Positions 1 to 64,000 of a stretch of DNA of 64,000 nt are shown in pieces (position 1 is the stretch's first letter; each line of letters opens with the position of its first letter). A model generated the notes under the pieces. That model did no database searches, was not told where the DNA came from, and worked only from the letters and a program-made list of their open reading frames with translations. Location: contig CAWUHX010000325.1 of NCBI GenBank assembly GCA_963922205.1, positions 1-64,000 of the forward strand. Direction: 5' to 3'. This DNA is from Romanomermis culicivorax (lineage: Eukaryota > Nematoda > Enoplea > Mermithida > Mermithidae). A program made the translations under genes and the position numbers.

Positions 1-43
1 ACACACTCTATCAGATTAAGCAGTGGTATCAACGCAGAGTACT
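1..43 (+). other. Sequencing adaptor plus barcode-like leader (non-genomic)
   Basis: Positions 18-43 begin AAGCAGTGGTATCAACGCAG and continue AGTACT, which is the SMART-type PCR primer used as the adaptor of the PacBio ultra-low-input gDNA kit. The 16 bases before it plus a T have the layout barcode-T-adaptor. The match is seen directly; the kit is named from memory. The contig therefore starts with untrimmed library sequence. Confidence 0.93.
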
Positions 44-2094
44 GGGCAAGGGTATCACTTTTTTCCTGGGAACCAGGTGTACGGCGAATGTTAAAGATCA
101 ATTATTCCTGGTGGATGTTTTGTTGTTTTGTCTTCAAGGAAGAAGTTCTCCCGAAACTGCGGCTTCTGAGAAATATAGATTAATCGTTCATTTTTGGTAA
201 CATACTGCAGTCAATTTAGGAAAAATGATCGGCGAGTATAGTCAGAACATTTATTTTTGATCATAACCTTGCTGTAGTATCTTCGAATCCTTATTGTTTT
301 TCATTCGTATTATTGTCTTAGCTTACGGATGTTTGATGGTCCGTCTAATCAGGACAATGATGAATGACGGTCAAAAAGAAAGATTAACTTTACAGTTCAT
401 GTGCACACCATTTCTAAATTGTACTCAGTGTATAATTCATCTCATGTATTTGATTCCTTAGATGACTTTGATAAGCGATTGATTAGCGTCCTACTGCATG
501 TAGCTGACAGCTTGTAGACGAGTAAATTATCCATGACGCCTGCAAAATTCCGTTAATTTAGAAAAATTAGAGAAAGTTCACCGTCGATGCTCATCGCTTA
601 CTGTAATCTTTCACTTCAAAAAAGCAAATATTGTCCATTTTTGGCATTGTGTTGTCGATGCATGCATTTCGTGAAAAAAAGTACAGGCGAATAGAAGAGT
701 GCCCATGAATATTTCATCAAACAGCATAAAAGAAAGTCTTTATATAGCGTTTCACACGCTAAGTTTACTGTAAAAACTGATTTCGGCCACCTAATTGGAT
801 GGTTGAACTCAATACTTATTCGAGAATTTGATGAAAAATACACGAACCCGATTGAGAAGTTTATTCGCTTTACTGCCTACTGTACATTTCAGCTTGTGAA
901 TTTTTTGGAAATTATCGAGTCATGTCTGACGTCTCAAGGCGCTAGTAACTTCCAAAAGCAAGTTTACTATCAAAAACTCATTGCATAGTGTAATCATTGA
1001 TAAGCTGGTGATCTTTTTCCGTTTACAGTGGATTTTTAGTGAGTAAAATTGAAATATGAGTGGCTTGAAATTGAATTTTTGTATTCTGTAGAATGATACA
1101 CTGATGAGGTTTCACTGAAAAGTGTCTACGTCGCATCACTAAACTTTGGTTACGAACTTCCACGAAAGTTACATTCGATGAAGCGAAACGAAAAAAGTTT
1201 TTTTGCGTCGAAGGATTCTCGATATTGTGTTGCTTCCTCTTTATTCTAATTAGCATCATTTTCTAATTAATTCCACTTTCGGGAAGTGACACAGCAGGGT
1301 TTCTCAAGTTGCTCTATAATTAGCTGCACAGGAAATTTTTTTTCCAATTTGCACCCAACGAGTTTATAATACATTTTTTGTGTATAAACGAATGAGTTGA
1401 AGAACTGGTTCGAATTAATTGTGAATTAGAATTGTCTTTTTTGCTGTATGTCATGTTTTTGGTTTCGGGCCCGCCCTTCTGTATTTGTGCACGGCTATGA
1501 TAATATAATCATCGATCAATCTCTCGTTGGGAAAGAGTGGCTCAACAATATGCAAATTTTTGTACGGACATCTTGCTGGGAGGATAATTTGCATATTATT
1601 AAATGTGCACCCCCCACATTTAGCTGCTTATTTATATTTTGGATGTTGTTGTTGTTACCTTTATTACCATAGATACCATTTAAATTTTATTTGATTGGAC
1701 GCTAATTAGGTCCATTTGGTTCAACAATCTCTATAATCTCCTTCAGTCAGTTTTTCTTAGTGAAACTGAATGATTTTCGCTTAGCCATATATCATATGGG
1801 ACTACAGTCTATTTTTTCCAAATGAGCCTCGGTGCGCAGAAAGATGTTCATGCAAATAATAAACACCCTGCGTATCTTTTTTAGTCAAGTTGACTGCAGT
1901 CGTTATGCGAACAAATTGAGAAGAAAAGATATTGGCCTACGATGCAAGTTTATTGCCTGCTCAAATTTCTACGGATTATTTTGCTTTGCGAGCTCATTTG
2001 AAAATGGATAGACTGTAGAATTTGTGAACAAACTTCACTTCAGTGCATTCTCACACTTCAATGAGCTTCAGTTCAGGGTTTTTTTGAGTTGAAT

Positions 2095-2190
2095 ATTTGA
2101 TGATGAAAGCTGTGTATAAAAGATTTTGAAACAGTCCTGTTTTGTCATTTCTCTGTTTACAGACGTCTTACAAAATCAGACTATAGCTTC
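2095..2190 (+). repeat. Dispersed repeat ending in TTTACA..TATAAAA..AGACTATAG
   Basis: This shares its order of words (AAAGCTGTGTATAAA, TTTACAGACGTCTTACAAAA, AGACTATAG) with 2620-2800 and 4910-5092. It is the shortest and most diverged of the three. The family is unknown. Confidence 0.5.
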
Positions 2191-2619
2191 ATTAATTTGC
2201 TTTATTTTTTGTCTTACACATGAATCATGTTCTGATCAAGATCTGACATTTCGTATTTGCCATTATCATTTACTTTTCCATAAATCATTTCATTGGTTCA
2301 TTAGTGATTATTTAAATCCTTACTCAAGTTACTATTTGAATTTACCAGTCTGTTTTTTTGCTTTTGCTTCGTTTAAGTGAATTGATCAAAGTTCTGGTAC
2401 TGATTACTTAGCAAATTAATCTATCCAAGAAATATTCATTCGTTTGATTTGATGTTTTTATCTTTATCTTATAACTAACGGGTTCATTCATCAACTAGTA
2501 TATTTCTATTTCAATTATTTTGTGTATTAATAATGTTTAGTTTTAGTTACAACTTAGAAATGATCATAATTATTAGGAGTTGGAAGAAAGTTATATTTCA
2601 TAATTTTTGCATTTTTCTG

Positions 2620-2800
2620 CTAAAGTATATGTCGCATAAGACTGGAATGCGTTAGTCTCCATAACTAACCCTAACCATTTTTTAAATAAAAAATCATACA
2701 GTAAAAGCTTTGTGTAAATGACTTTGAGGCCGTACTGATTTTTTTGTTATTTTTCAATTTACAAGCATTTTATAAAAATAGACTATAAGTTATTATCAGT
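2620..2800 (+). repeat. Dispersed repeat, second copy
   Basis: It aligns with 4910-5092 over about 170 bases: TATGTCGCATAAGACTG, CAGTAAAAGCTTTGTGTAAA, then TTTACAAGCATTTTATAAAA and AGACTATA. The end module also recurs at 59585-59630 and more weakly at 62478-62522. Confidence 0.6.
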
Positions 2801-3684
2801 TAATACAGCTTTTAGGTTGAATTTTTGCATTTTTATTCATTACTTTATTTGAACATTTATTCTGGTCTTTTCTTCAGTTTTCTCGACTTATTGCACATTT
2901 TCTAGTTTATTAGTCCGTTAGTGACTGAGTTTAATAATTCGCGATTGAACTTGTAGCCCGCATCTATTTCTTATTTTTTGCCTCTAGCTCAAATTTTTCG
3001 AAAAAAATATTCTCTTACGAAAACTTGCATTGCAAAATTTTTCAGTTCACGACTTGATCGTCGATATTATTGAAAAATTTATGTTAGGTCCATTTCTAGA
3101 TTTTTATCATTCTTCCCGTCTTCTCTCGGAAATATACATTTTCTTTTGTGTAGAAATATTAGGAAAATTGCTCAGTCAGCCAACGTGATAAAAATGTTCA
3201 TTAGTTTAATCATATATCGTTTTATTAATTCATCAGTTTATTTGTCTCAGAAAATTTCTTAGTTACACGAAGATCGTATTTAAGCTTGATAAATTTCTCA
3301 CTTTATAACTTGATTAGTCGATTAGCAGACGAGTTTAATACTTCTTATTTTCCTTTTATTTCAAAATTTCTCCAATAAAATAATTCCTATCTAGAAACTT
3401 TTGAAAAGTTAGACGACATTATTATATAGCAGGTCATCATTCTTACAACAAACAAAGTTTTCGATCGGTAAAACTTGTTCTACACTTCCACTAGAAACCC
3501 ATCTTTTACTTGTCGGGTTGCACCCATTGTACAGTGCGGTTTTGTCTACAAAAGTCGCAGGTCATTCAATCTATAAATTTCGTGGAAAATCATTGTTGTA
3601 TATATTTTATAATTTCTTCGTATTGTACAATATACAGGTCGGCAAAATTTTTTTCGTAACTTTTGCCCATGAAAACGAAACCCA

Positions 3685-3958
3685 ATGCATTACGACGACG
3701 AGTCCCGAAGAGCAACCAGCAGCAGGAGGCCCGGCACGTTCGCCGGTTTGAGCCCGGAAAAATTTGTTCTCGCTTCATCGACCAATGATAGTAGCAATAA
3801 CAACAACAACAATGTAAATTTTATTAACAAGATTAAAAATTTTTCATTTTGGCCACCGCAGAGTAAAAAACGACGGCGAAATAAATATAACAACAATAGC
3901 AGCATTATAGATAATAGCGATGATTCCAAGGTCGACGAACTACATCAACGTGAAAGAG
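3685..3958 (+). CDS. RhoGAP gene exon 1 (first exon in window)
   Basis: Opens at ATG 3685 (MHYDDESRR) and contains an asparagine run and a basic patch (SKKRRRNK). The donor GAAAGAG|GTAAAA leaves one base that joins exon 2 in frame. An in-frame TGA lies 12 bases upstream of the ATG with no acceptor between them, so the ATG is a plausible start. An alternative is an internal acceptor among the AGs after 3700. Another ATG at 3669 opens a short overlapping frame (40 codons) ending at TGA 3786-3788. The downstream phase match supports the exon; the start is less certain. Confidence 0.65.
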
Positions 3959-6900
3959 GTAAAAATATGGTATATATTATGTACGTGATGAATACAAGTT
4001 TTTATACTATACAAAAATTTTCAGTTTTATTACAGTCGTGTCAATCAATATCAATTATGCATTCTCACGAAGGTCATTTGATTGACATAATCTTGAGTAT
4101 TGTGGATGTTGACACGCTGCGAGCTTTGATTTCATGCTCGAAAATTTCGAGAGTAGCCATTTTCAGTGACACGGAAATAGCTCATACCATGAGGCTTATC
4201 AGGTTCAGCTAAACGCACCTCGCATGGACCTTGTCTGCTGAGACTTCAAGAGTAGGATTGTTGTCTATCTCCTTTCGTATTCGACAGCATTTTTTGCGGC
4301 CACAGGTGAGAGAGTCCAATTATAAAGCGAGGAACACTGTAATATTGTTGGCAAGCGCACTTTAACCCCCATAAAACTTGAGGCATGAACTGGGAAACAA
4401 TTGTGATTTTCATCTACATTCTTTAACCAAATTTAGCCTTCGAAAAGATGTAGTAAATTCGATAGACTCATGTATTCAAACATGTTATTATTGATCTGAT
4501 TACCAAGACCATTCCTAACAGCCCTCTGCTTCTGACTTTGACGTACCGTTGAGGATTTCGGGAAGAATATTTTCTTGCGGTGACGACTTTAGAAAAATTA
4601 CGCATCATCTCTAAGCCCAAACTCTTACATGTCCTGGCAGCAGACGATAGCGCATAGGGAGGATCTCAAACTCTTGACCTTCCGCTTTCAGTTTTTATTC
4701 AGTGCCACTTTCCCGTCGCGCTGGAATTTAGGATGTAGATTTGACCATCCGGAAAATCCATGGAACTTAGCTATTGTTTAGCAAACATTGTTAATTAGAT
4801 AGAATAAACTTTTGTTTAAAGTAGTAATAGAAGTATACTTCTATAGTCTGTTTTACTTGAAATGCTTGTAAATTAGAGAGTGGAAAGCAAGTACCATTTA
4901 ATTTTTTTGTCATTTCCTGCAAATCCATATGTCGCATAGGACTGAAAATTTGTGAGCCTGCACAACTGATTCTCACCATTTTTTTGAGTGAAAGATCATC
5001 CAGTAAAAGCGTTGTGTAAACAAGTTTGAGAGTTGTACATATTCCATTCCTTTTTCCGTTTACAAGCATTTTATAAAAAAAGACTATAGATAGTTTTGCA
5101 AATAATATTTAACTATACCGAGTTTTTCTCGATAACATTAGTTCGCTACGAGACACAAGCAAGCGAGAAACCGAAACAGCCCGTCAAAAATCTTTAAAAA
5201 ATGGTTTCTCCAAAAAGTATGCTGTTTGTTGTGTTTGATAAACTCGATAAAGAAACTGTTATCAAAATCAATCCGCTTAAATTAGAGGATCAAATGACGT
5301 CTGAGGTGTATTTTTTGGTTACCCTACCATCAACTATGTATAGTCTTCCAGCATGTATCATGGTTATTGGGAAAAATCTTCTCAGCAGTACTTGGAACCT
5401 TGTAGGAGAGGACTTTTGAGAACATTATCTGCTATAGCTACTCCTGACAGTGACATCTTTGCCTGGACTGCTGCACATACCAACCTCCTGGCTGGCTAGA
5501 CAGATTCACACAACAGTAACAATTGAACTTGGATTATAAAGGTCCTATTTCCAGTGTTCATAGCTCTACAATGAGCAGCAGGAGTATACCAAAATGGTTT
5601 GTTGCTTTCTACCTGTAAGCTACAGAAATTCTGTAATTAACATCATTTTCGATGATGTAGAGCACCAATGAACAATGATTTTGTTCCCTTGGCATGCTGC
5701 TGCAAATCGAATTCTACTGTAGAGGGTTTGATTCTTATGTTACATACATAAACTTCGAGAGGTTTCCTGCATAATTGCTAAGACCTATACATAAAAAGGC
5801 CGGGTGCTTTTTCATCAGATTTTCACGAAAAATGTATCAGCATGCGACAAAGATTTTTCGGACAATGTGACCTCTTCAATAAACTAAACTATTTTTTAAC
5901 AGAAGTTCATACAGTTCAAGGGCTAAAAAATTGTCATGAATCTGTCAACTTATCCATATGTTGTTGGAGTTTAAAATTTTTCATCCTACTCCCTCTACAT
6001 TGACTTGATCAGAGATCAAAAACTGTTTGAATCACTACTTTCTCCGGTTAAAAAATTCACAGATTTCAGTCGATTTCCAGAACCTTTCATTGATAGTCCA
6101 CAGCTTTAATTTTGTAAGAAAATGCATAACTGCCAAGGTTATTGTATGAATGCGTAATTTTTCCCAGAACTCTAAATAAATGAGTTCAGTCTGCAGGAGA
6201 CGATGAACTTCCAAAAAACGTGAGAATTTTTGAGGTACTGTGTAGTGTTGAGGACCTATATAAGGAACACTGAAATGTTAGGCAACGTTATTGAATTTTA
6301 ACTCGATATTCAAATGCTTGATCGGAATTTTAGCAAAACGACCTCTTACTGGAACTATTACTGTACCACTATTTTTTGTGTGAACTTTTCTTTATTATCC
6401 GCACCGAACTTCTTATACAATAGTGGAGCACCTACCGAATTATCTTATTGTGAAAAATTATTTACCTTCAGGAAAATTTCGCTGAATTTTTGAAGCTTTT
6501 GAAATCATAGAATTTTGAGTGATATTTACTATTTGGGGATCCCAAGAAATCTTGAGATCCACACCCACAATAGAAGAAAATATGTGACTCATCCCTTACT
6601 TTATTTATGATGTTCGTAATAAAACGACTTTTCAGAATCCAGTTTATCAGAAAATAACGGCAAGAAAACGTACCGACATTACGAACTATTTATCACCAAA
6701 TTAGAAAATTCGCAAATATTCGAAAATAAGCGAAATTTCTTTCGACTATTGGAAGATATCCGAGCGGAAAACAACGGTCACGACGATTATCAACAAAAAA
6801 AGCGAGCACCACAAATTTGGTCGCAAAAAATCGATACCGGTTTAGTTAATCATTTGTCCAAAAAATTTATCGGAACTAGTGATGCCGCCTTCCCGACCAA

Positions 6901-9900
6901 CGAACTAAAACGAGAAATATTAGCGGACAACGACGAAACTTTATTCTATTTACGTTTCAAACGCGAAAAATCCGAACCCAAAGACAGCAGGGTATCCGAA
7001 GAGGATCGAAAATTCAGAAATAATCGACTATCCTGGGCCACGTCTTACTCGTTGGACACAGGGCGGGACTTGGGTCAGGCGCCCGATACGTTACACCACA
7101 ACACCAATAATTTGGCCTTGATAGGCGGCGCGCCGACTTGCGTTTGGCGATTGGCCAAAAAATTCGAATCGGGCGATATGGATCAAGTGGGCCCGTTGAA
7201 ATTGTACCAAACCCAAGTTTACAAACGGGAGTTAGAGAAAATTTGCGTCCACAACCAGGGCGACGTCCATCAAAAAGCGTGCATGTTCGAGGACGGTAGA
7301 TCCAGGAGGTGATATCGTCCTAGAAAATAGTTTAGATTTTCGAAAATTTTGACGTCAGATCACAAAGATTTATTTTGAAAGTATAAACTCCGGATTCCAA
7401 CCAAAAATCATGAGTTAATTTCAGGCAACTGAAAATTTTGAAGTTGGCTTGATTCATACACGATTTTGAGGATATGATTTGGATAAAGGCAAAAATCATT
7501 AACCAAATTATGTCGTAAAAAACGCGGAATAAAATTCATGAATCATGAATTTCGAACAACTGCAACTTTTGAAGTCAGCATAGTCAATGAATGGCTTTTG
7601 ATAAGATCTGGCTTTGATAAGCGGACTTGGCAGTCGAATTTGGATCAATGACTCTTTGGACTGAGAAGCTGTTGACATCAGCAGGATATTTAAGCTCCTC
7701 AGATCTTGAGATATTTTGAAATTTTCAAAACCAGGGTTTTTTAAAATTTGTGGCAGCTAAAACTTGGTGGCCCCTGAAAATGCAAAACAAAATCCGCTTT
7801 CGTGTAACGCAAAGTTCAGGCAAACATGATCATTATGTGGTTTTTGGAACTATGGCCTTCATAGGGCAGAATCATTAGTAAAATCCTTGTTCAGAAAAAA
7901 ATTCAGAACAAATTCCTCAATTATTTGAATTTCGAACAGCTGCTACATCCGACGTCAGCATAATCCATATAGTTTATCAGGGAAAATATCAGAAGCCAAA
8001 TTAGGATGACAAGAGTTAAAAGTTAAAAGTCTGTTGATCTCGGTAAAATCCATGGAATTTTCTGCAGTGAGACTTTTTCGAAATTTGACGTCATTAATTT
8101 TTGGATATGTCAAATTTTGCAATATAAAAATGCAAAACACAATTAATGTAAGTCATACGAACTTCAGGCAACTGGGAATGTTAAACGCTGCACGTGTGAT
8201 TTTTCAGCCCAACATTGATAAGGCAGAATATCATGATAACAATTTGTGGTAAAAAATGAAACGGACACTGTGATATTTCTAAAGTCAACATGATTAATAA
8301 AGGCTTTTTGCATCCAGCATTGGGGACGCATTTGAGTGACTAGTCCTGAAGGACTCGTTAGATTCAGAAGCTGTTGATTTCAGTAAAATTGATGGAGTGA
8401 TCGGTCTCTGAGATATTTTTGAGAACTTTGGTATCATGGTCAATTGGATATGAGCCCAAATTGGTATCAAAACAGCGCAAAAAACATCATCGATCATGTG
8501 AATAACTATGACAACTGTCAATCTTAAAGTCAATTGGCCCTGTTCACATGCACGTTTTTTAACAGCACCGTGTAAGCGTAGCAATGATCATACATGCGCG
8601 TGGGCAGGGGGTTTGAGGGGGTTTGGCCCCCAGCAGATTCTTGCTGACCCCCAGCAGATTTGACTTTCCTAGCAATGATTGAGAAGATGACAAAGGAAAA
8701 TGAGCAAGAGAGAAAAGAAAGTCGTCATAAAAATAGAAATGATGCTATTTCTAAACAAATCATATTTGATTTTAAAAAAGTAACATGAAAACTTTAAAAA
8801 GTGCTGTCCAAGCAAACAATTTCACATATTTGGCTAATATAGGTTCAATAATATGCTGCTTGGATGCTAGAAGACTTTCTGAGACCTTTCTTTTCGTTAT
8901 CAAAAACGGCCACCTCCTGTCCTGGCTGACCCCCAGCAGAATTTCTATGTTGTGCATGTATGGCAATAATTATTGACAAGTCCTCAACGAGTTCCTCAAA
9001 AAATTAATGTTAACGTTATTAAGCCTTCAGGATTGCATTACATTCCGATTTATCGTTCCAAAATTTTTTGAACATCTATGGTATATTTAGTGGCGAATTT
9101 TGAAGTCCGTGAAAAGTCAGCTCGACATCACTCTTCTTCTTAACGCACGTTTTCGTGCCTTGGCTGCACTGGAATCTTGTAGACGTCAGAATTTTTTCTG
9201 AATCTTGCTTATCTTTATTCTCAAGAGATATCTTTTTTTCAGCAAAGAATCGGAAACTCCCGAGGATGACCAATCGACGTCCACTAGGCGCCAAGAGTCG
9301 TTCATGCGGGCAGTGTTACATATGGACCCTGAACACCATCGAAGTGAGTTTGAAAAAATAAAAGTATATATATTCCTGACGTCAGCAGGACCAGTATTAC
9401 TTTGTGTATTGTTCTAGTGTAGAAACATGCATAATTTTTACACAAATTTTACCTCCTAGTTTCAGTTACCGATAAAGATTTGCGGGAATTGGATAGACGA
9501 ACGAAAAGACGCATATCTTACATTAAAGCGACGAATGTGACCCCATCATCCTCGGCGGCGGCACAATCGACCAAGACGCTGGGTCGAAAAAAGATGTCGT
9601 CGTCCGTCTTTGTCGCCGATCCTGGTGATGAATCGTCGAATTTGGAGTCATTTGACTACGATAAAAATACGAGGCAAGAAAATAAGAGGATTATGCCGCG
9701 TTCGATATCGAATGATCAACCAATAAATAGGAAATCGCTCGATTGGTCGAAAAATGACGACATTGCCAAGCAAGTGCATCGTTTATCGACAATATCATCG
9801 TCAAGTTGTTTGTACGACAGGTAATTACTATAGCATAATTTTCGAAAAATTTGGCTGCGCTCCATCACCGTTTTTTTCCTCAAATGGGGTCTTCTTTTGA

Positions 9901-12900
9901 GGAAAAAAATTTCGAAATGAGGAAAAAAATTTTGGGGACGGTTCACATTGTGGAAAAAATTTTGGGGAATTCAAAACTGAAAAGATGCGTTTTGGTAGAC
10001 TTAAAAGGGTCAAAATCTCAAAATTTTCCGGCGCTTCGCGCCGGTCATGGGTTATAATCTTATCCATTTTCTATCAGGCGCGGCTGTTAACATATCTACT
10101 TCAACTTACTAATTAATGCTTCACAGTTTCTATCAACCAAGTTAGCTCGTTTCATTTTCTAATCGTAAGCAGTCAATTATGTCGCCCTAAATTGAGATTT
10201 CTCATCAATTCTCTCAATTTTTTCTCTCGATGCTTGAATTTTTTTTCAATGTTTGCAACCTGAACTTTTGCGTTTATTGAAGATGGAAATTGAAGCCATC
10301 ATTCTAGACTGCGCTCATGAATATCTGTTGGAGAGATTTATTTTCCGGTGTTTTAGAATATATAAACCCGAAAATTTTTCCGGCGCTTCGCGCCGGAATT
10401 TGAGACAAATTACACTTCATCAGTTTGATTTTAATTTATTTCTCAACGTTGTGAAGGTTCATTTTCCAGAGTTTTAGAAAGTGAAAATCCAAAAATTTTT
10501 CCGGCGCCCCGCGCCGGACCGAGAACTAAATAAAATTAGATGATTCTAATCGGAACCAGAAATGTTAATAGCGGATTTAGTCCTGAGAACTCTATCGTTA
10601 ACATGCTTCACCCGTTCCTGTAGAACTCCAATATATTCTTCATATGAGCTCATATTGACTAACATAACCAGAATTTTCTCATTTTTTTCCTCATTTTTGC
10701 AGGTTTCTGACTCCAAATAAGACAAAATGCTTGGATATGCTCCTAAAATGCATAAAAAATCATCCGTAGCCACATTATAAACGTTTGTAGAAATGAGAAA
10801 AATTTTGGGAGAATGAGGAAAAAAATTTTGGGTCCGGTTCTCATGTGGAAAAAATCTTCGAGGAAAAAAAACGGTGCGCCCCATATATTAATCAGTGTTT
10901 TTTTGTGTGCCGAAACCATACCTGTAATTGGGGGCGAGGTTGGGGGGGGGACCCCCAACTTGGCCAACCCTGTACCCAAAATCATTAACCCCCCAACCCC
11001 TCCCCCCAGTTTGGAAAAAATTAAAAAAATTTGCAAAAAAGTGTACGCTTCTTGGCCTTTTTTGGGAAAAATTTCGACTTTTTTCTACCCCCCCCCCCCA
11101 AAATTTTGGATTTACCCCCCCCCCCAACTGGTCGGAGGTCTTACAGGTATGTAATAGGTTATAGGGTTTTCTGTCCGGAGATGCATTTTTAGGAACGAGT
11201 ATATTGAAGCTGAAACTTTCAAATTTGCTCAAATTGGGCTTTTTCAAGTAGTTTCAGTGTTTTTTTTTGTGCCAAAACATGGTTTTTGGCACAAAAAAAT
11301 TTGGAATGGCACAAAAAATTTTGAGCGTTTGTGCCAATTGGCACAAATTTTTTTGGCTGGTCAAACATTGAATTTCCTTAATTTTTAGACGTTTTAGGGG
11401 CTGAAAATGCAAAAATTTTTCGGCGCTTCGCGCCGAATCAATGAATATAATATTTCCTATTCGTATATTTGACCCGAACGCGAACGATTTCTCTTTGAAC
11501 AGTGTATTAGTATCGTTGCAGCAAACTTTATAGGCTGTCAAGACTGATGAGTGAAAAGAAATTCTGAATATTCTCTCTTCATTCAGTCGATTCGGATTTA
11601 AAACTGAAATTGTTGCTTTTTGTGTTTGAAGAAGAAGAAAGAAGAAGAAAAATTTATTTTTCGAACGAAGAGAAAAGAACAAAAACACATGTTAGTCTAG
11701 AAAAAGAAATACAACGAACATCAAGATTATTGGTTATTAATGCAGTACAAAATGAAGAGCAATGTGAAAATGTTAGCATAATTGAAAAATCAAAAAATAC
11801 AGTGAGTGAAAGACAATATGAATTAATTTGCATACGGAGACATGCAGGTACAGAAGTACACTTACGCGCGCCTCGATGAACGAAAAGGAGAAATCAACAC
11901 AGAAATGAAGAGAAAAAAATCATATTATATTAATGTCCTCGTATAAATTTTGAAAAATCGATATCTTTAAGTTTTCGAGAAAAATTTTCTACTGAGGTTG
12001 CTTTTACGACGTGATCAGGTAATGTGTTCCATGTATGAACAACTCGTTTAGCAGAGCTATATTTGTCAATGTCAAGATGAGAATTGCCTATGTTGAGTTT
12101 AAATGAGTTTCTGGCTGTTTCAAATGGAAAAATTGATATCGTTGATAATGGCAGAATGTTTCGATCGAAAATCAACACGATTTTCGACTTTATTTTCTCT
12201 AGTCTTTACATGATTGTTAAATATACATAACGTAGATATTCGTTCGTAGTCGAAAATTGAATCAATTTGAACTTCCTGAACAATTCTAGAGCTATTTAAA
12301 TTGTCTCAGCATTCCATTTCTTTTTGGGATTTCGTGAACTATTTTGTTGCACAGTTTTTTCTCTTCTCACTGACATGGTTAGCTGAAAAATAGGTTGGGC
12401 ACGATTTTTACAAGAAATTAATGCGTTAAACAATAACTTTTTATCAAACTTTTGGCCTGAAACTTTTCCGCAGTTTTCAGTATGTCTCTAGTAAAAAAAA
12501 TTTTTGTGCCATTGGCACAAATTTTTTTGGCCTCTTGTGCCAATTGGCACAAATGTCCGTGCACAAAAAAAACGCTGAGTAGTTTGACACGAGAAAATCA
12601 ACCAGCACATTTTCAAAGCGCGGTGTGGCAAATACAGAAAAATCCTACCTACATCAAGAATCGAACCTGGTGCACCAGCCTATGGACTTAATGCGTGTAC
12701 CACTACACAATTTCCCCAGAAATTATCAACACTATATTCTTTTAAGACCTTTGATACTATTTGAACTAACAACTTTATTTGGAAGAGTCTCAACAGCGCT
12801 GCGCCCTTCGGGCGCAGCTGCTGTACCCTAAGCCTAAGCCTAAGCCTAAGCCTAAGAAAATTTACTCACTAATCACAGAAATCGATGAAAATCGAAATTA

Positions 12901-15900
12901 TTAAAATATTAAACTCAAATTAGATTTCCAAATTCGTTGACCTCCGACAATAAAGGGTAATATTTCCAACATGGTCTGAAAATTTGCATAATATGTAAAG
13001 TCTGAAAATAGTTATATATGTGTATTTTATGGCAAAATACCCTGCAGAATTTGAACCGGTCGTTCAAATTTCATCATTTTTTCTTTCCGCGCTTCCACTT
13101 TACCTCTAATAATCAAAAAATAACTATTTATGGTATCAACGCTGGGTAAGTTTATTTCGGGCGCTCAACGCCCGAAATGAATTTTACCCCATTTTTATGC
13201 GTTCTAAAATGGAAAAAGGTGAAAATGGGTTTCAATTCATTTATATTTTTTATATTATTCTAGTGCGCGGTTAGAAAAGGTCATTCTAGTTACTGCTTAT
13301 AGGTTCTATCTATCAAAATATTATTGATAAATGTTTGATCTGTATTGTTCTTTGACGAATTTGATGAAAACAAACATTTTTCTCGGTCATTTTCCCCTAA
13401 TTTTTTGGCGATCTTCATAAAAATTTTGACTTTAATGTGATTAAAACCTTTTGAGTGTAAGACAATGCTGGAAATTTTTGCCGATTTAAAAATCCAAATT
13501 CTAAGGCCCAAATTACAGAAAGTGGGTTAAACGTGGGTAAGTAAAATGGCGGGTAAAATCGTAGGTAAATAAAAGTCGAGTAAAATCTCGGGTAAAATCG
13601 TAGGTAAATAAAACTCGAGTAAAATCTCGGGTTAAAGCCGGGTAAAGTTCGGGTAAAATCGTGGGTAAAATGACGGGTTAAAGGCAGGTAAAATCGTGAG
13701 TAATTTTTTTTTACCATCGATTTTATCCAATTCGAGATTACTGAAAGTGAGTAAAGTAAAAGTCGGGTAAAAAGTTGATGAAAAAGACGTGAAAATAACC
13801 TGCTATTTTACCCGAACTTTACTCGGCTTTAACCCGAGATTTTAGTCGAGTTTTATTTAAGTACGATTTTACTCGACTTTTATATATCTACGATTTTACC
13901 CGCCGTTTTACTTTTACTCTTACCCACGTTTAACCCACTTTCTGTAATTTGGGCCTAAGTCGCTTGCCTAGTTTTTGAATTTTAGTTTGTCCGACTGAAA
14001 AATCATTAAAGTCACTGAGAAAGCAAACCTTCTGTCAGAAAAACAAGAAGTGAAAAACATACCTGTAATTGGGGGGACCCCACCCCAACTTGGCCAACCA
14101 TATACCCAACCCCCCCAGTTTGGAAAAAATTAGAAAAAATTGGCAAAAAAGTGTATGTTTTTGGCCTTTTTTGGGGAAAAATTTCGACTTTTTTCGACCC
14201 CCTCCCCCCAAATTTTGGATTTACCCCCTCCCAACTGGTCGGACCTCTTACACGTATGGTGAAAAGATTCATTTTCTAGCGTTTTAGAATATTGAAATCC
14301 AGAAAAAATTTTCGGCGCTACGCGCCGAACACATTACTCTAGTCTAGTCATATTAATCTTTTCATCTTCCCTCCAAAACTCAGAAAATTGGGTTTTAAAT
14401 GCCTAGAACCGACGCAAATCGAATGAAATACAAGAAAACTAGTTTTCGATGGTTTTTCCGTTAAATTTGAGCAAATTTATCGATTTTAGCGTGAGCAACC
14501 AAAACTTTATCTGTGCAACCAAAATTTTTCCCCAAGTTACACATTGCAACCTGGCCTATGCAAAAAAAACCCTGGTTTGTGCCCATTGGCTCAAAATTTT
14601 CGGTTGGTCAAATACTAAATTTCCTTGATTTCTAGGCGTTTTAGGGGCTGAAAATGCGAAAATTTTTCGGCGCTTCGTGACGAGTGAAAGAATCTTATTA
14701 CCTACTCGTATTTGACCCGAACGCGAAAGAGTTATCTTCGAATAGTGTATTAGTATCGTCACAGCATACTTTAAAGGCTGTCAATGACTGATGAATGAAA
14801 AGAAATTCTGAATATTCTGTCTTCCACGTCGATTTAAGTTGAATAGTTTGTATTCAAGAACAGATAGCTCTAAAAAAGCTTCGTGTAATAGAGTTCAGTA
14901 GGACGTTATTCACCCCAAATGAGAAAACCCGCCCTGAAAAGCTTCGTGTTTATCATAGCGGAATATGGCATTTTTGGCTACAGTAAACCATGATACCGAA
15001 ATGAATAAACGCGAGTGATATTCGAATATCGCAATGCTATATGTTGAAGACAATAGATAATTATGCAAAATTCACTACCGTACGTTGAAATTAGTTGCTT
15101 CTTTGCTGAGTTATATGTAATTATCCGAAATATTTTTTCATTTCATTGTTACTGTAGCAACGCTGCAACGAATTTTAATTTCTCCGCTGATGAGTTTACG
15201 TGCTTCATTCACATAATGCACACAGGGTATGGACAGGGTATGGATTTACCCTACCCTAAAAAATTTGGCGGAAGTTTACTATAGGCCAAAAATTTGACAA
15301 AAGTTCAGAATAGGCCAAAAATATAGTAAAGTAAAATGCAACAAACATTTTGAAAAGATTAGATTACAAAGAAAGATCAATGTGAAACACAGCTTATAAT
15401 TAATGTCAGCAAACAACTTTATTGAAGAATTATTGATACAAAAGACAATAAATGTTCATTTTAAAGTAAAAAAATTACTATATACCTGATTCCTGCAAAA
15501 AAATTACTTAAGGGCAAATTTTTGTCGTTTTCTATACCCTGGGACCCCTGACCGTGTGCATGTATGTTCATTCAGTCCTATTCGCATTTAAAACTGAAAT
15601 TCTTACTTTTTGTGTAAAATTGATTGAGATAGAAAAATCGATTTCCTTACTACAATGTTTCTACCGAAAATTTACACAATTTTTGACTTAATTTTCTCTA
15701 GAGTCTTACATCGTTGTTATATATATTATATATAACAGATATTTGTAGTCGAAAATTGAATTAATATGATCTCAACTTCCTAAGCAATTCTAGAGTTATT
15801 TAAATTTTCTAAGCATTCCTTTTCTTTTTGAGTCGTAAACCATTTTCTTGCACAGTTTTACTTTTTTCTTATCTAACTGATATAACTAGCTTGAAAAATA

Positions 15901-18900
15901 GGCTGGGCATGATTTTCACAAAACATTAATGCGTTAAACGTAGCTTTAATTGAGTATATTTTTATCAAAGCTTTGGCCTTGAACCTTTCCGCAGTTTTTA
16001 TCGATTCGAATTGATTTAACTTACTATTCGAAAACAAAAGTAAGCAAATATAAAAAAGAGAGAATATAACGGTGAAACACCAAAAATTTTAAGACCGAAC
16101 AAAAGTAGGAAAATACGCAAATATAGCGAGAGAAAAAACATCGGGAATTGGACAAGGTTGAAAAACGGAAATTAAACAAAACGAAAATTTGAACATAATG
16201 TTAGTTCAAGATGAACAAACTACAATAACGACAAACTCGATTAGTCTAGGAAGCGCACGTTACATAACATAACGAACTAACGCGCTCCCACATAGAACTT
16301 GGAAAAATCGATCATCATGATTTTATTCTTGAAAGATTGCAGACTGGAAGCATTGATAGCATCTGAAGGAAGGTTATTCCATATTATTAATATACCTGTT
16401 ACAAAAATCATATAATCTCAAAGTCGTTTTTGCTTAGCCAGTAATAAGCTTGAGGTTATGTTAGCGACGTGTGTTGTCATTAGAGTTTAGCATAAAGAAA
16501 TCATTTTTGTCAATACAAGTATGATCTTTAATAACTTTATACATTAAAGAAATAGCGGCTAATTATGTACGGGTTTCAAGTCGCTCTGGGTAAAGAGCTT
16601 TTAGTCGTTCCTCATAAGAAAGGCTAGATTTTTTACAAAATAATCTCTTGCTAACCTTCCGTTGTACATTGTCAATCGGCTGAATTTCATTCACATGAAA
16701 AGGATTCCACACGGTGGAGCGGTACTCAAGTATAGGTCTGACACACCCTATGGGGGTATGGGGAGTATTACCCCGGTCTTAGATTTGGAAATTCATTTAC
16801 TACCCCGGTAAAAACAGCGCACTATTGCAAAACATCTTGGTAGACCTCATCTTTAGTATTGATATAAGCGATTTTTTGGAAAGGATATCAGCACATTTTA
16901 TAATATCATTTTATTATATACTTGGGCGAACAAATAATGAGTTATGAAGACAAAAAAGTAATCTCAAAAATTCGCCCGATGATGAAGAAAAACATTATGC
17001 TCTTGAAATTCTTCCTCTTCATCCTCTTCTTTCGTTTTTTGCGCGTTGGGTCTTCGGTGCGCATATGGTTATATTTCTCCACCCAAGCTCTGGCATAATT
17101 TCCTGCTTTAAGTTGGGACATCTGAGGTCCGTTGACGCGGATGCTTATGAGTGCAGGAATGGTATCTGGTTTCAAACCTGTGATTCATGGTCGAATGGGA
17201 TTAACAATACTAAAGCCTCGTTCGGCATCAGCATTTCCAATTGGAAGCACTAGTACAATCCTTATCAGTGATGGAATGTGCTCATACTCCTGGTGATACT
17301 GGTCCGAATAATATTTCCAAAAAATGTGTCTGATTTTTGAAATCTGCAGGAATCAGTTGACGCGACAATTTTCAGCTTATAGTCTAACTATTCTCTGCGC
17401 GTAATTAGTACATCCATGTTGCATGATTGGGAGCTGAAAAATGGGTTAGAAACAGTGGAAAAAATTTTGAGTGTTGCATAAAAACGCCTACCTGTAATTG
17501 GGGGGGGGGGGGAGGTTGATGAGGGACCCCCACCCCAACTTGGTCGAACCCTATACCCAAATGTCGGAACCCTCACCCCCAACTTGTTCATCCTTATACC
17601 AAACCCCCCCAAGCTCGGAAAAATGTGAAAAAATTAGGAAAAAGGTGGCTTTTTTGGCTTTTTTTTAGGAAAATTTCAGAATTTTTTTCGACTTTTCCGG
17701 GGGGTTTTTCTATTCCTCTCCCCTAAATTTGGGGTTTGCCCTCCCCCTGACTGGTCGGACCTCTTACAGGTATGGGAGAACGTTTTTCGACCGTAAAAAA
17801 TGTAAAGCAAGGGCACTATTCATTTTCGTAAGTGAGAATTTTTTGTGGGGAAAGTACCCACACCACTCCCACGGTAACAAAGTAGTGAGCAAAAAAGGTC
17901 ACGCGCGCGGAATATGGAAAGTAAGTACTACTCTCACGCAGGGTTTTAGCACGGTGCTAATGAAACCAGAGCCGTGCTAATGGAAATTTGTGGATGTTAG
18001 CGCGCGTGCTAATGACTGGAAGGGAGAAATTTTTGAAAAAAGTTCGAGAAGAAAATAAAGGATATCACAAAATTGTGTGGAAATATCAAAAATCACCGTT
18101 TTCACAAATAACAACTTCGTTAATATCCTCATTCTCTTCGTCACTTTTGTATAGTAAATGACTGTAGCTCGAATCTGAATTCGATTCGCCTCTAACCTCT
18201 TTTACACTTGAAGGTAATTTGAAAACAGCTGTTCTGACATATGCTGAAGTTTACGGAAATCAGTAATAGTGAGTAGCAAACATAATTGTACATTATCTGG
18301 AAAAATCAATCGAGAACGTGTATTGAAGTTGAAGTGCGGTTCCAGATACAATGTAAACACAGAAAGAACGCGAATTTAGCGATTCATAAAAGTATTACTG
18401 TCAAACTAACTACTGAATATTTACTTGCCGGTCAACTAATCAAGTGCATAATGTTAGAATGAGTCGATTTAATTAGAATCAGATGAGAGTCTTATTCTTT
18501 TTAAAAGTGCCAATATCAAGCATGCTTCCATGAGTTTATACAATAAAAGCATGTTATCAGAATTGACAAACTCACACATTAGTTTGGCATCAACAAAGTA
18601 GCATTTGTCAACCGTGCTAACCGTGCTAAGGAATATTTTTTCATTAACACGAATGCTAATGGGAGTCGTGCTAAAAAAAACCCTTCCCTTACGATTTACG
18701 ATTTCACCCCTATTTGAATTTTCGACCTTAGAGACCTCTGGTCTGACATGTGTGTTGAAGGCTTTGATTAGAACTGATTTATTTCTGGAACTGAAAGCTT
18801 TCAGGATCAGGGAACTCCGTTGACGAGTTTTGTTCACAATTGAGTTGATATGATTTTCGAAAGACAAATATTGAGAAATAAGCACACCAAGATCTTTTAC

Positions 18901-21900
18901 TGTTTGCTCTTCATGTATATATCTGCTGTCCAACTGATTACAATGCATAGGATTAAAATAAGCAAGGTGGAGTACTTTACTGTTATCAGGAGAGATATCG
19001 AGCTGTCAGACAGAAGACCGAACTGAAATTCTATCAAGATCTGCTTGGAGAATACAATTATTAGTAGAGGAGTTGAAAAAAAATTAAAAATCGTCAGCAA
19101 ACAAAAAAATATTGGACTTGATGTTGTCAGAAAGGTCATTTATATATAACAGGAATAGTGTTAGTCCCAAGACGCTGCCTTGTGGAACACCACTTGTGAC
19201 AGAAAAGAATTCAGAGAAATTGGTTTCTATATTAATTCGTTGATAGCGCTCTGAAGGAAAAGTAGATATCCAACTTTTTAGGCAATCTGATATTCCATAA
19301 CCTGTTAGTTTGAGTAATAATTAAGAGTGAGAATCAATACTTCTTGTCCATTAATTTTTACATTTTAGGAGCTGTAGTTCACAAGATTTACTGGGCAAAG
19401 AACCATATTGGTGTTGAGTCAAAAGAGGATTAGATTTCAGATAGCTGATCAGAGAATTGTTCATGATAGATTCCATAATTTTACAACTAACACAACATAG
19501 GGATATAGGCCTGTAATTTGGTGTAAAAGAGCGATCTACTTTCTTGAAAATTTGCAACACATTTGCTTTATTTCAGAAATTGGGCATTAAAGAAGTTCGG
19601 AAGGAAACTTCAAAAATACTAGTTAACGGAATGGCTAAGTGGTGTGCCAATTTTTTGTAGAGGTACGCAAATAAACCCTCAGGTCCAAGAGTATAGAAGG
19701 AATTCATTTTTTTGATTGCAGTTGTAACTAGTTCAACAGTGAATCGCACGGACGTAAGTTTTGATTTGTTTCTTATGGGGAAATCAGGAATGGAACAATC
19801 ATCAACCTTAAAGACATGATAAATAATCATTGAATAATCCACAGATTTTTTTACATCATAAACCACGGTATGGGCGTCTTTTCGTATGGGGGAATTTGAC
19901 TACTGGAGTTTAATTTAAAGTTTACGAAATTATAAAAGGATTTAGGGTTAGTTTTGCGAATTATTTTCTCTTCAATAGAAGCTAGTGTAAAGCATGAAAC
20001 TTATAGTTCAGTCTGCGATAGTTTTAGATGATTTTTACCTTTTCCATATAGAGTCAACTTTTTTCAAAATGCCTTCTTTATATTTTTGGGATAACATATT
20101 TTATTTGATCTGTGTTTAAAAAGAGGAGTATGTGCTGTAATCATGGGTTTGAGAACATTTAAGAAGGTGCAGTACATACCATTAACGTTAGCACAGCTGG
20201 TGAAGATGTCTGACCAAGAAATCAGTCTGAGTTTATAGCCAATTTCTATATAGCTGGCTTTACTTAAAATCAACGACGGACTCTGTTGGCATACATAGCT
20301 TCATTTTATCAGATGATAAAATTTTGAAATTAACACAGCAATGATCACTAGTAGAGAATGGTGCAGAAATATTAACATCAAGAGTTGTCACCAAAAACAA
20401 GATCGAGTATGCTATTTTCATGAGTAGGTTTCAATACAAACTGGTTCAAACCTAGACTTGAGACGGATTCAAAAAAATCCATATAAATTTCTTCATTGGG
20501 ATGAGATAGATCTAGCCAATTTAGCCTTGGTAAATTAAAATCGCCAGAGACGCACACGTGATAATTAACATGTGTTGTCCATACAAGAAATTCACATAAT
20601 AATTGACTTATTTCTGAACTAAGATAAGGAGGCCTATAGATTAGAACGGAGTGATGAGTAAATCCAGGCATTAATGACCAAAAGTTAATGATTCTGAAGA
20701 ATCAAACTCTGTAGGTGTCTCAATGAGTTAAACCTTAACCCGTTTTTTCGTGAAAACAGCTACGCCACCACCTCGCCTGCTCTTCCTGTCTTTTCTATAA
20801 ATTTTATAGTCATAAGAATTGAGAATTAAGCTATTTGGAATGTTGCTATGAAGTCGCGTTTCAGTGCATGATCCGATAACAATTTGCTCATTTAGTAAAT
20901 GCCTCAACCCTTCCAGTTTACACATAATACTGCTAGCATTAAAATAACAAACATGACAAATAATTACCTTTGGGAGACTTTTTAGTATGCTTCTAGTGGA
21001 ATTTTTTTTGTGCCATTGGCACAATTTTTTTTGGCTTTTTGTGCCAATGGGCACAAAAAACCTGCAAAAAACAGAAAAAAATTGTTTTTTAGTCAGGTCG
21101 TTCAAATTGGGCTAGTGAATGATTTGATGTTCTACAGGAGCTGAAAACATATTAACGATAGACTTCTCATGAATTTATCATTTCTGTCTTTTCGATCAGA
21201 GTTATCGAATTTAATTCGATTTATTTCTTAGTCCGGCCCAAAGCCCTGAAAAAATGATCAGATTTCCACCTTTAAAACGCTGGAACGAGAACCTTCACAA
21301 CGTTAATAAATTAAAATCAAACCAATAGAGTGTAATTTTTTCATTCCGACGCGAAGCGCCGGAAAATTTTTCGAATTTTTGTATTCTAAAACGCCGAAAT
21401 TAATCTGTGCAACAAATATTTCTGAATAGAAGCTCTAAATTTACAATCTAGAATGATATCTTCAATCTTCATCGTCAATAAATGCAAAACTTCACGTTGA
21501 AAATGTTAAAAAAATTCGAGGCTGCGAGAGAAAAAATTGAAAGGATTGATAAAAAATCTCAATTTTCGGTGGGATACTGGCTGTTAATAATTAGAAAATA
21601 AGACGAGGTAACTCAATTGATAGAAACTGTTGAGGGTTAATTAGTTAGTGAAAGTAGAAATGTAATCGTTAACAGTCAGTATTCCGCCGAAAATTGAGAT
21701 TTTAAATTAATTATCTCAAATTTTTCTCTCGGGGCTTAGAATTTTTCAGAAAATTTTTTATTTTGTGGAAGTTATGGAATGAATGTTAAAAAATGACGAT
21801 TTTTGATTTTTTGTAACAATTTGCTTATATCTTTTATCTAATTTTCTTATCGAACTTTACATAAAAATTTTTCACTGTCAGTCATTAGCACCCGTGCTAA

Positions 21901-24900
21901 CGTCCGAAATTTCTATTAGCACGGCTTTGCTTTCATTGGCTCCGTGCCTTATAAAACTATGACTGTCGACAATTGAAAATTGGGGGAGAGACTCTTCCCC
22001 CAATCATCGATGACTCCATATAAACGAAAATTTGGAGGGGATTCTTCCCCCAATCCCCCCATCCACAGGTACATGTGATTAAGATATTCAAACAAACTAA
22101 AAAACATAAATAAGGCATCTTTCGACATTTTGGAGCGAAAAATATAACTTGGAGAAAATTGAATTTTGGCCTTAGACTTCTCTTTAGCTCATGGGTTTAA
22201 CGTTGACTTCGCTCGGTTTGGTATGCTATTCGAAATTTCCATTTTGAATCTGTTTTTGATGACTGTTGTGATCCCAGAAACACTAAAATATTTAAATGTG
22301 CACAAAAATATCGATAAAAGTCTGTGGGTATTTTGAAGTGAAAAAATTGATGACTGAAATCTGGGCTTTCTACATTGTACGTCTAAAGTACGCGTACAAA
22401 TGCAAGGAATTTTGTGATGCAAGCAAACTAGTAATTTCTAAAATTCCTCAATTTTGTGTTTTTCTGAAACGCCAATGTCTGCAAGGGCCTATCTCCTGGA
22501 TGCATCAAGTTCTCCTAGTTTTACACAACTGGATGAATAATACTGCTTTTCTCCAAAAGTTGCTTAGCTCCAGAAAATGTTTAGTCACCCCATTATTGTA
22601 CGTAAAAATCTGGAATTCTCTTCATCGAAATAAACTTGTTTTTATCAATTTCCTCTTTCTATTATACGTTTAACCACTGTTTTTTAGCACGAGATTTTCA
22701 GCCATATGGCCAAAGTGGGCAGAAAATGTTAGCCAATGGCTAGAATTTGTACTCAAAGCACGTATAAAAGTACTCAAATTTTTCTATCCAATTATCTGAA
22801 ACGTCGAAAAAAATGTTAGCCGATCCAAAAAATTTTTAGCCACAAGAGGACGTTTGGCAAAAAAATACTGTATTTAACGGAACAAGAAATCGTTATAAAA
22901 TTTTCAATTTACGTGGTCGTGTTTAGTCCTCGACATGTCCGATTAGAAACGTGCTCTTTTGAATTGTGAATAAGCTTCATTTTTCGGAAATAATTAGATA
23001 TGAAAATTACACACCTGTTTTACAATAATTTTTTCTGGTCAGGTTTTTTCAGTTATTGAAAGTTTAGCTCTGACAAAAGCGTCCGTTTCTGTATTAGTAG
23101 AATTTCTGTGAATTCTAAAACTTCCTTTTTAATGCTGAATCTTCGTTTTTCTAGTGGATTTTTGATACGAGCGTTTAATTATTCTTGTGTACAATACATG
23201 TCAATGTTGCTTTAAAATTATCCAAATTCTTCGAAAATTCACTAAAAATGCATTCTTCACAAAGGTTTATGAACGCCTTAATTTTTCATATTCACCATAA
23301 AATTTCAGGAAAATATACGAAAAAACCAATAGTTTTAGCTATGAAATGATTAACTTAATCGCTGTTTTTTGTACAAGCCTCTTTGTACCTGTGCAAAGAT
23401 TGGCTAAAAAACCTTTATACGAAGAAAATATTTTTTTGCACCAAAAAGCACGATCATTCGTTGTATTGTTGCACAAACCATCTTCCTGATAGCACTCGAG
23501 TTCATGTCCTTCGTACATATAACTTTACAAATTAAGACAATATGTATACTCATACTCTCATCAATCTGAAAGACAAGTTAAACCTAAATTTTTTGAAAAT
23601 TACTTCCATGATGCTTATCGGCTTCGTGCTTAAAAGTAAGTTACAAAAAAGTTGGAAAAATTGACGTTTCAATTTTTTGAAATGGCACCAAAATTCTTCT
23701 TTTCCAAATTGGATAGGCCCATCAGCATTTTTGGCCTTTTCCGGAAATTTTTTCTTTAAAAAACACGATTTGGATAATGCAAGGAATTATAAAGATTGTG
23801 GATAATGCAAGGAATTATAAAGGGAAATTTTTCGGTGTTTTCTGATTTTCGAACCTGGAGAAGCGTTTTCTGTCTAGATAATGTCGATAAAACCTTTTGC
23901 ACCAAAACAATCTTTGTACGGAGCCAAAAATGTTTGTCTCGTTCTGAACACAATCATAAAAGATTGTGTTCAGAAATTGTACTTTACATACATTACCATT
24001 TGGGATGAATTACAATGGTTTATTTTTAATTTAATCAAAGTTGTTTGCAGGTTCTAATGAATGAGGACGTGATAAAAGTTTCGTACGGTAGATAGGTCCT
24101 GTTAACACTTTCCGATCTTTGTGAAAAAAGCCTGGTCTTATCAGCTATCAATTTGAGTTTTTTGGGGCTTGTTTTACGAAATTCGTGCATTTACTTGAGC
24201 AATTTAATTTTATATTTACATAAGACACGTTCAATATCAAGTGTTTTGATTTTTGAAATTTGATAATTCAACAACGGCACACATTTAACTATTTATTCAA
24301 AAATGACTCAATTTGATATGTATCTATAAATTCCAACTTCTTTCATTTTATTTATCGGCATTAGAAAATTTTATCCCCTCCCCGGGCGACGAAGCGCAAT
24401 TATTTCCTGCAAGAATACCATCCAATCCGCTAAATGTATATAGAGGAAAGATAGCAGATTATCATGTTACATTCTGTATATGTTATATACTAACATACTC
24501 GTCATCGTCATCTCTTTTTTAACTTCGCCCGCTTTTCCAATTTTCGTTCGAAGGCGACAAAAACCTTTGCTTTAGGGGCGCAAAAAATCGATTTTGTCCG
24601 TCTTTGGAAACAAGTTTATTACGATAGTTGTTGGGTCGATGTGTGTGCGTGTTCTCATGTTACCCGGCTGCGTTGGGTAGTTAGTTTGGTTGTGGTTACC
24701 CTTAGTAGTATATACATATATATCCCAAAGCTGAAAAAGTTATCGTTTTTCTTCAATCTCACTTATTCTCGGCGCAATTCTAATGAACGTGCGACTGAGC
24801 TTTTTCCTACTTTTTTTTCTTCAAAAACTAAGAATCTCGAGTTTGAAAAAATTGAGTGCTTCCAGGCCTGCAGGCAGTGGGTTGGGGAGCCATGCCCCCC

Positions 24901-27900
24901 AAATGTTCCAAGTGTTAAAAAACAAATTTGACCAATGGTTTTATTCTTCAAGAAAAATTCAAGACAGAAATGCCAATTTTAGTAAATTGAGTGAAAAAAT
25001 GTGTGGGCTCCACCCCCGGAAAAATTCCTGGCTACAAGCTTGAGTGCATCAGAAGAAAATTCTAGCTATTTTTCCGAATTTGAATAAATTTTATCAGTTA
25101 TTTTTGGTGAGAAATTTACTTTTAAAATCTTTTTCCGATTTTACTCTTTTCCTCAAAAATTGGCCAGGTCTCAGCTTCATTTCATTCTTTTGAAAATGAA
25201 CACGATTTTTTGTGTCAGAACTCAGAATGCAGTACGTATGATATCAATCAATAAATCTCATTGAGATCCACGCGAAAACTAACTCGAAATGTTGTACACC
25301 TATTTTGACGGAGTTATGGGACGTTGTAGTTTGATAGAAGCATGCTTAGTACTTCCAGATTTCACTTCAGAAAATTTTCGAGCAAGAATCATAGTTATAA
25401 TGCTTCCGGTTCCAAATTTTGCACATCATGTTCAACTGTCGATTCAGATGATATAATTCTAATTTAAATTATGCTTTTATTGCATCTAAATTTTGTTATC
25501 CATTTTATAATTTTGAAGATTTTGTTTCCCTATTTTTTTGATGTTTTGAATAGTTATTTTCATTGCGATATATATATATATATATATATATCCACAAACA
25601 TGCAGGGCAAGAATTTTCCACGAGGGGATCCTTAGACTTTTTATGTGGCTCAGTGTGCAAAAACCAAGCCTTATCATGTACGATATCTGGAAAGTTATCA
25701 AAAAAATTCTTCAAACTAATTCTGGGAGGGTGTCTGACGATTTTTTTGAGCGAAAAATATTACTGTAAACTTGTTTTGCAAACCATTTCTACGATGGTTC
25801 GGATTTTTATCATTTTTCAACGTGAAAGAATATAAAAAACTGGTTATAGAGTCTAAATTTTCCCGATTGACGATTTCCTATGGAGTGTTTACATTCTAAA
25901 TTGAAAATTTATTCGAATCTTACGAATGCAAGTTCCATTCAATTACTTGCTTTTCGAAATACGCTATCCCAATATCGGGCTTTGGAATGCAGAAGTTCGT
26001 TCGAAAAAATTAAATTTCTGATTCTTGTTCTCCCAAATTAAAAATTTAGATATAGTTTCAATTTCGATCACCCATAAATTTCAAAACGCTTTGTGTCTTG
26101 TTGGAAAGCGATCCGATTTTTCTTCTTTGGAAAGTTGAAAAAAATCATTTTTTCTCATATCAGAATGTGCTGAAATTGTAAGGAACATTCTTTCCGACGC
26201 TTATTTAACGAATTTAGTAGTATCTTCAGAACACGGTCACAGGAATTTCATTCAAAAATTATTCTAATTTGAATTGTCGTCGGTCTTATGTCGATCTACC
26301 GCGTAGTTTTGGGTGACTCGGCTACGTCGGTGGCTGCCGGCGGCTCGGAAATATCAGCATTTCTTGAAAATAATCTTTAAAAAAGGAGCAACGCGAAGGA
26401 GAAACTTGAAGAGAAGCAGATCAAGCAGAATAGGCAGAGGGAGGCAGACCAACAAAATTGTGAACCAATCAACTAATTTGCAAACCAAATAGTCGATCAA
26501 TCTAAGGAATATTTGTGTATTCAAATAACCTTTTTTTGACTAATGACAACCAACCTGAATGAATTTTGGTTGATAGCTACGTAAGCTTCGCACAGATATT
26601 GTATCATATTTTTAGAATTTTGACTCCAGCAACAGGAGGTAGTATCGAATAGGTACTCTTAACCCGTATCTTTTTGTAAATTTCGGAGATTAAATTTCAC
26701 ATTGCACTTGAAAAGCATGGTTTATAAAGCGGAATTTTAAAACACACAGTTTCCGATTGAAATTTTGAGTTCGAAAATTTCTTTTGAATGCTTTAGATTT
26801 AGATTCTGATTTCTCTTTATTTTTTACGTCTCATTCTCGATCATTATTCAGAATTCCAGGGTCTCTTGCTGGACCCACTCCCGAGGTTGGTAGGTCTATG
26901 ATTTGGTTGATTATATTCGGCCCGGAACTTGGAGTCGAAAATTTATTAATAAATTTGCATTCCTCTTGCAGTTTTTCGAGTATTACGGCAACCGCGGGCA
27001 TCGACGCCTCAACGTCCACAACAGCAACTTTGACGCCGGCTTCTACAACGTCGTGGTCGTCGGATCGAGTGAAAAATCGTTATGATCTTCATCATCAGCA
27101 GCATTTGGGCCGCGCTCCTTACGAACCATTTCGCTCGCCGTCGCCGTCCAATTTTTTGGATCGGCGGAATTTAGAGGATGTTGGCGAAAAAGTGGAAGAA
27201 AAATTTATGAGCAATAATTATCCTTCTCATCAACAAGCGCCGTTGTCGGCCGGACTTATCAGGCAAATGCCAGGCGTGCAGAAAATATTCAACTTTTTTA
27301 CGGGCGGCGAAACGTCGCAGCAACAGGTGGGAAAATTTGCTTCCAAAAATTTTATGCTATGAATTGAAAGTTTTTCTATCATTCTGTGAGTAAATGGATT
27401 TTTCACAACGTTTTCATGAAAACGGTTAATTTATTCAATTATCTCTACGCAAAAAATTTTTTAAATTCATATTTATGAGCAGAATGAAGTGTTTTTCATT
27501 TATTTTCATAAAAAACAATGAATTTTTGATCACAGCAGTTTACAAAAATAAGTTTTTTTTATAAAAAGAAAAATCTTCGCTAGATTTTCTGAGGAAAAAG
27601 ACATGGTCTAGGATTTTTTTACATGTGAGTCATAGTTGCCCTAAATTTTGGCAGGGTTGGGCGTATATATCATTCAAAAGAAGAAAGTTCGACATTGTTG
27701 CATTAAAAGAGGTGAAAAATTCATAAAAAGTGCATTTAAAAAGTGCAAAAACTTAGCATATTTCAGCTTTTTTCGCGGTTTCTGGTATTTCATTTTTGGT
27801 TTTCAAGTTAAAAGCGAATTTTTCATTCATTTTATTAAAAAGGGGATTAAGAAAAAGAAAACTGAATTTCACATTCATTTTCAATGTAAAAGTGATACTT

Positions 27901-30900
27901 TCAATGCAATTCTCTCGAAATATATTTTCATGTTCTGTTTCATTTTTTATATCCTTGAGTTTTAATGAGTGCTCGTATTCTGTTCTCTGCTATCTCTGTA
28001 TTCTCTGCTTTGAATGTTATTATTACTTTTTATTGACTTTTTGTTGAATTTCCTGTTTTTGTACGCTCATTTTGATTTCACAGAAATTTGCATAAATTTT
28101 CAATTTTTTGTTTTTGAAATTAATAATTCAGTTTCTTTGTCTATGTCTGATGTGTTATCGTAGATTTCTGACTCCATTTTTATCTTTTCTATTATGAATA
28201 TTTTTCCATTATTTTTCTTACTTATTGTTTATCATTAATCATTTTTTGCACTATTTTTTGAGTAGCAGACTCTCTGATTTCTAGTATTTCATATAAATTC
28301 TGTTCGATTTTATGTTTTTTGATTATTTTGTGGTTTTTGATATGAGAATTTCATCTTCTATTCAATGCAAAAATTTAAAAAGAGCCATTCTTTTTGAGAT
28401 TCTGGCATATTCTCTTGAAAAATTTTGAATATTAGTTATTCTAATTGGCTTTCAGACGTCTGCCTTATTTTTTCACTCAAGTCAAAGTTTCTCCCTTGGC
28501 CGGCATCGATTTTACTATATTTCACATTTTCCCAGAACTTATCCACGTTGAACAAAGAGGAAGAAAAAATTTTAGACTCGGAAATTGGCGGCGGCCGTAG
28601 GCGCCGACTTTGTTGTAACCCGAGCCCGTCGACCAGCCGAGCCGTCTTTTCTACGTCTGATGCGGAAAATACTACCGCCGGAGGTGCTACTGACAATAAT
28701 AGTGAGCTAAGGAAATTAATTAAGGGCGGAAGAGTAAGAGCTGGCTTCTCTGTTCTAAATTAAACATAATATTCCTTTCTGTAACATAGACTAATTTCAT
28801 TCAAACGACTGAAAAATCTTTATTCTTGAAGAATAGCCTCGAGAAGATGTATACAAGATGTCTCCATTATTTCTTAATATGTGGTTTCTTGGGGAATTTC
28901 TGTCAATATTCAGTTTTTTTCTGAACGAAAAAATCTGCAGCTTCTGATAAAGATATTAAAAAACTTAAATCCTCGGGTTTGTACAATTCTAATTCCAAGC
29001 AAAAGTTACGCGACTGTATAATTCGATTCCAGATTCTCAAACAACAATCTGATAATTTCGAAAACATATCTGAAGTTAAAATACTCTGAATTCGCAAAAT
29101 GTTATACGCGAAATGTTTTATTCCATATTCCGGTTCCTATGCTTTATTCTTTTTCACTGCAAGTTTCAACAAAATGACGTGTTTTCGGAAGTTTTTCGAT
29201 TCGAATGCCATCCTCTGGATTTTAGAATTTCGCTAAATATCATTTAAGAGAAAAATTTCCAGTTTGATTTCTAGTCACATATGCTGGAGTCCAGATAAAT
29301 ATTCATAAAAGGCCATTAGAAAAATCATGTTTCTATCCCGATGCTTTGTGACGAATTCTATAATTTTTCCCAAGATTTGAGAATTACGTCTTTTCAAAGA
29401 TTTTTTTTTGATTTTGATTCTCAGGTGTGCCATAGCCATGTACCAGCTTCGCTTCTGTATGTTGTAATGTAGCTGGAACCAGTGTTTTTTCCGAAGGCAA
29501 ATGAAAATTTTTGGGGGGCAAACGAAATTGAGCTAGTCATTTGTACATGTACAAACGGCTCTTTCCCTATTTAGGGAAGATAATTTTGGGGATAAGGTAC
29601 AGAAAATATGCATTTTGGTGCATTTTAGAAGTTAATAATCTCAAAATTTTCCAGTGCTTCGTGCCAGTTATAGCTTTAATAATCATTAATATGTATTAGC
29701 TAGCTCATGGCTTTCAGAATGTCTACCTTCACCTATCATTTAATGTATAATAGTTTTCATCATCTCAAACGTATTATCTCATGTTTCAAATGGTAATCTT
29801 CAATATTTTATCTTGATATTTAATGAAGATTCGCAGTTTTTCATTGGAACATTTCTTGAGAAAGATCAATGCGTCAAGTCTCTAAATTTTTTAAAGTGAT
29901 TATTCTTTTCTTAATGTAAAATCAATTCGCAAGTTTTATGGAAGTAGTTTTCGGAAATTTCTACTCTTCCATTCAAATCTTTTCGGCCAAGTTCACGAGA
30001 GTTAACGAATAAATTACTGGTTTTAAAATTTTTCAAATAATAAAGTTATAAAAATTGTGACTTTTGAACACAAAATTCGAATCTAATTCTTGAAATAAAT
30101 GTTTGGAAAGCTGATTTTCCAGCATCGCCGAATGTCAATACACAAAAAATTTTTCGGGGCTTTCATTTGTCATCATAGAGGACTTGATCATCGATTTATT
30201 ATCTTATGCAAGGTCATTATGCTATTGGATAGTTTTCTAGAAAATTTGTCCCACAATGCTTGTAAATTAGACCTTAAACTCGAAAATTTAAATTTTTTGC
30301 TGAATTTTAATGAATTTTTTTCGTAGTTATAAATAAAATTTGAAAATTGCTTCGATTTGGTTAGTCTTTGGCCATGATGTCGAGGAACACAGGTTACTTA
30401 TTTATACCTATTTTTACTATGTACAAATTGCACAAATGAAATATTGGCTGCCGTTTGTACATGTGCAAATGGGTCTTGTACAAAAAAACCCTGGCTGGAA
30501 CATCAAAAAATTATTTTCAATTTTACGCTTACAGTTTTTTCCGATTTACATTTAGTTACGAATTACAAGATTTAAAATTTTCTTTGTCATAATTTACAAA
30601 CATCACAGATTTTTACTAAACTCACATTTACAGATATACGTTTCTTTGCAAATTTATAAAAAATGCTATAGCAATAAAAAATAATGTTATCAAAACATTC
30701 TTTTCTGACGCTGCATTTTGGAGTTGTCCAGATTTACAAAATTATATCCATTGTCATACTTGGACAACTCCTAACGGTTCATCTGGTACCAGTCAGCCTA
30801 AAAAGTTGGTTGGTTCCCGAATCGTTTTGGTGGTTGCCAAAATAAAGAGGGCAGGGAATCAGATGTAAAGTACTTTTGTACACAATAGACGGAATCTAAT

Positions 30901-33900
30901 AAAAGTTTATTTTCAAGCTGGTACCAGAATATTATGTCGGATATTATTATCATTATGTCAGAATCTACACACTTTTAGGACATGCCAATCCAGCAAACCT
31001 GGAAAACTTAGAAGGTCAAGAGAAAAAAGATTATGCCTGAAACCGTTAAGTCAGAGAGTTTGAAGAAGTGCATTCTGGTGCGTTTTATAAGATCAAAATC
31101 TCAAAATTTTCCAATGCAACACATACATAACATTGATTCCATGATTAATCGGTTGATTCCATGATTGGTGTGTCGATTCCCTGGTTGAATTGAATCATTA
31201 GTTAATTTCCTGATTAGTCGGTTGATTCTCAGATCGGTGGGTTGATTCCCTGGTTGTATTCTATAGCCGTTTGATTTCCTGGTTGGCTCGTTCATTGATT
31301 CCCTGATTGGTGGATTGATTCCTGTTTGGTTAGTTGATTCTCTGATTTAATGGTTGGCTGGTTGATTCCGGTGAATGGTTGGTTTCCTGTTTAGTGGTTG
31401 ATTGGTTAACTCCCGGGTTAGTTGATTATTTCTCTGATTCTTTCGTTGGTCGATTTCCTGATTTTGTTTAGTTCATTGAAAGATTGTTCCATGATAAGTC
31501 CAGTGGTTGATGGTCTATCTCTAAGTCTTCCATCCCGTTTTCGCAGTTGAAATTGGTTCACACACAAAACATGATCTGGTGCTAAGAATCAAGTCATCTG
31601 GTACCGAAGTCGCCTTATCCTAATCCAGTTGGACCTATTGTCCAGGTACGTCCATTGTAGGCCATACATTAACGAGACCCCGAAATCTGGGGGGCCCAGG
31701 CCACCTTTTTGGGCCGGGGTCAGTAATTCCAAAAATTCCGTGGGAGGTTTTCAAATTCAAAGTTTTCAAATTCAAAAATCAAAAAAAAAAATTTTTCAAA
31801 TTCAAAGTTTTCAAATTCAATTCAGAATTTTCAAATTTTTCAAATTCAAATTCGATTTTTTCAAGAAAAAAGTCCGAAAAATAGTTCGAAAAATAGTAAT
31901 TTTTTCTAAAAAGACCGAGAAAATGTATTCATGCCGCGAAGCGCTGAGAAAATTGACGTTTTTGACAATTTTTCGTTCAAATTTTAACATTTTTCGGTAT
32001 TTTTCCGATAGAATTGGAAAATCCTGGGGAGGGGGTCACCCAATGGCTAGCCATATGGTCGACGATTTCTGAGGTGGGGGCATTGCATTCCCCCCGAATT
32101 ACATGTATGTAGGCATGAAAATTCATATCCTAGTATTTTGATCTTTCGTCGAGTGAGGAGTCTATTCTAGAATTCAGGGCGAAACCTAAGAAAATGACGT
32201 CACTGATTTCAAGTGTTATATTCAAAGCATGTTTTTTGGAATCTGAAATTATGCTCATAATTTTAAATGTATTTTTTTAGAATTTAATCATTCCAACGCC
32301 ACGTTTACGATTATAGACTTTACATCAAGATATAAAAAACGTTGTCATCCTGAAAAATTCATGATTTCGATGTCGTCATCTTCATTTTGTAATTCTCTTA
32401 AGAATTTTGAAAATTAAATAGTTAGGATTTTATCGCTTTGAATTTGAAACTTCAGAATTCAAGTTAAAATTTTTGGGAAGTGAATAAGTTTGAAAATCTC
32501 TGGATTTTAAAGTTTTTTTAGTTCCGATATAAATGTGATGTCATTCTATTCCCAAAATCCCTCTATATCTGGCTCTGATATTATGATTTAGCTCTCAAGA
32601 TCAACAGAACGATTTGGACGGGAGCTTTCTAATCTAGATGCTCTTATTCGGATTTTTGGTCAACAAGTTTCCTAACCTGTTGATACATTTTCATATGTAA
32701 AATTTACAACAAAAGAACCATCAAAAAAGTTCTCAAACTTTTAGAAATCCTAAAAGCCAACAGCACTTTGAACATTAGCGCTTCCACGGCCGGCTCTACA
32801 TCTTGCTTGTCGGCCGCCTCGAGTAGCGGTGGCGGCAACGCCGGCTCGTCGCCCGGCGGCAGCGGCGGTCGTTTCCATTCGCAACCGCGCCAGCCGCCGA
32901 CTCCTCAGCAAGCTTTGCGACAAAAACGTAACATTTGTTTGCCGTGCGCCGGCCTATTGCGCGACGGACCTTTGACGCACAAACGGGTGACGACGGCATC
33001 CGCGTCGACCAATCAAGGAAGGCCGCGAAGATTCAACGAAAAAGTTTGGCGTCATTATTGGTCCGTTTTACACAATAGCAAAATTTACTTGTGTAAACAA
33101 AAACCTTCATTGGATACGAACGATTCAGTGAGATTTCGATTTTTTTCTAAAAGTTTTGCAAGTTTTCCGAAATTATGTCAATTAAAGTTTAATTTTCATC
33201 GTTTTTTAATTTTGAGCTTCGATGCACTTTTCTTCAAGTCCGATTTTTTCTTCATTTTCCGCGAATTTGCGTCAAGAAAGCTATGCCAATTTATTAAACA
33301 TAAATTCAACGTTTCATAATTTTCTAATTTTACCAATATCGAAATTAAAAATTAATTTTGAGATTGACCAAGACAAATTTTTACCGTCGTCCTGCTTTCC
33401 GTGGAAACGATACGTAAATTTCGAAAGTTTTCAAAAAGGATTTATCCGTCTATAAATCACGGTATTTTTGTAAATATTACAATCCATTATGCAAAAACTC
33501 TTAGATGAAAATATGAAAGTAAAGTTCTTCATGTTATGTTCTGAATTCTTATACGAATTATGTTAATTTTTCGGTCACCATTATTGAATTTGTAAAAAAG
33601 AATTTAAAAGATTCTGGAATGATGGTCTAAAATTTGAGATGGCGCTGCTCCACAATATTCATACGAATTTTGGTTGGCTGGACAGTTACAGAATTTCATA
33701 GTTTTTTTGTCTTTATACCAGGATATTACGAGCCATCACAATTCATGTGCCTCGTCAAAGGTGACACACTTTTCTGAAAACTTGTGATACGGAAATTACC
33801 ATTTCTTCGCGATACGACGAATTTGAGAGAGTTTTCTAGTAAATTAAGCCCTTGTTGAATTTGCACATTTCAAAGCAGGTGATTTCCATGCACAATATGA

Positions 33901-36900
33901 AAATTTTTAGAGTTGAAGTTGCTGAAGAGTTAAAGGTAAAGTTCCCGAAAATATGTAAGAAAAATCTTGCCCGAATGCTGATTGAATCTGTTCTCATTCT
34001 ATTCTTCGTAAATTTTAGTGTGTAAATTATGATTTATGATTAAGTGAAAAATTTTGAATTTTCGATGCGAAAATCTCAGAAGCTAGAAAGTCGTATTGGT
34101 TTTACCTCTGTCCACTATCGAAATTTAAGTTAGATATTTTCCAGAATTATAATATTCTCGTCAAATATCGATTTTTTGCGGTGAATGAATTTTCATGCTC
34201 AAAGTCGTCAAACTTCACCGGGAAACTTACGATTTCGACTGTAAACTACAAGTTTTTATTGTCGGATTTTATGCAATTAAATTTTAATCATCCTAAATAT
34301 ATTTTTCGGAAGTTTTCAGTGGTATCACGGCTGTAATTTGTCAATTTATATACGAAGCACATTTCTGATTAGCGTCAGGCATTTGCTATAAGACATCTTT
34401 TTCAATGTTGAATTATTGTCAAAATTTAAATTTTTGACAGAGGATCATTCCTCATTCCATAGAATTATCGAATAGTCTTCATGTAAATAACCAATTTTTG
34501 AATTCTAAAATTTCTGAATTTTATCATCATTTTTGAATTCGATTCGTGTTTTTTCACAGATGATCGTTATGAGTGACGTTTGCGATGAAAACGTTATCGA
34601 CATCGAAGGTTGTATAGCCGATATAGCTTACGATTATCATAAACGGAAGAACGTTTTTCGTTTGACGACCCAAAATCAAAACGAACATTTATTCCAAGCC
34701 GAAGAACCAGATTCCATGCTCCAATGGTTGAAAGCTGTTCAGTGTTGTTCGTCGTCAGACGATAATGTAAGATTCCGAGCGCTCTTTGAGAAAACACTGA
34801 ATTTTTCACGAATTTTCCTTTTCTAATTTTTTTCTTTCCTCGACTTGAGCTATTTTGGGGATTCTTGCGCATTTTCTCTTTAGATTTTCCTCCAACTTTG
34901 GTAGTTTACATTGCGATTTTACTTCTTTTAAAGTCCTTTTAGGTATTTTTCAATAAAATTACTAAAAAAATCGCGAATTCTTAGAAGAAATTTAAATTTT
35001 GAATTGGGTAAAATAAAGTTAAGAAAAGAAGTTTCGACTAATCTTCTAGCTTATTTTCGAATATTCTGTCCTGTCCGCTTGTTATTCTGTGAATATCGAT
35101 TTTCGTCAATTTTTAGTTTTTCTCCTCTTGTGGCTAATAGAAATTTATAATTCACGCTTTCGGCGGATCAATTTTTTTCATTATCAAGAGTATTAATCGA
35201 CTTCTGAAGCTTTCTTTTATTCCTAGCGTAGTCTCCAGCTGCTTTTTTCTCTGATCTTCACTGTTGAAAGTTGGCAGTTAAGCTTGAGAAACTGAACATC
35301 CATGTTTCAAAATTACACACACACGCACTATCAAATCCGTTATTATTTTCTGACTTAATTATCAACTCAATGTCTAAACCGCCGTGCCGAGATTTTTTGT
35401 CTGTAAATTTAAATTTCCAAATTGACTAATGTCTAGGATCACTAGAGTCATCATCTTTGAATTTAATTCTGATTTTGGACTCATTCAGATTCTTGTTGCG
35501 GTTTTTTCCAGGTGTTCGTACCGAAAAAACGGTGATATGGAACTTAAATTTTGATTTTTTTGCTCTAGAATCAGATTCATATTTGTGCACTAGATAAAAA
35601 TCTGTCCGATTTATAAGATTTGTGATTTTAGTCTTGACCGCATTCATCATAATGAGATTCATATGCACACGACTATGCCAATTCGGAAACTTGTAAAACA
35701 TGCATGAAATGCAGGTCGTGCAAAAGAAATAAGACGAAACTCCTATTTGAAAAATAGAGTGTAGCTAGGAGTCGAACTTGGGTTACTAGCATTCCGGACT
35801 GATGTCCTCACCATTAGACCACCACACAACGAGGTGAACCCAGATTAAGGTGCTCTCGTTGGCTAAGATTTTTAGCATACAACTCCAATGTTGTGTGATC
35901 GTGAACCTACGACCTTTGGCAAGTAGCAGCGTACCTGCTGCTTTGAACTGCCGACCAATGAAGTTGCTGATTTTTTGGTACTTGGTACGCTGCTACTTGC
36001 CAAAGGTCGTAGGTTCACGACCGCCAAGCATTGAAGTTGTATGCTAAAAATGGTTCGACTCCTGGCTACTCTCTATTTTTCAAATTTATTTTCACCCGAA
36101 AAAATTCTATATAATTTTCATTTCCAAAAAAGACTCCTATTCTCGATTCATATCGGAATCATACATTCTGTATGTGAAGTACACTAGAAATAAATCTGTT
36201 TGACATAAGGCGAATAATAAAACGTGGATTTGGATTGGACACATTTTTATCCTCTTCCTGCACCTTTTTCCAGGCACCTAAACTCCATGCTCCTGGTGCA
36301 CGTCAATCAAAAGATAAACAAGCAATGTTTTTGACATCTCTATTTTGGAAAATCTAGGTTTACGCCTTTCAGAAACTTATTTATAGTGTAATGACGATGG
36401 CGAATTGCCAAGTTTTTGCATAGATAATGCCCGAATACAAATTAGTTTCTATCTCAGAGATTAGTCATTTTTATTGGATTAGTTTACTCTTTAAACTAAA
36501 TTTGATTCATTTTTTTGATTATGTTGTACAACTTGCTTTCTACGTGTCTACGTGACTACGAATCATTGCTACATACAGGATCCACTTTTATGCATAACCC
36601 CTTAAAGTTAATATCACAAATTTTGTATCTCTCATGATACAGTAATCTCGTGGTTTGGAAAGGTATATAGGTTGTGCATGTGTTGCTGCGGGCAAGAGTT
36701 TTTAATGCATTGTGGTCTTCAACAAAATTAATGAACTGGACTATGTAATATTTTGGTGGCGTGATCGTAAATTTTGTACTGTTTTCGTTTGAAAGTTGGT
36801 AGAGGGGCAGAGAGCTAGTAGAAAAATTTTCCTTCCGTTCTGATTCTAACTGTTTCATCATCTTTCTTAACTTTCTTTTCTTTTTCTCAATTTTTTTACT

Positions 36901-39900
36901 TTGTAGCCTCTTCATCTATTTTTCCGAAATTCCAATGATTTGATTTCCAAACTTTTGTTCTCCTTCAAAATTACTTTGTGTTAGAATTTCCAAATTGTTG
37001 TTTTCTCACTTCCAGGTTTTTCGACTTACTCATTTATATTTTTCATGTTTCACTTATCAGTGCTCCATATTTATCTTTGAAAGTCTTCGGAGGAAAAGGA
37101 ATCTAAGATTTCCGTTTTCAGCTACACTACCGTATTTTTTTAGTCTTGCCGCATTTTCATAAGTTTCCATAATCCTTTTTGGTCTCCCTTCGCAGTTTTC
37201 TAATGAAATTTCTTAGATTCTATAATTTCTACCTAAAATGTTCTATTTTTTCCGTCGGATGCATTTTCAGGTTGTCTGCGCCAAGTTTCTGTATATCCAC
37301 TTCATTAATTTCGACTCATGCGCATATGTCTTTTTTTTCTCCTGTTCTTTTTTTCTATTTCGCACGGAAATCTCACCTGTTTTGAAGTCTCCCTTTAGCT
37401 TCTACGAAAAATTCGAATTTTTCCTCTTGCTTTAAATTTGTCCTCTGATCGTATCTGACTTTTCACTATTTTCTATTTTTTTTAATTCTTCACTTGTTTT
37501 CTTAAACAATTACTATTTGTCTTTCTTGCAAGTTTTCCTCTTCGCGTCGTTTATTTTTTCTGCTTTTGTTCTTTTGCCCTATTTTTCCTTATTTGAGCTT
37601 TTAACATTTTGTATTTAACCCTTTTTTAGCTAAACAATAGTATGGCCTTGATCGTCAAGCGTTACGAAGCCGCCCAATCGCATTCCGTTTCGCCTTCGTC
37701 GTCGTCCCGCCTACGGCGTCCGGCATTTATGAATATCAACGTCGGTGGCACCGCCGCGCCATTAACGTCGTCGTCAAAAAAATCGTCGTACGGCGACGGC
37801 AACGAAAATTTACAGCCGCGACACGGCAAAGTTAAAGAAAGCGTCAGCGACAGCAGCGGCCAAAGTCAAACGATGACGGCAACGGCCGCGACGACGTCGA
37901 CTGCAGCGATGAAAAATAATGTACACGCGGTCGTGGCACAACGGGAATCGTCGTCATTGCAGTCGGTGTTGTCGGCGCACGCGGAAAAATTTGATAGGAA
38001 AGAAAAGGGTATAGGTTGTTTAACTTTTTCTTGTTTTTTTTCTGTTGTATATTTGCGACTCTCTTGAGTTTTTTTATTTCTTATTTTTGCTTCTTGTTTT
38101 TTCGTTTTTCGTATGCTTTTTAACTTTCCTCCTTTGTTTTGTTTTTCCATGTTTTCTGTATATTTTCTCTTTGCCTGTTTGTTTTTCTGCATTTATTTCG
38201 TTGTTTTTGTCGTTCATTTCGTCATTTTTGCTTTCATTTTTACTATTTTTTCGGGCATTTCGTTGTTTTTCATGTGCATTCTATTTTTGAAAGTCTCATT
38301 TCTTCTTTTTCTTTCTCGTATGCACGATTTTCAATTTATTTTCTATACTGGGACAATGGCAGAAATTCTAGCCGTTTGATAGTTGCAAATGTGTGATTGC
38401 TTGTCTGATTTTCGAATTTGGTTGTCGTCAGTTTCCAGATCAAAATTGATGAAATTTTTGCCGCTCATTTCTGTCAAAAATAATTGAATTCTTTTTTGGT
38501 TTTCTAGCTTGCCGACTCGACACTATCTACTCTATTGAAAACATCAGGAGATCAGCTCTTTGCCCAGATCTGCTTGATTCTTTCCATTTCTTTTTTCGCG
38601 TTCTTCTTTTATCGTTTTTGTCTCAATTTTTCGTCTCATTTTCCATTATATATTTTTCTTTTTTCGTTGTTCACTTTTTTAAAATAGCATATTTACGATA
38701 TTTTCTACTAGGCGAAATTAGCATCAGCGTCAAGAGTCGCAAATGGCGAAAAGTTCGCAAAAGCGGTAGTTGTCCTTCAGGCCCCAATGCTCGGAGCGGC
38801 GGCGGCACTAATTCTCGCGATTGTATGCTCGGGCAACAGATCGAAGAATGCGTTACTTCCGGCGATAATGACGTAAGTTTCATAGTTTATTGTAGGATTA
38901 CTGTAAAAATGTTTGTTATTTTTGAAAATCTATATTTTCTTCCTCTCTACAGTATATACCTCTTATCGTTCGACTTTGCGTCAAAGTTGTCGAACATTAC
39001 GGTCTGAATACGATCGGCGTCTACCGTATACCGGGAAATACAGCGGCCGTCAACGCTTTAATATCGAGCTTAGATAAAGGATTCGAAAATGTGAGTTTCT
39101 TGACCACTGGTTGAATGGGAAATCAAAAGATATTATACAAGTTCCGCTAAAGTTGCATTTTTAATTTGACAAAACAAAATTTCCGGCATAAAAATGAATA
39201 ACTGAAAAAAACTTAAATAAAGATGGAATTTTCATTTTTTGACTATACTACTTTGTCGTAGACAAAATTTTTGAGTTTTTTGCAATCAGAAATTCTATAA
39301 TTTTGCTTACAGAACGGTAGACAATTGCCAGAAATTATTCAAGGCTTAATTTTTCGTTGATGTCTGTCAATTTTTACTTTCTCTTTTTTCTGACATAACA
39401 AAAACAGTCTTGTTGTATGTAGTATAAAAATACATTACTCTTAATTTAAATATAATATTCTAAAACTTGCACAATTTTCTAGAGAACGGGAAATATTCCG
39501 AATGTTATTTTCCCGTAGAAGGAAAAAGCTCACGACTTCTAGAATTTTAAAATTTGAAAATTGGTCAAAATGTGCTTTCAGCAATTTAATTTGCCGGATT
39601 ATCAATTTAATTAGGTCATAAATCTGGTTTTATCACTGGTTTTTTAAAATTTCGAGCATTTTATTCTGGAAAAACTGTCGTTCCGAAATCACAATTTATG
39701 ACCTTACATTTTTTAAATCAACTTCCATTTTAAAATCTTTCTCTGCCAAATCCACATGAATTTTAAATTGTTTTGTATTCCGCTTATTCAAGTGATAAGA
39801 TTTCCTCTCATCAGTATCAAAATTACTTTTTACGTCTTTTAGAATAATCTTATTCTCGAAAATTTTATAATCATCAAGACGAATTTGCAATGACTTTTTC

Positions 39901-42900
39901 CTGTGCCACGCTCAGTCACTGGACTAAAAATTTTGCCTCAAATTACTGTAGAATTGAGATTAAAAAAAACATTTTCTTCTCTCTCGAATTCTTCAGAAAA
40001 CGTTTCTGTATTCTTGTTTCCTGTATCTTTACTAACTTTTCTCCTGAAAATTCTATTCTTTTAGGAAGTTTCAAATTATTTGTGTGTAAAAATTATGTTT
40101 TTTCTATGGCAATTCTGAAATTCTTTTGCAGGAAAAATCCTAACGAATTGAAACTAATCAAAGTTCTTCAACACCGACTGAATCTGGGTATTCGAGATTC
40201 AAAAACGGACAATTGTTTTGGCTTTAGTTTTTCTCTTTCGCCGTGAAAAGGCTTAATAATATCAGAATCCAAATTTTCTAAGGAATTCTCAATCTGGACA
40301 TCTCATTTTCTTGGATCCAGAAAATATCGGAAGGCTAAAATGTGATTATTTCGACATCTAATTTCCTGGCATCACCCATTTTTTAGATTTTTTGCTACAA
40401 ACAAATTTTTTTGTAAATTAGGAGTTAAAAATGTCAAATACAAAAGACTTGACTAAGGTATTAAAAAATTATTCTGAATTTCAGTTTTTTGTGCAATGTG
40501 AGAAAAAAATCTGCACCTATAAACATGAATTCATGTGATGCTTACTGTCGCTAATATTTGTTTGGAAAAATAACATATAAGCAACCAAAACCTAATAGAA
40601 AAAATCCCAAACTGCCCAAAAAATCGACTGGTAACATCTCTGTGATCAGTCAAAAATGAAAACTTTACACTGCATTTGATCTACCCTTACTTCCGGGGCG
40701 AAGCGCCGAAAAATTTTTTGAAGTTTTATACTCTAGGACCCTGATAAATGGATATTTTCAAAACTTATTCCATGACTCAAGGTTAAATTTTTCTGTCTAG
40801 AATGATTGTCAAACTTGAGCGGTGATATGTTTTCAATCAGTCTTTTTTTCAATCCTACTAGAAGATCAGCTTGAAGTCAGTTATGTTTAGTAAATTCAGT
40901 TGAAACAGCAAGAACATACCTGTAATAGGGGGTTGGGGGGGGGACCCCCACCCCCAACTTGGCTAACCATATACCCAACCATACATGTAATTGGGGGGGA
41001 AGTGCTATGGGAACCCCCCCCCAGAAATCGTCGACCATATGGCTAGCCATTGGGCGACCCCCCCCCCAGGATTTTCCAATTCTATGACTAGCCATGTGGT
41101 AGCCCTAGGGACCCCCATAGTTTTAGTCGGAAAAATACTGAAAAATGTCATTTTTTCCATAAAAAATGTCAATTTTTGAACAAAAAATGGTCAAAAACGC
41201 CAATTTTCTCGGCGCTTCGCGCCAGAAGTACATATTTTATCATTTTTTAGACGAAAATTACTACTTTTTAAACCGTTTTTCGGACATTTTTCATGGAAAA
41301 ATCGAATTTTTTTCCTTCAGGGACCCCTCCCCTAATATTTTGGGAATTACTGACCCCCGGCCCCAAAAAAGTGCTCCAACCCCCCCAGACCTCGGAGCTC
41401 CGTTACATGTATGTACCCAACCCCCCCCTAGACTTGAAAAAATTAGAAAAAAATTGGCAAAAAAGTGCCTTTTTTGGCCCTTTTTCGGAAAAATTTCGAC
41501 TTTCTTCGACCTCCTCCCCCAAAATTTCGGGTTTACCCCCCCCCAACTGGTCGGACCTCTTACAGGTATGAGCAAGAACAAAAAAAATTTCGCCGCCAAG
41601 ATCTATTTTTCTATTTTTGCCAATCGGAACAATTTTCTACCGGTATTTTTCGTCACATCTAGTCGCGTGATGATAGAATACCCGTATAGAAGATTACTGT
41701 AGAGTGGAATTCTAAAAATATCTTTATTTTCAGACCGATTTTAACGACTCCCGTTGGCGGGACGTTAACGTCGTCAGCAGTTTGTTGAAGGCATTCCTAA
41801 GGCGTCTGCCCGATCCGCTTTTGACTGATCGATTTTATCTAGAATTCATACAAGCCAACCGTATCGACGACAATAGCGCCCGACTCAGGAAACTTAAGCA
41901 GACGGTAAAAGGAAACTCATAACTGATTTGCATGATATTTGTGTAAATTTGCAGTGGTTCATTTTCATAAGTTCTATGGAAATTTTTCGCTCCGCAGATC
42001 CACAAATTACCTCGAGCAAATTATGAAACGACCAAGTACCTTATGTTCCATTTAAGAAGAATTGTTCAACATAGCGAAATTAATAAAGTAAATTGATTAA
42101 AATTTCCAGATCGTTTTATACTCTATGAAATCGAGTACAAAAAAATGACTTTTTCTAGATGGAAGCCAAAAATTTGGCCCTAATGTTCGCCCCTTCGATT
42201 ATAAGGCCCGGTTCAGACAGTATGGCTACCATGGTTTCTCATATGAGTGACCAGTGCAAAATCATCGAATCACTTATTCTATACGTAAGTTTATTTTTAA
42301 ATGTTTTGTAAAGTATAGGCTGCAAGAGAATTTTGTGAAACATATTTCTGTTTGAAGTGTTGAAAGTTGAATTTCGATCACTGAAAAATTTTCCCGCAGT
42401 CACGTGATCAAATGTGCATCGTACATGACATTGTTTCTCTCACTTTTGGATTTCCACTTCCTTCATTTAATCGTTGTTATCCTCCGAATCTTGTTTTGCA
42501 TCGAATGAAAAAAACTTTTTCGATCAATCGAAAAGCGTATACTAGTCACGTGATTTTTTTCCAATTTTTCCATTCATTTTTCTTCAGTGTGATTGGCTCT
42601 TTTCCGCGCCAGAAACGTCGCCCGGTGATAGGACGCCCCCGTTGACGCCCATTTTAATCGATTCGATGGAAAAACATGATCTCTATAGTCCGCCCGAAAT
42701 GAGCGAATTATTGTCGCGGATGGTCAAAACTGAAGAAGGTGAAATCCTAGAATTTTTCGTTTTCAAAACGGGAATTTTATAATCAAGTATTGACTTTTTT
42801 GGTTTAAAATTGAAAACTTTGAAATTTGACACAGCAATGCAGTTATGAAGAACTTCAAATTTTCAAACATCGAATTTTCATACACTTTCTTTAAATGTCG

Positions 42901-45900
42901 TATAAAAATTCTAGAATATCAACCTACTGAATTTTTGCCTGGAATTAAGCGATGCTTATACTTTCTGAAATTTCCGGTTTTTTGGATCGTGTCTTGTATG
43001 TTTACTAGAGATGTATCGGGGACCCGAACCCGAAATGGCCCGACTATTTCGTTGGACCCGGACCCGATATTCTTAAAATTTTGTACCCTGAACCCGGACC
43101 CGATATTTTCAAAATTTTGGACCCGATACATCTCTAGTTTTTATTATATGAAGATATACACATACGTATATCGCACAGATAAGCTTATGGACCCGGACCC
43201 GAAATTCTTAAAATTTTGGACCCGGACCCGATATTCTTCAAATTTTAGATCCGGACCCGATATTTCCAAAATTTTGGACCCGATACATCTCTAGTGTTTA
43301 CAAAAACTCACTTAATTTTCATGAAGTTGTGGAAGATCAATTTAAGTTTTTAATATTATTTTTTGTCATTTTCCTTCCATTGTTCACTTTTTGAAGTGTT
43401 TATTAGATATTTAAATTGAAAAGAAAAGAAAAATTTCTCCGCTGCAAAATTCCGAAAGGCTCACATGTTTTCTTGCAGATTTAATGCATGCTAAACATTC
43501 GATCACGAAAAATATTCTAAAAATTCGTCGAAATTCCCGTAAATCGTCGACGAAAATCGGCGGCGTCGGCAAAGTTTCGACTTCGAATCGGAAAAACGAC
43601 GATGACGATGACGCCGAAGAAGACGAAGATGACGAAGAAGAAGAAAATGAGCGACAAGATTCTGAAACTGAAAATGAACAGGAAGAAGAGCAACAACAAG
43701 AATCGTTCAATTCTCTAGAAAATCTAACGACGACCACACCACTTACGACGTTGAAGAAAAATTCGAAAAATTTACAAAGGAGAAAATCGTCGAAAAAGCG
43801 ACGACAAAATGATTATAACGAGCGGAATATCGACGCCGAAATTGAAAATAGGCGTCAAGAAAATTTTGACGTCACAGATTTTAGGTGAGGGGTGGCTTTT
43901 TATTTTTAATTTTTACCCCGTTTTTTCTCAAGTTTCTGTTTTTGTTTCTTCCAAATTTTTTTGTATTGTTTACAGTGTTTTTTTTTGTACATGACCCATT
44001 TGCACATGTACAAACGAGTAGGCAATTTTCATTTGTACATATTTGTACAATAAAAATATTAGTTTTTTAAGCGATTTTGTTTGGGTACTTATTGGTACAG
44101 ATATCGAATCAAATATATTATGATTTTAGAAGAAGTGGGACCGCTCTAAATAAAATCAAAAAAATACTCAACAACAACAAAATTTATTCAACACCGGGCG
44201 CCCACGTACTATTAGCTTTTTCATCTTTACACACCTGACAATAAGCCTTTCGGCTTTCGATGTCGATTACACGAAGCCAAGTAAATATTTTTAGCCACGT
44301 CGGGTTGAATTTGTAACAACGAGTAGCCATATTATTCAGGTCAGTTCAAAGTAAAATAACAGATTTCTATAAAAAGGAGTGCATGAGTAAGTCATATTTA
44401 GCACCTGAAAAAGTGAGCAAAATTGCTTGGTGGGAAGAATTAAAAAAAAATTTTCCCCACTTGATATCTGAAGAATTGCGGGTGAGGTAAAAACTAATAA
44501 AAATTGACAACGACAACAAAGTTAAACCTACTGATTTATCTAAGTACTTCAATTCAATTAAGACTCAATTTATTATTTCCATCCAAAAAATTCCAAAATT
44601 TTCAATATTTGGAAAATCATAAAATTTATACCACAGTAATAAGGCGCGGTTCACAACATGCAGCACAGTTACGCTGAGACAAGCGGAAATCTCAATTTTT
44701 GTTACAAATTTCGGCAAAATTTTGGATTCTTCTCGTTTGTACATGTACAAATGACGACTCAAAGTTCATTTGCCGCTAGAAATTTTCATTTGCCGACGGC
44801 AAAAAAAACACTGATTATTTTTTAGCGTTTACTTTTTATAATCTTTTTTGTTTTTATTTTAAAATATATCTTGAACATTTTTCCCCCGTTTCTTCGTCGA
44901 TTTTCAGTTTATTCCCGCGTTTTTCCTGTAGCATTTTCAACCTGGCCCAAAACATTGATGACGGGCTTTAAAAAAAATTTGACGTCAAAGGTTCCAAGTT
45001 GAAATCAAGGCTCCAAATTTCGAAGGTTGAAAACTGCGAAGTTCATTGCGATTCACTAGTTTCTAAGATATTTTCTTTCAGTCTTTTTTTCTTCTTTTCT
45101 TTTATATTTTTTTAGTCGTTTCCGCGATAGTTTTTTTTCTTTACATTTTCCGTTCTACTATCTAATTACGAATTTTCGGCACTTATGAACTTTATGGCTC
45201 ATACGTTACAAGTTGTCATTTTAAGTCTTCCGTATAATTCTTGTACAGTTCGGCATGCTTGAGTCTTTCATCGTTGTAAGCGGGAAAATCTTCATAAAAA
45301 TATAAACAGAAGAGTGCTGGAAGAATCAAAACATCAAGAATAAGGGAACGTCAACAAAAATAAAGACATTAAGAATAAGTGAAAATAAGTAGGAAAAGCA
45401 TTAACACGAAAAAAAGAAAGAAGAGGCAAGATAGGGAAAGCAGCAAAGAAGGCAGAAAAAATAATGTGAAAGAATAACAAAAAAAAAGAATCAGAAGAAT
45501 AGAAAAAGAAGGTAAACAAGTAAAAGCAAAAAACTTGGATGAAAAGTAGGTAAGAATGAAGAAAAATCACAAAGAGTAAAATTAAGAGCGTGCCAAATTG
45601 TATGCGAAATATTTGGTAGATGATGCTTACTAACAATGACAGCTTGTAATATATTATTTCGTGAGTAACAAAGAAAAAAGTAAATGACAATGAAAAAGAA
45701 AATGAAAGAAATCAGAGAAAAGAGATGAAAATGCAAAAACAAACTTAAACGAAAATATAAGCAACCCACAGAACGAAGGAAAAAAGAAATACATTAGAGA
45801 AAAGTATTAGGGAAAGAAGGAAAATGTGAAGAAAGTGTTATTATACATTCTCTATCGCTCGTTTGGAATCGCTCAGTTAGGAATTTGCTCAGTTGGGAGT

Positions 45901-48900
45901 CGCTCACTTGGGAATATCCCTACATTATTACACAAAATTTCAACAAAAGGTTCAGTAGTATTGTAGTTGACCCGGTGTATTATTACTTGATATGTGACTT
46001 CTTTTTACCTCTTTGCAAACAACATTAAAAATATCCGGATATCTGAAGGTGCAAAAAACACGGATACCCGGATATGGACATTTTTCTGGCGCACATCACT
46101 AATAATTACCTGATTTTTTCCCTTGTGTTCCATCATTGGAAGCCGAACAACCTTTTTACTCAACATTCTGTCATCTATTATTTCAATTTTATCACTTTTC
46201 TTTTGATTTTCCAAGTTCTTTCTTTTTTCGTTTTTTGTCTTCGTGCTCTACACAGTTCATGTTTACATTTCTAGAATATATTCTTAGCGGCTTTTTCCGT
46301 CATAGATGTTTCTGTTCTCTTTGTTCATCTCCTTATCAGTCACACTTGATTTTTACTTACATAGGTTCTATTTTTAGGTTATTCTTTTTTCCTTTCTTTC
46401 GTCCTCCCATTTTTTCATTTTTTTTTTTGAAACTGACTGTTCACGTTTTAGTGTTTTCTATTTTTTCACATTTATTTCAATTTGGTCTTTTTTTGTCCGC
46501 AGATCTGAAGCCGAAGAATTGCGCCGTCTCCGGGAAGAACAACTCTATACTGCTCGTCGGATTTTCATTACCGGCCCGCCGTTGGACGCCGAATCTTTGA
46601 CCCCCGACGTTTTTTCCGATCGATCACCCGTCAATTCGGGCCAAGTTGAAAATCTTCAGGCTTTAAACATAAATAGTCTAAATTCGTCTTTAGACGTCTT
46701 GTCGCCCGAAACGCGCGAAAAAATTCGCCAATTTCAAGCTGAAAGTCGTAAATTTTCTTCAACCTTGAAAGTTCATAATTTACCCAACAACAAACCCATC
46801 GGAAACAAGAACTGCTCGTCATCCACCAATCTTAATATAATCACTACGAATATGAATTGCAAACAACAAGCCGTTTTTCTAACTCCCGAATCGGCCGTTG
46901 TACCATCAGGTCATAGTAGCCATCAAAATATGATGAGTCATTCTACTATGTTGATCCCCGGCAGCGGTAATCAACCCAATACAACGTCAGATTATTCCAG
47001 CGCCAACGATTCGCCCGTTAGCGGCTATACTTTGAACAACAACAATGTTAGTTGTCGGGAAAGCGAGAGACAACTCCGCGCTACGGCGGCGCCGTCGACG
47101 AAAACGCCGAAGCAACAACAACAAACGCAGGACTTCGCGTTACAGTATTTCAATAACTTGAGTATATCGATTTCGACGCCTGCGGTCGTCACCGGCCCAA
47201 CGAAGTAAGAGGAAAAATTTTGAATTCTTGAAAAAACTTGATGGGAGGGGCTTCCCTAAAAAGCTCTCCCGATAACTTGATCTATTGTTTTTGAATTTTC
47301 CGTTGCGATAGAGAAAACAGAAAACTAAAAGGCTTTTAATACATTACTCAGTTGACCTAGTGAGTAGTGCATTCAGGTTTTGTTCATCAGTTCACGTAGC
47401 AACTCTAGTTTCTCATCATTAAATTTCATGGTCTTTACCTGCAGTAATAGTATTCGCTCATTGCCGACCACTGCTCTTCGATGTCAATTTTCACTTTTTC
47501 TGTCAAAATTCATTGGTCGGCCATTATATATATAAGCTTATAAGCTGAGTAAGCTTACTGTAAAAATTATTCAAAACTATTGAAAACTGGAGCAACTAAA
47601 CAGTGAAAGTCTGATTTTTATGAGCAAAGGCACTGTTTTCACAAAAACTTTCATTTTTTCAAATTTTAGATGCTTCGATTGAATATCTGAAATTTATTTA
47701 AAAATAATGAAATCGAATTTTCGGAAAACTCTTATCAAGTGTTTTTGATTCCGGACTATACTTTTCAGTGGTATTTCACCTTAAATTTTATATTTTTCTG
47801 AAATCTATCCAAAGATAATTACGAAAACCACATAAATGGGTAATTTTGCGTAAGTTATACCGAACAAAATGCATAAAATTCTGACATCAGATACTAGTGT
47901 AATTTTCCTATCGAATCCAAAAGGGCGGAACCTCAGTTCTGCTCTGATTACTGTAACATACCATCTTTAGGAGTGCCTATACATGTAATTGGGGGGAAGT
48001 GCTATGGGAACCCGCCCCCCCCCCAGAAATCGTCGACCATATTTCTAGCCATTGGGCGACCGCCCCCCAGGATTTTCCAGCCATATGGTAGCCGCAGGAA
48101 CCCCCATACTTGTGATCGGAAAAATTACTGAAAGATGTCAATTTTTGATAAAAAATGTCAATTTTTGAACAGAAAATGGTCAAAAATGTGAATTTTCTTA
48201 GCGCTTCGCGCCATAAATACATTTTTTTGGTCTTTTTAGAAAAAAAATTACTATTTTTTTAACTATTTTTCGGACTTTTTTCCTGAAAAAATCGATTTTT
48301 TTTCATGAGAGACCCCTCCCCCCAAAATTTTGGGAATTACTGACCCCCGGCCCCAAAAAGGTCGCCCGACATCCTCCCCATACCTCAGGGGCCCCGTTAC
48401 ATGTATGGGAGTGTCGTTTTTTCCAACCGCCTATCTTCTGCTTAAATTTCGGAATCATGCCTTGCTAAAAATTTTCTGTTTTCCGAATTGAAAAAAAATT
48501 CTTTGGAAAGAAAAAGTGTATTCTGCGTCTCAACTCTGAATTCTAGTGATAAAAATTTGCTCTCGAAAATTTTTATATTGAGGATTTCCGACACTTGAGT
48601 CTTCAAAAAATCAGGTTTCCCGCAAAAAACTAAAGACCTCTATAAGAAATACGTTTATGGGGATACTCCAAAGTTCTGACGTCCATTTTTCACACGCTCT
48701 CCAAAAATTTAAGAACTAAAAAATGAGGTCACCAAATTGAGAATTCTGTAGAAAATTAGGATCTTGTTATTATTAAACTTTTTTACGGCGAAAGAGAAAA
48801 ACAAAAGCCAGAAAAAATTGACCGTTTTTAAATCTCGAATATCCGGATTCAGTCAGTGTTGAAGAACTTAAGTTAGTTTCAATTCTTAAGAATTTTCCCT

Positions 48901-51425
48901 GCAAAAAATTAAAATTTTCTCGATTTATTTTTGAATGTTGTATGAAATCTAAATTTTTGTATTTTTCATCACTATTCTATTTGTATGACGTCGGGAATCC
49001 AAATTTTTTCCTGTACGTTCGGAAATGCATTCGATATCCAATAATGTTTTTGGAATTGAGAAAGCTGAAAATTTATATAAGCATTAAAAGAAAATATAAT
49101 TCAAAATTCTGGCAAAATTCGATTTTTTCAGTTAAATTTCAGGCAGAATTTTGGGTTTTTCACATTTATTTTATCCATATGATGCCCGAATTCAAATTTT
49201 CCGAATATGTTTGGAAATTTTGTGTACCTGAAGAATGTTTTCGGAATAAGGGAAGTTGAGCGTTTAAGAAATTACGAGAAAATATAATTCGCAATCTAGG
49301 AATTTTTTGAATTTTTCAATGCAAATTTGCAGGTGTCATTTTCGAATTTTATTTAAAAACTAAAATTTTGCCTCGAACGTTAAATTCGTCATTAACATTC
49401 CATATGGATGATGCACGAATTCGAATTTATTTCGAAATTTTCAGGAAAATTCTCCATAAAGCACATTTGAAAATTTTCAAAAATTAAAATTTTTCCAGGT
49501 GTGAACTGTGAAGATGTATTTTTTGAGTTAAAAATTCAAGTTTAGGATAGAATTCTGAATGTCCGAATTGAATTCAAATTTTCTTAGATGTTTACGAAGA
49601 TTTTACATAAAAAGTATGTTTTTAAATTTGCGAGAGTTTAGAATTTTAAAAAAACTTGTTATCGGAATTTTAATAAATTTGGATTTCTCAAAAACATGCA
49701 AATTTTTCTTGATTTCATACCCGAATGAAGAATTTTTTAATAGTTGAAAGGTCAACAATTTTTTTCTAATTTGGAGAATTTATAAATTAAAAATTGATTT
49801 TTTCGGAAAAATGAAAACTTTCCGTAATTTCTGAATATCATATTCGAATTTGAATTTTTCCGGAGACGTTTTTTGAAGTCTTCTATATATCTAGCAACAG
49901 GGCCGTGCACAGGATTTTTTCATGGGGGGACGGACTAGATTTTTTCACTGAATAGCCCCAGAAAATGTTGATCTTACGCGGATATACTGTGTGCATCACC
50001 GTTTTTTCCTCGAAGATTTTTTCCACATGAGAACCGGACCCAAATTTTTTTCCTCATTTTCCAAAAATTTTCCACATTTTTAAAAACGCTTATAATGTGG
50101 CTACGGATGCTTTTTTATGCATTTTAAGAGCATACCCAAGCATTTTGTTGTATTTGTAGTCAGAAACTTGCAAAAATGAGGAAAAAATTGAGAAAATTCT
50201 GGTTATGTTAGTCAAAATGAGCTCATGAAGAATATATTGGTGTTCTACAGAATGGTCCGGCGCGGAGCGCCGAAAAAATTTTTTGATTTTCACTTAGCGC
50301 TGGAAAATGAACCTTCATAACGTTGGGAAATAAATTAAAATCAGACTGATGAAGCGTAATTTGCCTCCCATTCCGGCGCGAAGCGCCGGAAAAATTTTCG
50401 GGTTTTTGTATTCTAAAACGCTGAAAAATAAATCTCTCCATCAGATAATTCGTGAACAAATGTTTTGAAATCGCGTTCTAGAGTAATGTCTTCAATTTCC
50501 ACCTTCAATAAACGCAAAAGTTCAGATTGCAAACGTTTAAAAAATTCCAAACATCGAGAGAAAAAATTGAGAGACTTGATGAAAAATCTCTATTTTCGGC
50601 GACATAATTGACTGTAAACGATTAGAAAATGAAACGAGCTAACTTGATTGATAGAAACTGTTGAGCATTAATTAGTAAGTCGAAGTAGATATGCTAACGG
50701 CCGCGCCTGATAGAATATAGTTATAATTATATTCATGACCGGCGCAAAGCGCCGGAAAATTTTGAGATTTTGACCTTTTAAAGTCCATCAAAACGCATCT
50801 TTTTGGTTTAGAGTTACTGCCTCAACGGGGGGGGGGCGCCCTCCGCCCCCCCCTTGTGCACGGCCCTGCCTAGCAATTTATCTTTAATTGGAAAAGTTTA
50901 GAATTTAAATAATATAGAATTCTAAATTCTAGGAAAATTTGACGAGGTCCCAAATTTTGAAAATTCTTTTCATTTTTTAGCTACAAAATGTCATCCCAAA
51001 ATGACGAAATTCGACGACAAAAAAACCAATCTTGTGAATCTTGTACGAGTTTCAGCATTTCGCCTAGTACGACCAGTCACTCGAGGGAATGGTCGTTGTC
51101 GATTGGCGTCCCTTCATCGTCTGCGCTGGCCGAAAAACGCGTCATCAAGGAAGATGAAGAAATGCAACAAATTTCGCAAGTATTTTCCCCTCCCAAATCA
51201 TCCTTATCGTCGAAAATTGGTCAAAAAATGAAATTTCGAAGCCGCAGCGCTTCGAATTTAAAACGGAAAGAAACTCGGCGTCATACGTTAAGTAACGCTC
51301 GAGATGTGGAAAATATGGTACAAAAAGCGTTGGAAAAAAATCGAGCGGCGACGGAAGACGTTGACGCTTGCGTCAAAAAACGTAGCGGCGGGGCAAAATT
51401 TCGATTTTGGTTCGGAAAAGAATGA
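3685..51425 (+). CDS. RhoGAP with PH domain, ARHGAP21/23 (PAC-1) family; 18-exon gene
   Basis: Rho-family GTPase-activating protein; relatives inactivate CDC42 at cell contacts and polarise cells (family knowledge). Eighteen exons with matching phases and GT/AG borders sum to 5,283 nt, an uninterrupted 1,760-codon frame. Visible in order: a serine/asparagine-rich N-terminus; a YxxY...LLEDIR region like the conserved pre-PH segment of ARHGAP21; a PH domain at about residues 720-835 (KRKNVFRLTT, LFQAEEPDSMLQWLKA); a RhoGAP domain at about 1019-1215 with arginine finger R1043 in GVYRIPG, plus LLKAFLRRLPDPLL and NKMEAKNLALMFAPSI; a Glu/Asp-rich stretch at about 1270-1300; and a C-terminal RRHTLSNARD motif. 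No PDZ domain was found, so upstream exons may lie outside the window, or 3685 may be an alternative start. The introns are large and loaded with transposons. Coding exons have higher GC than the surrounding introns. Confidence 0.9.
4910..5092 (+). repeat. Dispersed repeat, third copy
   Basis: Same family as 2620-2800: ATATGTCGCATAGGACTG, CAGTAAAAGCGTTGTGTAAA, TTTACAAGCATTTTATAAAA, AGACTATAG. No inverted ends or target duplication could be set. Confidence 0.6.
5201..5419 (+). CDS. Small open frame of unknown nature (72 aa)
   Basis: Begins MVSPKSMLFVVFDKLDKE and runs 72 codons inside intron 1. It looks more protein-like in composition than nearby frames, but I recognise no domain. It may be a transposon remnant or chance. 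No promoter or splice evidence ties it to the host gene. Confidence 0.15.
   Translation: MVSPKSMLFVVFDKLDKETVIKINPLKLEDQMTSEVYFLVTLPSTMYSLPACIMVIGKNLLSSTWNLVGEDF
6636..7308 (+). CDS. RhoGAP gene exon 2
   Basis: Acceptor CTTTTCAG|AATCC and donor CCAGGAG|GTGATA; enters after 1 base and leaves after 2. It encodes KKTYRHYELFITKLE and FFRLLEDIRAENN, resembling the WKxYxxY...RLxxLR segment N-terminal to the PH domain in ARHGAP21/23, then WATSYSLDTG and a lysine-rich tail. Codon use is GC-richer than the flanking introns. Confidence 0.85.
7309..9242. other. RhoGAP intron 2
   Basis: AT-rich, non-coding. It holds one hAT-like short element (8589-8962). The acceptor is the T-rich TTTTTTTCAG. Confidence 0.7.
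8589..8962 (+). mobile_element. hAT-like MITE, 374 bp, CATACATGC ends
   Basis: Ends are CATACATGCGC and GTGCATGTATG. The flanks are GCAATGAT (8581-8588) and GCAATAAT (8963-8970), a 7/8 match, so an 8-bp target duplication. The phrase CTGACCCCCAGCAGA occurs twice inside. The ends resemble those of 15212-15566. Confidence 0.75.
9243..9343 (+). CDS. RhoGAP gene exon 3
   Basis: One base completes the serine codon split by exon 2, then KESETPEDDQSTSTRRQESF and MRAVLHMDPEHHR. Donor CGAA|GTGAGT. The RRQ(E)S(Y/F)xxAV pattern is like the pre-PH linker of ARHGAP21 (RHQSYILAV from memory). Confidence 0.88.
9466..9820 (+). CDS. RhoGAP gene exon 4
   Basis: Acceptor AGTTTCAG and donor GACAG|GTAATT. It encodes DLRELDRRTKRRISYIKATN, a serine-rich linker and RSISNDQPINRKSLDWSK. 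It enters with 2 bases and leaves with 2. Followed by the 17-kb intron 4. Confidence 0.88.
10028..10044. repeat. GC hairpin CCGGCGC-TTC-GCGCCGG
   Basis: Perfect 7-bp stem with 3-base loop; on the other strand the loop is GAA, giving the core GCGAAGC. Preceded by AAAATTTT. Confidence 0.85.
10380..10396. repeat. GC hairpin CCGGCGC-TTC-GCGCCGG
   Basis: Identical to the copy at 10028 and 352 bp from it, in the same element. Confidence 0.85.
10501..10517. repeat. GC hairpin, loop CCC
   Basis: Same 7-bp stem with a changed loop. The stem is kept while the loop varies. Confidence 0.8.
10893..11151 (+). mobile_element. hAT-like family A MITE inside a GTGCC-family end
   Basis: CATACCTGTAA (10917) to TTACAGGTATG (11151) are the family A ends. 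The body has long C/G runs and the CAACTTGGCCAACC and CAACTGGTCGG words shared with 14058-14258, 17487-17774 and 40915-41570. It is preceded at 10893 by CAGTGTTTTTTTGTG, a truncated end of the family at 11255. No matching 8-mers flank it, so this copy is rearranged. Confidence 0.65.
11421..11435. repeat. GC hairpin CGGCGC-TTC-GCGCCG
   Basis: 6-bp stem with TTC loop, preceded by AAAAATTTTT, inside the element 11255-12577. Confidence 0.8.
11930..12178 (-). pseudogene. LINE reverse-transcriptase C-terminal remnant
   Basis: Reads SSAKRVVHTWNTLPDHVV then KATSVENFSRKLKDIDFSKF. This is the standard end of CR1/Jockey-type LINE ORF2 (RVVxxWNxLPxxVVxAxSVxxFKxxLD). Only the tail is left, embedded in a hAT-like element. 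Confidence 0.7.
12650..12712 (-). repeat. tRNA-derived (SINE-like) fragment
   Basis: On the minus strand, TAGTGGTAC (A-box-like) is followed at normal spacing by AGGTTCGATTC, a perfect B box. The stems do not pair well enough for a working tRNA. A SINE head or tRNA pseudogene is likeliest. Confidence 0.4.
12798..12818. repeat. GC hairpin GCTGCGCCC-TTC-GGGCGCAGC
   Basis: 9-bp perfect stem with the same TTC/GAA loop but a different stem. It lies next to the CCTAAG array. Confidence 0.75.
12827..12856 (-). repeat. Interstitial telomere-type repeat (CCTAAG)5, i.e. TTAGGC
   Basis: Five perfect 6-base units. TTAGGC is the nematode telomere repeat. It lies inside intron 4, not at a chromosome end. 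Confidence 0.8.
13154..13178. repeat. GC hairpin ATTTCGGGCG-loop-CGCCCGAAAT
   Basis: 10-bp perfect stem with loop CTCAA. Unrelated stem sequence, but the same general type in AT-rich DNA. Confidence 0.65.
13505..13955. mobile_element. Foldback element with TAA duplication, Harbinger-like (451 bp)
   Basis: Ends GGCCCAAATTACAG and CTGTAATTTGGGCC are exact inverted repeats. TAA lies on each side (13502-13504, 13956-13958), as in PIF/Harbinger insertions. The arms of about 200 bp are built of variant GGGTAAAATCG units, so the element can fold on itself. No transposase. Confidence 0.65.
14058..14258 (+). mobile_element. hAT-like family A MITE (201 bp)
   Basis: Ends CATACCTGTAA and TTACACGTATG. 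Flanks GTGAAAAA (14050-14057) and GTGAAAAG (14259-14266) match 7/8. This is the shortest intact-looking family A copy. Confidence 0.8.
14313..14327. repeat. GC hairpin CGGCGC-TAC-GCGCCG
   Basis: 6-bp stem kept, loop changed to TAC. A broken relative lies near 14668. Confidence 0.75.
14575..16005 (+). mobile_element. Truncated copy of the GTGCC-family element, with insertions
   Basis: Aligns with 11280-11600 (GTGCCCATTGG, GTTTTAGGGGCTGAAAATGC, TTTGACCCGAACGCGAA, GTGTATTAGTATCGT) and 15655-16000 with 12179-12480. Both outer ends are missing. It is interrupted by the MITE 15212-15566 and probably by another insert at about 14835-15200 (CACGT...ACGTG flanked by CTTC). Confidence 0.6.
15212..15566 (+). 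mobile_element. hAT-like MITE, 355 bp
   Basis: Ends CATAATGCACAC and GTGTGCATGTATG. Perfect 8-bp duplication TTCATTCA at 15204-15211 and 15567-15574. It is inserted in the truncated GTGCC-family copy. Confidence 0.8.
16277..16745 (-). pseudogene. LINE ORF2 C-terminal remnant
   Basis: Minus strand reads RPILEYRSTVWNPF, VQRKVSKRLF, LSYEERLKALYPERLETR, then stops, then IIWNNLPSDAINASSLQSF and KNKIMMIDFSKF before the end. This is the classic LEYxxxVWNP...LP...ASSLxxFK tail of CR1/Jockey-like LINEs. Two in-frame stops and a shift make it dead. Confidence 0.75.
16942..17350 (-). pseudogene. hAT transposase C-terminal (dimerisation) remnant
   Basis: Minus strand reads IRHIFWKYYSDQYHQEYEHI, PSLIRIVLVLPIGNADAERG, FSIVNPIRP, a stop, then ITGLKPDTIPALISIRVNGP and a lysine-rich tail (TRKKRKKRMKRK). 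The pattern N-A-D-x-E-R-x-F-S before the C-terminus is the hallmark of the hAT dimerisation region, here like the ZNF862/DUF4371-type branch. One in-frame stop and no N-terminal half. It is a plausible relic of the enzyme family that moved the nearby MITEs. Confidence 0.65.
17487..17774 (+). mobile_element. hAT-like family A MITE (288 bp)
   Basis: Ends CCTACCTGTAA (one change) and TTACAGGTATG, with the shared internal words of family A and long G/C runs. Flanks TAAAAACG and GGAGAACG match only 5/8, so the duplication is eroded. Confidence 0.65.
17939..18685. mobile_element. hAT-like element with GTGCTAA palindromes, inserted in a LINE (747 bp)
   Basis: Ends CAGGGTTTTAGCACGG and CGTGCTAAAAAAAACCCTT. 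Flanks CTCTCACG and CCCTTACG match 6/8. TTAGCACGGTGCTAA-type palindromes sit near both ends. A second, truncated inverted copy lies at 21735-21961. It interrupts the LINE frame at 18686. On the minus strand 18086-18345 has a faint coding trace. Confidence 0.65.
18086..18345 (-). pseudogene. Possible transposase tail remnant inside the hAT-like element
   Basis: Minus strand reads EPHFNFNTRSRLIFPDNVQL in one frame, then after a shift VKEVRGESNSDSSYSHLLYK and an acidic end (SDEENEDINE). RSRLxPxNV is reminiscent of hAT C-termini, but the match is weak and the frame is broken. Confidence 0.3.
18686..21000 (-). pseudogene. Degenerate LINE retrotransposon, CR1/Jockey-like
   Basis: The minus-strand order is endonuclease then reverse transcriptase. 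Endonuclease pieces: CETRLHSNIPNSLI-like segment and RKSRRGGGVAVF at 20728-20990, then SGDFNLPRLNWLDL and ENSILDLVFGD at 20378-20671. RT pieces: TPNYRPISLCCVSCKIMES at 19351-19560, the catalytic box FADD at 19090-19101 followed at once by a stop, and VKDLGVLISQYLSFENHINS at 18790-18948. Many stops and shifts; inactive. A hAT-like element interrupts the 3' part. Its 5' edge abuts a GTGCC-family end at about 21001-21064. Confidence 0.8.
21001..21064. mobile_element. End of a GTGCC-family hAT-like element
   Basis: Two palindromes (TGTGCCATTGGCACA and GTGCCAATGGGCAC) then GCACAAAAAACCTG, matching the right end of 11255-12577. The other end was not located. Confidence 0.5.
21110..21735 (-). mobile_element. 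Hairpin-family fragment
   Basis: Reverse-complement match to 10150-10640 and direct match to 50230-50690 (CCTTCACAACGTTAATAAA, ATTCTAAAACGC, GAGAGAAAAAATTGA). It contains the hairpin at 21346. The ends are lost. Confidence 0.6.
21346..21362. repeat. GC hairpin with GAA loop, one mismatch
   Basis: CCGACGC-GAA-GCGCCGG; one stem position has changed. Confidence 0.7.
21735..21961 (-). mobile_element. Truncated inverted copy of the GTGCTAA-family element
   Basis: The reverse complement of 21775-21961 (CCGTGCTAATAGAAATTTC, GCACGGGTGCTAATGACTG) aligns with 17960-18110. It ends at 21961 with CATAGTTTTA in place of CAGGGTTTTA. Confidence 0.55.
22296..22673 (+). CDS. 125-codon open frame, no recognised product
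   Basis: One of the longer frames outside the host gene. It has no domain, no splice link and no codon bias that I can see. It may be a relic or chance in AT-rich DNA. Confidence 0.1.
   Translation: MCTKISIKVCGYFEVKKLMTEIWAFYIVRLKYAYKCKEFCDASKLVISKIPQFCVFLKRQCLQGPISWMHQVLLVLHNWMNNTAFLQKLLSSRKCLVTPLLYVKIWNSLHRNKLVFINFLFLLYV
22675..22870. mobile_element. Short hAT-like MITE with TTAGCCAATGGCTA palindrome (196 bp)
   Basis: Ends CACTGTTTTTTAGC and GGCAAAAAAATACTG. Flanks CGTTTAAC and TATTTAAC match 6/8. A GTTAGCCAATGGCTAG palindrome lies inside. Ends are imperfect. Confidence 0.45.
25568..25591. repeat. AT microsatellite
   Basis: Uninterrupted (AT)12, 24 bp. Confidence 0.95.
26852..26893 (+). 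CDS. Possible 42-nt cassette exon of the RhoGAP gene
   Basis: The acceptor TTATTCAG is good. The 42 bases are a multiple of three in the phase required between exons 4 and 5 and would add about 14 residues (core IPGSLAGPTPEVG). The donor that keeps frame (GGTAG|GTCTAT) is weak, while the stronger donor 5 bases upstream (TTG|GTAGGT) breaks it. Confidence 0.25.
   Translation, partial: NSRVSCWTHSRGW
26972..27326 (+). CDS. RhoGAP gene exon 5
   Basis: Acceptor CTCTTGCAG and donor CAACAG|GTGGGA. One base completes a serine split from exon 4, so the phase match across the 17-kb intron is exact. Low-complexity Ser/Thr/Ala, then APYEPFRSPSPSNFLDRRN and GVQKIFNFFTGGETSQQQ. Leaves at phase 0. Confidence 0.85.
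27327..28535. other. RhoGAP intron 5
   Basis: T-rich on the sense strand; no repeat or exon recognised. Confidence 0.6.
28536..28701 (+). CDS. RhoGAP gene exon 6
   Basis: Acceptor TTTTCCCAG. It reads NLSTLNKEEEKILDSEIGGG then RRRRLCCNPSPSTSRAVF and a Thr/Gly-rich end. Two donors compete: AATA|GTGAGC at 28701 and GGAAGA|GTAAGA at 28733. Only the first keeps frame with the acceptor at 32745, so it is preferred. The second would add about 11 residues and need another acceptor. Confidence 0.7.
29480..30493 (+). mobile_element. hAT-like element with TTTGTACATGTACAAA palindromes (1,014 bp)
   Basis: Ends CAGTGTTTTTTCCGAAGG and AAAAAAACCCTG. Perfect 8-bp duplication GCTGGAAC at 29472-29479 and 30494-30501. 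Subterminal palindromes CATTTGTACATGTACAAACG and CGTTTGTACATGTGCAAATG. A decayed hairpin-family stretch lies at 29610-29680. Same family as 43973-44813, opposite orientation. Confidence 0.85.
30720..30771. repeat. Perfect 11-bp inverted repeat, 52 bp overall
   Basis: GGAGTTGTCCA and TGGACAACTCC enclose 30 bp. No target duplication. Nature unknown. Confidence 0.5.
31133..31480. repeat. Degenerate minisatellite, GGTTGATTCCCTG-type units
   Basis: About 15 units of roughly 20-24 bp built on GGTTGATTCC(C)TGATTGGT, clearest at 31133-31320 and decaying to the right. Confidence 0.75.
31663..32109 (-). mobile_element. hAT-like family B MITE (about 447 bp)
   Basis: Ends CATACATTAAC and TTACATGTATG. 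Reverse-complement match to 40980-41413 and 47978-48407 (GCTAGCCATATGGTCGACGA, CCGGGGTCAGTAATTCC). An A-rich TTTTCAAATTCAAA tract is expanded at 31745-31860. Flanks share TGTAGGC with one base shift. Confidence 0.7.
32745..33127 (+). CDS. RhoGAP gene exon 7 (first half of PH domain)
   Basis: Acceptor AAACTTTTAG and donor GATTCA|GTGAGA. A Ser/Gly-rich stretch, then RQKRNICLPCAGLLRDGPLT, RRFNEKVWRHYWSVLHNSKI and YLCKQKP. This is the PH beta-1 to beta-4 region, matching the WKQMYVVLRGHSLYLYKDK segment of human ARHGAP21 (from memory). Leaves at phase 0. Confidence 0.88.
33128..34559. other. RhoGAP intron 7
   Basis: AT-rich, no repeat or exon recognised. Acceptor TTTTTCACAG. Confidence 0.65.
34560..34766 (+). 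CDS. RhoGAP gene exon 8 (second half of PH domain)
   Basis: 69 codons in phase 0. VIDIEGCIADIAYDYHKRKN, VFRLTTQNQNEHLFQAEEPD, SMLQWLKAVQCC. The KRKNVFRLTT and LFQAE..DxMLxWxKxxQ words are nearly identical to those of human ARHGAP21, which makes the family call firm. Donor AAT|GTAAGA. Confidence 0.95.
35755..36085. repeat. tRNA-like foldback (inverted SINE pair)
   Basis: Outer arms ATTTGAAAAATAGAG and CTCTATTTTTCAAAT. A perfect 37-bp inner stem pairs 35899-35935 with 35984-36020 across 48 bp. tRNA B-box-like words occur in both arms (GTTCGACTCC, GGTTCACGACC). The left arm carries an extra tRNA-like unit at about 35760-35830 on the minus strand (TGGTCTAATGGTGAGGAC ... AGTTCGACTCC). Its stems are imperfect, so it is not a working tRNA. 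Confidence 0.6.
36556..36915 (-). CDS. Open frame of 119 aa, unknown, inside intron 8
   Basis: Begins with a basic coiled stretch (MKRLQSKKIEKKKRKLRK), which is partly the purine-rich complement of the intron, then continues with a mixed sequence (YYIVQFINFVEDHNALKTLA). Longest protein-like frame not explained by the host gene or a known transposon. No domain recognised. Confidence 0.2.
   Translation of the reverse strand: MKRLQSKKIEKKKRKLRKMMKQLESERKENFSTSSLPLYQLSNENSTKFTITPPKYYIVQFINFVEDHNALKTLARSNTCTTYIPFQTTRLLYHERYKICDINFKGLCIKVDPVCSNDS
37630..38008 (+). CDS. RhoGAP gene exon 9
   Basis: Acceptor CTTTTTTAG and donor AAAAGG|GTATAG. LNNSMALIVKRYEAAQSHS follows the PH domain as the LISRRIKEYNNL segment does in human ARHGAP21. 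The rest is a Ser/Ala/Thr-rich linker. Leaves after 1 base, matching exon 10. A second donor 6 bp downstream (ATAG|GTTGTT) would also keep frame. Confidence 0.85.
38009..38711. other. RhoGAP intron 9
   Basis: Very T-rich on the sense strand; nothing else seen. Confidence 0.65.
38712..38872 (+). CDS. RhoGAP gene exon 10
   Basis: Acceptor TTCTACTAG and donor GAC|GTAAGT. SVKSRKWRKVRKSGSCPSGP sits where human ARHGAP21 has GTWRKGIPSIMRK before its RhoGAP domain; then a Gly-rich stretch and CVTSGDND. Phase 1 in, phase 0 out. Confidence 0.85.
38953..39090 (+). CDS. RhoGAP gene exon 11 (start of RhoGAP domain, arginine finger)
   Basis: 46 codons in phase 0, acceptor CTCTCTACAG, donor GAAAAT|GTGAGT. 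YIPLIVRLCVKVVEHYGLNT then IGVYRIPGNTAAVNALISSL. The arginine of GVYRIPG (codon 39025-39027) is the catalytic finger inserted into the Rho GTPase site. Preceded by an 80-bp intron. Confidence 0.96.
40693..40708. repeat. Decayed GC hairpin with GAA loop
   Basis: CCGGGGC-GAA-GCGCCG, one stem change, followed by AAAAATTTTTTG as in other copies. A short hairpin-family remnant surrounds it (about 40660-40800). Confidence 0.6.
40980..41413. mobile_element. hAT-like family B MITE nested in family A (434 bp)
   Basis: Ends CATACATGTAA and TTACATGTATG. Perfect 8-bp duplication TACCCAAC at 40972-40979 and 41414-41421, both copies being family A sequence. It carries a GC hairpin at 41210. Confidence 0.92.
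41210..41223. repeat. GC hairpin GGCGC-TTC-GCGCC inside family B
   Basis: 5-bp stem, TTC loop, preceded by CAATTTTCT. Related copies are at 31934 (GCGAAGCGC) and 48200 (GCGCTTCGCGCC) in the other family B elements. Confidence 0.75.
41734..41904 (+). CDS. RhoGAP gene exon 12 (RhoGAP domain)
   Basis: 57 codons in phase 0. DFNDSRWRDVNVVSSLLKAF, LRRLPDPLLTDRFYLEFIQA. The K and R of LLKAFLRRLPDPLL are among the conserved GTPase-binding residues. Acceptor TTATTTTCAG, donor ACG|GTAAAA. Confidence 0.96.
41998..42087 (+). CDS. RhoGAP gene exon 13 (RhoGAP domain)
   Basis: 30 codons in phase 0: IHKLPRANYETTKYLMFHLR, RIVQHSEINK. It matches the LPxxxYETLKxLxxHLxxV helix of RhoGAP domains. Flanked by short introns. 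Confidence 0.95.
42159..42284 (+). CDS. RhoGAP gene exon 14 (RhoGAP domain)
   Basis: 42 codons in phase 0: MEAKNLALMFAPSIIRPGSD then MVSHMSDQCKIIESLILY. The asparagine of KNLA is a conserved GAP residue. Donor TAC|GTAAGT. Confidence 0.96.
42588..42738 (+). CDS. RhoGAP gene exon 15 (end of RhoGAP domain)
   Basis: CDWLFSAPETSPGDRTPPLT, then MEKHDLYSPPEMSELLSRMV. CDWLF corresponds to the HDWFF that closes the domain in ARHGAP21. Acceptor TTCTTCAG, donor GAAG|GTGAAA, leaving after 1 base. Confidence 0.92.
42739..43478. other. RhoGAP intron 15
   Basis: Contains the MITE 43006-43293; the remainder is AT-rich and featureless. Confidence 0.7.
43006..43293. mobile_element. Ac-like hAT MITE with GGACCCGGACCCG tandem motifs (288 bp)
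   Basis: Ends TAGAGATGTATCGGG and CCCGATACATCTCTA, similar to the Ac/hAT end TAGGGATG. Flanks ATGTTTAC and GTGTTTAC match 7/8. The body repeats GGACCCGGACCCGATATT followed by AAAATTTT about five times, and an internal copy of the right end lies near 43135. Confidence 0.8.
43479..43884 (+). CDS. RhoGAP gene exon 16 (charged linker)
   Basis: Enters with 2 bases, leaves with 2. A basic stretch (RRNSRKSSTK), a run of Asp/Glu (NDDDDDAEEDEDDEEEENE), Thr-rich, then a basic KRRQNDYNE. Likely disordered. Acceptor TTTCTTGCAG, donor TTTTAG|GTGAGG. Confidence 0.88.
43973..44813 (-). mobile_element. hAT-like element with TGTACA palindromes and a zinc-finger remnant (841 bp)
   Basis: Ends CAGTGTTTTTTTTTGTAC and GGCAAAAAAAACACTG. 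Flanks ATTGTTTA and ATTATTTT match 6/8. Palindromes CATTTGCACATGTACAAACG and CGTTTGTACATGTACAAATG. Its right end is the same as the left end of 29480-30493, so it is the same family in the opposite orientation. A short coding remnant lies at 44184-44330. Confidence 0.8.
44184..44330 (-). pseudogene. hAT transposase N-terminal zinc-finger-like remnant
   Basis: 48 codons from ATG to TAA: KFNPTWLKIFTWLR, then IESRKAYCQVCKDEKANSTW. A (K/R)Fxx(x)WLxxFxWL motif followed by CxxC within about 20 residues is the start of the KRAB-like/TTF-type zinc finger of ZNF862-like hAT transposases (family knowledge). The His pair expected further on is missing, and a stop follows. It sits inside a hAT-like element with intact ends. 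Confidence 0.55.
46503..47204 (+). CDS. RhoGAP gene exon 17 (longest exon)
   Basis: Enters with 1 base, leaves with 2. Starts with a helix SEAEELRRLREEQLYTARRI, then ITGPPLDAESLTPDVFSDRS, LSPETREKIRQFQAESRKFS and a long Asn/Ser/Gln-rich stretch. The acceptor is ...TTTTGTCCGCAG, the donor AACGAA|GTAAGA. Confidence 0.9.
47978..48407. mobile_element. hAT-like family B MITE (430 bp)
   Basis: Ends TATACATGTAA and TTACATGTATG. Flanks GGAGTGCC (47970-47977) and GGAGTGTC (48408-48415) match 7/8. Same word order as 40980-41413. Confidence 0.85.
50257..50272. repeat. GC hairpin, loop GGA
   Basis: CGGCGC-GGA-GCGCCG; equivalent to the third hairpin (10501) of 9866-10876. Confidence 0.8.
50373..50389. 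repeat. GC hairpin CCGGCGC-GAA-GCGCCGG
   Basis: Perfect 7-bp stem; equivalent to the hairpin at 10380. Confidence 0.85.
50739..50755. repeat. GC hairpin CCGGCGC-AAA-GCGCCGG
   Basis: Perfect stem, loop AAA; equivalent to the hairpin at 10028. Confidence 0.85.
50981..51425 (+). CDS. RhoGAP gene last exon (18) with stop
   Basis: Acceptor CATTTTTTAG; one base completes the codon from exon 17. It ends at TGA 51423-51425. Contains MKFRSRSASNLKRKETRRHT followed by LSNARDVENMVQKALEKNR and a C-terminal FRFWFGKE. RRHTL near the C-terminus also occurs in ARHGAP21/23 proteins (from memory). It closes the 1,760-codon frame. Confidence 0.93.
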
Positions 51426-53462
51426 ATGGAAATTCGGGCACTTTTTTGTGTACAGCGATGGAACCTGGTATTTTCGTTTTATTGTGAAAAAGTGTTTTTC
51501 AGTAGAATTGACCGTTATGAAATTTTAAAATCTTGAAGTGTCGTAAAATTAAACACTTTTTGATATCTCAGAAGGGAAAACTAGAATTTCGGAATTTTGA
51601 GGAAGAATTCAAATTGCGAATATTTTAACGAATTTTAGAAAACGAGGTAGCTCTCCAATGGAGGTTTGTTACAATGAAGAAAATCAGTTCTCGATGTATC
51701 CGAAAACGTTAAAATTTCTGTTTGAAAATCTGAACCGCAAAATACGCGTCTTTTTCGGTCGAATTTTCCGAATTTTTAGAGAAGATTTCTAAAAACGCAT
51801 GAATTCCAATCATTTTTGTTTTAACGTAATGCAAATTGAAGAGTTTTTGAGCGAAAATTTTTGGATAACATAGATGTTTTTTAAATTGATTTTTGACTAA
51901 AATTCTAACTTCGCGAATTTCAGCCTAAAAATTTGCGAAATAATGACAGCTGTTGTCCAAGTTTGAGAAAAAGCTCCTGATGATTTTAATGTTTAGCTCA
52001 AAATTGTTTGCAGTTAATGAATTTACGAATATGAAAGCGAACTGTCGGCTGGAGTCTCGAGAAAAAGCAAATTTCTGAATCTCTTGACTGATAAATCCTC
52101 AAAACCGTAGATTTTCACCGAATTCTTTTTAGAAATTTTGGATTTTTCGATTTAAATTGAATGAAAAACGAATACAAACCCCGATTTATGGGAACAAATT
52201 TTAGTTGAAAGGAAAATTGATAATTGAACAAATTGCCGTATAATTTTTTCACTTCGCTCAAAACGCGATATTTTCGCAAATTTCCGTTTCGAATCCTGTA
52301 GCAATGATCGATTTTATAATATTCAAGGAATTCCAAAGTTTCAGTTTTCGAGCGAGAAATTCTCAAGATTATCGAATATATGATAATTTAGCAACGTGGA
52401 AAATTCTATTTTTTCCATCCATCACCATTTAAATAAAAAAGTGAAAGACATGTCAAATACCAAGCTTACAGGGCGCGTTTTCCGAATTTGCATGAAATTT
52501 ATGCAAATTTGACCCGCATTTTTTTCGTGTTCAGGGACATCTCTATATTGTTTCGCGGATAAAATTAACAAACGAGTATAGTAGTGAAAGTTTCTGTGAG
52601 CGTTTTTTGTCCGTGTAAACAATGAATTTTCGCCTATTTTCTCCACTGCGTGTAAACTACGAATGCATTTCGCAGTTCGATTACAAAATTTGTACATTAG
52701 ACTATTATCGTTGTGATGTCGACATTTTTGTAGAACATGAATTAAACCTTACAAGATATCGATTTTTTTGCTTATCAAATTTATTTATAGTATGTACGTA
52801 TGCTCTATCGCGCGACCATCATCGTTTTGTTTTTTGTTTGATCTTGATCATCATCATTGTGTAATGCGCAGTAGTTATAATCTATATAAAATGTGCGTTT
52901 ACGCGTTTTTCGTCATGTCAAGTGAATAACGAGCGTTGATATTCGTATATCATTACGCGATATTATTATTGATCGATTAAAGTTGAAACTGGATTTCAAA
53001 TTACAATTTACGTTCATAAGTAAGCACATAAGAAAATTAGTGGGCAGTGACACTTAGAAAATATGGATTTTCGGTTCGAAAAATCAGCGTCAATCGGTGT
53101 ATCTTGTGATATATCCGAAAATTTGGCGTTTTTTACGGAGGGTGATAAAATTTTGGTTATTTGATGTAAACCCGAATTTTCTCAGACATTGTGTCAAAAG
53201 TATGCCTCCAATCCAAAACTGCCACACGTTTGCTTTGAAGAGTGAATTCATGACGCTACGGAAAAGCAAAATTTGATCATTTTCAATTTTACGCGCAACT
53301 AACTTTCGGCTTTTTCGCCTTTCCGACACTTTAAAATAGCGTGAAGAATGTATATGGGCTCAGAAAAAAATTTTTGTGCCTGATGGGGCATTGTCGTCCG
53401 CATAGACCGAACGATTGACTGCCGAGTCATCTTTCCTACATAAGCTGTGAAATAAATTATTG
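51426..53462. other. 3'UTR and downstream flank
   Basis: AT-rich, no gene. A candidate AATAAA lies at 52432-52437, about 1 kb past the stop; nearer signals are only AATTAAA-like. The 3' end of the mRNA cannot be set. Confidence 0.45.
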
Positions 53463-53466
53463 ATCT

Positions 53467-54741
53467 TGTCACATTAAACGAAATTGAGGAGCCATGTCAC
53501 ATTAGGTGAAAAGTGGCCAATCACATTGATGGAAAAATCTATGCCATATTGATAGAAAAATACGGCCATGTCACTGTGACTGACATGCTGTGACCCCGTT
53601 GGATGGCTTGCTTGGGTTTCGTTTTGGGAACCTGACCCAGCTAGTATGGCTATAGGAAGGCCTATAGGGTACTCTGGTGCTGTCCTGGGGTGCTGCTGTA
53701 TAGTAATGGACAATGTCGCCAGGTCAGGGGTGGCAATCCCTGGTCCCATTCAGTATGAAAGACGGACAAGGTCATTCTAGGAATGACCTAATTTGGGGGA
53801 CCCGATTGTAAACCAAAATCCCCCTTTTGGCCCTAACCCGAGGGGAACAGGAGCCCTTTTTGACTAAGGGGAAACCCAAGGGAAAACCGACTTAAGAAAG
53901 GGTTCCCCAAAATACACCCTCAACAATGATAGTCCCCTGAGAAGACTTACCTAGTCCTGCTTCTCAAACTATGATTCGATGAAGGGTGACAGGTCCCTGG
54001 TTTTCAGGTGGTGATCAGCGTACGGGAGGAATGGTTCACTCGGTTTGGTGACTAGTGAAGGCAGGAGGTCGGGGCGGCTCTCTTTCGATTTGACATGTGG
54101 GTATGGACGGGGACCTGGCACAAGGTAGGCGGCGGGTGTTTATGTAAATTCGGGGGACAGAATGCAAGGAGGGCGCAAATATTCAAATTTATTAATAATA
54201 AGTAAGCCGCCGATGCTGACTAAAAGACAAAGTCCGACGTGAGCACTGAACCTGGGCATACAGTATGGCCTGGGCAGAGCTTACGATGTCCAAGCTAACT
54301 TCTGCAGAGGATATTGGTGCAGAAGATGCCTATGGTCACATAGACATTTTCCAGTTCGAATACATTTCGCATTGAGAACGAGTTTCATTCCCATGCTAAA
54401 CATATGAACGTCTTTAATGAAAACTTCTCAACTAGTCGTTTTGTTTTGCAAAAACATTGCTAGTTTTACCGATAAGAGGTGCACGTGATGCTCCAATTAT
54501 GGCCATGAGCTTGTAGAGCTCGTTTGGTCGAAGTTCAGATTAAAGGGTCACACAGTAGCCTACATGCCAAAAGAAAAACAACAAAAATGCAACAAAAATG
54601 ACACACAAAAATGCACGTAAAACATAATGAACGAAACGAAATAGAAGTAAGTAACTGTCAAATAAAAAGTGGCGAAAAACATAAAATATCAACCTGATCG
54701 AAATCACGTAACGTTTGGGAAAAATTGGTCTGCACGTGACA
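53467..54741. mobile_element. Solo LTR, copy 1 (1,275 bp)
   Basis: Begins TGTCAC and ends GTGACA. Flanked by ATCT on both sides (53463-53466, 54742-54745). Aligns along its length with 56165-57585 at clearly diverged identity and is richer in GC than its surroundings. TG...CA ends with a private 4-bp duplication fit a solo LTR of a Gypsy-like element. No coding part remains. Confidence 0.75.
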
Positions 54742-54745
54742 ATCT

Positions 54746-56160
54746 AGAAATGTTGAAATATACAAAAATTTCAGTTTAGTGTATACTGTATACTTTAATG
54801 TGGAATGAATGCCAACTCAATACCTGCTTGCAAAACTTTCAACTCAAAGCATATGATTTTTTCAAATATTATTAATTCAGCTGATCTTGGTCATTTAAGA
54901 AACAATTTTTGTCAGAATTGACAAGAGCCATAATAAGTACCTCAAAGATACATATTTTGTACACTTTTTCCACTGACCAAGGTGTTAGTACTCATTTGAT
55001 CTAAAACTTGAATTCACATTGCAACATCAATCCAAAAAAGGTTAACATTTTCTGCAATTTTCAGAATTCTTAATCTCAGTCATTAAAAGCCTGTAAGTGA
55101 GGTAATGCAATTTTAAAGACCAATAATATTCTGCCAGTATTATGTAACAATGTTTAGCATATATGCACGACACATGTATCAGTATGTAGCATCAAAACTG
55201 TGGTTTACACTGCATTTTAAATTCCAATTTTTAGCAGTTATTAAGAGACAATGTCTGAGAAAATATAAAACTTCTCATTACAGAGAGTTGTGATGAATTA
55301 AAATTAACCCTACCTGAAAATCATACAGTTGTGGTGTAACTTAATGCGCTAGGAACGAAAATGATATTCATTTCGTCTGAAAATCAAAACTTGCATAGCT
55401 ACAGCAAGACAAAAGTTGTCAATTTTCGATTTTTTCGATTTTTTACATACACTTCTTTCAACTTTTTGAGCTTTAGGTATGTCAGACATCGTGTTCTGAA
55501 AATTTATCCAACATTAGGCCAATAGATGGGCCACAATTTACTGTATGATTCATTCATGTACAGTGCGTATTAAGAACACAGTGGTGCTTGAAACATCAAA
55601 TTTTGGGAGCAAAAATTGTCATTTTTTTTGCAAAATCACCTGAAAGCTCAGAAGCACCAAAAAATTCCCTATATAACAGGTTGTTTACGATGTCTTCTAC
55701 CTGCTGACAAAAAATTATAGAAATTCATGTACTGCTAGAGGGTCGCAGGACTTGCAGTATGAATACCATATTATAATTGCATTTACTGATAATTGTGACC
55801 TCAATTGTGGGAGAATCACAGCTTGATAAACTTCAAAAATAAGACTTTAGATCAAGTTTTGTATGCTGAATATTGAGGTAATTCTCATATTGCATAAAAA
55901 ATAAAATTTGCAAAGCTACAGTATCCAAAAGTTGGGATTTGTTACATTTTTTTGAATTTTTCTTTCTATTCACGAGACTTGAGATGCATTGGCCTATACA
56001 TGAGCTAGCTTTATGGCTAAACATTCATTAGATGTGGAATACAATGCTTTATGACGCGGTGTAAAATTTTTTCCCATATTGTGCATTTTACACTTTTCAG
56101 CAAGTTTTGAAGTGTTGAAAATGAGACAAAAGTCCAGAAGAACCGAAAACTTGCACATGC
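54746..56160. repeat. AT-rich stretch between the two solo LTRs, part of an inverted repeat
   Basis: Non-coding. 54890-55260 is an inverted match to 59170-59520 (GTGTCGTGCATATA.GCTAAACATTG, CTTACAGGCTTTTAATGACTG in pieces), and 55689-55735 repeats at 57599-57643. This is an old repeat into which the LTR elements inserted. Confidence 0.55.
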
Positions 56161-56164
56161 AGTG

Positions 56165-57585
56165 TGTCACACTAAACGAAATTGGGAGCCATGTCATGCT
56201 AACTGAATTGGTGATCAGTCACATTGATGGGAAAAACCCATACCATATCCCATAGGGAATATGGCCATGACACTGCAAGTGACATGCTGTGACCCCATTG
56301 GGTGGCTCCATTAATGTGTTCATTTCGGGAACCTAACTTAGCTGGTACTACCATGGGAAAACCCATGATGTACCTCGGCCTTGTGCTAGGGTTCAGCTGT
56401 AGAATAATGGACAATGCGGCCGGGTCAGGGGTGGCAATCCTCATTCACTAAGAATGAGGGATGGTGCTATTCGCAGAATGGTGTACTGTAGGGGACCCAA
56501 ATGTTAACCTAAATCCCCTAATTGCCCCTGACCTTAAGGGTCTGGGGGCTTTCTCAACTGAGGGTACTCTCAAGGGAAAACTAGCTTAAGGAGGATTCCC
56601 ACAAATATACCCTCAACAATAACAACCCCTGAGAAGACTCACTAAATCCTCTTCTCAAAGTACTCGGCACTGGGCGAAGGGTTCAAGGGTCAAAGTGTGG
56701 GTCCTGCGGACAGCGGGGAATGGGTTCAATAATCCGAAAGCAACTCGGCGTGGAGGGTAAATGAATGCGGGTCGGGGGGCGACGGTATCAAAATGTTTCC
56801 TCGGGGAGGCCACGGGGGTTCTCAATCAAGGGCGATGGGGTAAACTCCTATGGTTGGATTACAGTAACTGGCAATGCAAGGGAGACCGAAGGCGAATATG
56901 TAAATTTATTGAACAGGCGGCCGACGCAGGTACAATATGCAAATTATAATAAGACGACGCAGGCAAAAGCGGGAATGCAGGCTGTAAAACACAACAAGAC
57001 AATTAGGCCCAAAGATGAGTGAGACAAAATTAACAAAACAAGCCCTTTTAAAGGGCCCGTAATCTACAGTATGCCTTGGGCGGAGTTAACACTCCCCCAA
57101 GCTAACTTCTGCAACGGAAATCACTGCAGAAGATGCCTATGGTCACATAGAAATTTTCCAGTTCACTACGTTAAGCATCGGGGCGAGTTTTCACTCTCCA
57201 TGCTTAGCATAGGAACATCATCTAGTGAGAATTTCCAACTAGGCGTTTCACGTTGCGAAGCGTCACTAGTTTTTACTGATAAGAGGTGCACGTTGTGCTC
57301 CAATTACAGCGATGAGCTCGGAGAGCTAACGGAAATTCTGACTAGCAGGTTACATACTGTAGTCTACATGCGCAACAGAAAATAATAAATCGAAACAGAA
57401 ATAAAAGTGCAAAAATGAAACAGAAACAAAATGCAAAAAGTACACACAGAAATTGCATGTAAAAGTTATAAAACGAAACGTAACATTAATGTAAGTTACC
57501 GTAAAAACAAAATGTGGTGAAAAACATAATGGAAAAATATGATGTGAATCACGTGAGGCTGGGCGAAATTCATCGGCACGTGACA
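56165..57585. mobile_element. Solo LTR, copy 2 (1,421 bp)
   Basis: Begins TGTCAC, ends GTGACA. Flanked by AGTG on both sides (56161-56164, 57586-57589). Shared words with copy 1 include GACATGCTGTGACCCC, CAGGGGTGGCAATCC, CCTGAGAAGACT, GCAGAAGATGCCTATGGTCA and GATAAGAGGTGCACGT. Open frames inside look like chance. Confidence 0.75.
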
Positions 57586-58374
57586 AGTGGATAGATCACG
57601 ATGTCTTCTAGTTGCTGACAATGATAAAATCTCATGTACTGCAATGGAGTTGAATCTACAAAAAAACTGTGAACTATTCTAGTTGATAAATTTTGGTTTT
57701 CAATTCTTGATCAACAAAAGTTGGCTTTTCTGAAAATTTAATGTATCAGATTAGATGATCTTAAAGCATTAGGAGTGGATATAAAGAAAAAAACAAAGTA
57801 TCAGACTTAAAGCAGTCGATTTGGAATAAATCACTTCCCATTCAAATCCTGGTCATAGCTTGGGATATTTCATAGCTTCTGCTTCATCTTCCTCACATAG
57901 ATCGTTTGCTTCAATACGTCAGTAGTTGACTCTTTGGTCTTCACAAGGTGACTTGCCTCCAATGACCTGAAACTTGAAACTTTTAGTTCAGTTTCGGAAA
58001 CTATCCTTTTTTGTGCATCTATCTGAATATCATTCGAGAGTCAAACTCCTGTTTGAGACAACGGTTTTCATCAAACTTTCTTGGCAGAAACTTGTTTTGC
58101 TGTTGCTTGAGCATTTTGCATGTTCTTCGACTTTTGAGTGCTTATCCTATACTACAATATTAGTGAATTCTTGTAATGCTTCTTGAGGATGTGGGAATAA
58201 TAGCGTCAAATGGACTGCTTCATTATAAATGCACCAACTCATAAAAATTTATTCAATGTGCATTGGCAGTGGAGTCAAAGGTACAATCTTAATTTAAAGT
58301 TGAGTCGAATGTCCTGCATTTTAAGAGATATAGGCACTCAAAAGTCAAATAACATGTAAAACGTTCAACCATAG

Positions 58375-58630
58375 CAGAAGCAGTTTCTGCAGAAAAAAAT
58401 TGATGAAGGAATTCATCTAAATAAAAGCTTGATGCTTAATCACCAAGAATTTTCCAAAGAGGAGCTGTTAACAGTGCAACAAGTTGCAAGTTTCTGGTCA
58501 TGGAAAAAGTTCAGTCGCCTTTCCTGAACACAGAGAAACTTACTACTATCTTATTGAAGCGGACGATTTAGGTGAGGAATATGAAACAGAAGATATGAAT
58601 GGCCCAACACAATATGACCCGAAGTAAAAT
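58375..58630 (+). pseudogene. Degenerate coding trace of unknown origin
   Basis: One frame reads KQFLQKKIDEGIHLNKSLML then NHQEFSKEELLTVQQVASFW before a stop. A second, shifted frame continues KSSVAFPEHRETYYYLIEAD then DLGEEYETEDMNGPTQYDPK and a stop. The LTxQQVxSFxS word is like a segment seen next to several invertebrate DNA-transposon proteins, but I cannot name the family. Confidence 0.3.
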
Positions 58631-59169
58631 TCAATTTCAATTGAAAAGAATGATCATCAAGGACCCTGTATCATGAAGGAAAAACATATTGATTGAAGTC
58701 AACAAGCCTTCCATTGCGACCTCAAATATACAAGGTTAATAACGATATGATGATGGAACTTAGTGGGTACGTGGCCGAATATTCTGGCTGCAATAGTCGA
58801 TTCTGGCTAATCATTGGCATTTTCACCAAAAAGCACACAAATTTCCATGTGAAATTTTTCAACAACATCGAAAATATGCTTTACTTTGTATAATTTCCAA
58901 TGTACGGGATGACAATATTCTATCCAAATTAAGTGGGTATAAAGTCGGATGGTCAGTCAGCGAGGCGTAGTTTAAAAAAGAACGGATGAAGTTTTAAACA
59001 AGAATTTTGATCATTTAATTCAAAAATGACTTTTACCTGTTTCATTTTGGCACGCTCAAGGGTGTTCTAAAATTTTGATAAAACTTTGTGGGTATATGTC
59101 CAAGAGATCTGGACATAACATAGCAGATTTGGATCACTGACACTCATATTTTGACTTGATAGGATATAA

Positions 59170-59520
59170 AAATGTGTAAATATAGGTTATTAATTGCTAC
59201 TAAAAATTGAAATTTAAAGTGCAGTCAGTTTTGCTGAATAATACGTGTGTCGTGCATATACGCTAAACATTGTTACATATACTGACAAAATATTATTGAC
59301 TTTCATTGCATACCTCATTCTTTACAGGCTTTTAATGACTGCGACAAAATATTCTGAAAATTGCAATAAATTTCAACTTTTGATGTTGCAATGCGAAATT
59401 TAATTTTTAGATCAAGCAGATACTGGTATGTTGTTAAAAACTGTAAAAGATTTGTATTTTTGAGGTATGATTAATTTTTCACTTATCACAACATTGGTCG
59501 AATCTTAGAAAAATTCTGTC
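59170..59520 (+). repeat. Inverted partner of 54890-55260
   Basis: GTGTCGTGCATATACGCTAA, ACATTGTTACATA, ACAGGCTTTTAATGACTG and TTGATGTTGCAATGCGAA recur in reverse complement at 54890-55260, 4 kb away. Confidence 0.65.
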
Positions 59521-60102
59521 TGAATCCTGCCGAATATGACTATTTTGCCTAAACGGTTTCGACGGCAGTACTAATTTTTGACATATTTTTCGATTTAGAA
59601 GCATTTTATAAAAAATAAACTATAGGTCTCCTACTGTCCTACCTACTGTAAATTCTGAAATCGTACTGAGTAACGTAACACTGACTATTTAGGCAGGCCC
59701 TCTTCGTATAGAAATTTTCATAAATTTGCAAAGCAATGGAAAATTAGCCGATAAAAAAAGATTCCTGCATAAAAACTAGTCTCATTTGAAAGCCATGTCT
59801 GAAAGATATCAAACAAGTTCTTCATGTGATGATGGCAGGTTGATTCTATAATGCTGCTAAAATAGATTTCCAACAAATAAATAATTCAGAATTGCTTTCT
59901 ATATTTTATGAACTATGCTCCATTCCTTTTGAAATGATCGGTGCAGCGAGGTCGCAGCTAAACTTTTATTCAAAATTATGGAAAGCAAGTTGACTACATT
60001 CAATAAATTTTTTTTTCATGATGCAGACTCCATGATGATCACTCTTTTCAATCATTTCAAGATTATCGATCTTGATTTCCTGATCTCTGGTAAAATATAC
60101 TT

Positions 60103-60245
60103 ACCCGTACGCACGTGCGGAACAGTTTTGCGACCTGCCAATGTGCGGCCAAAATGCGGGTTGTCAAAATATACTTCAGCCAAAAATGCGCATGTGGCCT
60201 CATTGCGGGCCGCATTTGAATATATTTAACCGTACGCGTACGGGT
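60103..60245. mobile_element. Short element with perfect ACCCGTACGC ends, copy 1 (143 bp)
   Basis: ACCCGTACGC and GCGTACGGGT are a perfect 10-bp inverted repeat. The same 143-bp unit, with flanking similarity from about 60089 to 60312, recurs at 63035-63258. No target duplication seen, because the similarity runs past the ends. Confidence 0.6.
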
Positions 60246-60314
60246 GTGAGGGACGGCTGGAAAATCAAGTACAATCGTGCGCCATGAACAAAAAACGATA
60301 GTTTACAAGTATGA

Positions 60315-60500
60315 CATGCTAACGACCGCGCCTGATAGAAACTAGTTAAGGTCATACCCATGACCGGCGCAAAGCGCCGGAAAAATTTGATATTTTGACC
60401 CTTTTAAGTCCACCAAAACGCATCTTTTCGGTTTTGAATTCCCCAAAATTTTTTCCTCAATGATAACCATACCCAAAATTTTTTTCCTCATTTCGAAATT
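60315..60500 (-). mobile_element. Hairpin-family fragment
   Basis: GCTAACGACCGCGCCTGATA, the GC hairpin at 60364, AGTCCACCAAAACGCATCTT and CCCCAAAATTTTTTCCTCA match the reverse complement of 9900-10090. Truncated on both sides. Confidence 0.65.
60364..60380. repeat. GC hairpin CCGGCGC-AAA-GCGCCGG
   Basis: Perfect 7-bp stem, loop AAA, as at 50739. Confidence 0.85.
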
Positions 60501-61436
60501 TTTTCTCATCTTTCGACTTTTAATCCTCATCTTTCGACTTTTGATCAAAAAGTTAGACGGTTAGCCTTGTAAGACTCAGAAATGTATGAATTACTGTTGT
60601 CGTTTTCTGTGAAAACATGTGATTCGCTGTCTAAGTCGACATGGCTTGTGGCCCCACGCATTTCCCTTCGATAAAACGTCAATATTTTTTAGCATACGTT
60701 TTTGGTTCTCTAATCAGTTATTATGTGTCATCATTTACCAAGTATTCTGAGGCGTTTTTCAGCGTTCAAAGTCAGAAAATTTTCAAGAATGTGAAAGTTA
60801 CATTGTCTAACTTTCAGCAAAGATAATTTTGTTTCTTGTAACATGGTTCTAAAGTGTAAAAGTGAAAAAATCAGTATAATCAGTATTCTCGTCAAAATTA
60901 TTCACACTAAGTTTTTACAAAAACATTTTTCGCTAAAAATTGTTTAAAGTATTAGTTGAGCACGTTTGTTTACCGATTTCTAATACTATGGTTGAGCAGA
61001 AAATCGTGAAAATATGAAACGTTACTTGTTTTTCACTCAGATGATTAGAAAAATTTCAAGGAAAATAAGGGCCGGTTTCATCAAAGAGACTTAAGCTGCA
61101 GCTTAAGCTGTAGCTTAACCCTATATGTTATACCATTGCCATTAAGCTGCAGCTCAGCTGTAGCTTAACTCATGCACGCAAAACATATCGAGAAAGTTAA
61201 CCTGTAGCTGAGCGGCAGCTTAACTCTGTATGTTATAATATTGTCGTTGTAACAAAAAACAAAAAACTTCGCTTAATAAAGAATAGTTTCACATTCTTTT
61301 GCAAAGAAACTTTCTTTCAGACGCTGAACCAAATCAAAACTATCAGATTTTCCTAAAAGAAATTTAGTTCAGGAATCGGGAGATGCAGGTTGTTCACACA
61401 TGGTTCATATGCTCCATCAATGAGATACAGTTGTAG
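60501..61436. other. AT-rich region with TTAAGCTGCAGCTTAA motifs
   Basis: At 61070-61230, GGGCCGGTTTCATCAAAGA leads into repeated TTAAGCTGCAGCTTAAGCTG and TAGCTTAACCCTATATGTTA words in both directions. It resembles the end of a DNA transposon, but no partner end was found. No gene. Confidence 0.4.
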
Positions 61437-62166
61437 GGTATTATCTTAGTACGTCAACACCCTACCAACATTTTTCGAAAACAAAATTTTAAACATAATT
61501 TCCGGGTAAATCGAGGTCGCTGATTTCAAATCTAATGCCGAAAATGTCATTTGACACCAGGGTCAAAAGTTACAGTGGCCGCTGGCCTTAATTAACAACT
61601 TATCGAAATCGATCTTGGAAAAAATTTTGAAAACATTATCTGGATAAATTGAGGTCGCTGATTTCAAATTCAGTATTAAAAATATCATATGAACTCAATG
61701 TCAATTTGGAATGTTGTGGTATGACTTAAATGTGCAGTTTACACTATCGTTCAACTCGTTTACTTTAAACATCTATGAACAACACATTAATTCAGTTTTA
61801 TTTTATGAAAAGCTAACAAGCAACATACAACAAAATTGAATTGTCGTGATCTCCTCTCTAGTGTAGGTTTATACTGTCTTTGTTTTGCTGCGTTTTACAA
61901 CGTTCTTTCTCACGCTTGAATTTTTAATACTGAATTTGAAATCAGCGACCTCAATTTACCCAGATATTGTTTTGAAATTTTTTTTCAAGATTAATTTTGA
62001 TAAACTGTTAATCTAGGCCAGTAATCACTATAATTTTTGACCTTGGGGTCAAATGACATTTTTGACATTAGATTTGAAAACAGCAACCTCGATTTACCCG
62101 GAAACTATGTTTAAAATTTTATTAGCAAAAAGTTTTGGTAGGGTGTTGACGTACTAAGATAATACC
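61437..62166. mobile_element. MULE-like element with ~250-bp inverted arms (730 bp)
   Basis: Ends GGTATTATCTTAGTACGTCA and its reverse complement. The arms stay alignable over about 250 bp (61437-61690 with 61915-62166). Perfect 9-bp duplication CAGTTGTAG at 61428-61436 and 62167-62175. Long arms plus a 9-bp duplication fit Mutator-like elements. The 225-bp centre shows no transposase. Confidence 0.8.
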
Positions 62167-62175
62167 CAGTTGTAG

Positions 62176-63034
62176 AGTAAAAAATATAGAAATGTAAGCT
62201 TTAGTTGAAACTTACATGTAAGTGTGATTGCCAGTGCGAAAATGACGGCGACAAGGAGCTTCATTTGCGATCCTAGGAAAGAAGAAGAATCCACCAAATA
62301 TAAAAAAGCTTGGATGTATTTTTCCGAGATGCTAAAACTAATCGGGATTCAAAATATTTTCAGGATATTTTTTGATAAACCATTGAAATATTGTTCAACT
62401 GACCTTCAACCACTTTTGAGCAAAATTTTCTTCATTAGAAAGTCTGTGCGAGGACTTTAAAACAATGACTATAATTTTGTCCTTTTTCGATTCAGGATTT
62501 TGTAAAAACAGACCATAGTTTGTAGTTTAGTTATGCTGATGATAGAAAAATTTAATGAAAACATTGATAATGGAAGGAACTATAAACCGTCAGGCTGAAA
62601 AGACAAAGCTGAAAAAGACTTTTTCACAAACTGACAGAACTTTTTCTGGTTATAGGTTCTGATTGAAAAATTTTCGGGAGAAAAATTAATGATTTTGTCA
62701 ACAAGATTTACCGGGAAATTTTGACGAATCAGCAGGAATTTAAAAGCAAAATTTTTGAAAAATGGTAAACAAAATTTATGCTGATTTGTACAAGCGACAA
62801 CTTTTGTTTAAAAATCGATACATTTCTCGTGAAATTTCGGTCTAACAGGAATGGTAGTAATTTATAGGAAAATGTCGGAGTACAGTATGGTACATTTGAT
62901 TTTATCGTACGAGACTCAGCGCAAATGAGAAAAATGAAAATAAAACATATGATTTCACAACGCATATACGGAAATTACAGTTTTCCATAAATCACTGCAG
63001 TCAAGTGGCAAAAAATATATTGGCTTAAGCCGGG
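62176..63034. other. AT-rich region, no gene recognised
   Basis: Only a weak dispersed-repeat end (62478-62522) and short frames. Confidence 0.5.
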
Positions 63035-63043
63035 TATATACTT

Positions 63044-63186
63044 ACCCGTACGCACGTGCAGAGTAGTTTTGCGACCTGCCAATGTGCGGCCAAAATGCGG
63101 GTTGTCAAAATATACTTCAGCCAAAAAAGTGCATGCAGTCTGATTGCGAACCGCATTTGAATATACTTAACTGTGCGCGTACGGGT
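63044..63186. mobile_element. ACCCGTACGC-ended element, copy 2
   Basis: Same ends and body as 60103-60245 (CGACCTGCCAATGTGCGGCC, AATGCGGGTTGTCAAAATAT). Followed, as in copy 1, by CGTGCGCCATGA, AAAAAACGATAGTTTACAAG and then a hairpin-family start. Confidence 0.6.
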
Positions 63187-63268
63187 GTGCGGAAGGGCTG
63201 GAAAATCTAGTACAATCGTGCGCCATGAGTAAAAAACGATAGTTTACAAGTGCTAACAGCCGCGCTTG

Positions 63269-63868
63269 TGTCGGGGATGGACATAGTCTATCTCCAGGTT
63301 GCGAAGAAATAGCCAAAGTCGACGCAAATCGCGTCGATGCCGATTTGCATAGACACCGCGCATAAAAATGCCGGTCGTCTATGTTTTTGGTCATTCTTTG
63401 ATTTATTGTTTATTTTATAATAAAGTGAATTGGCGGCCAGTTGGCCATATTATTATAATATTATTTTATATTATTTTTGTGGAGTTTTACGCCTGAAATA
63501 CAATGTCCCCCCGCCGGGCATTCGTTGGATTTCTCGCAGCGGAGGGAATGCAGGTTAGACCCCGGATTTCTGGAGTGCCACCCAGCGTGCAAGTCTGCAT
63601 TTACAACTCAATTCTCGGCCTGACTTCTAGGTTTGCCCCTGTTTTGAAGTTACTTGAGCTCAGAGAGTTATTTAATCTTCTGCAGTTCTTTGGAATGAAA
63701 GCAGGAGATCTTTGTTGATTTTGAGACTGACCGAACTGTTGCAAACTTATTCTACCTAAGGTTTCGGCCTGATTAGGTGAATTAGCAAATGACTGATTAG
63801 GTCTATTTTTGATATCAAATCATTTATTGATATTTCTCAACTTCCACCAAAGTCTCATTTCAACACCT
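63269..63868 (+). other. About 600-bp insert splitting a hairpin-family fragment
   Basis: The hairpin-family word GACCGCGCCTGATAG (intact at 60315-60340) is broken here: TGCTAACAGCCGCGC ends near 63268 and CTGATAGAAACTAG resumes near 63868. The insert has a GC-richer start and a 71-codon frame at 63503-63718 (MSPRRAFVGFLAAEGM...) with no known domain. Its ends show no clear inverted repeats. Confidence 0.4.
63503..63718 (+). CDS. 71-codon open frame, unknown
   Basis: ATG at 63503, GC-richer than the surroundings, with GVPPSVQVCIYNSILGLTSR and a leucine-rich end. A possible donor (GCAG|GTTAGA) lies inside. It could be an exon of an unrecognised gene or part of the insert. No evidence decides. 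Confidence 0.15.
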   Translation: MSPRRAFVGFLAAEGMQVRPRISGVPPSVQVCIYNSILGLTSRFAPVLKLLELRELFNLLQFFGMKAGDLC

Positions 63869-64000
63869 GATAGAAACTAGTTAAGATTATATCCATGATC
63901 GGCGCGAAGCGCCGGAAATTTTGAGATTTTGACCTTTTTAAGTCCACCAAAACGCATTTTTTCAGTTTTGAATTCCCCAAAATTTTTTCCTCAATGGGAA
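63869..64000 (-). mobile_element. Hairpin-family fragment running off the window
   Basis: CTGATAGAAACTAGTTAAG, the GC hairpin at 63900, AGTCCACCAAAACGCAT and CCCCAAAATTTTTTCCTCA follow the same order as 60330-60460. Confidence 0.65.
63900..63914. repeat. GC hairpin CGGCGC-GAA-GCGCCG
   Basis: 6-bp perfect stem with GAA loop (core GCGAAGC). Confidence 0.85.

What the first reader, a model, noticed from the sequence alone, without database searches (positions are those of the whole stretch)
10028..63914. A recurrent GC hairpin, CCGGCGC-GAA-GCGCCGG, shared by otherwise different transposon families
About fifteen copies on both strands in AT-rich DNA. The stem is kept while the loop changes (TTC, GAA, AAA, CCC, GGA, TAC), and compensated stems occur. 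It contains GCGAAGC, known as an exceptionally stable DNA mini-hairpin. It sits in the 9866 family (three per element), in family B, in the GTGCC family and in 49898-50868. It may be a transposase or host-factor site, a cruciform, or a mobile mini-hairpin in its own right, comparable to GC clusters of yeast mitochondria.
Basis: partly seen in the sequence, partly recalled or inferred. Interest (0 to 1): 0.75.

Follow-up and report, generated by a model that had tools for sequence, protein, structure and literature searches.

The report
Hairpin module shared by hAT transposons
The repeated GC hairpin is the end of a small conserved internal piece of a large clan of non-autonomous hAT-type jumping genes; it spreads inside those elements and their composites rather than by itself, and why it was kept while their ends changed is not known.

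Summary
The motif is real: 14 matches in the window against 0.19 expected, and 8092 stem-perfect sites in the 359-Mb eukaryotic genome against 0 for the reversed pattern. It is not free-standing. It is the 3' end of a polarised 65-bp module: a 48-bp AT-rich arm (U) plus the 17-bp hairpin (H). The module is an inherited internal part of non-autonomous hAT-like elements with 8-bp target duplications, starting 111-131 bp from one tip in 9 of 9 elements. Across eight core families the next 48 bp outward are unalignable, while U and H are conserved. Two families with other tips carry it inside larger captured pieces; three transposase-bearing elements examined lack it. Within one family, 100 copies chosen by their flanks show no stem compensation. 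One pair is compensated (C-G to T-A) in two family-level lineages. Hairpin-less copies are deletions with varied ends, not clean empty sites. So the free mini-hairpin reading is not supported. A cis-acting role in active founder elements is inferred, not shown; some 3' hairpins are broken at family level, which counts against a strict need.

The parts
9866..10876 (+). Element A: non-autonomous hAT-like element, tips CACCGTTTTTTT.../...AAAAAAAACGGTG, target duplication CGCTCCAT / CGCCCCAT (7 of 8)
9980..10044 (+). 5' module of element A: U arm 9980-10027, hairpin 10028-10044
10332..10396 (+). first 3' module of element A: hairpin 10380-10396
10453..10517 (+). second 3' module of element A (121 bp on): hairpin 10501-10517
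11255..12577 (+). GTGCC-family hAT-like element, tips CAGTGTTTTTTTTTGTGC.../...GCACAAAAAAAACGCTG, exact target duplication AGTAGTTT
11372..11436 (+). module of the GTGCC element; hairpin 11420-11436 with compensated outer pair (T-A)
14264..14328 (+). 3' module of a C2-type element remnant; hairpin 14312-14328 with outer pair T-A, loop TAC
14626..14683 (+). decayed GTGCC-type module; hairpin about 14667-14683
21346..21410 (-). A-type 3' module in a decayed copy; hairpin 21346-21362; a second, more decayed one at 21224-21296
29480..30493 (+). Element F: hAT-like, tips CAGTGTTTTTTCC.../...ACAAAAAAACCCTG, exact target duplication GCTGGAAC; decayed 5' hairpin 29651-29667, 3' module (30109-30162) with the hairpin deleted
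40693..40757 (-). module in a decayed element; hairpin 40693-40709
40980..41413 (+). Element J: tips CATACATGTAATTGGGG.../...TTACATGTATG, target duplication TACCCAAC; hairpin 41209-41225 near its middle, U-arm homology not demonstrated; another copy at about 47979-48407
49898..50868 (-). Element H: composite with tips CAGGGCCGTGC, target duplication TCTAGCAA / CCTAGCAA (7 of 8), enclosing the right end and interior of an element A; hairpins 50257-50273, 50373-50389, 50739-50755
60364..60428 (-). A-type 5' module fragment; hairpin 60364-60380
63899..63963 (-). A-type 5' module fragment; hairpin 63899-63915

Best explanation
The hairpin is the inner end of a 65-bp module (48-bp AT-rich arm ending in AAAATTTT, then CCGGCGC-TTC-GCGCCGG) that belongs to an old clan of non-autonomous hAT-superfamily transposons. 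Shown: elements of the clan make 8-bp target duplications, carry one module 111-131 bp from one tip and often one or two more further in, all in the same orientation, and the hairpin multiplies as a passenger when they transpose. Shown: elements of other hAT-like families (H, I) acquired it when a module-bearing element became enclosed in them and the composite was amplified through the outer tips. Shown for family A: after insertion the hairpin decays like the rest of the element, without compensation; in the wider sample it is often lost by short deletions. Inferred: in the founder copies that gave rise to families the 5' module was kept while the adjacent subterminal sequence turned over completely, so it probably did something in cis at the active stage, most likely at the DNA level as part of the extended hAT end (a bent AT tract with an extrudable GC hairpin seen by the transposase assembly or a host factor).
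For: Polarised unit with sharp inner edge at the hairpin. 9 of 47 tip pairs have an 8-bp duplication (8 exact), 0 of 47 at three shifted offsets; 9 of 9 carry the module, 111-131 bp from the tip. 16 of 19 exact-duplication pairs in 325 kb hold a module match, including weak or nested ones. Eight core families: mean identity U 0.737 (shuffled 0.578, highest 0.607), H 0.887 (0.604, 0.655), next 48 bp outward 0.575 (0.564, 0.589), next 48 bp inward 0.639 (0.574, 0.603), the 48 after that 0.583 (0.559, 0.590). U alone recognises the held-out families GTGCC, C and C2, 0 of 200 shuffles as high for each of six sequences. H contains the right tip of A; I contains an extra 430-490 bp relative to two transposase-bearing relatives, ending in an F-type tip. 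Within-family decay without compensation. Pair 1 compensated in two lineages.
Against: Families were found through the hairpin, and most sampled stretches were picked near hairpins, so hairpin conservation is partly ascertainment. Several 3' hairpins are broken at family level (E: CCGGCGTTTCAGGCAGG in related copies; C: CCGATGCTCTGCACCGC). Three transposase-bearing hAT elements lack the module, so it is not needed by those transposases; no transposase-bearing member of the core clan was found. RNAalifold gives almost no covariation term (-0.03), and the count of further pair types is not above shuffles (379 of 500). J shows the hairpin without detectable U homology.
Confidence: 0.7

Rival explanations
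1. Neutral relic: the module has no function; it is simply the best-preserved shared stretch of a recent radiation from one ancestor plus composite capture, seen through a hairpin-based search.
For: No constraint on stem over loop within family A; family-level loss of some 3' hairpins; transposase-bearing relatives without it.
Against: The next 48 bp outward are at shuffled level while U and H are well above it in the same eight families at nearly constant spacing; two lineages have a compensated outer pair.
Confidence: 0.35
2. Recombination joint: the palindrome promotes breakage and template switching during gap repair, so that elements exchange ends near it; its presence in unlike families is a trace of that.
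For: Two U arms of different families meet head to head on one hairpin at L014:988-1106. 14 of 101 module copies have a deletion of 6 nt or more touching the 17-nt hairpin; among copies at least 93% like their nearest relative, 5 such deletions in 17 nt against 3 in about 143 nt (my sorting of the rows). Family I has a junction inside U.
Against: Junctions of H lie outside the hairpin; 33 of the 101 copies also have deletions elsewhere, many in poorly aligned downstream sequence; only one head-to-head case was seen.
Confidence: 0.2
3. Transcript-level role: U+H was part of a promoter, leader or terminator in an ancestral transposase gene.
For: Fixed orientation and position near the 5' tip; on the other strand the hairpin is followed by AAAATTTT.
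Against: No coding member of the core clan was found; no Rfam match at the hairpins; RNA folding terms show little covariation.
Confidence: 0.15
4. Mobile mini-hairpin comparable to GC clusters of yeast mitochondria.
For: Hairpin in J without detectable U homology; thousands of copies.
Against: Of the module copies found here nearly all carry U in fixed register; hairpin-less copies have 13 different end pairs in 14 cases; traced gains involve pieces of hundreds of bp.
Confidence: 0.04

Closest known systems
hAT superfamily, non-autonomous elements (Hermes/Ac/Tol2 type; Hermes described in PMC10368747, passages seen)
   Same: 8-bp target duplications, short tips, family-specific short palindromic words repeated next to the tips; the paper's passages say hAT end requirements can reach far beyond the terminal repeats (about 200 for Tol2), which is where the 5' module lies.
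   Different: A shared internal AT arm plus GC hairpin across families with different subterminal words is not described in the passages I saw; several tips (CACCG, CACTG, CATAG, CATAC) do not fit the YARNG consensus that I recall.
piggyBac internal inverted repeats (PMC2874221, one passage seen)
   Same: Short internal inverted repeats placed asymmetrically inside the ends of a DNA transposon.
   Different: Other superfamily and target (TTAA); separate repeats at the two ends rather than one compact hairpin.
GC clusters of yeast mitochondria (recalled)
   Same: Many short GC-rich hairpins in AT-rich DNA.
   Different: Those are described as free-standing insertions in mitochondrial DNA; here the hairpin is a part of nuclear DNA transposons.
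Helitron 3' hairpin (recalled)
   Same: Short GC hairpin near one end.
   Different: Here tips are inverted repeats with 8-bp duplications and the hairpin is 180 bp or more from the tip.
d(GCGAAGC) mini-hairpin (search listing only)
   Same: The minus-strand loop region GCGAAGC is present.
   Different: No biological role of that stability is shown here.

Membership tests
hAT superfamily (core clan A, E, F, C2, GTGCC) | 8-bp target site duplications | tested here: met
   9 of 47 tip pairs, 8 exact at length 8, 0 exact at lengths 5, 6, 7, 9, 10; 0 of 47 at shifted offsets.
hAT superfamily (core clan A, E, F, C2, GTGCC) | Tips of the YARNG type (consensus recalled) | tested here: inconclusive
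   CAGTG, CAGGG, CAGCG fit; CACCG, CACTG, CATAG do not.
hAT superfamily (core clan A, E, F, C2, GTGCC) | hAT transposase in an autonomous relative | tested here: inconclusive
   None found for the core clan; 150 scored of 1837 candidates with PF05699 in the genome, three loci fetched.
hAT superfamily (family I) | hAT transposase in an autonomous relative with the same tips | tested here: met
   L036 and L037: PF05699, tips TAGGGATGGGCCGG, duplications TTACTGTA and TCGGATAG, alignable to L030. Whether their genes are intact was not tested.
hAT superfamily (family H) | hAT transposase in an element with similar tips | tested here: inconclusive
   L035: 864-aa frame with PF05699 and DUF4371, tips CAGRGCCGTGCC, duplication CTATTGGC; similarity to H seen only at the outermost bases.
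Free-standing mobile hairpin (GC-cluster type) | Empty sites lacking exactly the hairpin | tested here: not met
   14 hairpin-deleted copies, 13 different end pairs, in the 325 kb held.
Helitron | No terminal inverted repeats, no target duplication | tested here: not met
   Inverted tips and 8-bp duplications.

The most novel reading that the evidence does not exclude
A portable cis-acting DNA hairpin module that raises the success of hAT-type non-autonomous elements whatever their transposase: it is kept while the transposase-binding ends are replaced, and families driven by unlike transposases (tips CAnnGTTTTTT, CAGGGCCGTGC, TAGGGATGGGCCGG, CATACATG) have each taken it up.
Probability: 0.15. 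Interest if true: 0.75.

Novelty: new variant of a known kind. Interest (0 to 1): 0.4.

Why it matters
If the module acts in cis, it would show that the extended ends of hAT elements hold a structural part that outlives changes of transposase specificity, and it would explain part of the success of very large non-autonomous families. If it does not, the case still documents step by step how a striking repeated hairpin in many transposon families can arise from descent and composite capture alone.

Tried and rejected
Chance: rejected. Free mini-hairpin: see rivals. CpG decay as cause of apparent compensation: genome sample CpG observed/expected is 0.925, so strong methylation-type decay is unlikely. 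Helitron 3' end: rejected on tips and duplications. Known RNA family: only a tRNA-like match at 35757-35828, not at the hairpins. A conserved structure in U: RNAalifold predicted only four inner pairs of the hairpin; single-strand DNA folds vary in U. An early between-family comparison mis-anchored family B and was redone without the weaker families. In one search the seven A copies gave only 1.7% stem changes, but those copies were mostly fetched through exact hairpins, so I rely. The organism was not identified. Literature: six searches gave no description of this module; I read passages of two papers and only listings otherwise.

Not answered: single changes at pair 1 (TCGGCGCNNNGCGCCGG), the second-family test (CAAAATTTT N17 TTATAACTT) and the genome-wide deletion count (CAAAATTTTN{0,16}TCATGGGTA), because the genome search machine was busy.
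Full report
Observation. CCGGCGC-NNN-GCGCCGG with up to 3 mismatches occurs 14 times in the window, 0.19 expected. The window lies in a eukaryotic genome of 359 Mb in 595 contigs, where the exact stem occurs at 8092 sites and the reversed control at 0. I fetched twenty 10-kb stretches, five further stretches chosen near hairpins and small pieces; sampling was therefore not random (some stretches were picked from hairpin lists).

A module, not a hairpin. When copies are oriented by flank, each related copy reads AT-rich arm, then hairpin. BLAST between families stops at the inner edge of the hairpin and about 48 bp before it. The arm's typical form is AAAAGATGCATTTTGGTGCATTTTAGAAGGTCAAAATCTCAAAATTTT in 5' modules, and a related form with CAGCGTTTTAGAA in 3' modules. 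A profile of U alone, trained without families GTGCC, C, C2, I and J, recognises all six GTGCC, C and C2 sequences better than 200 shuffles each; I is borderline (1 of 200 as high); the three J sequences are not recognised.

The carriers are hAT-like. Pairing tips CAnnGTTTTT with AAAAACnnTG and asking for 8-bp flanking duplications gives 9 of 47 pairs with at most one mismatch, 0 of 47 at offsets 3, 5 and 11, and exact matches only at length 8. All 9 carry modules, the first starting 111-131 bp from one tip: families A, E, F, C2 and GTGCC. A second scan demanding exact duplications and similar tips in 325 kb gives 19 pairs, 16 with a module match (some weak; L021:1841 holds a nested element and L029:519 is probably spurious) and 3 without (L012:3442, L013:4679, L029:4794). 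J elements (tips CATACATGTAATTGGGG) also show 8-bp duplications: by my reading, 5 of 9 exact, 2 of 9 with one mismatch, 2 of 9 none. Each core family has its own repeated subterminal words (GTGGAAA, GCAACC, GTGCC, GGCTTGT and others), as expected for hAT transposase sites (Hermes, PMC10368747, passages).

Conservation between families. In eight core families U (0.737) and H (0.887) exceed every one of 100 shuffle means, the 48 bp outward do not (0.575 against a highest of 0.589), the 48 bp inward do weakly (0.639 against 0.603), the next 48 do not. So the ends turned over while the module stayed. The families were recognised by the hairpin, which inflates the H value.

Decay within a family. 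100 copies listed by their flanks alone show 56 stem-exact hairpins; substitutions 5.4% per stem site and 7.0% per loop site; 4 double changes (2 Watson-Crick) against 2.0 expected. Genome-wide pair 2 shows 1138 single and 93 double changes, about 40 expected: a mild excess that older subfamilies could give. Pair 1 is different: 2537 T-A sites, present as the family state in GTGCC and in the C2-type 3' module; near relatives of the latter show C-A or C-G. Across 20 family representatives 6 cells have both sides changed, 1.7 in shuffles (0 of 500 as high); 3 pairs do, 12 of 500 as high; further pair types are not above shuffles (379 of 500). RNAalifold's covariation term is -0.03. I read this as slight family-level maintenance and none after insertion.

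Loss and gain. Of 102 copies whose U reaches its inner end, 59 have a hairpin at least 14 of 17 like the consensus; 14 of 101 with a close relative have a deletion of 6 nt or more touching it, with 13 different end pairs; 33 of 101 have deletions elsewhere. These are secondary losses. Gains: element H (window 49898-50868, L032, L034) has tips CAGGGCCGTGC around the right tip and interior of an element A, whose left 100 bp or so are missing. Family I (L030, L008) equals the transposase-bearing elements L036 and L037 plus 430-490 bp that hold the hairpin and end in an F-type tip. L036 and L037 have 8-bp duplications and hAT dimerisation domains and no module; L035, an 864-aa transposase element with tips resembling H, has none either.

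Mechanism. Shown: amplification as a part of hAT-like elements, spread by composites, neutral decay in family A, frequent deletion. Inferred: a cis role of the 5' module in founder elements; its place within about 200 bp of the tip fits the long end requirements quoted for hAT elements. Against strict need: broken 3' hairpins in families E and C and module-free transposase elements. Alternatives are a relic, a recombination joint (two arms head to head on one hairpin at L014:988-1106) and a transcript role; they are not exclusive.

Verdict. A real, structured, previously unlisted (in my six searches) internal module of hAT-like non-autonomous elements; a new variant of a known kind, not a new mobile element.

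Noticed in passing
window 13145-13190: A separate long palindrome, GGGTAAGTTTATTTCGGGCG...CGCCCGAAATGAATTTTACCC, beside a C2-type copy whose own hairpin has been deleted.
   Followed up: partly
window 10905-11151, 14100-14258, 17599-17774, 41416-41571: Another short C-rich repeat family with ends ACCTGTAA/TTACAGGT, in many copies, some next to hairpin elements.
   Followed up: no
L014:988-1106: Two U arms of different element families face each other across a single hairpin.
   Followed up: partly
window 23365-23755: An element related to the insert of family I (70-73% identity) whose U-like stretch has no hairpin.
   Followed up: partly
G000: 1837 first-look candidates for the hAT dimerisation domain in one genome, 150 scored; L035 has an open frame of 864 aa.
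   Followed up: partly
L015:7700-8822, L027:106-2048: Open frames that look to me like parts of Polinton-type elements (recalled resemblance, not searched).
   Followed up: no
L026:6137-6855: Long array of a short tandem repeat open in several frames.
   Followed up: no
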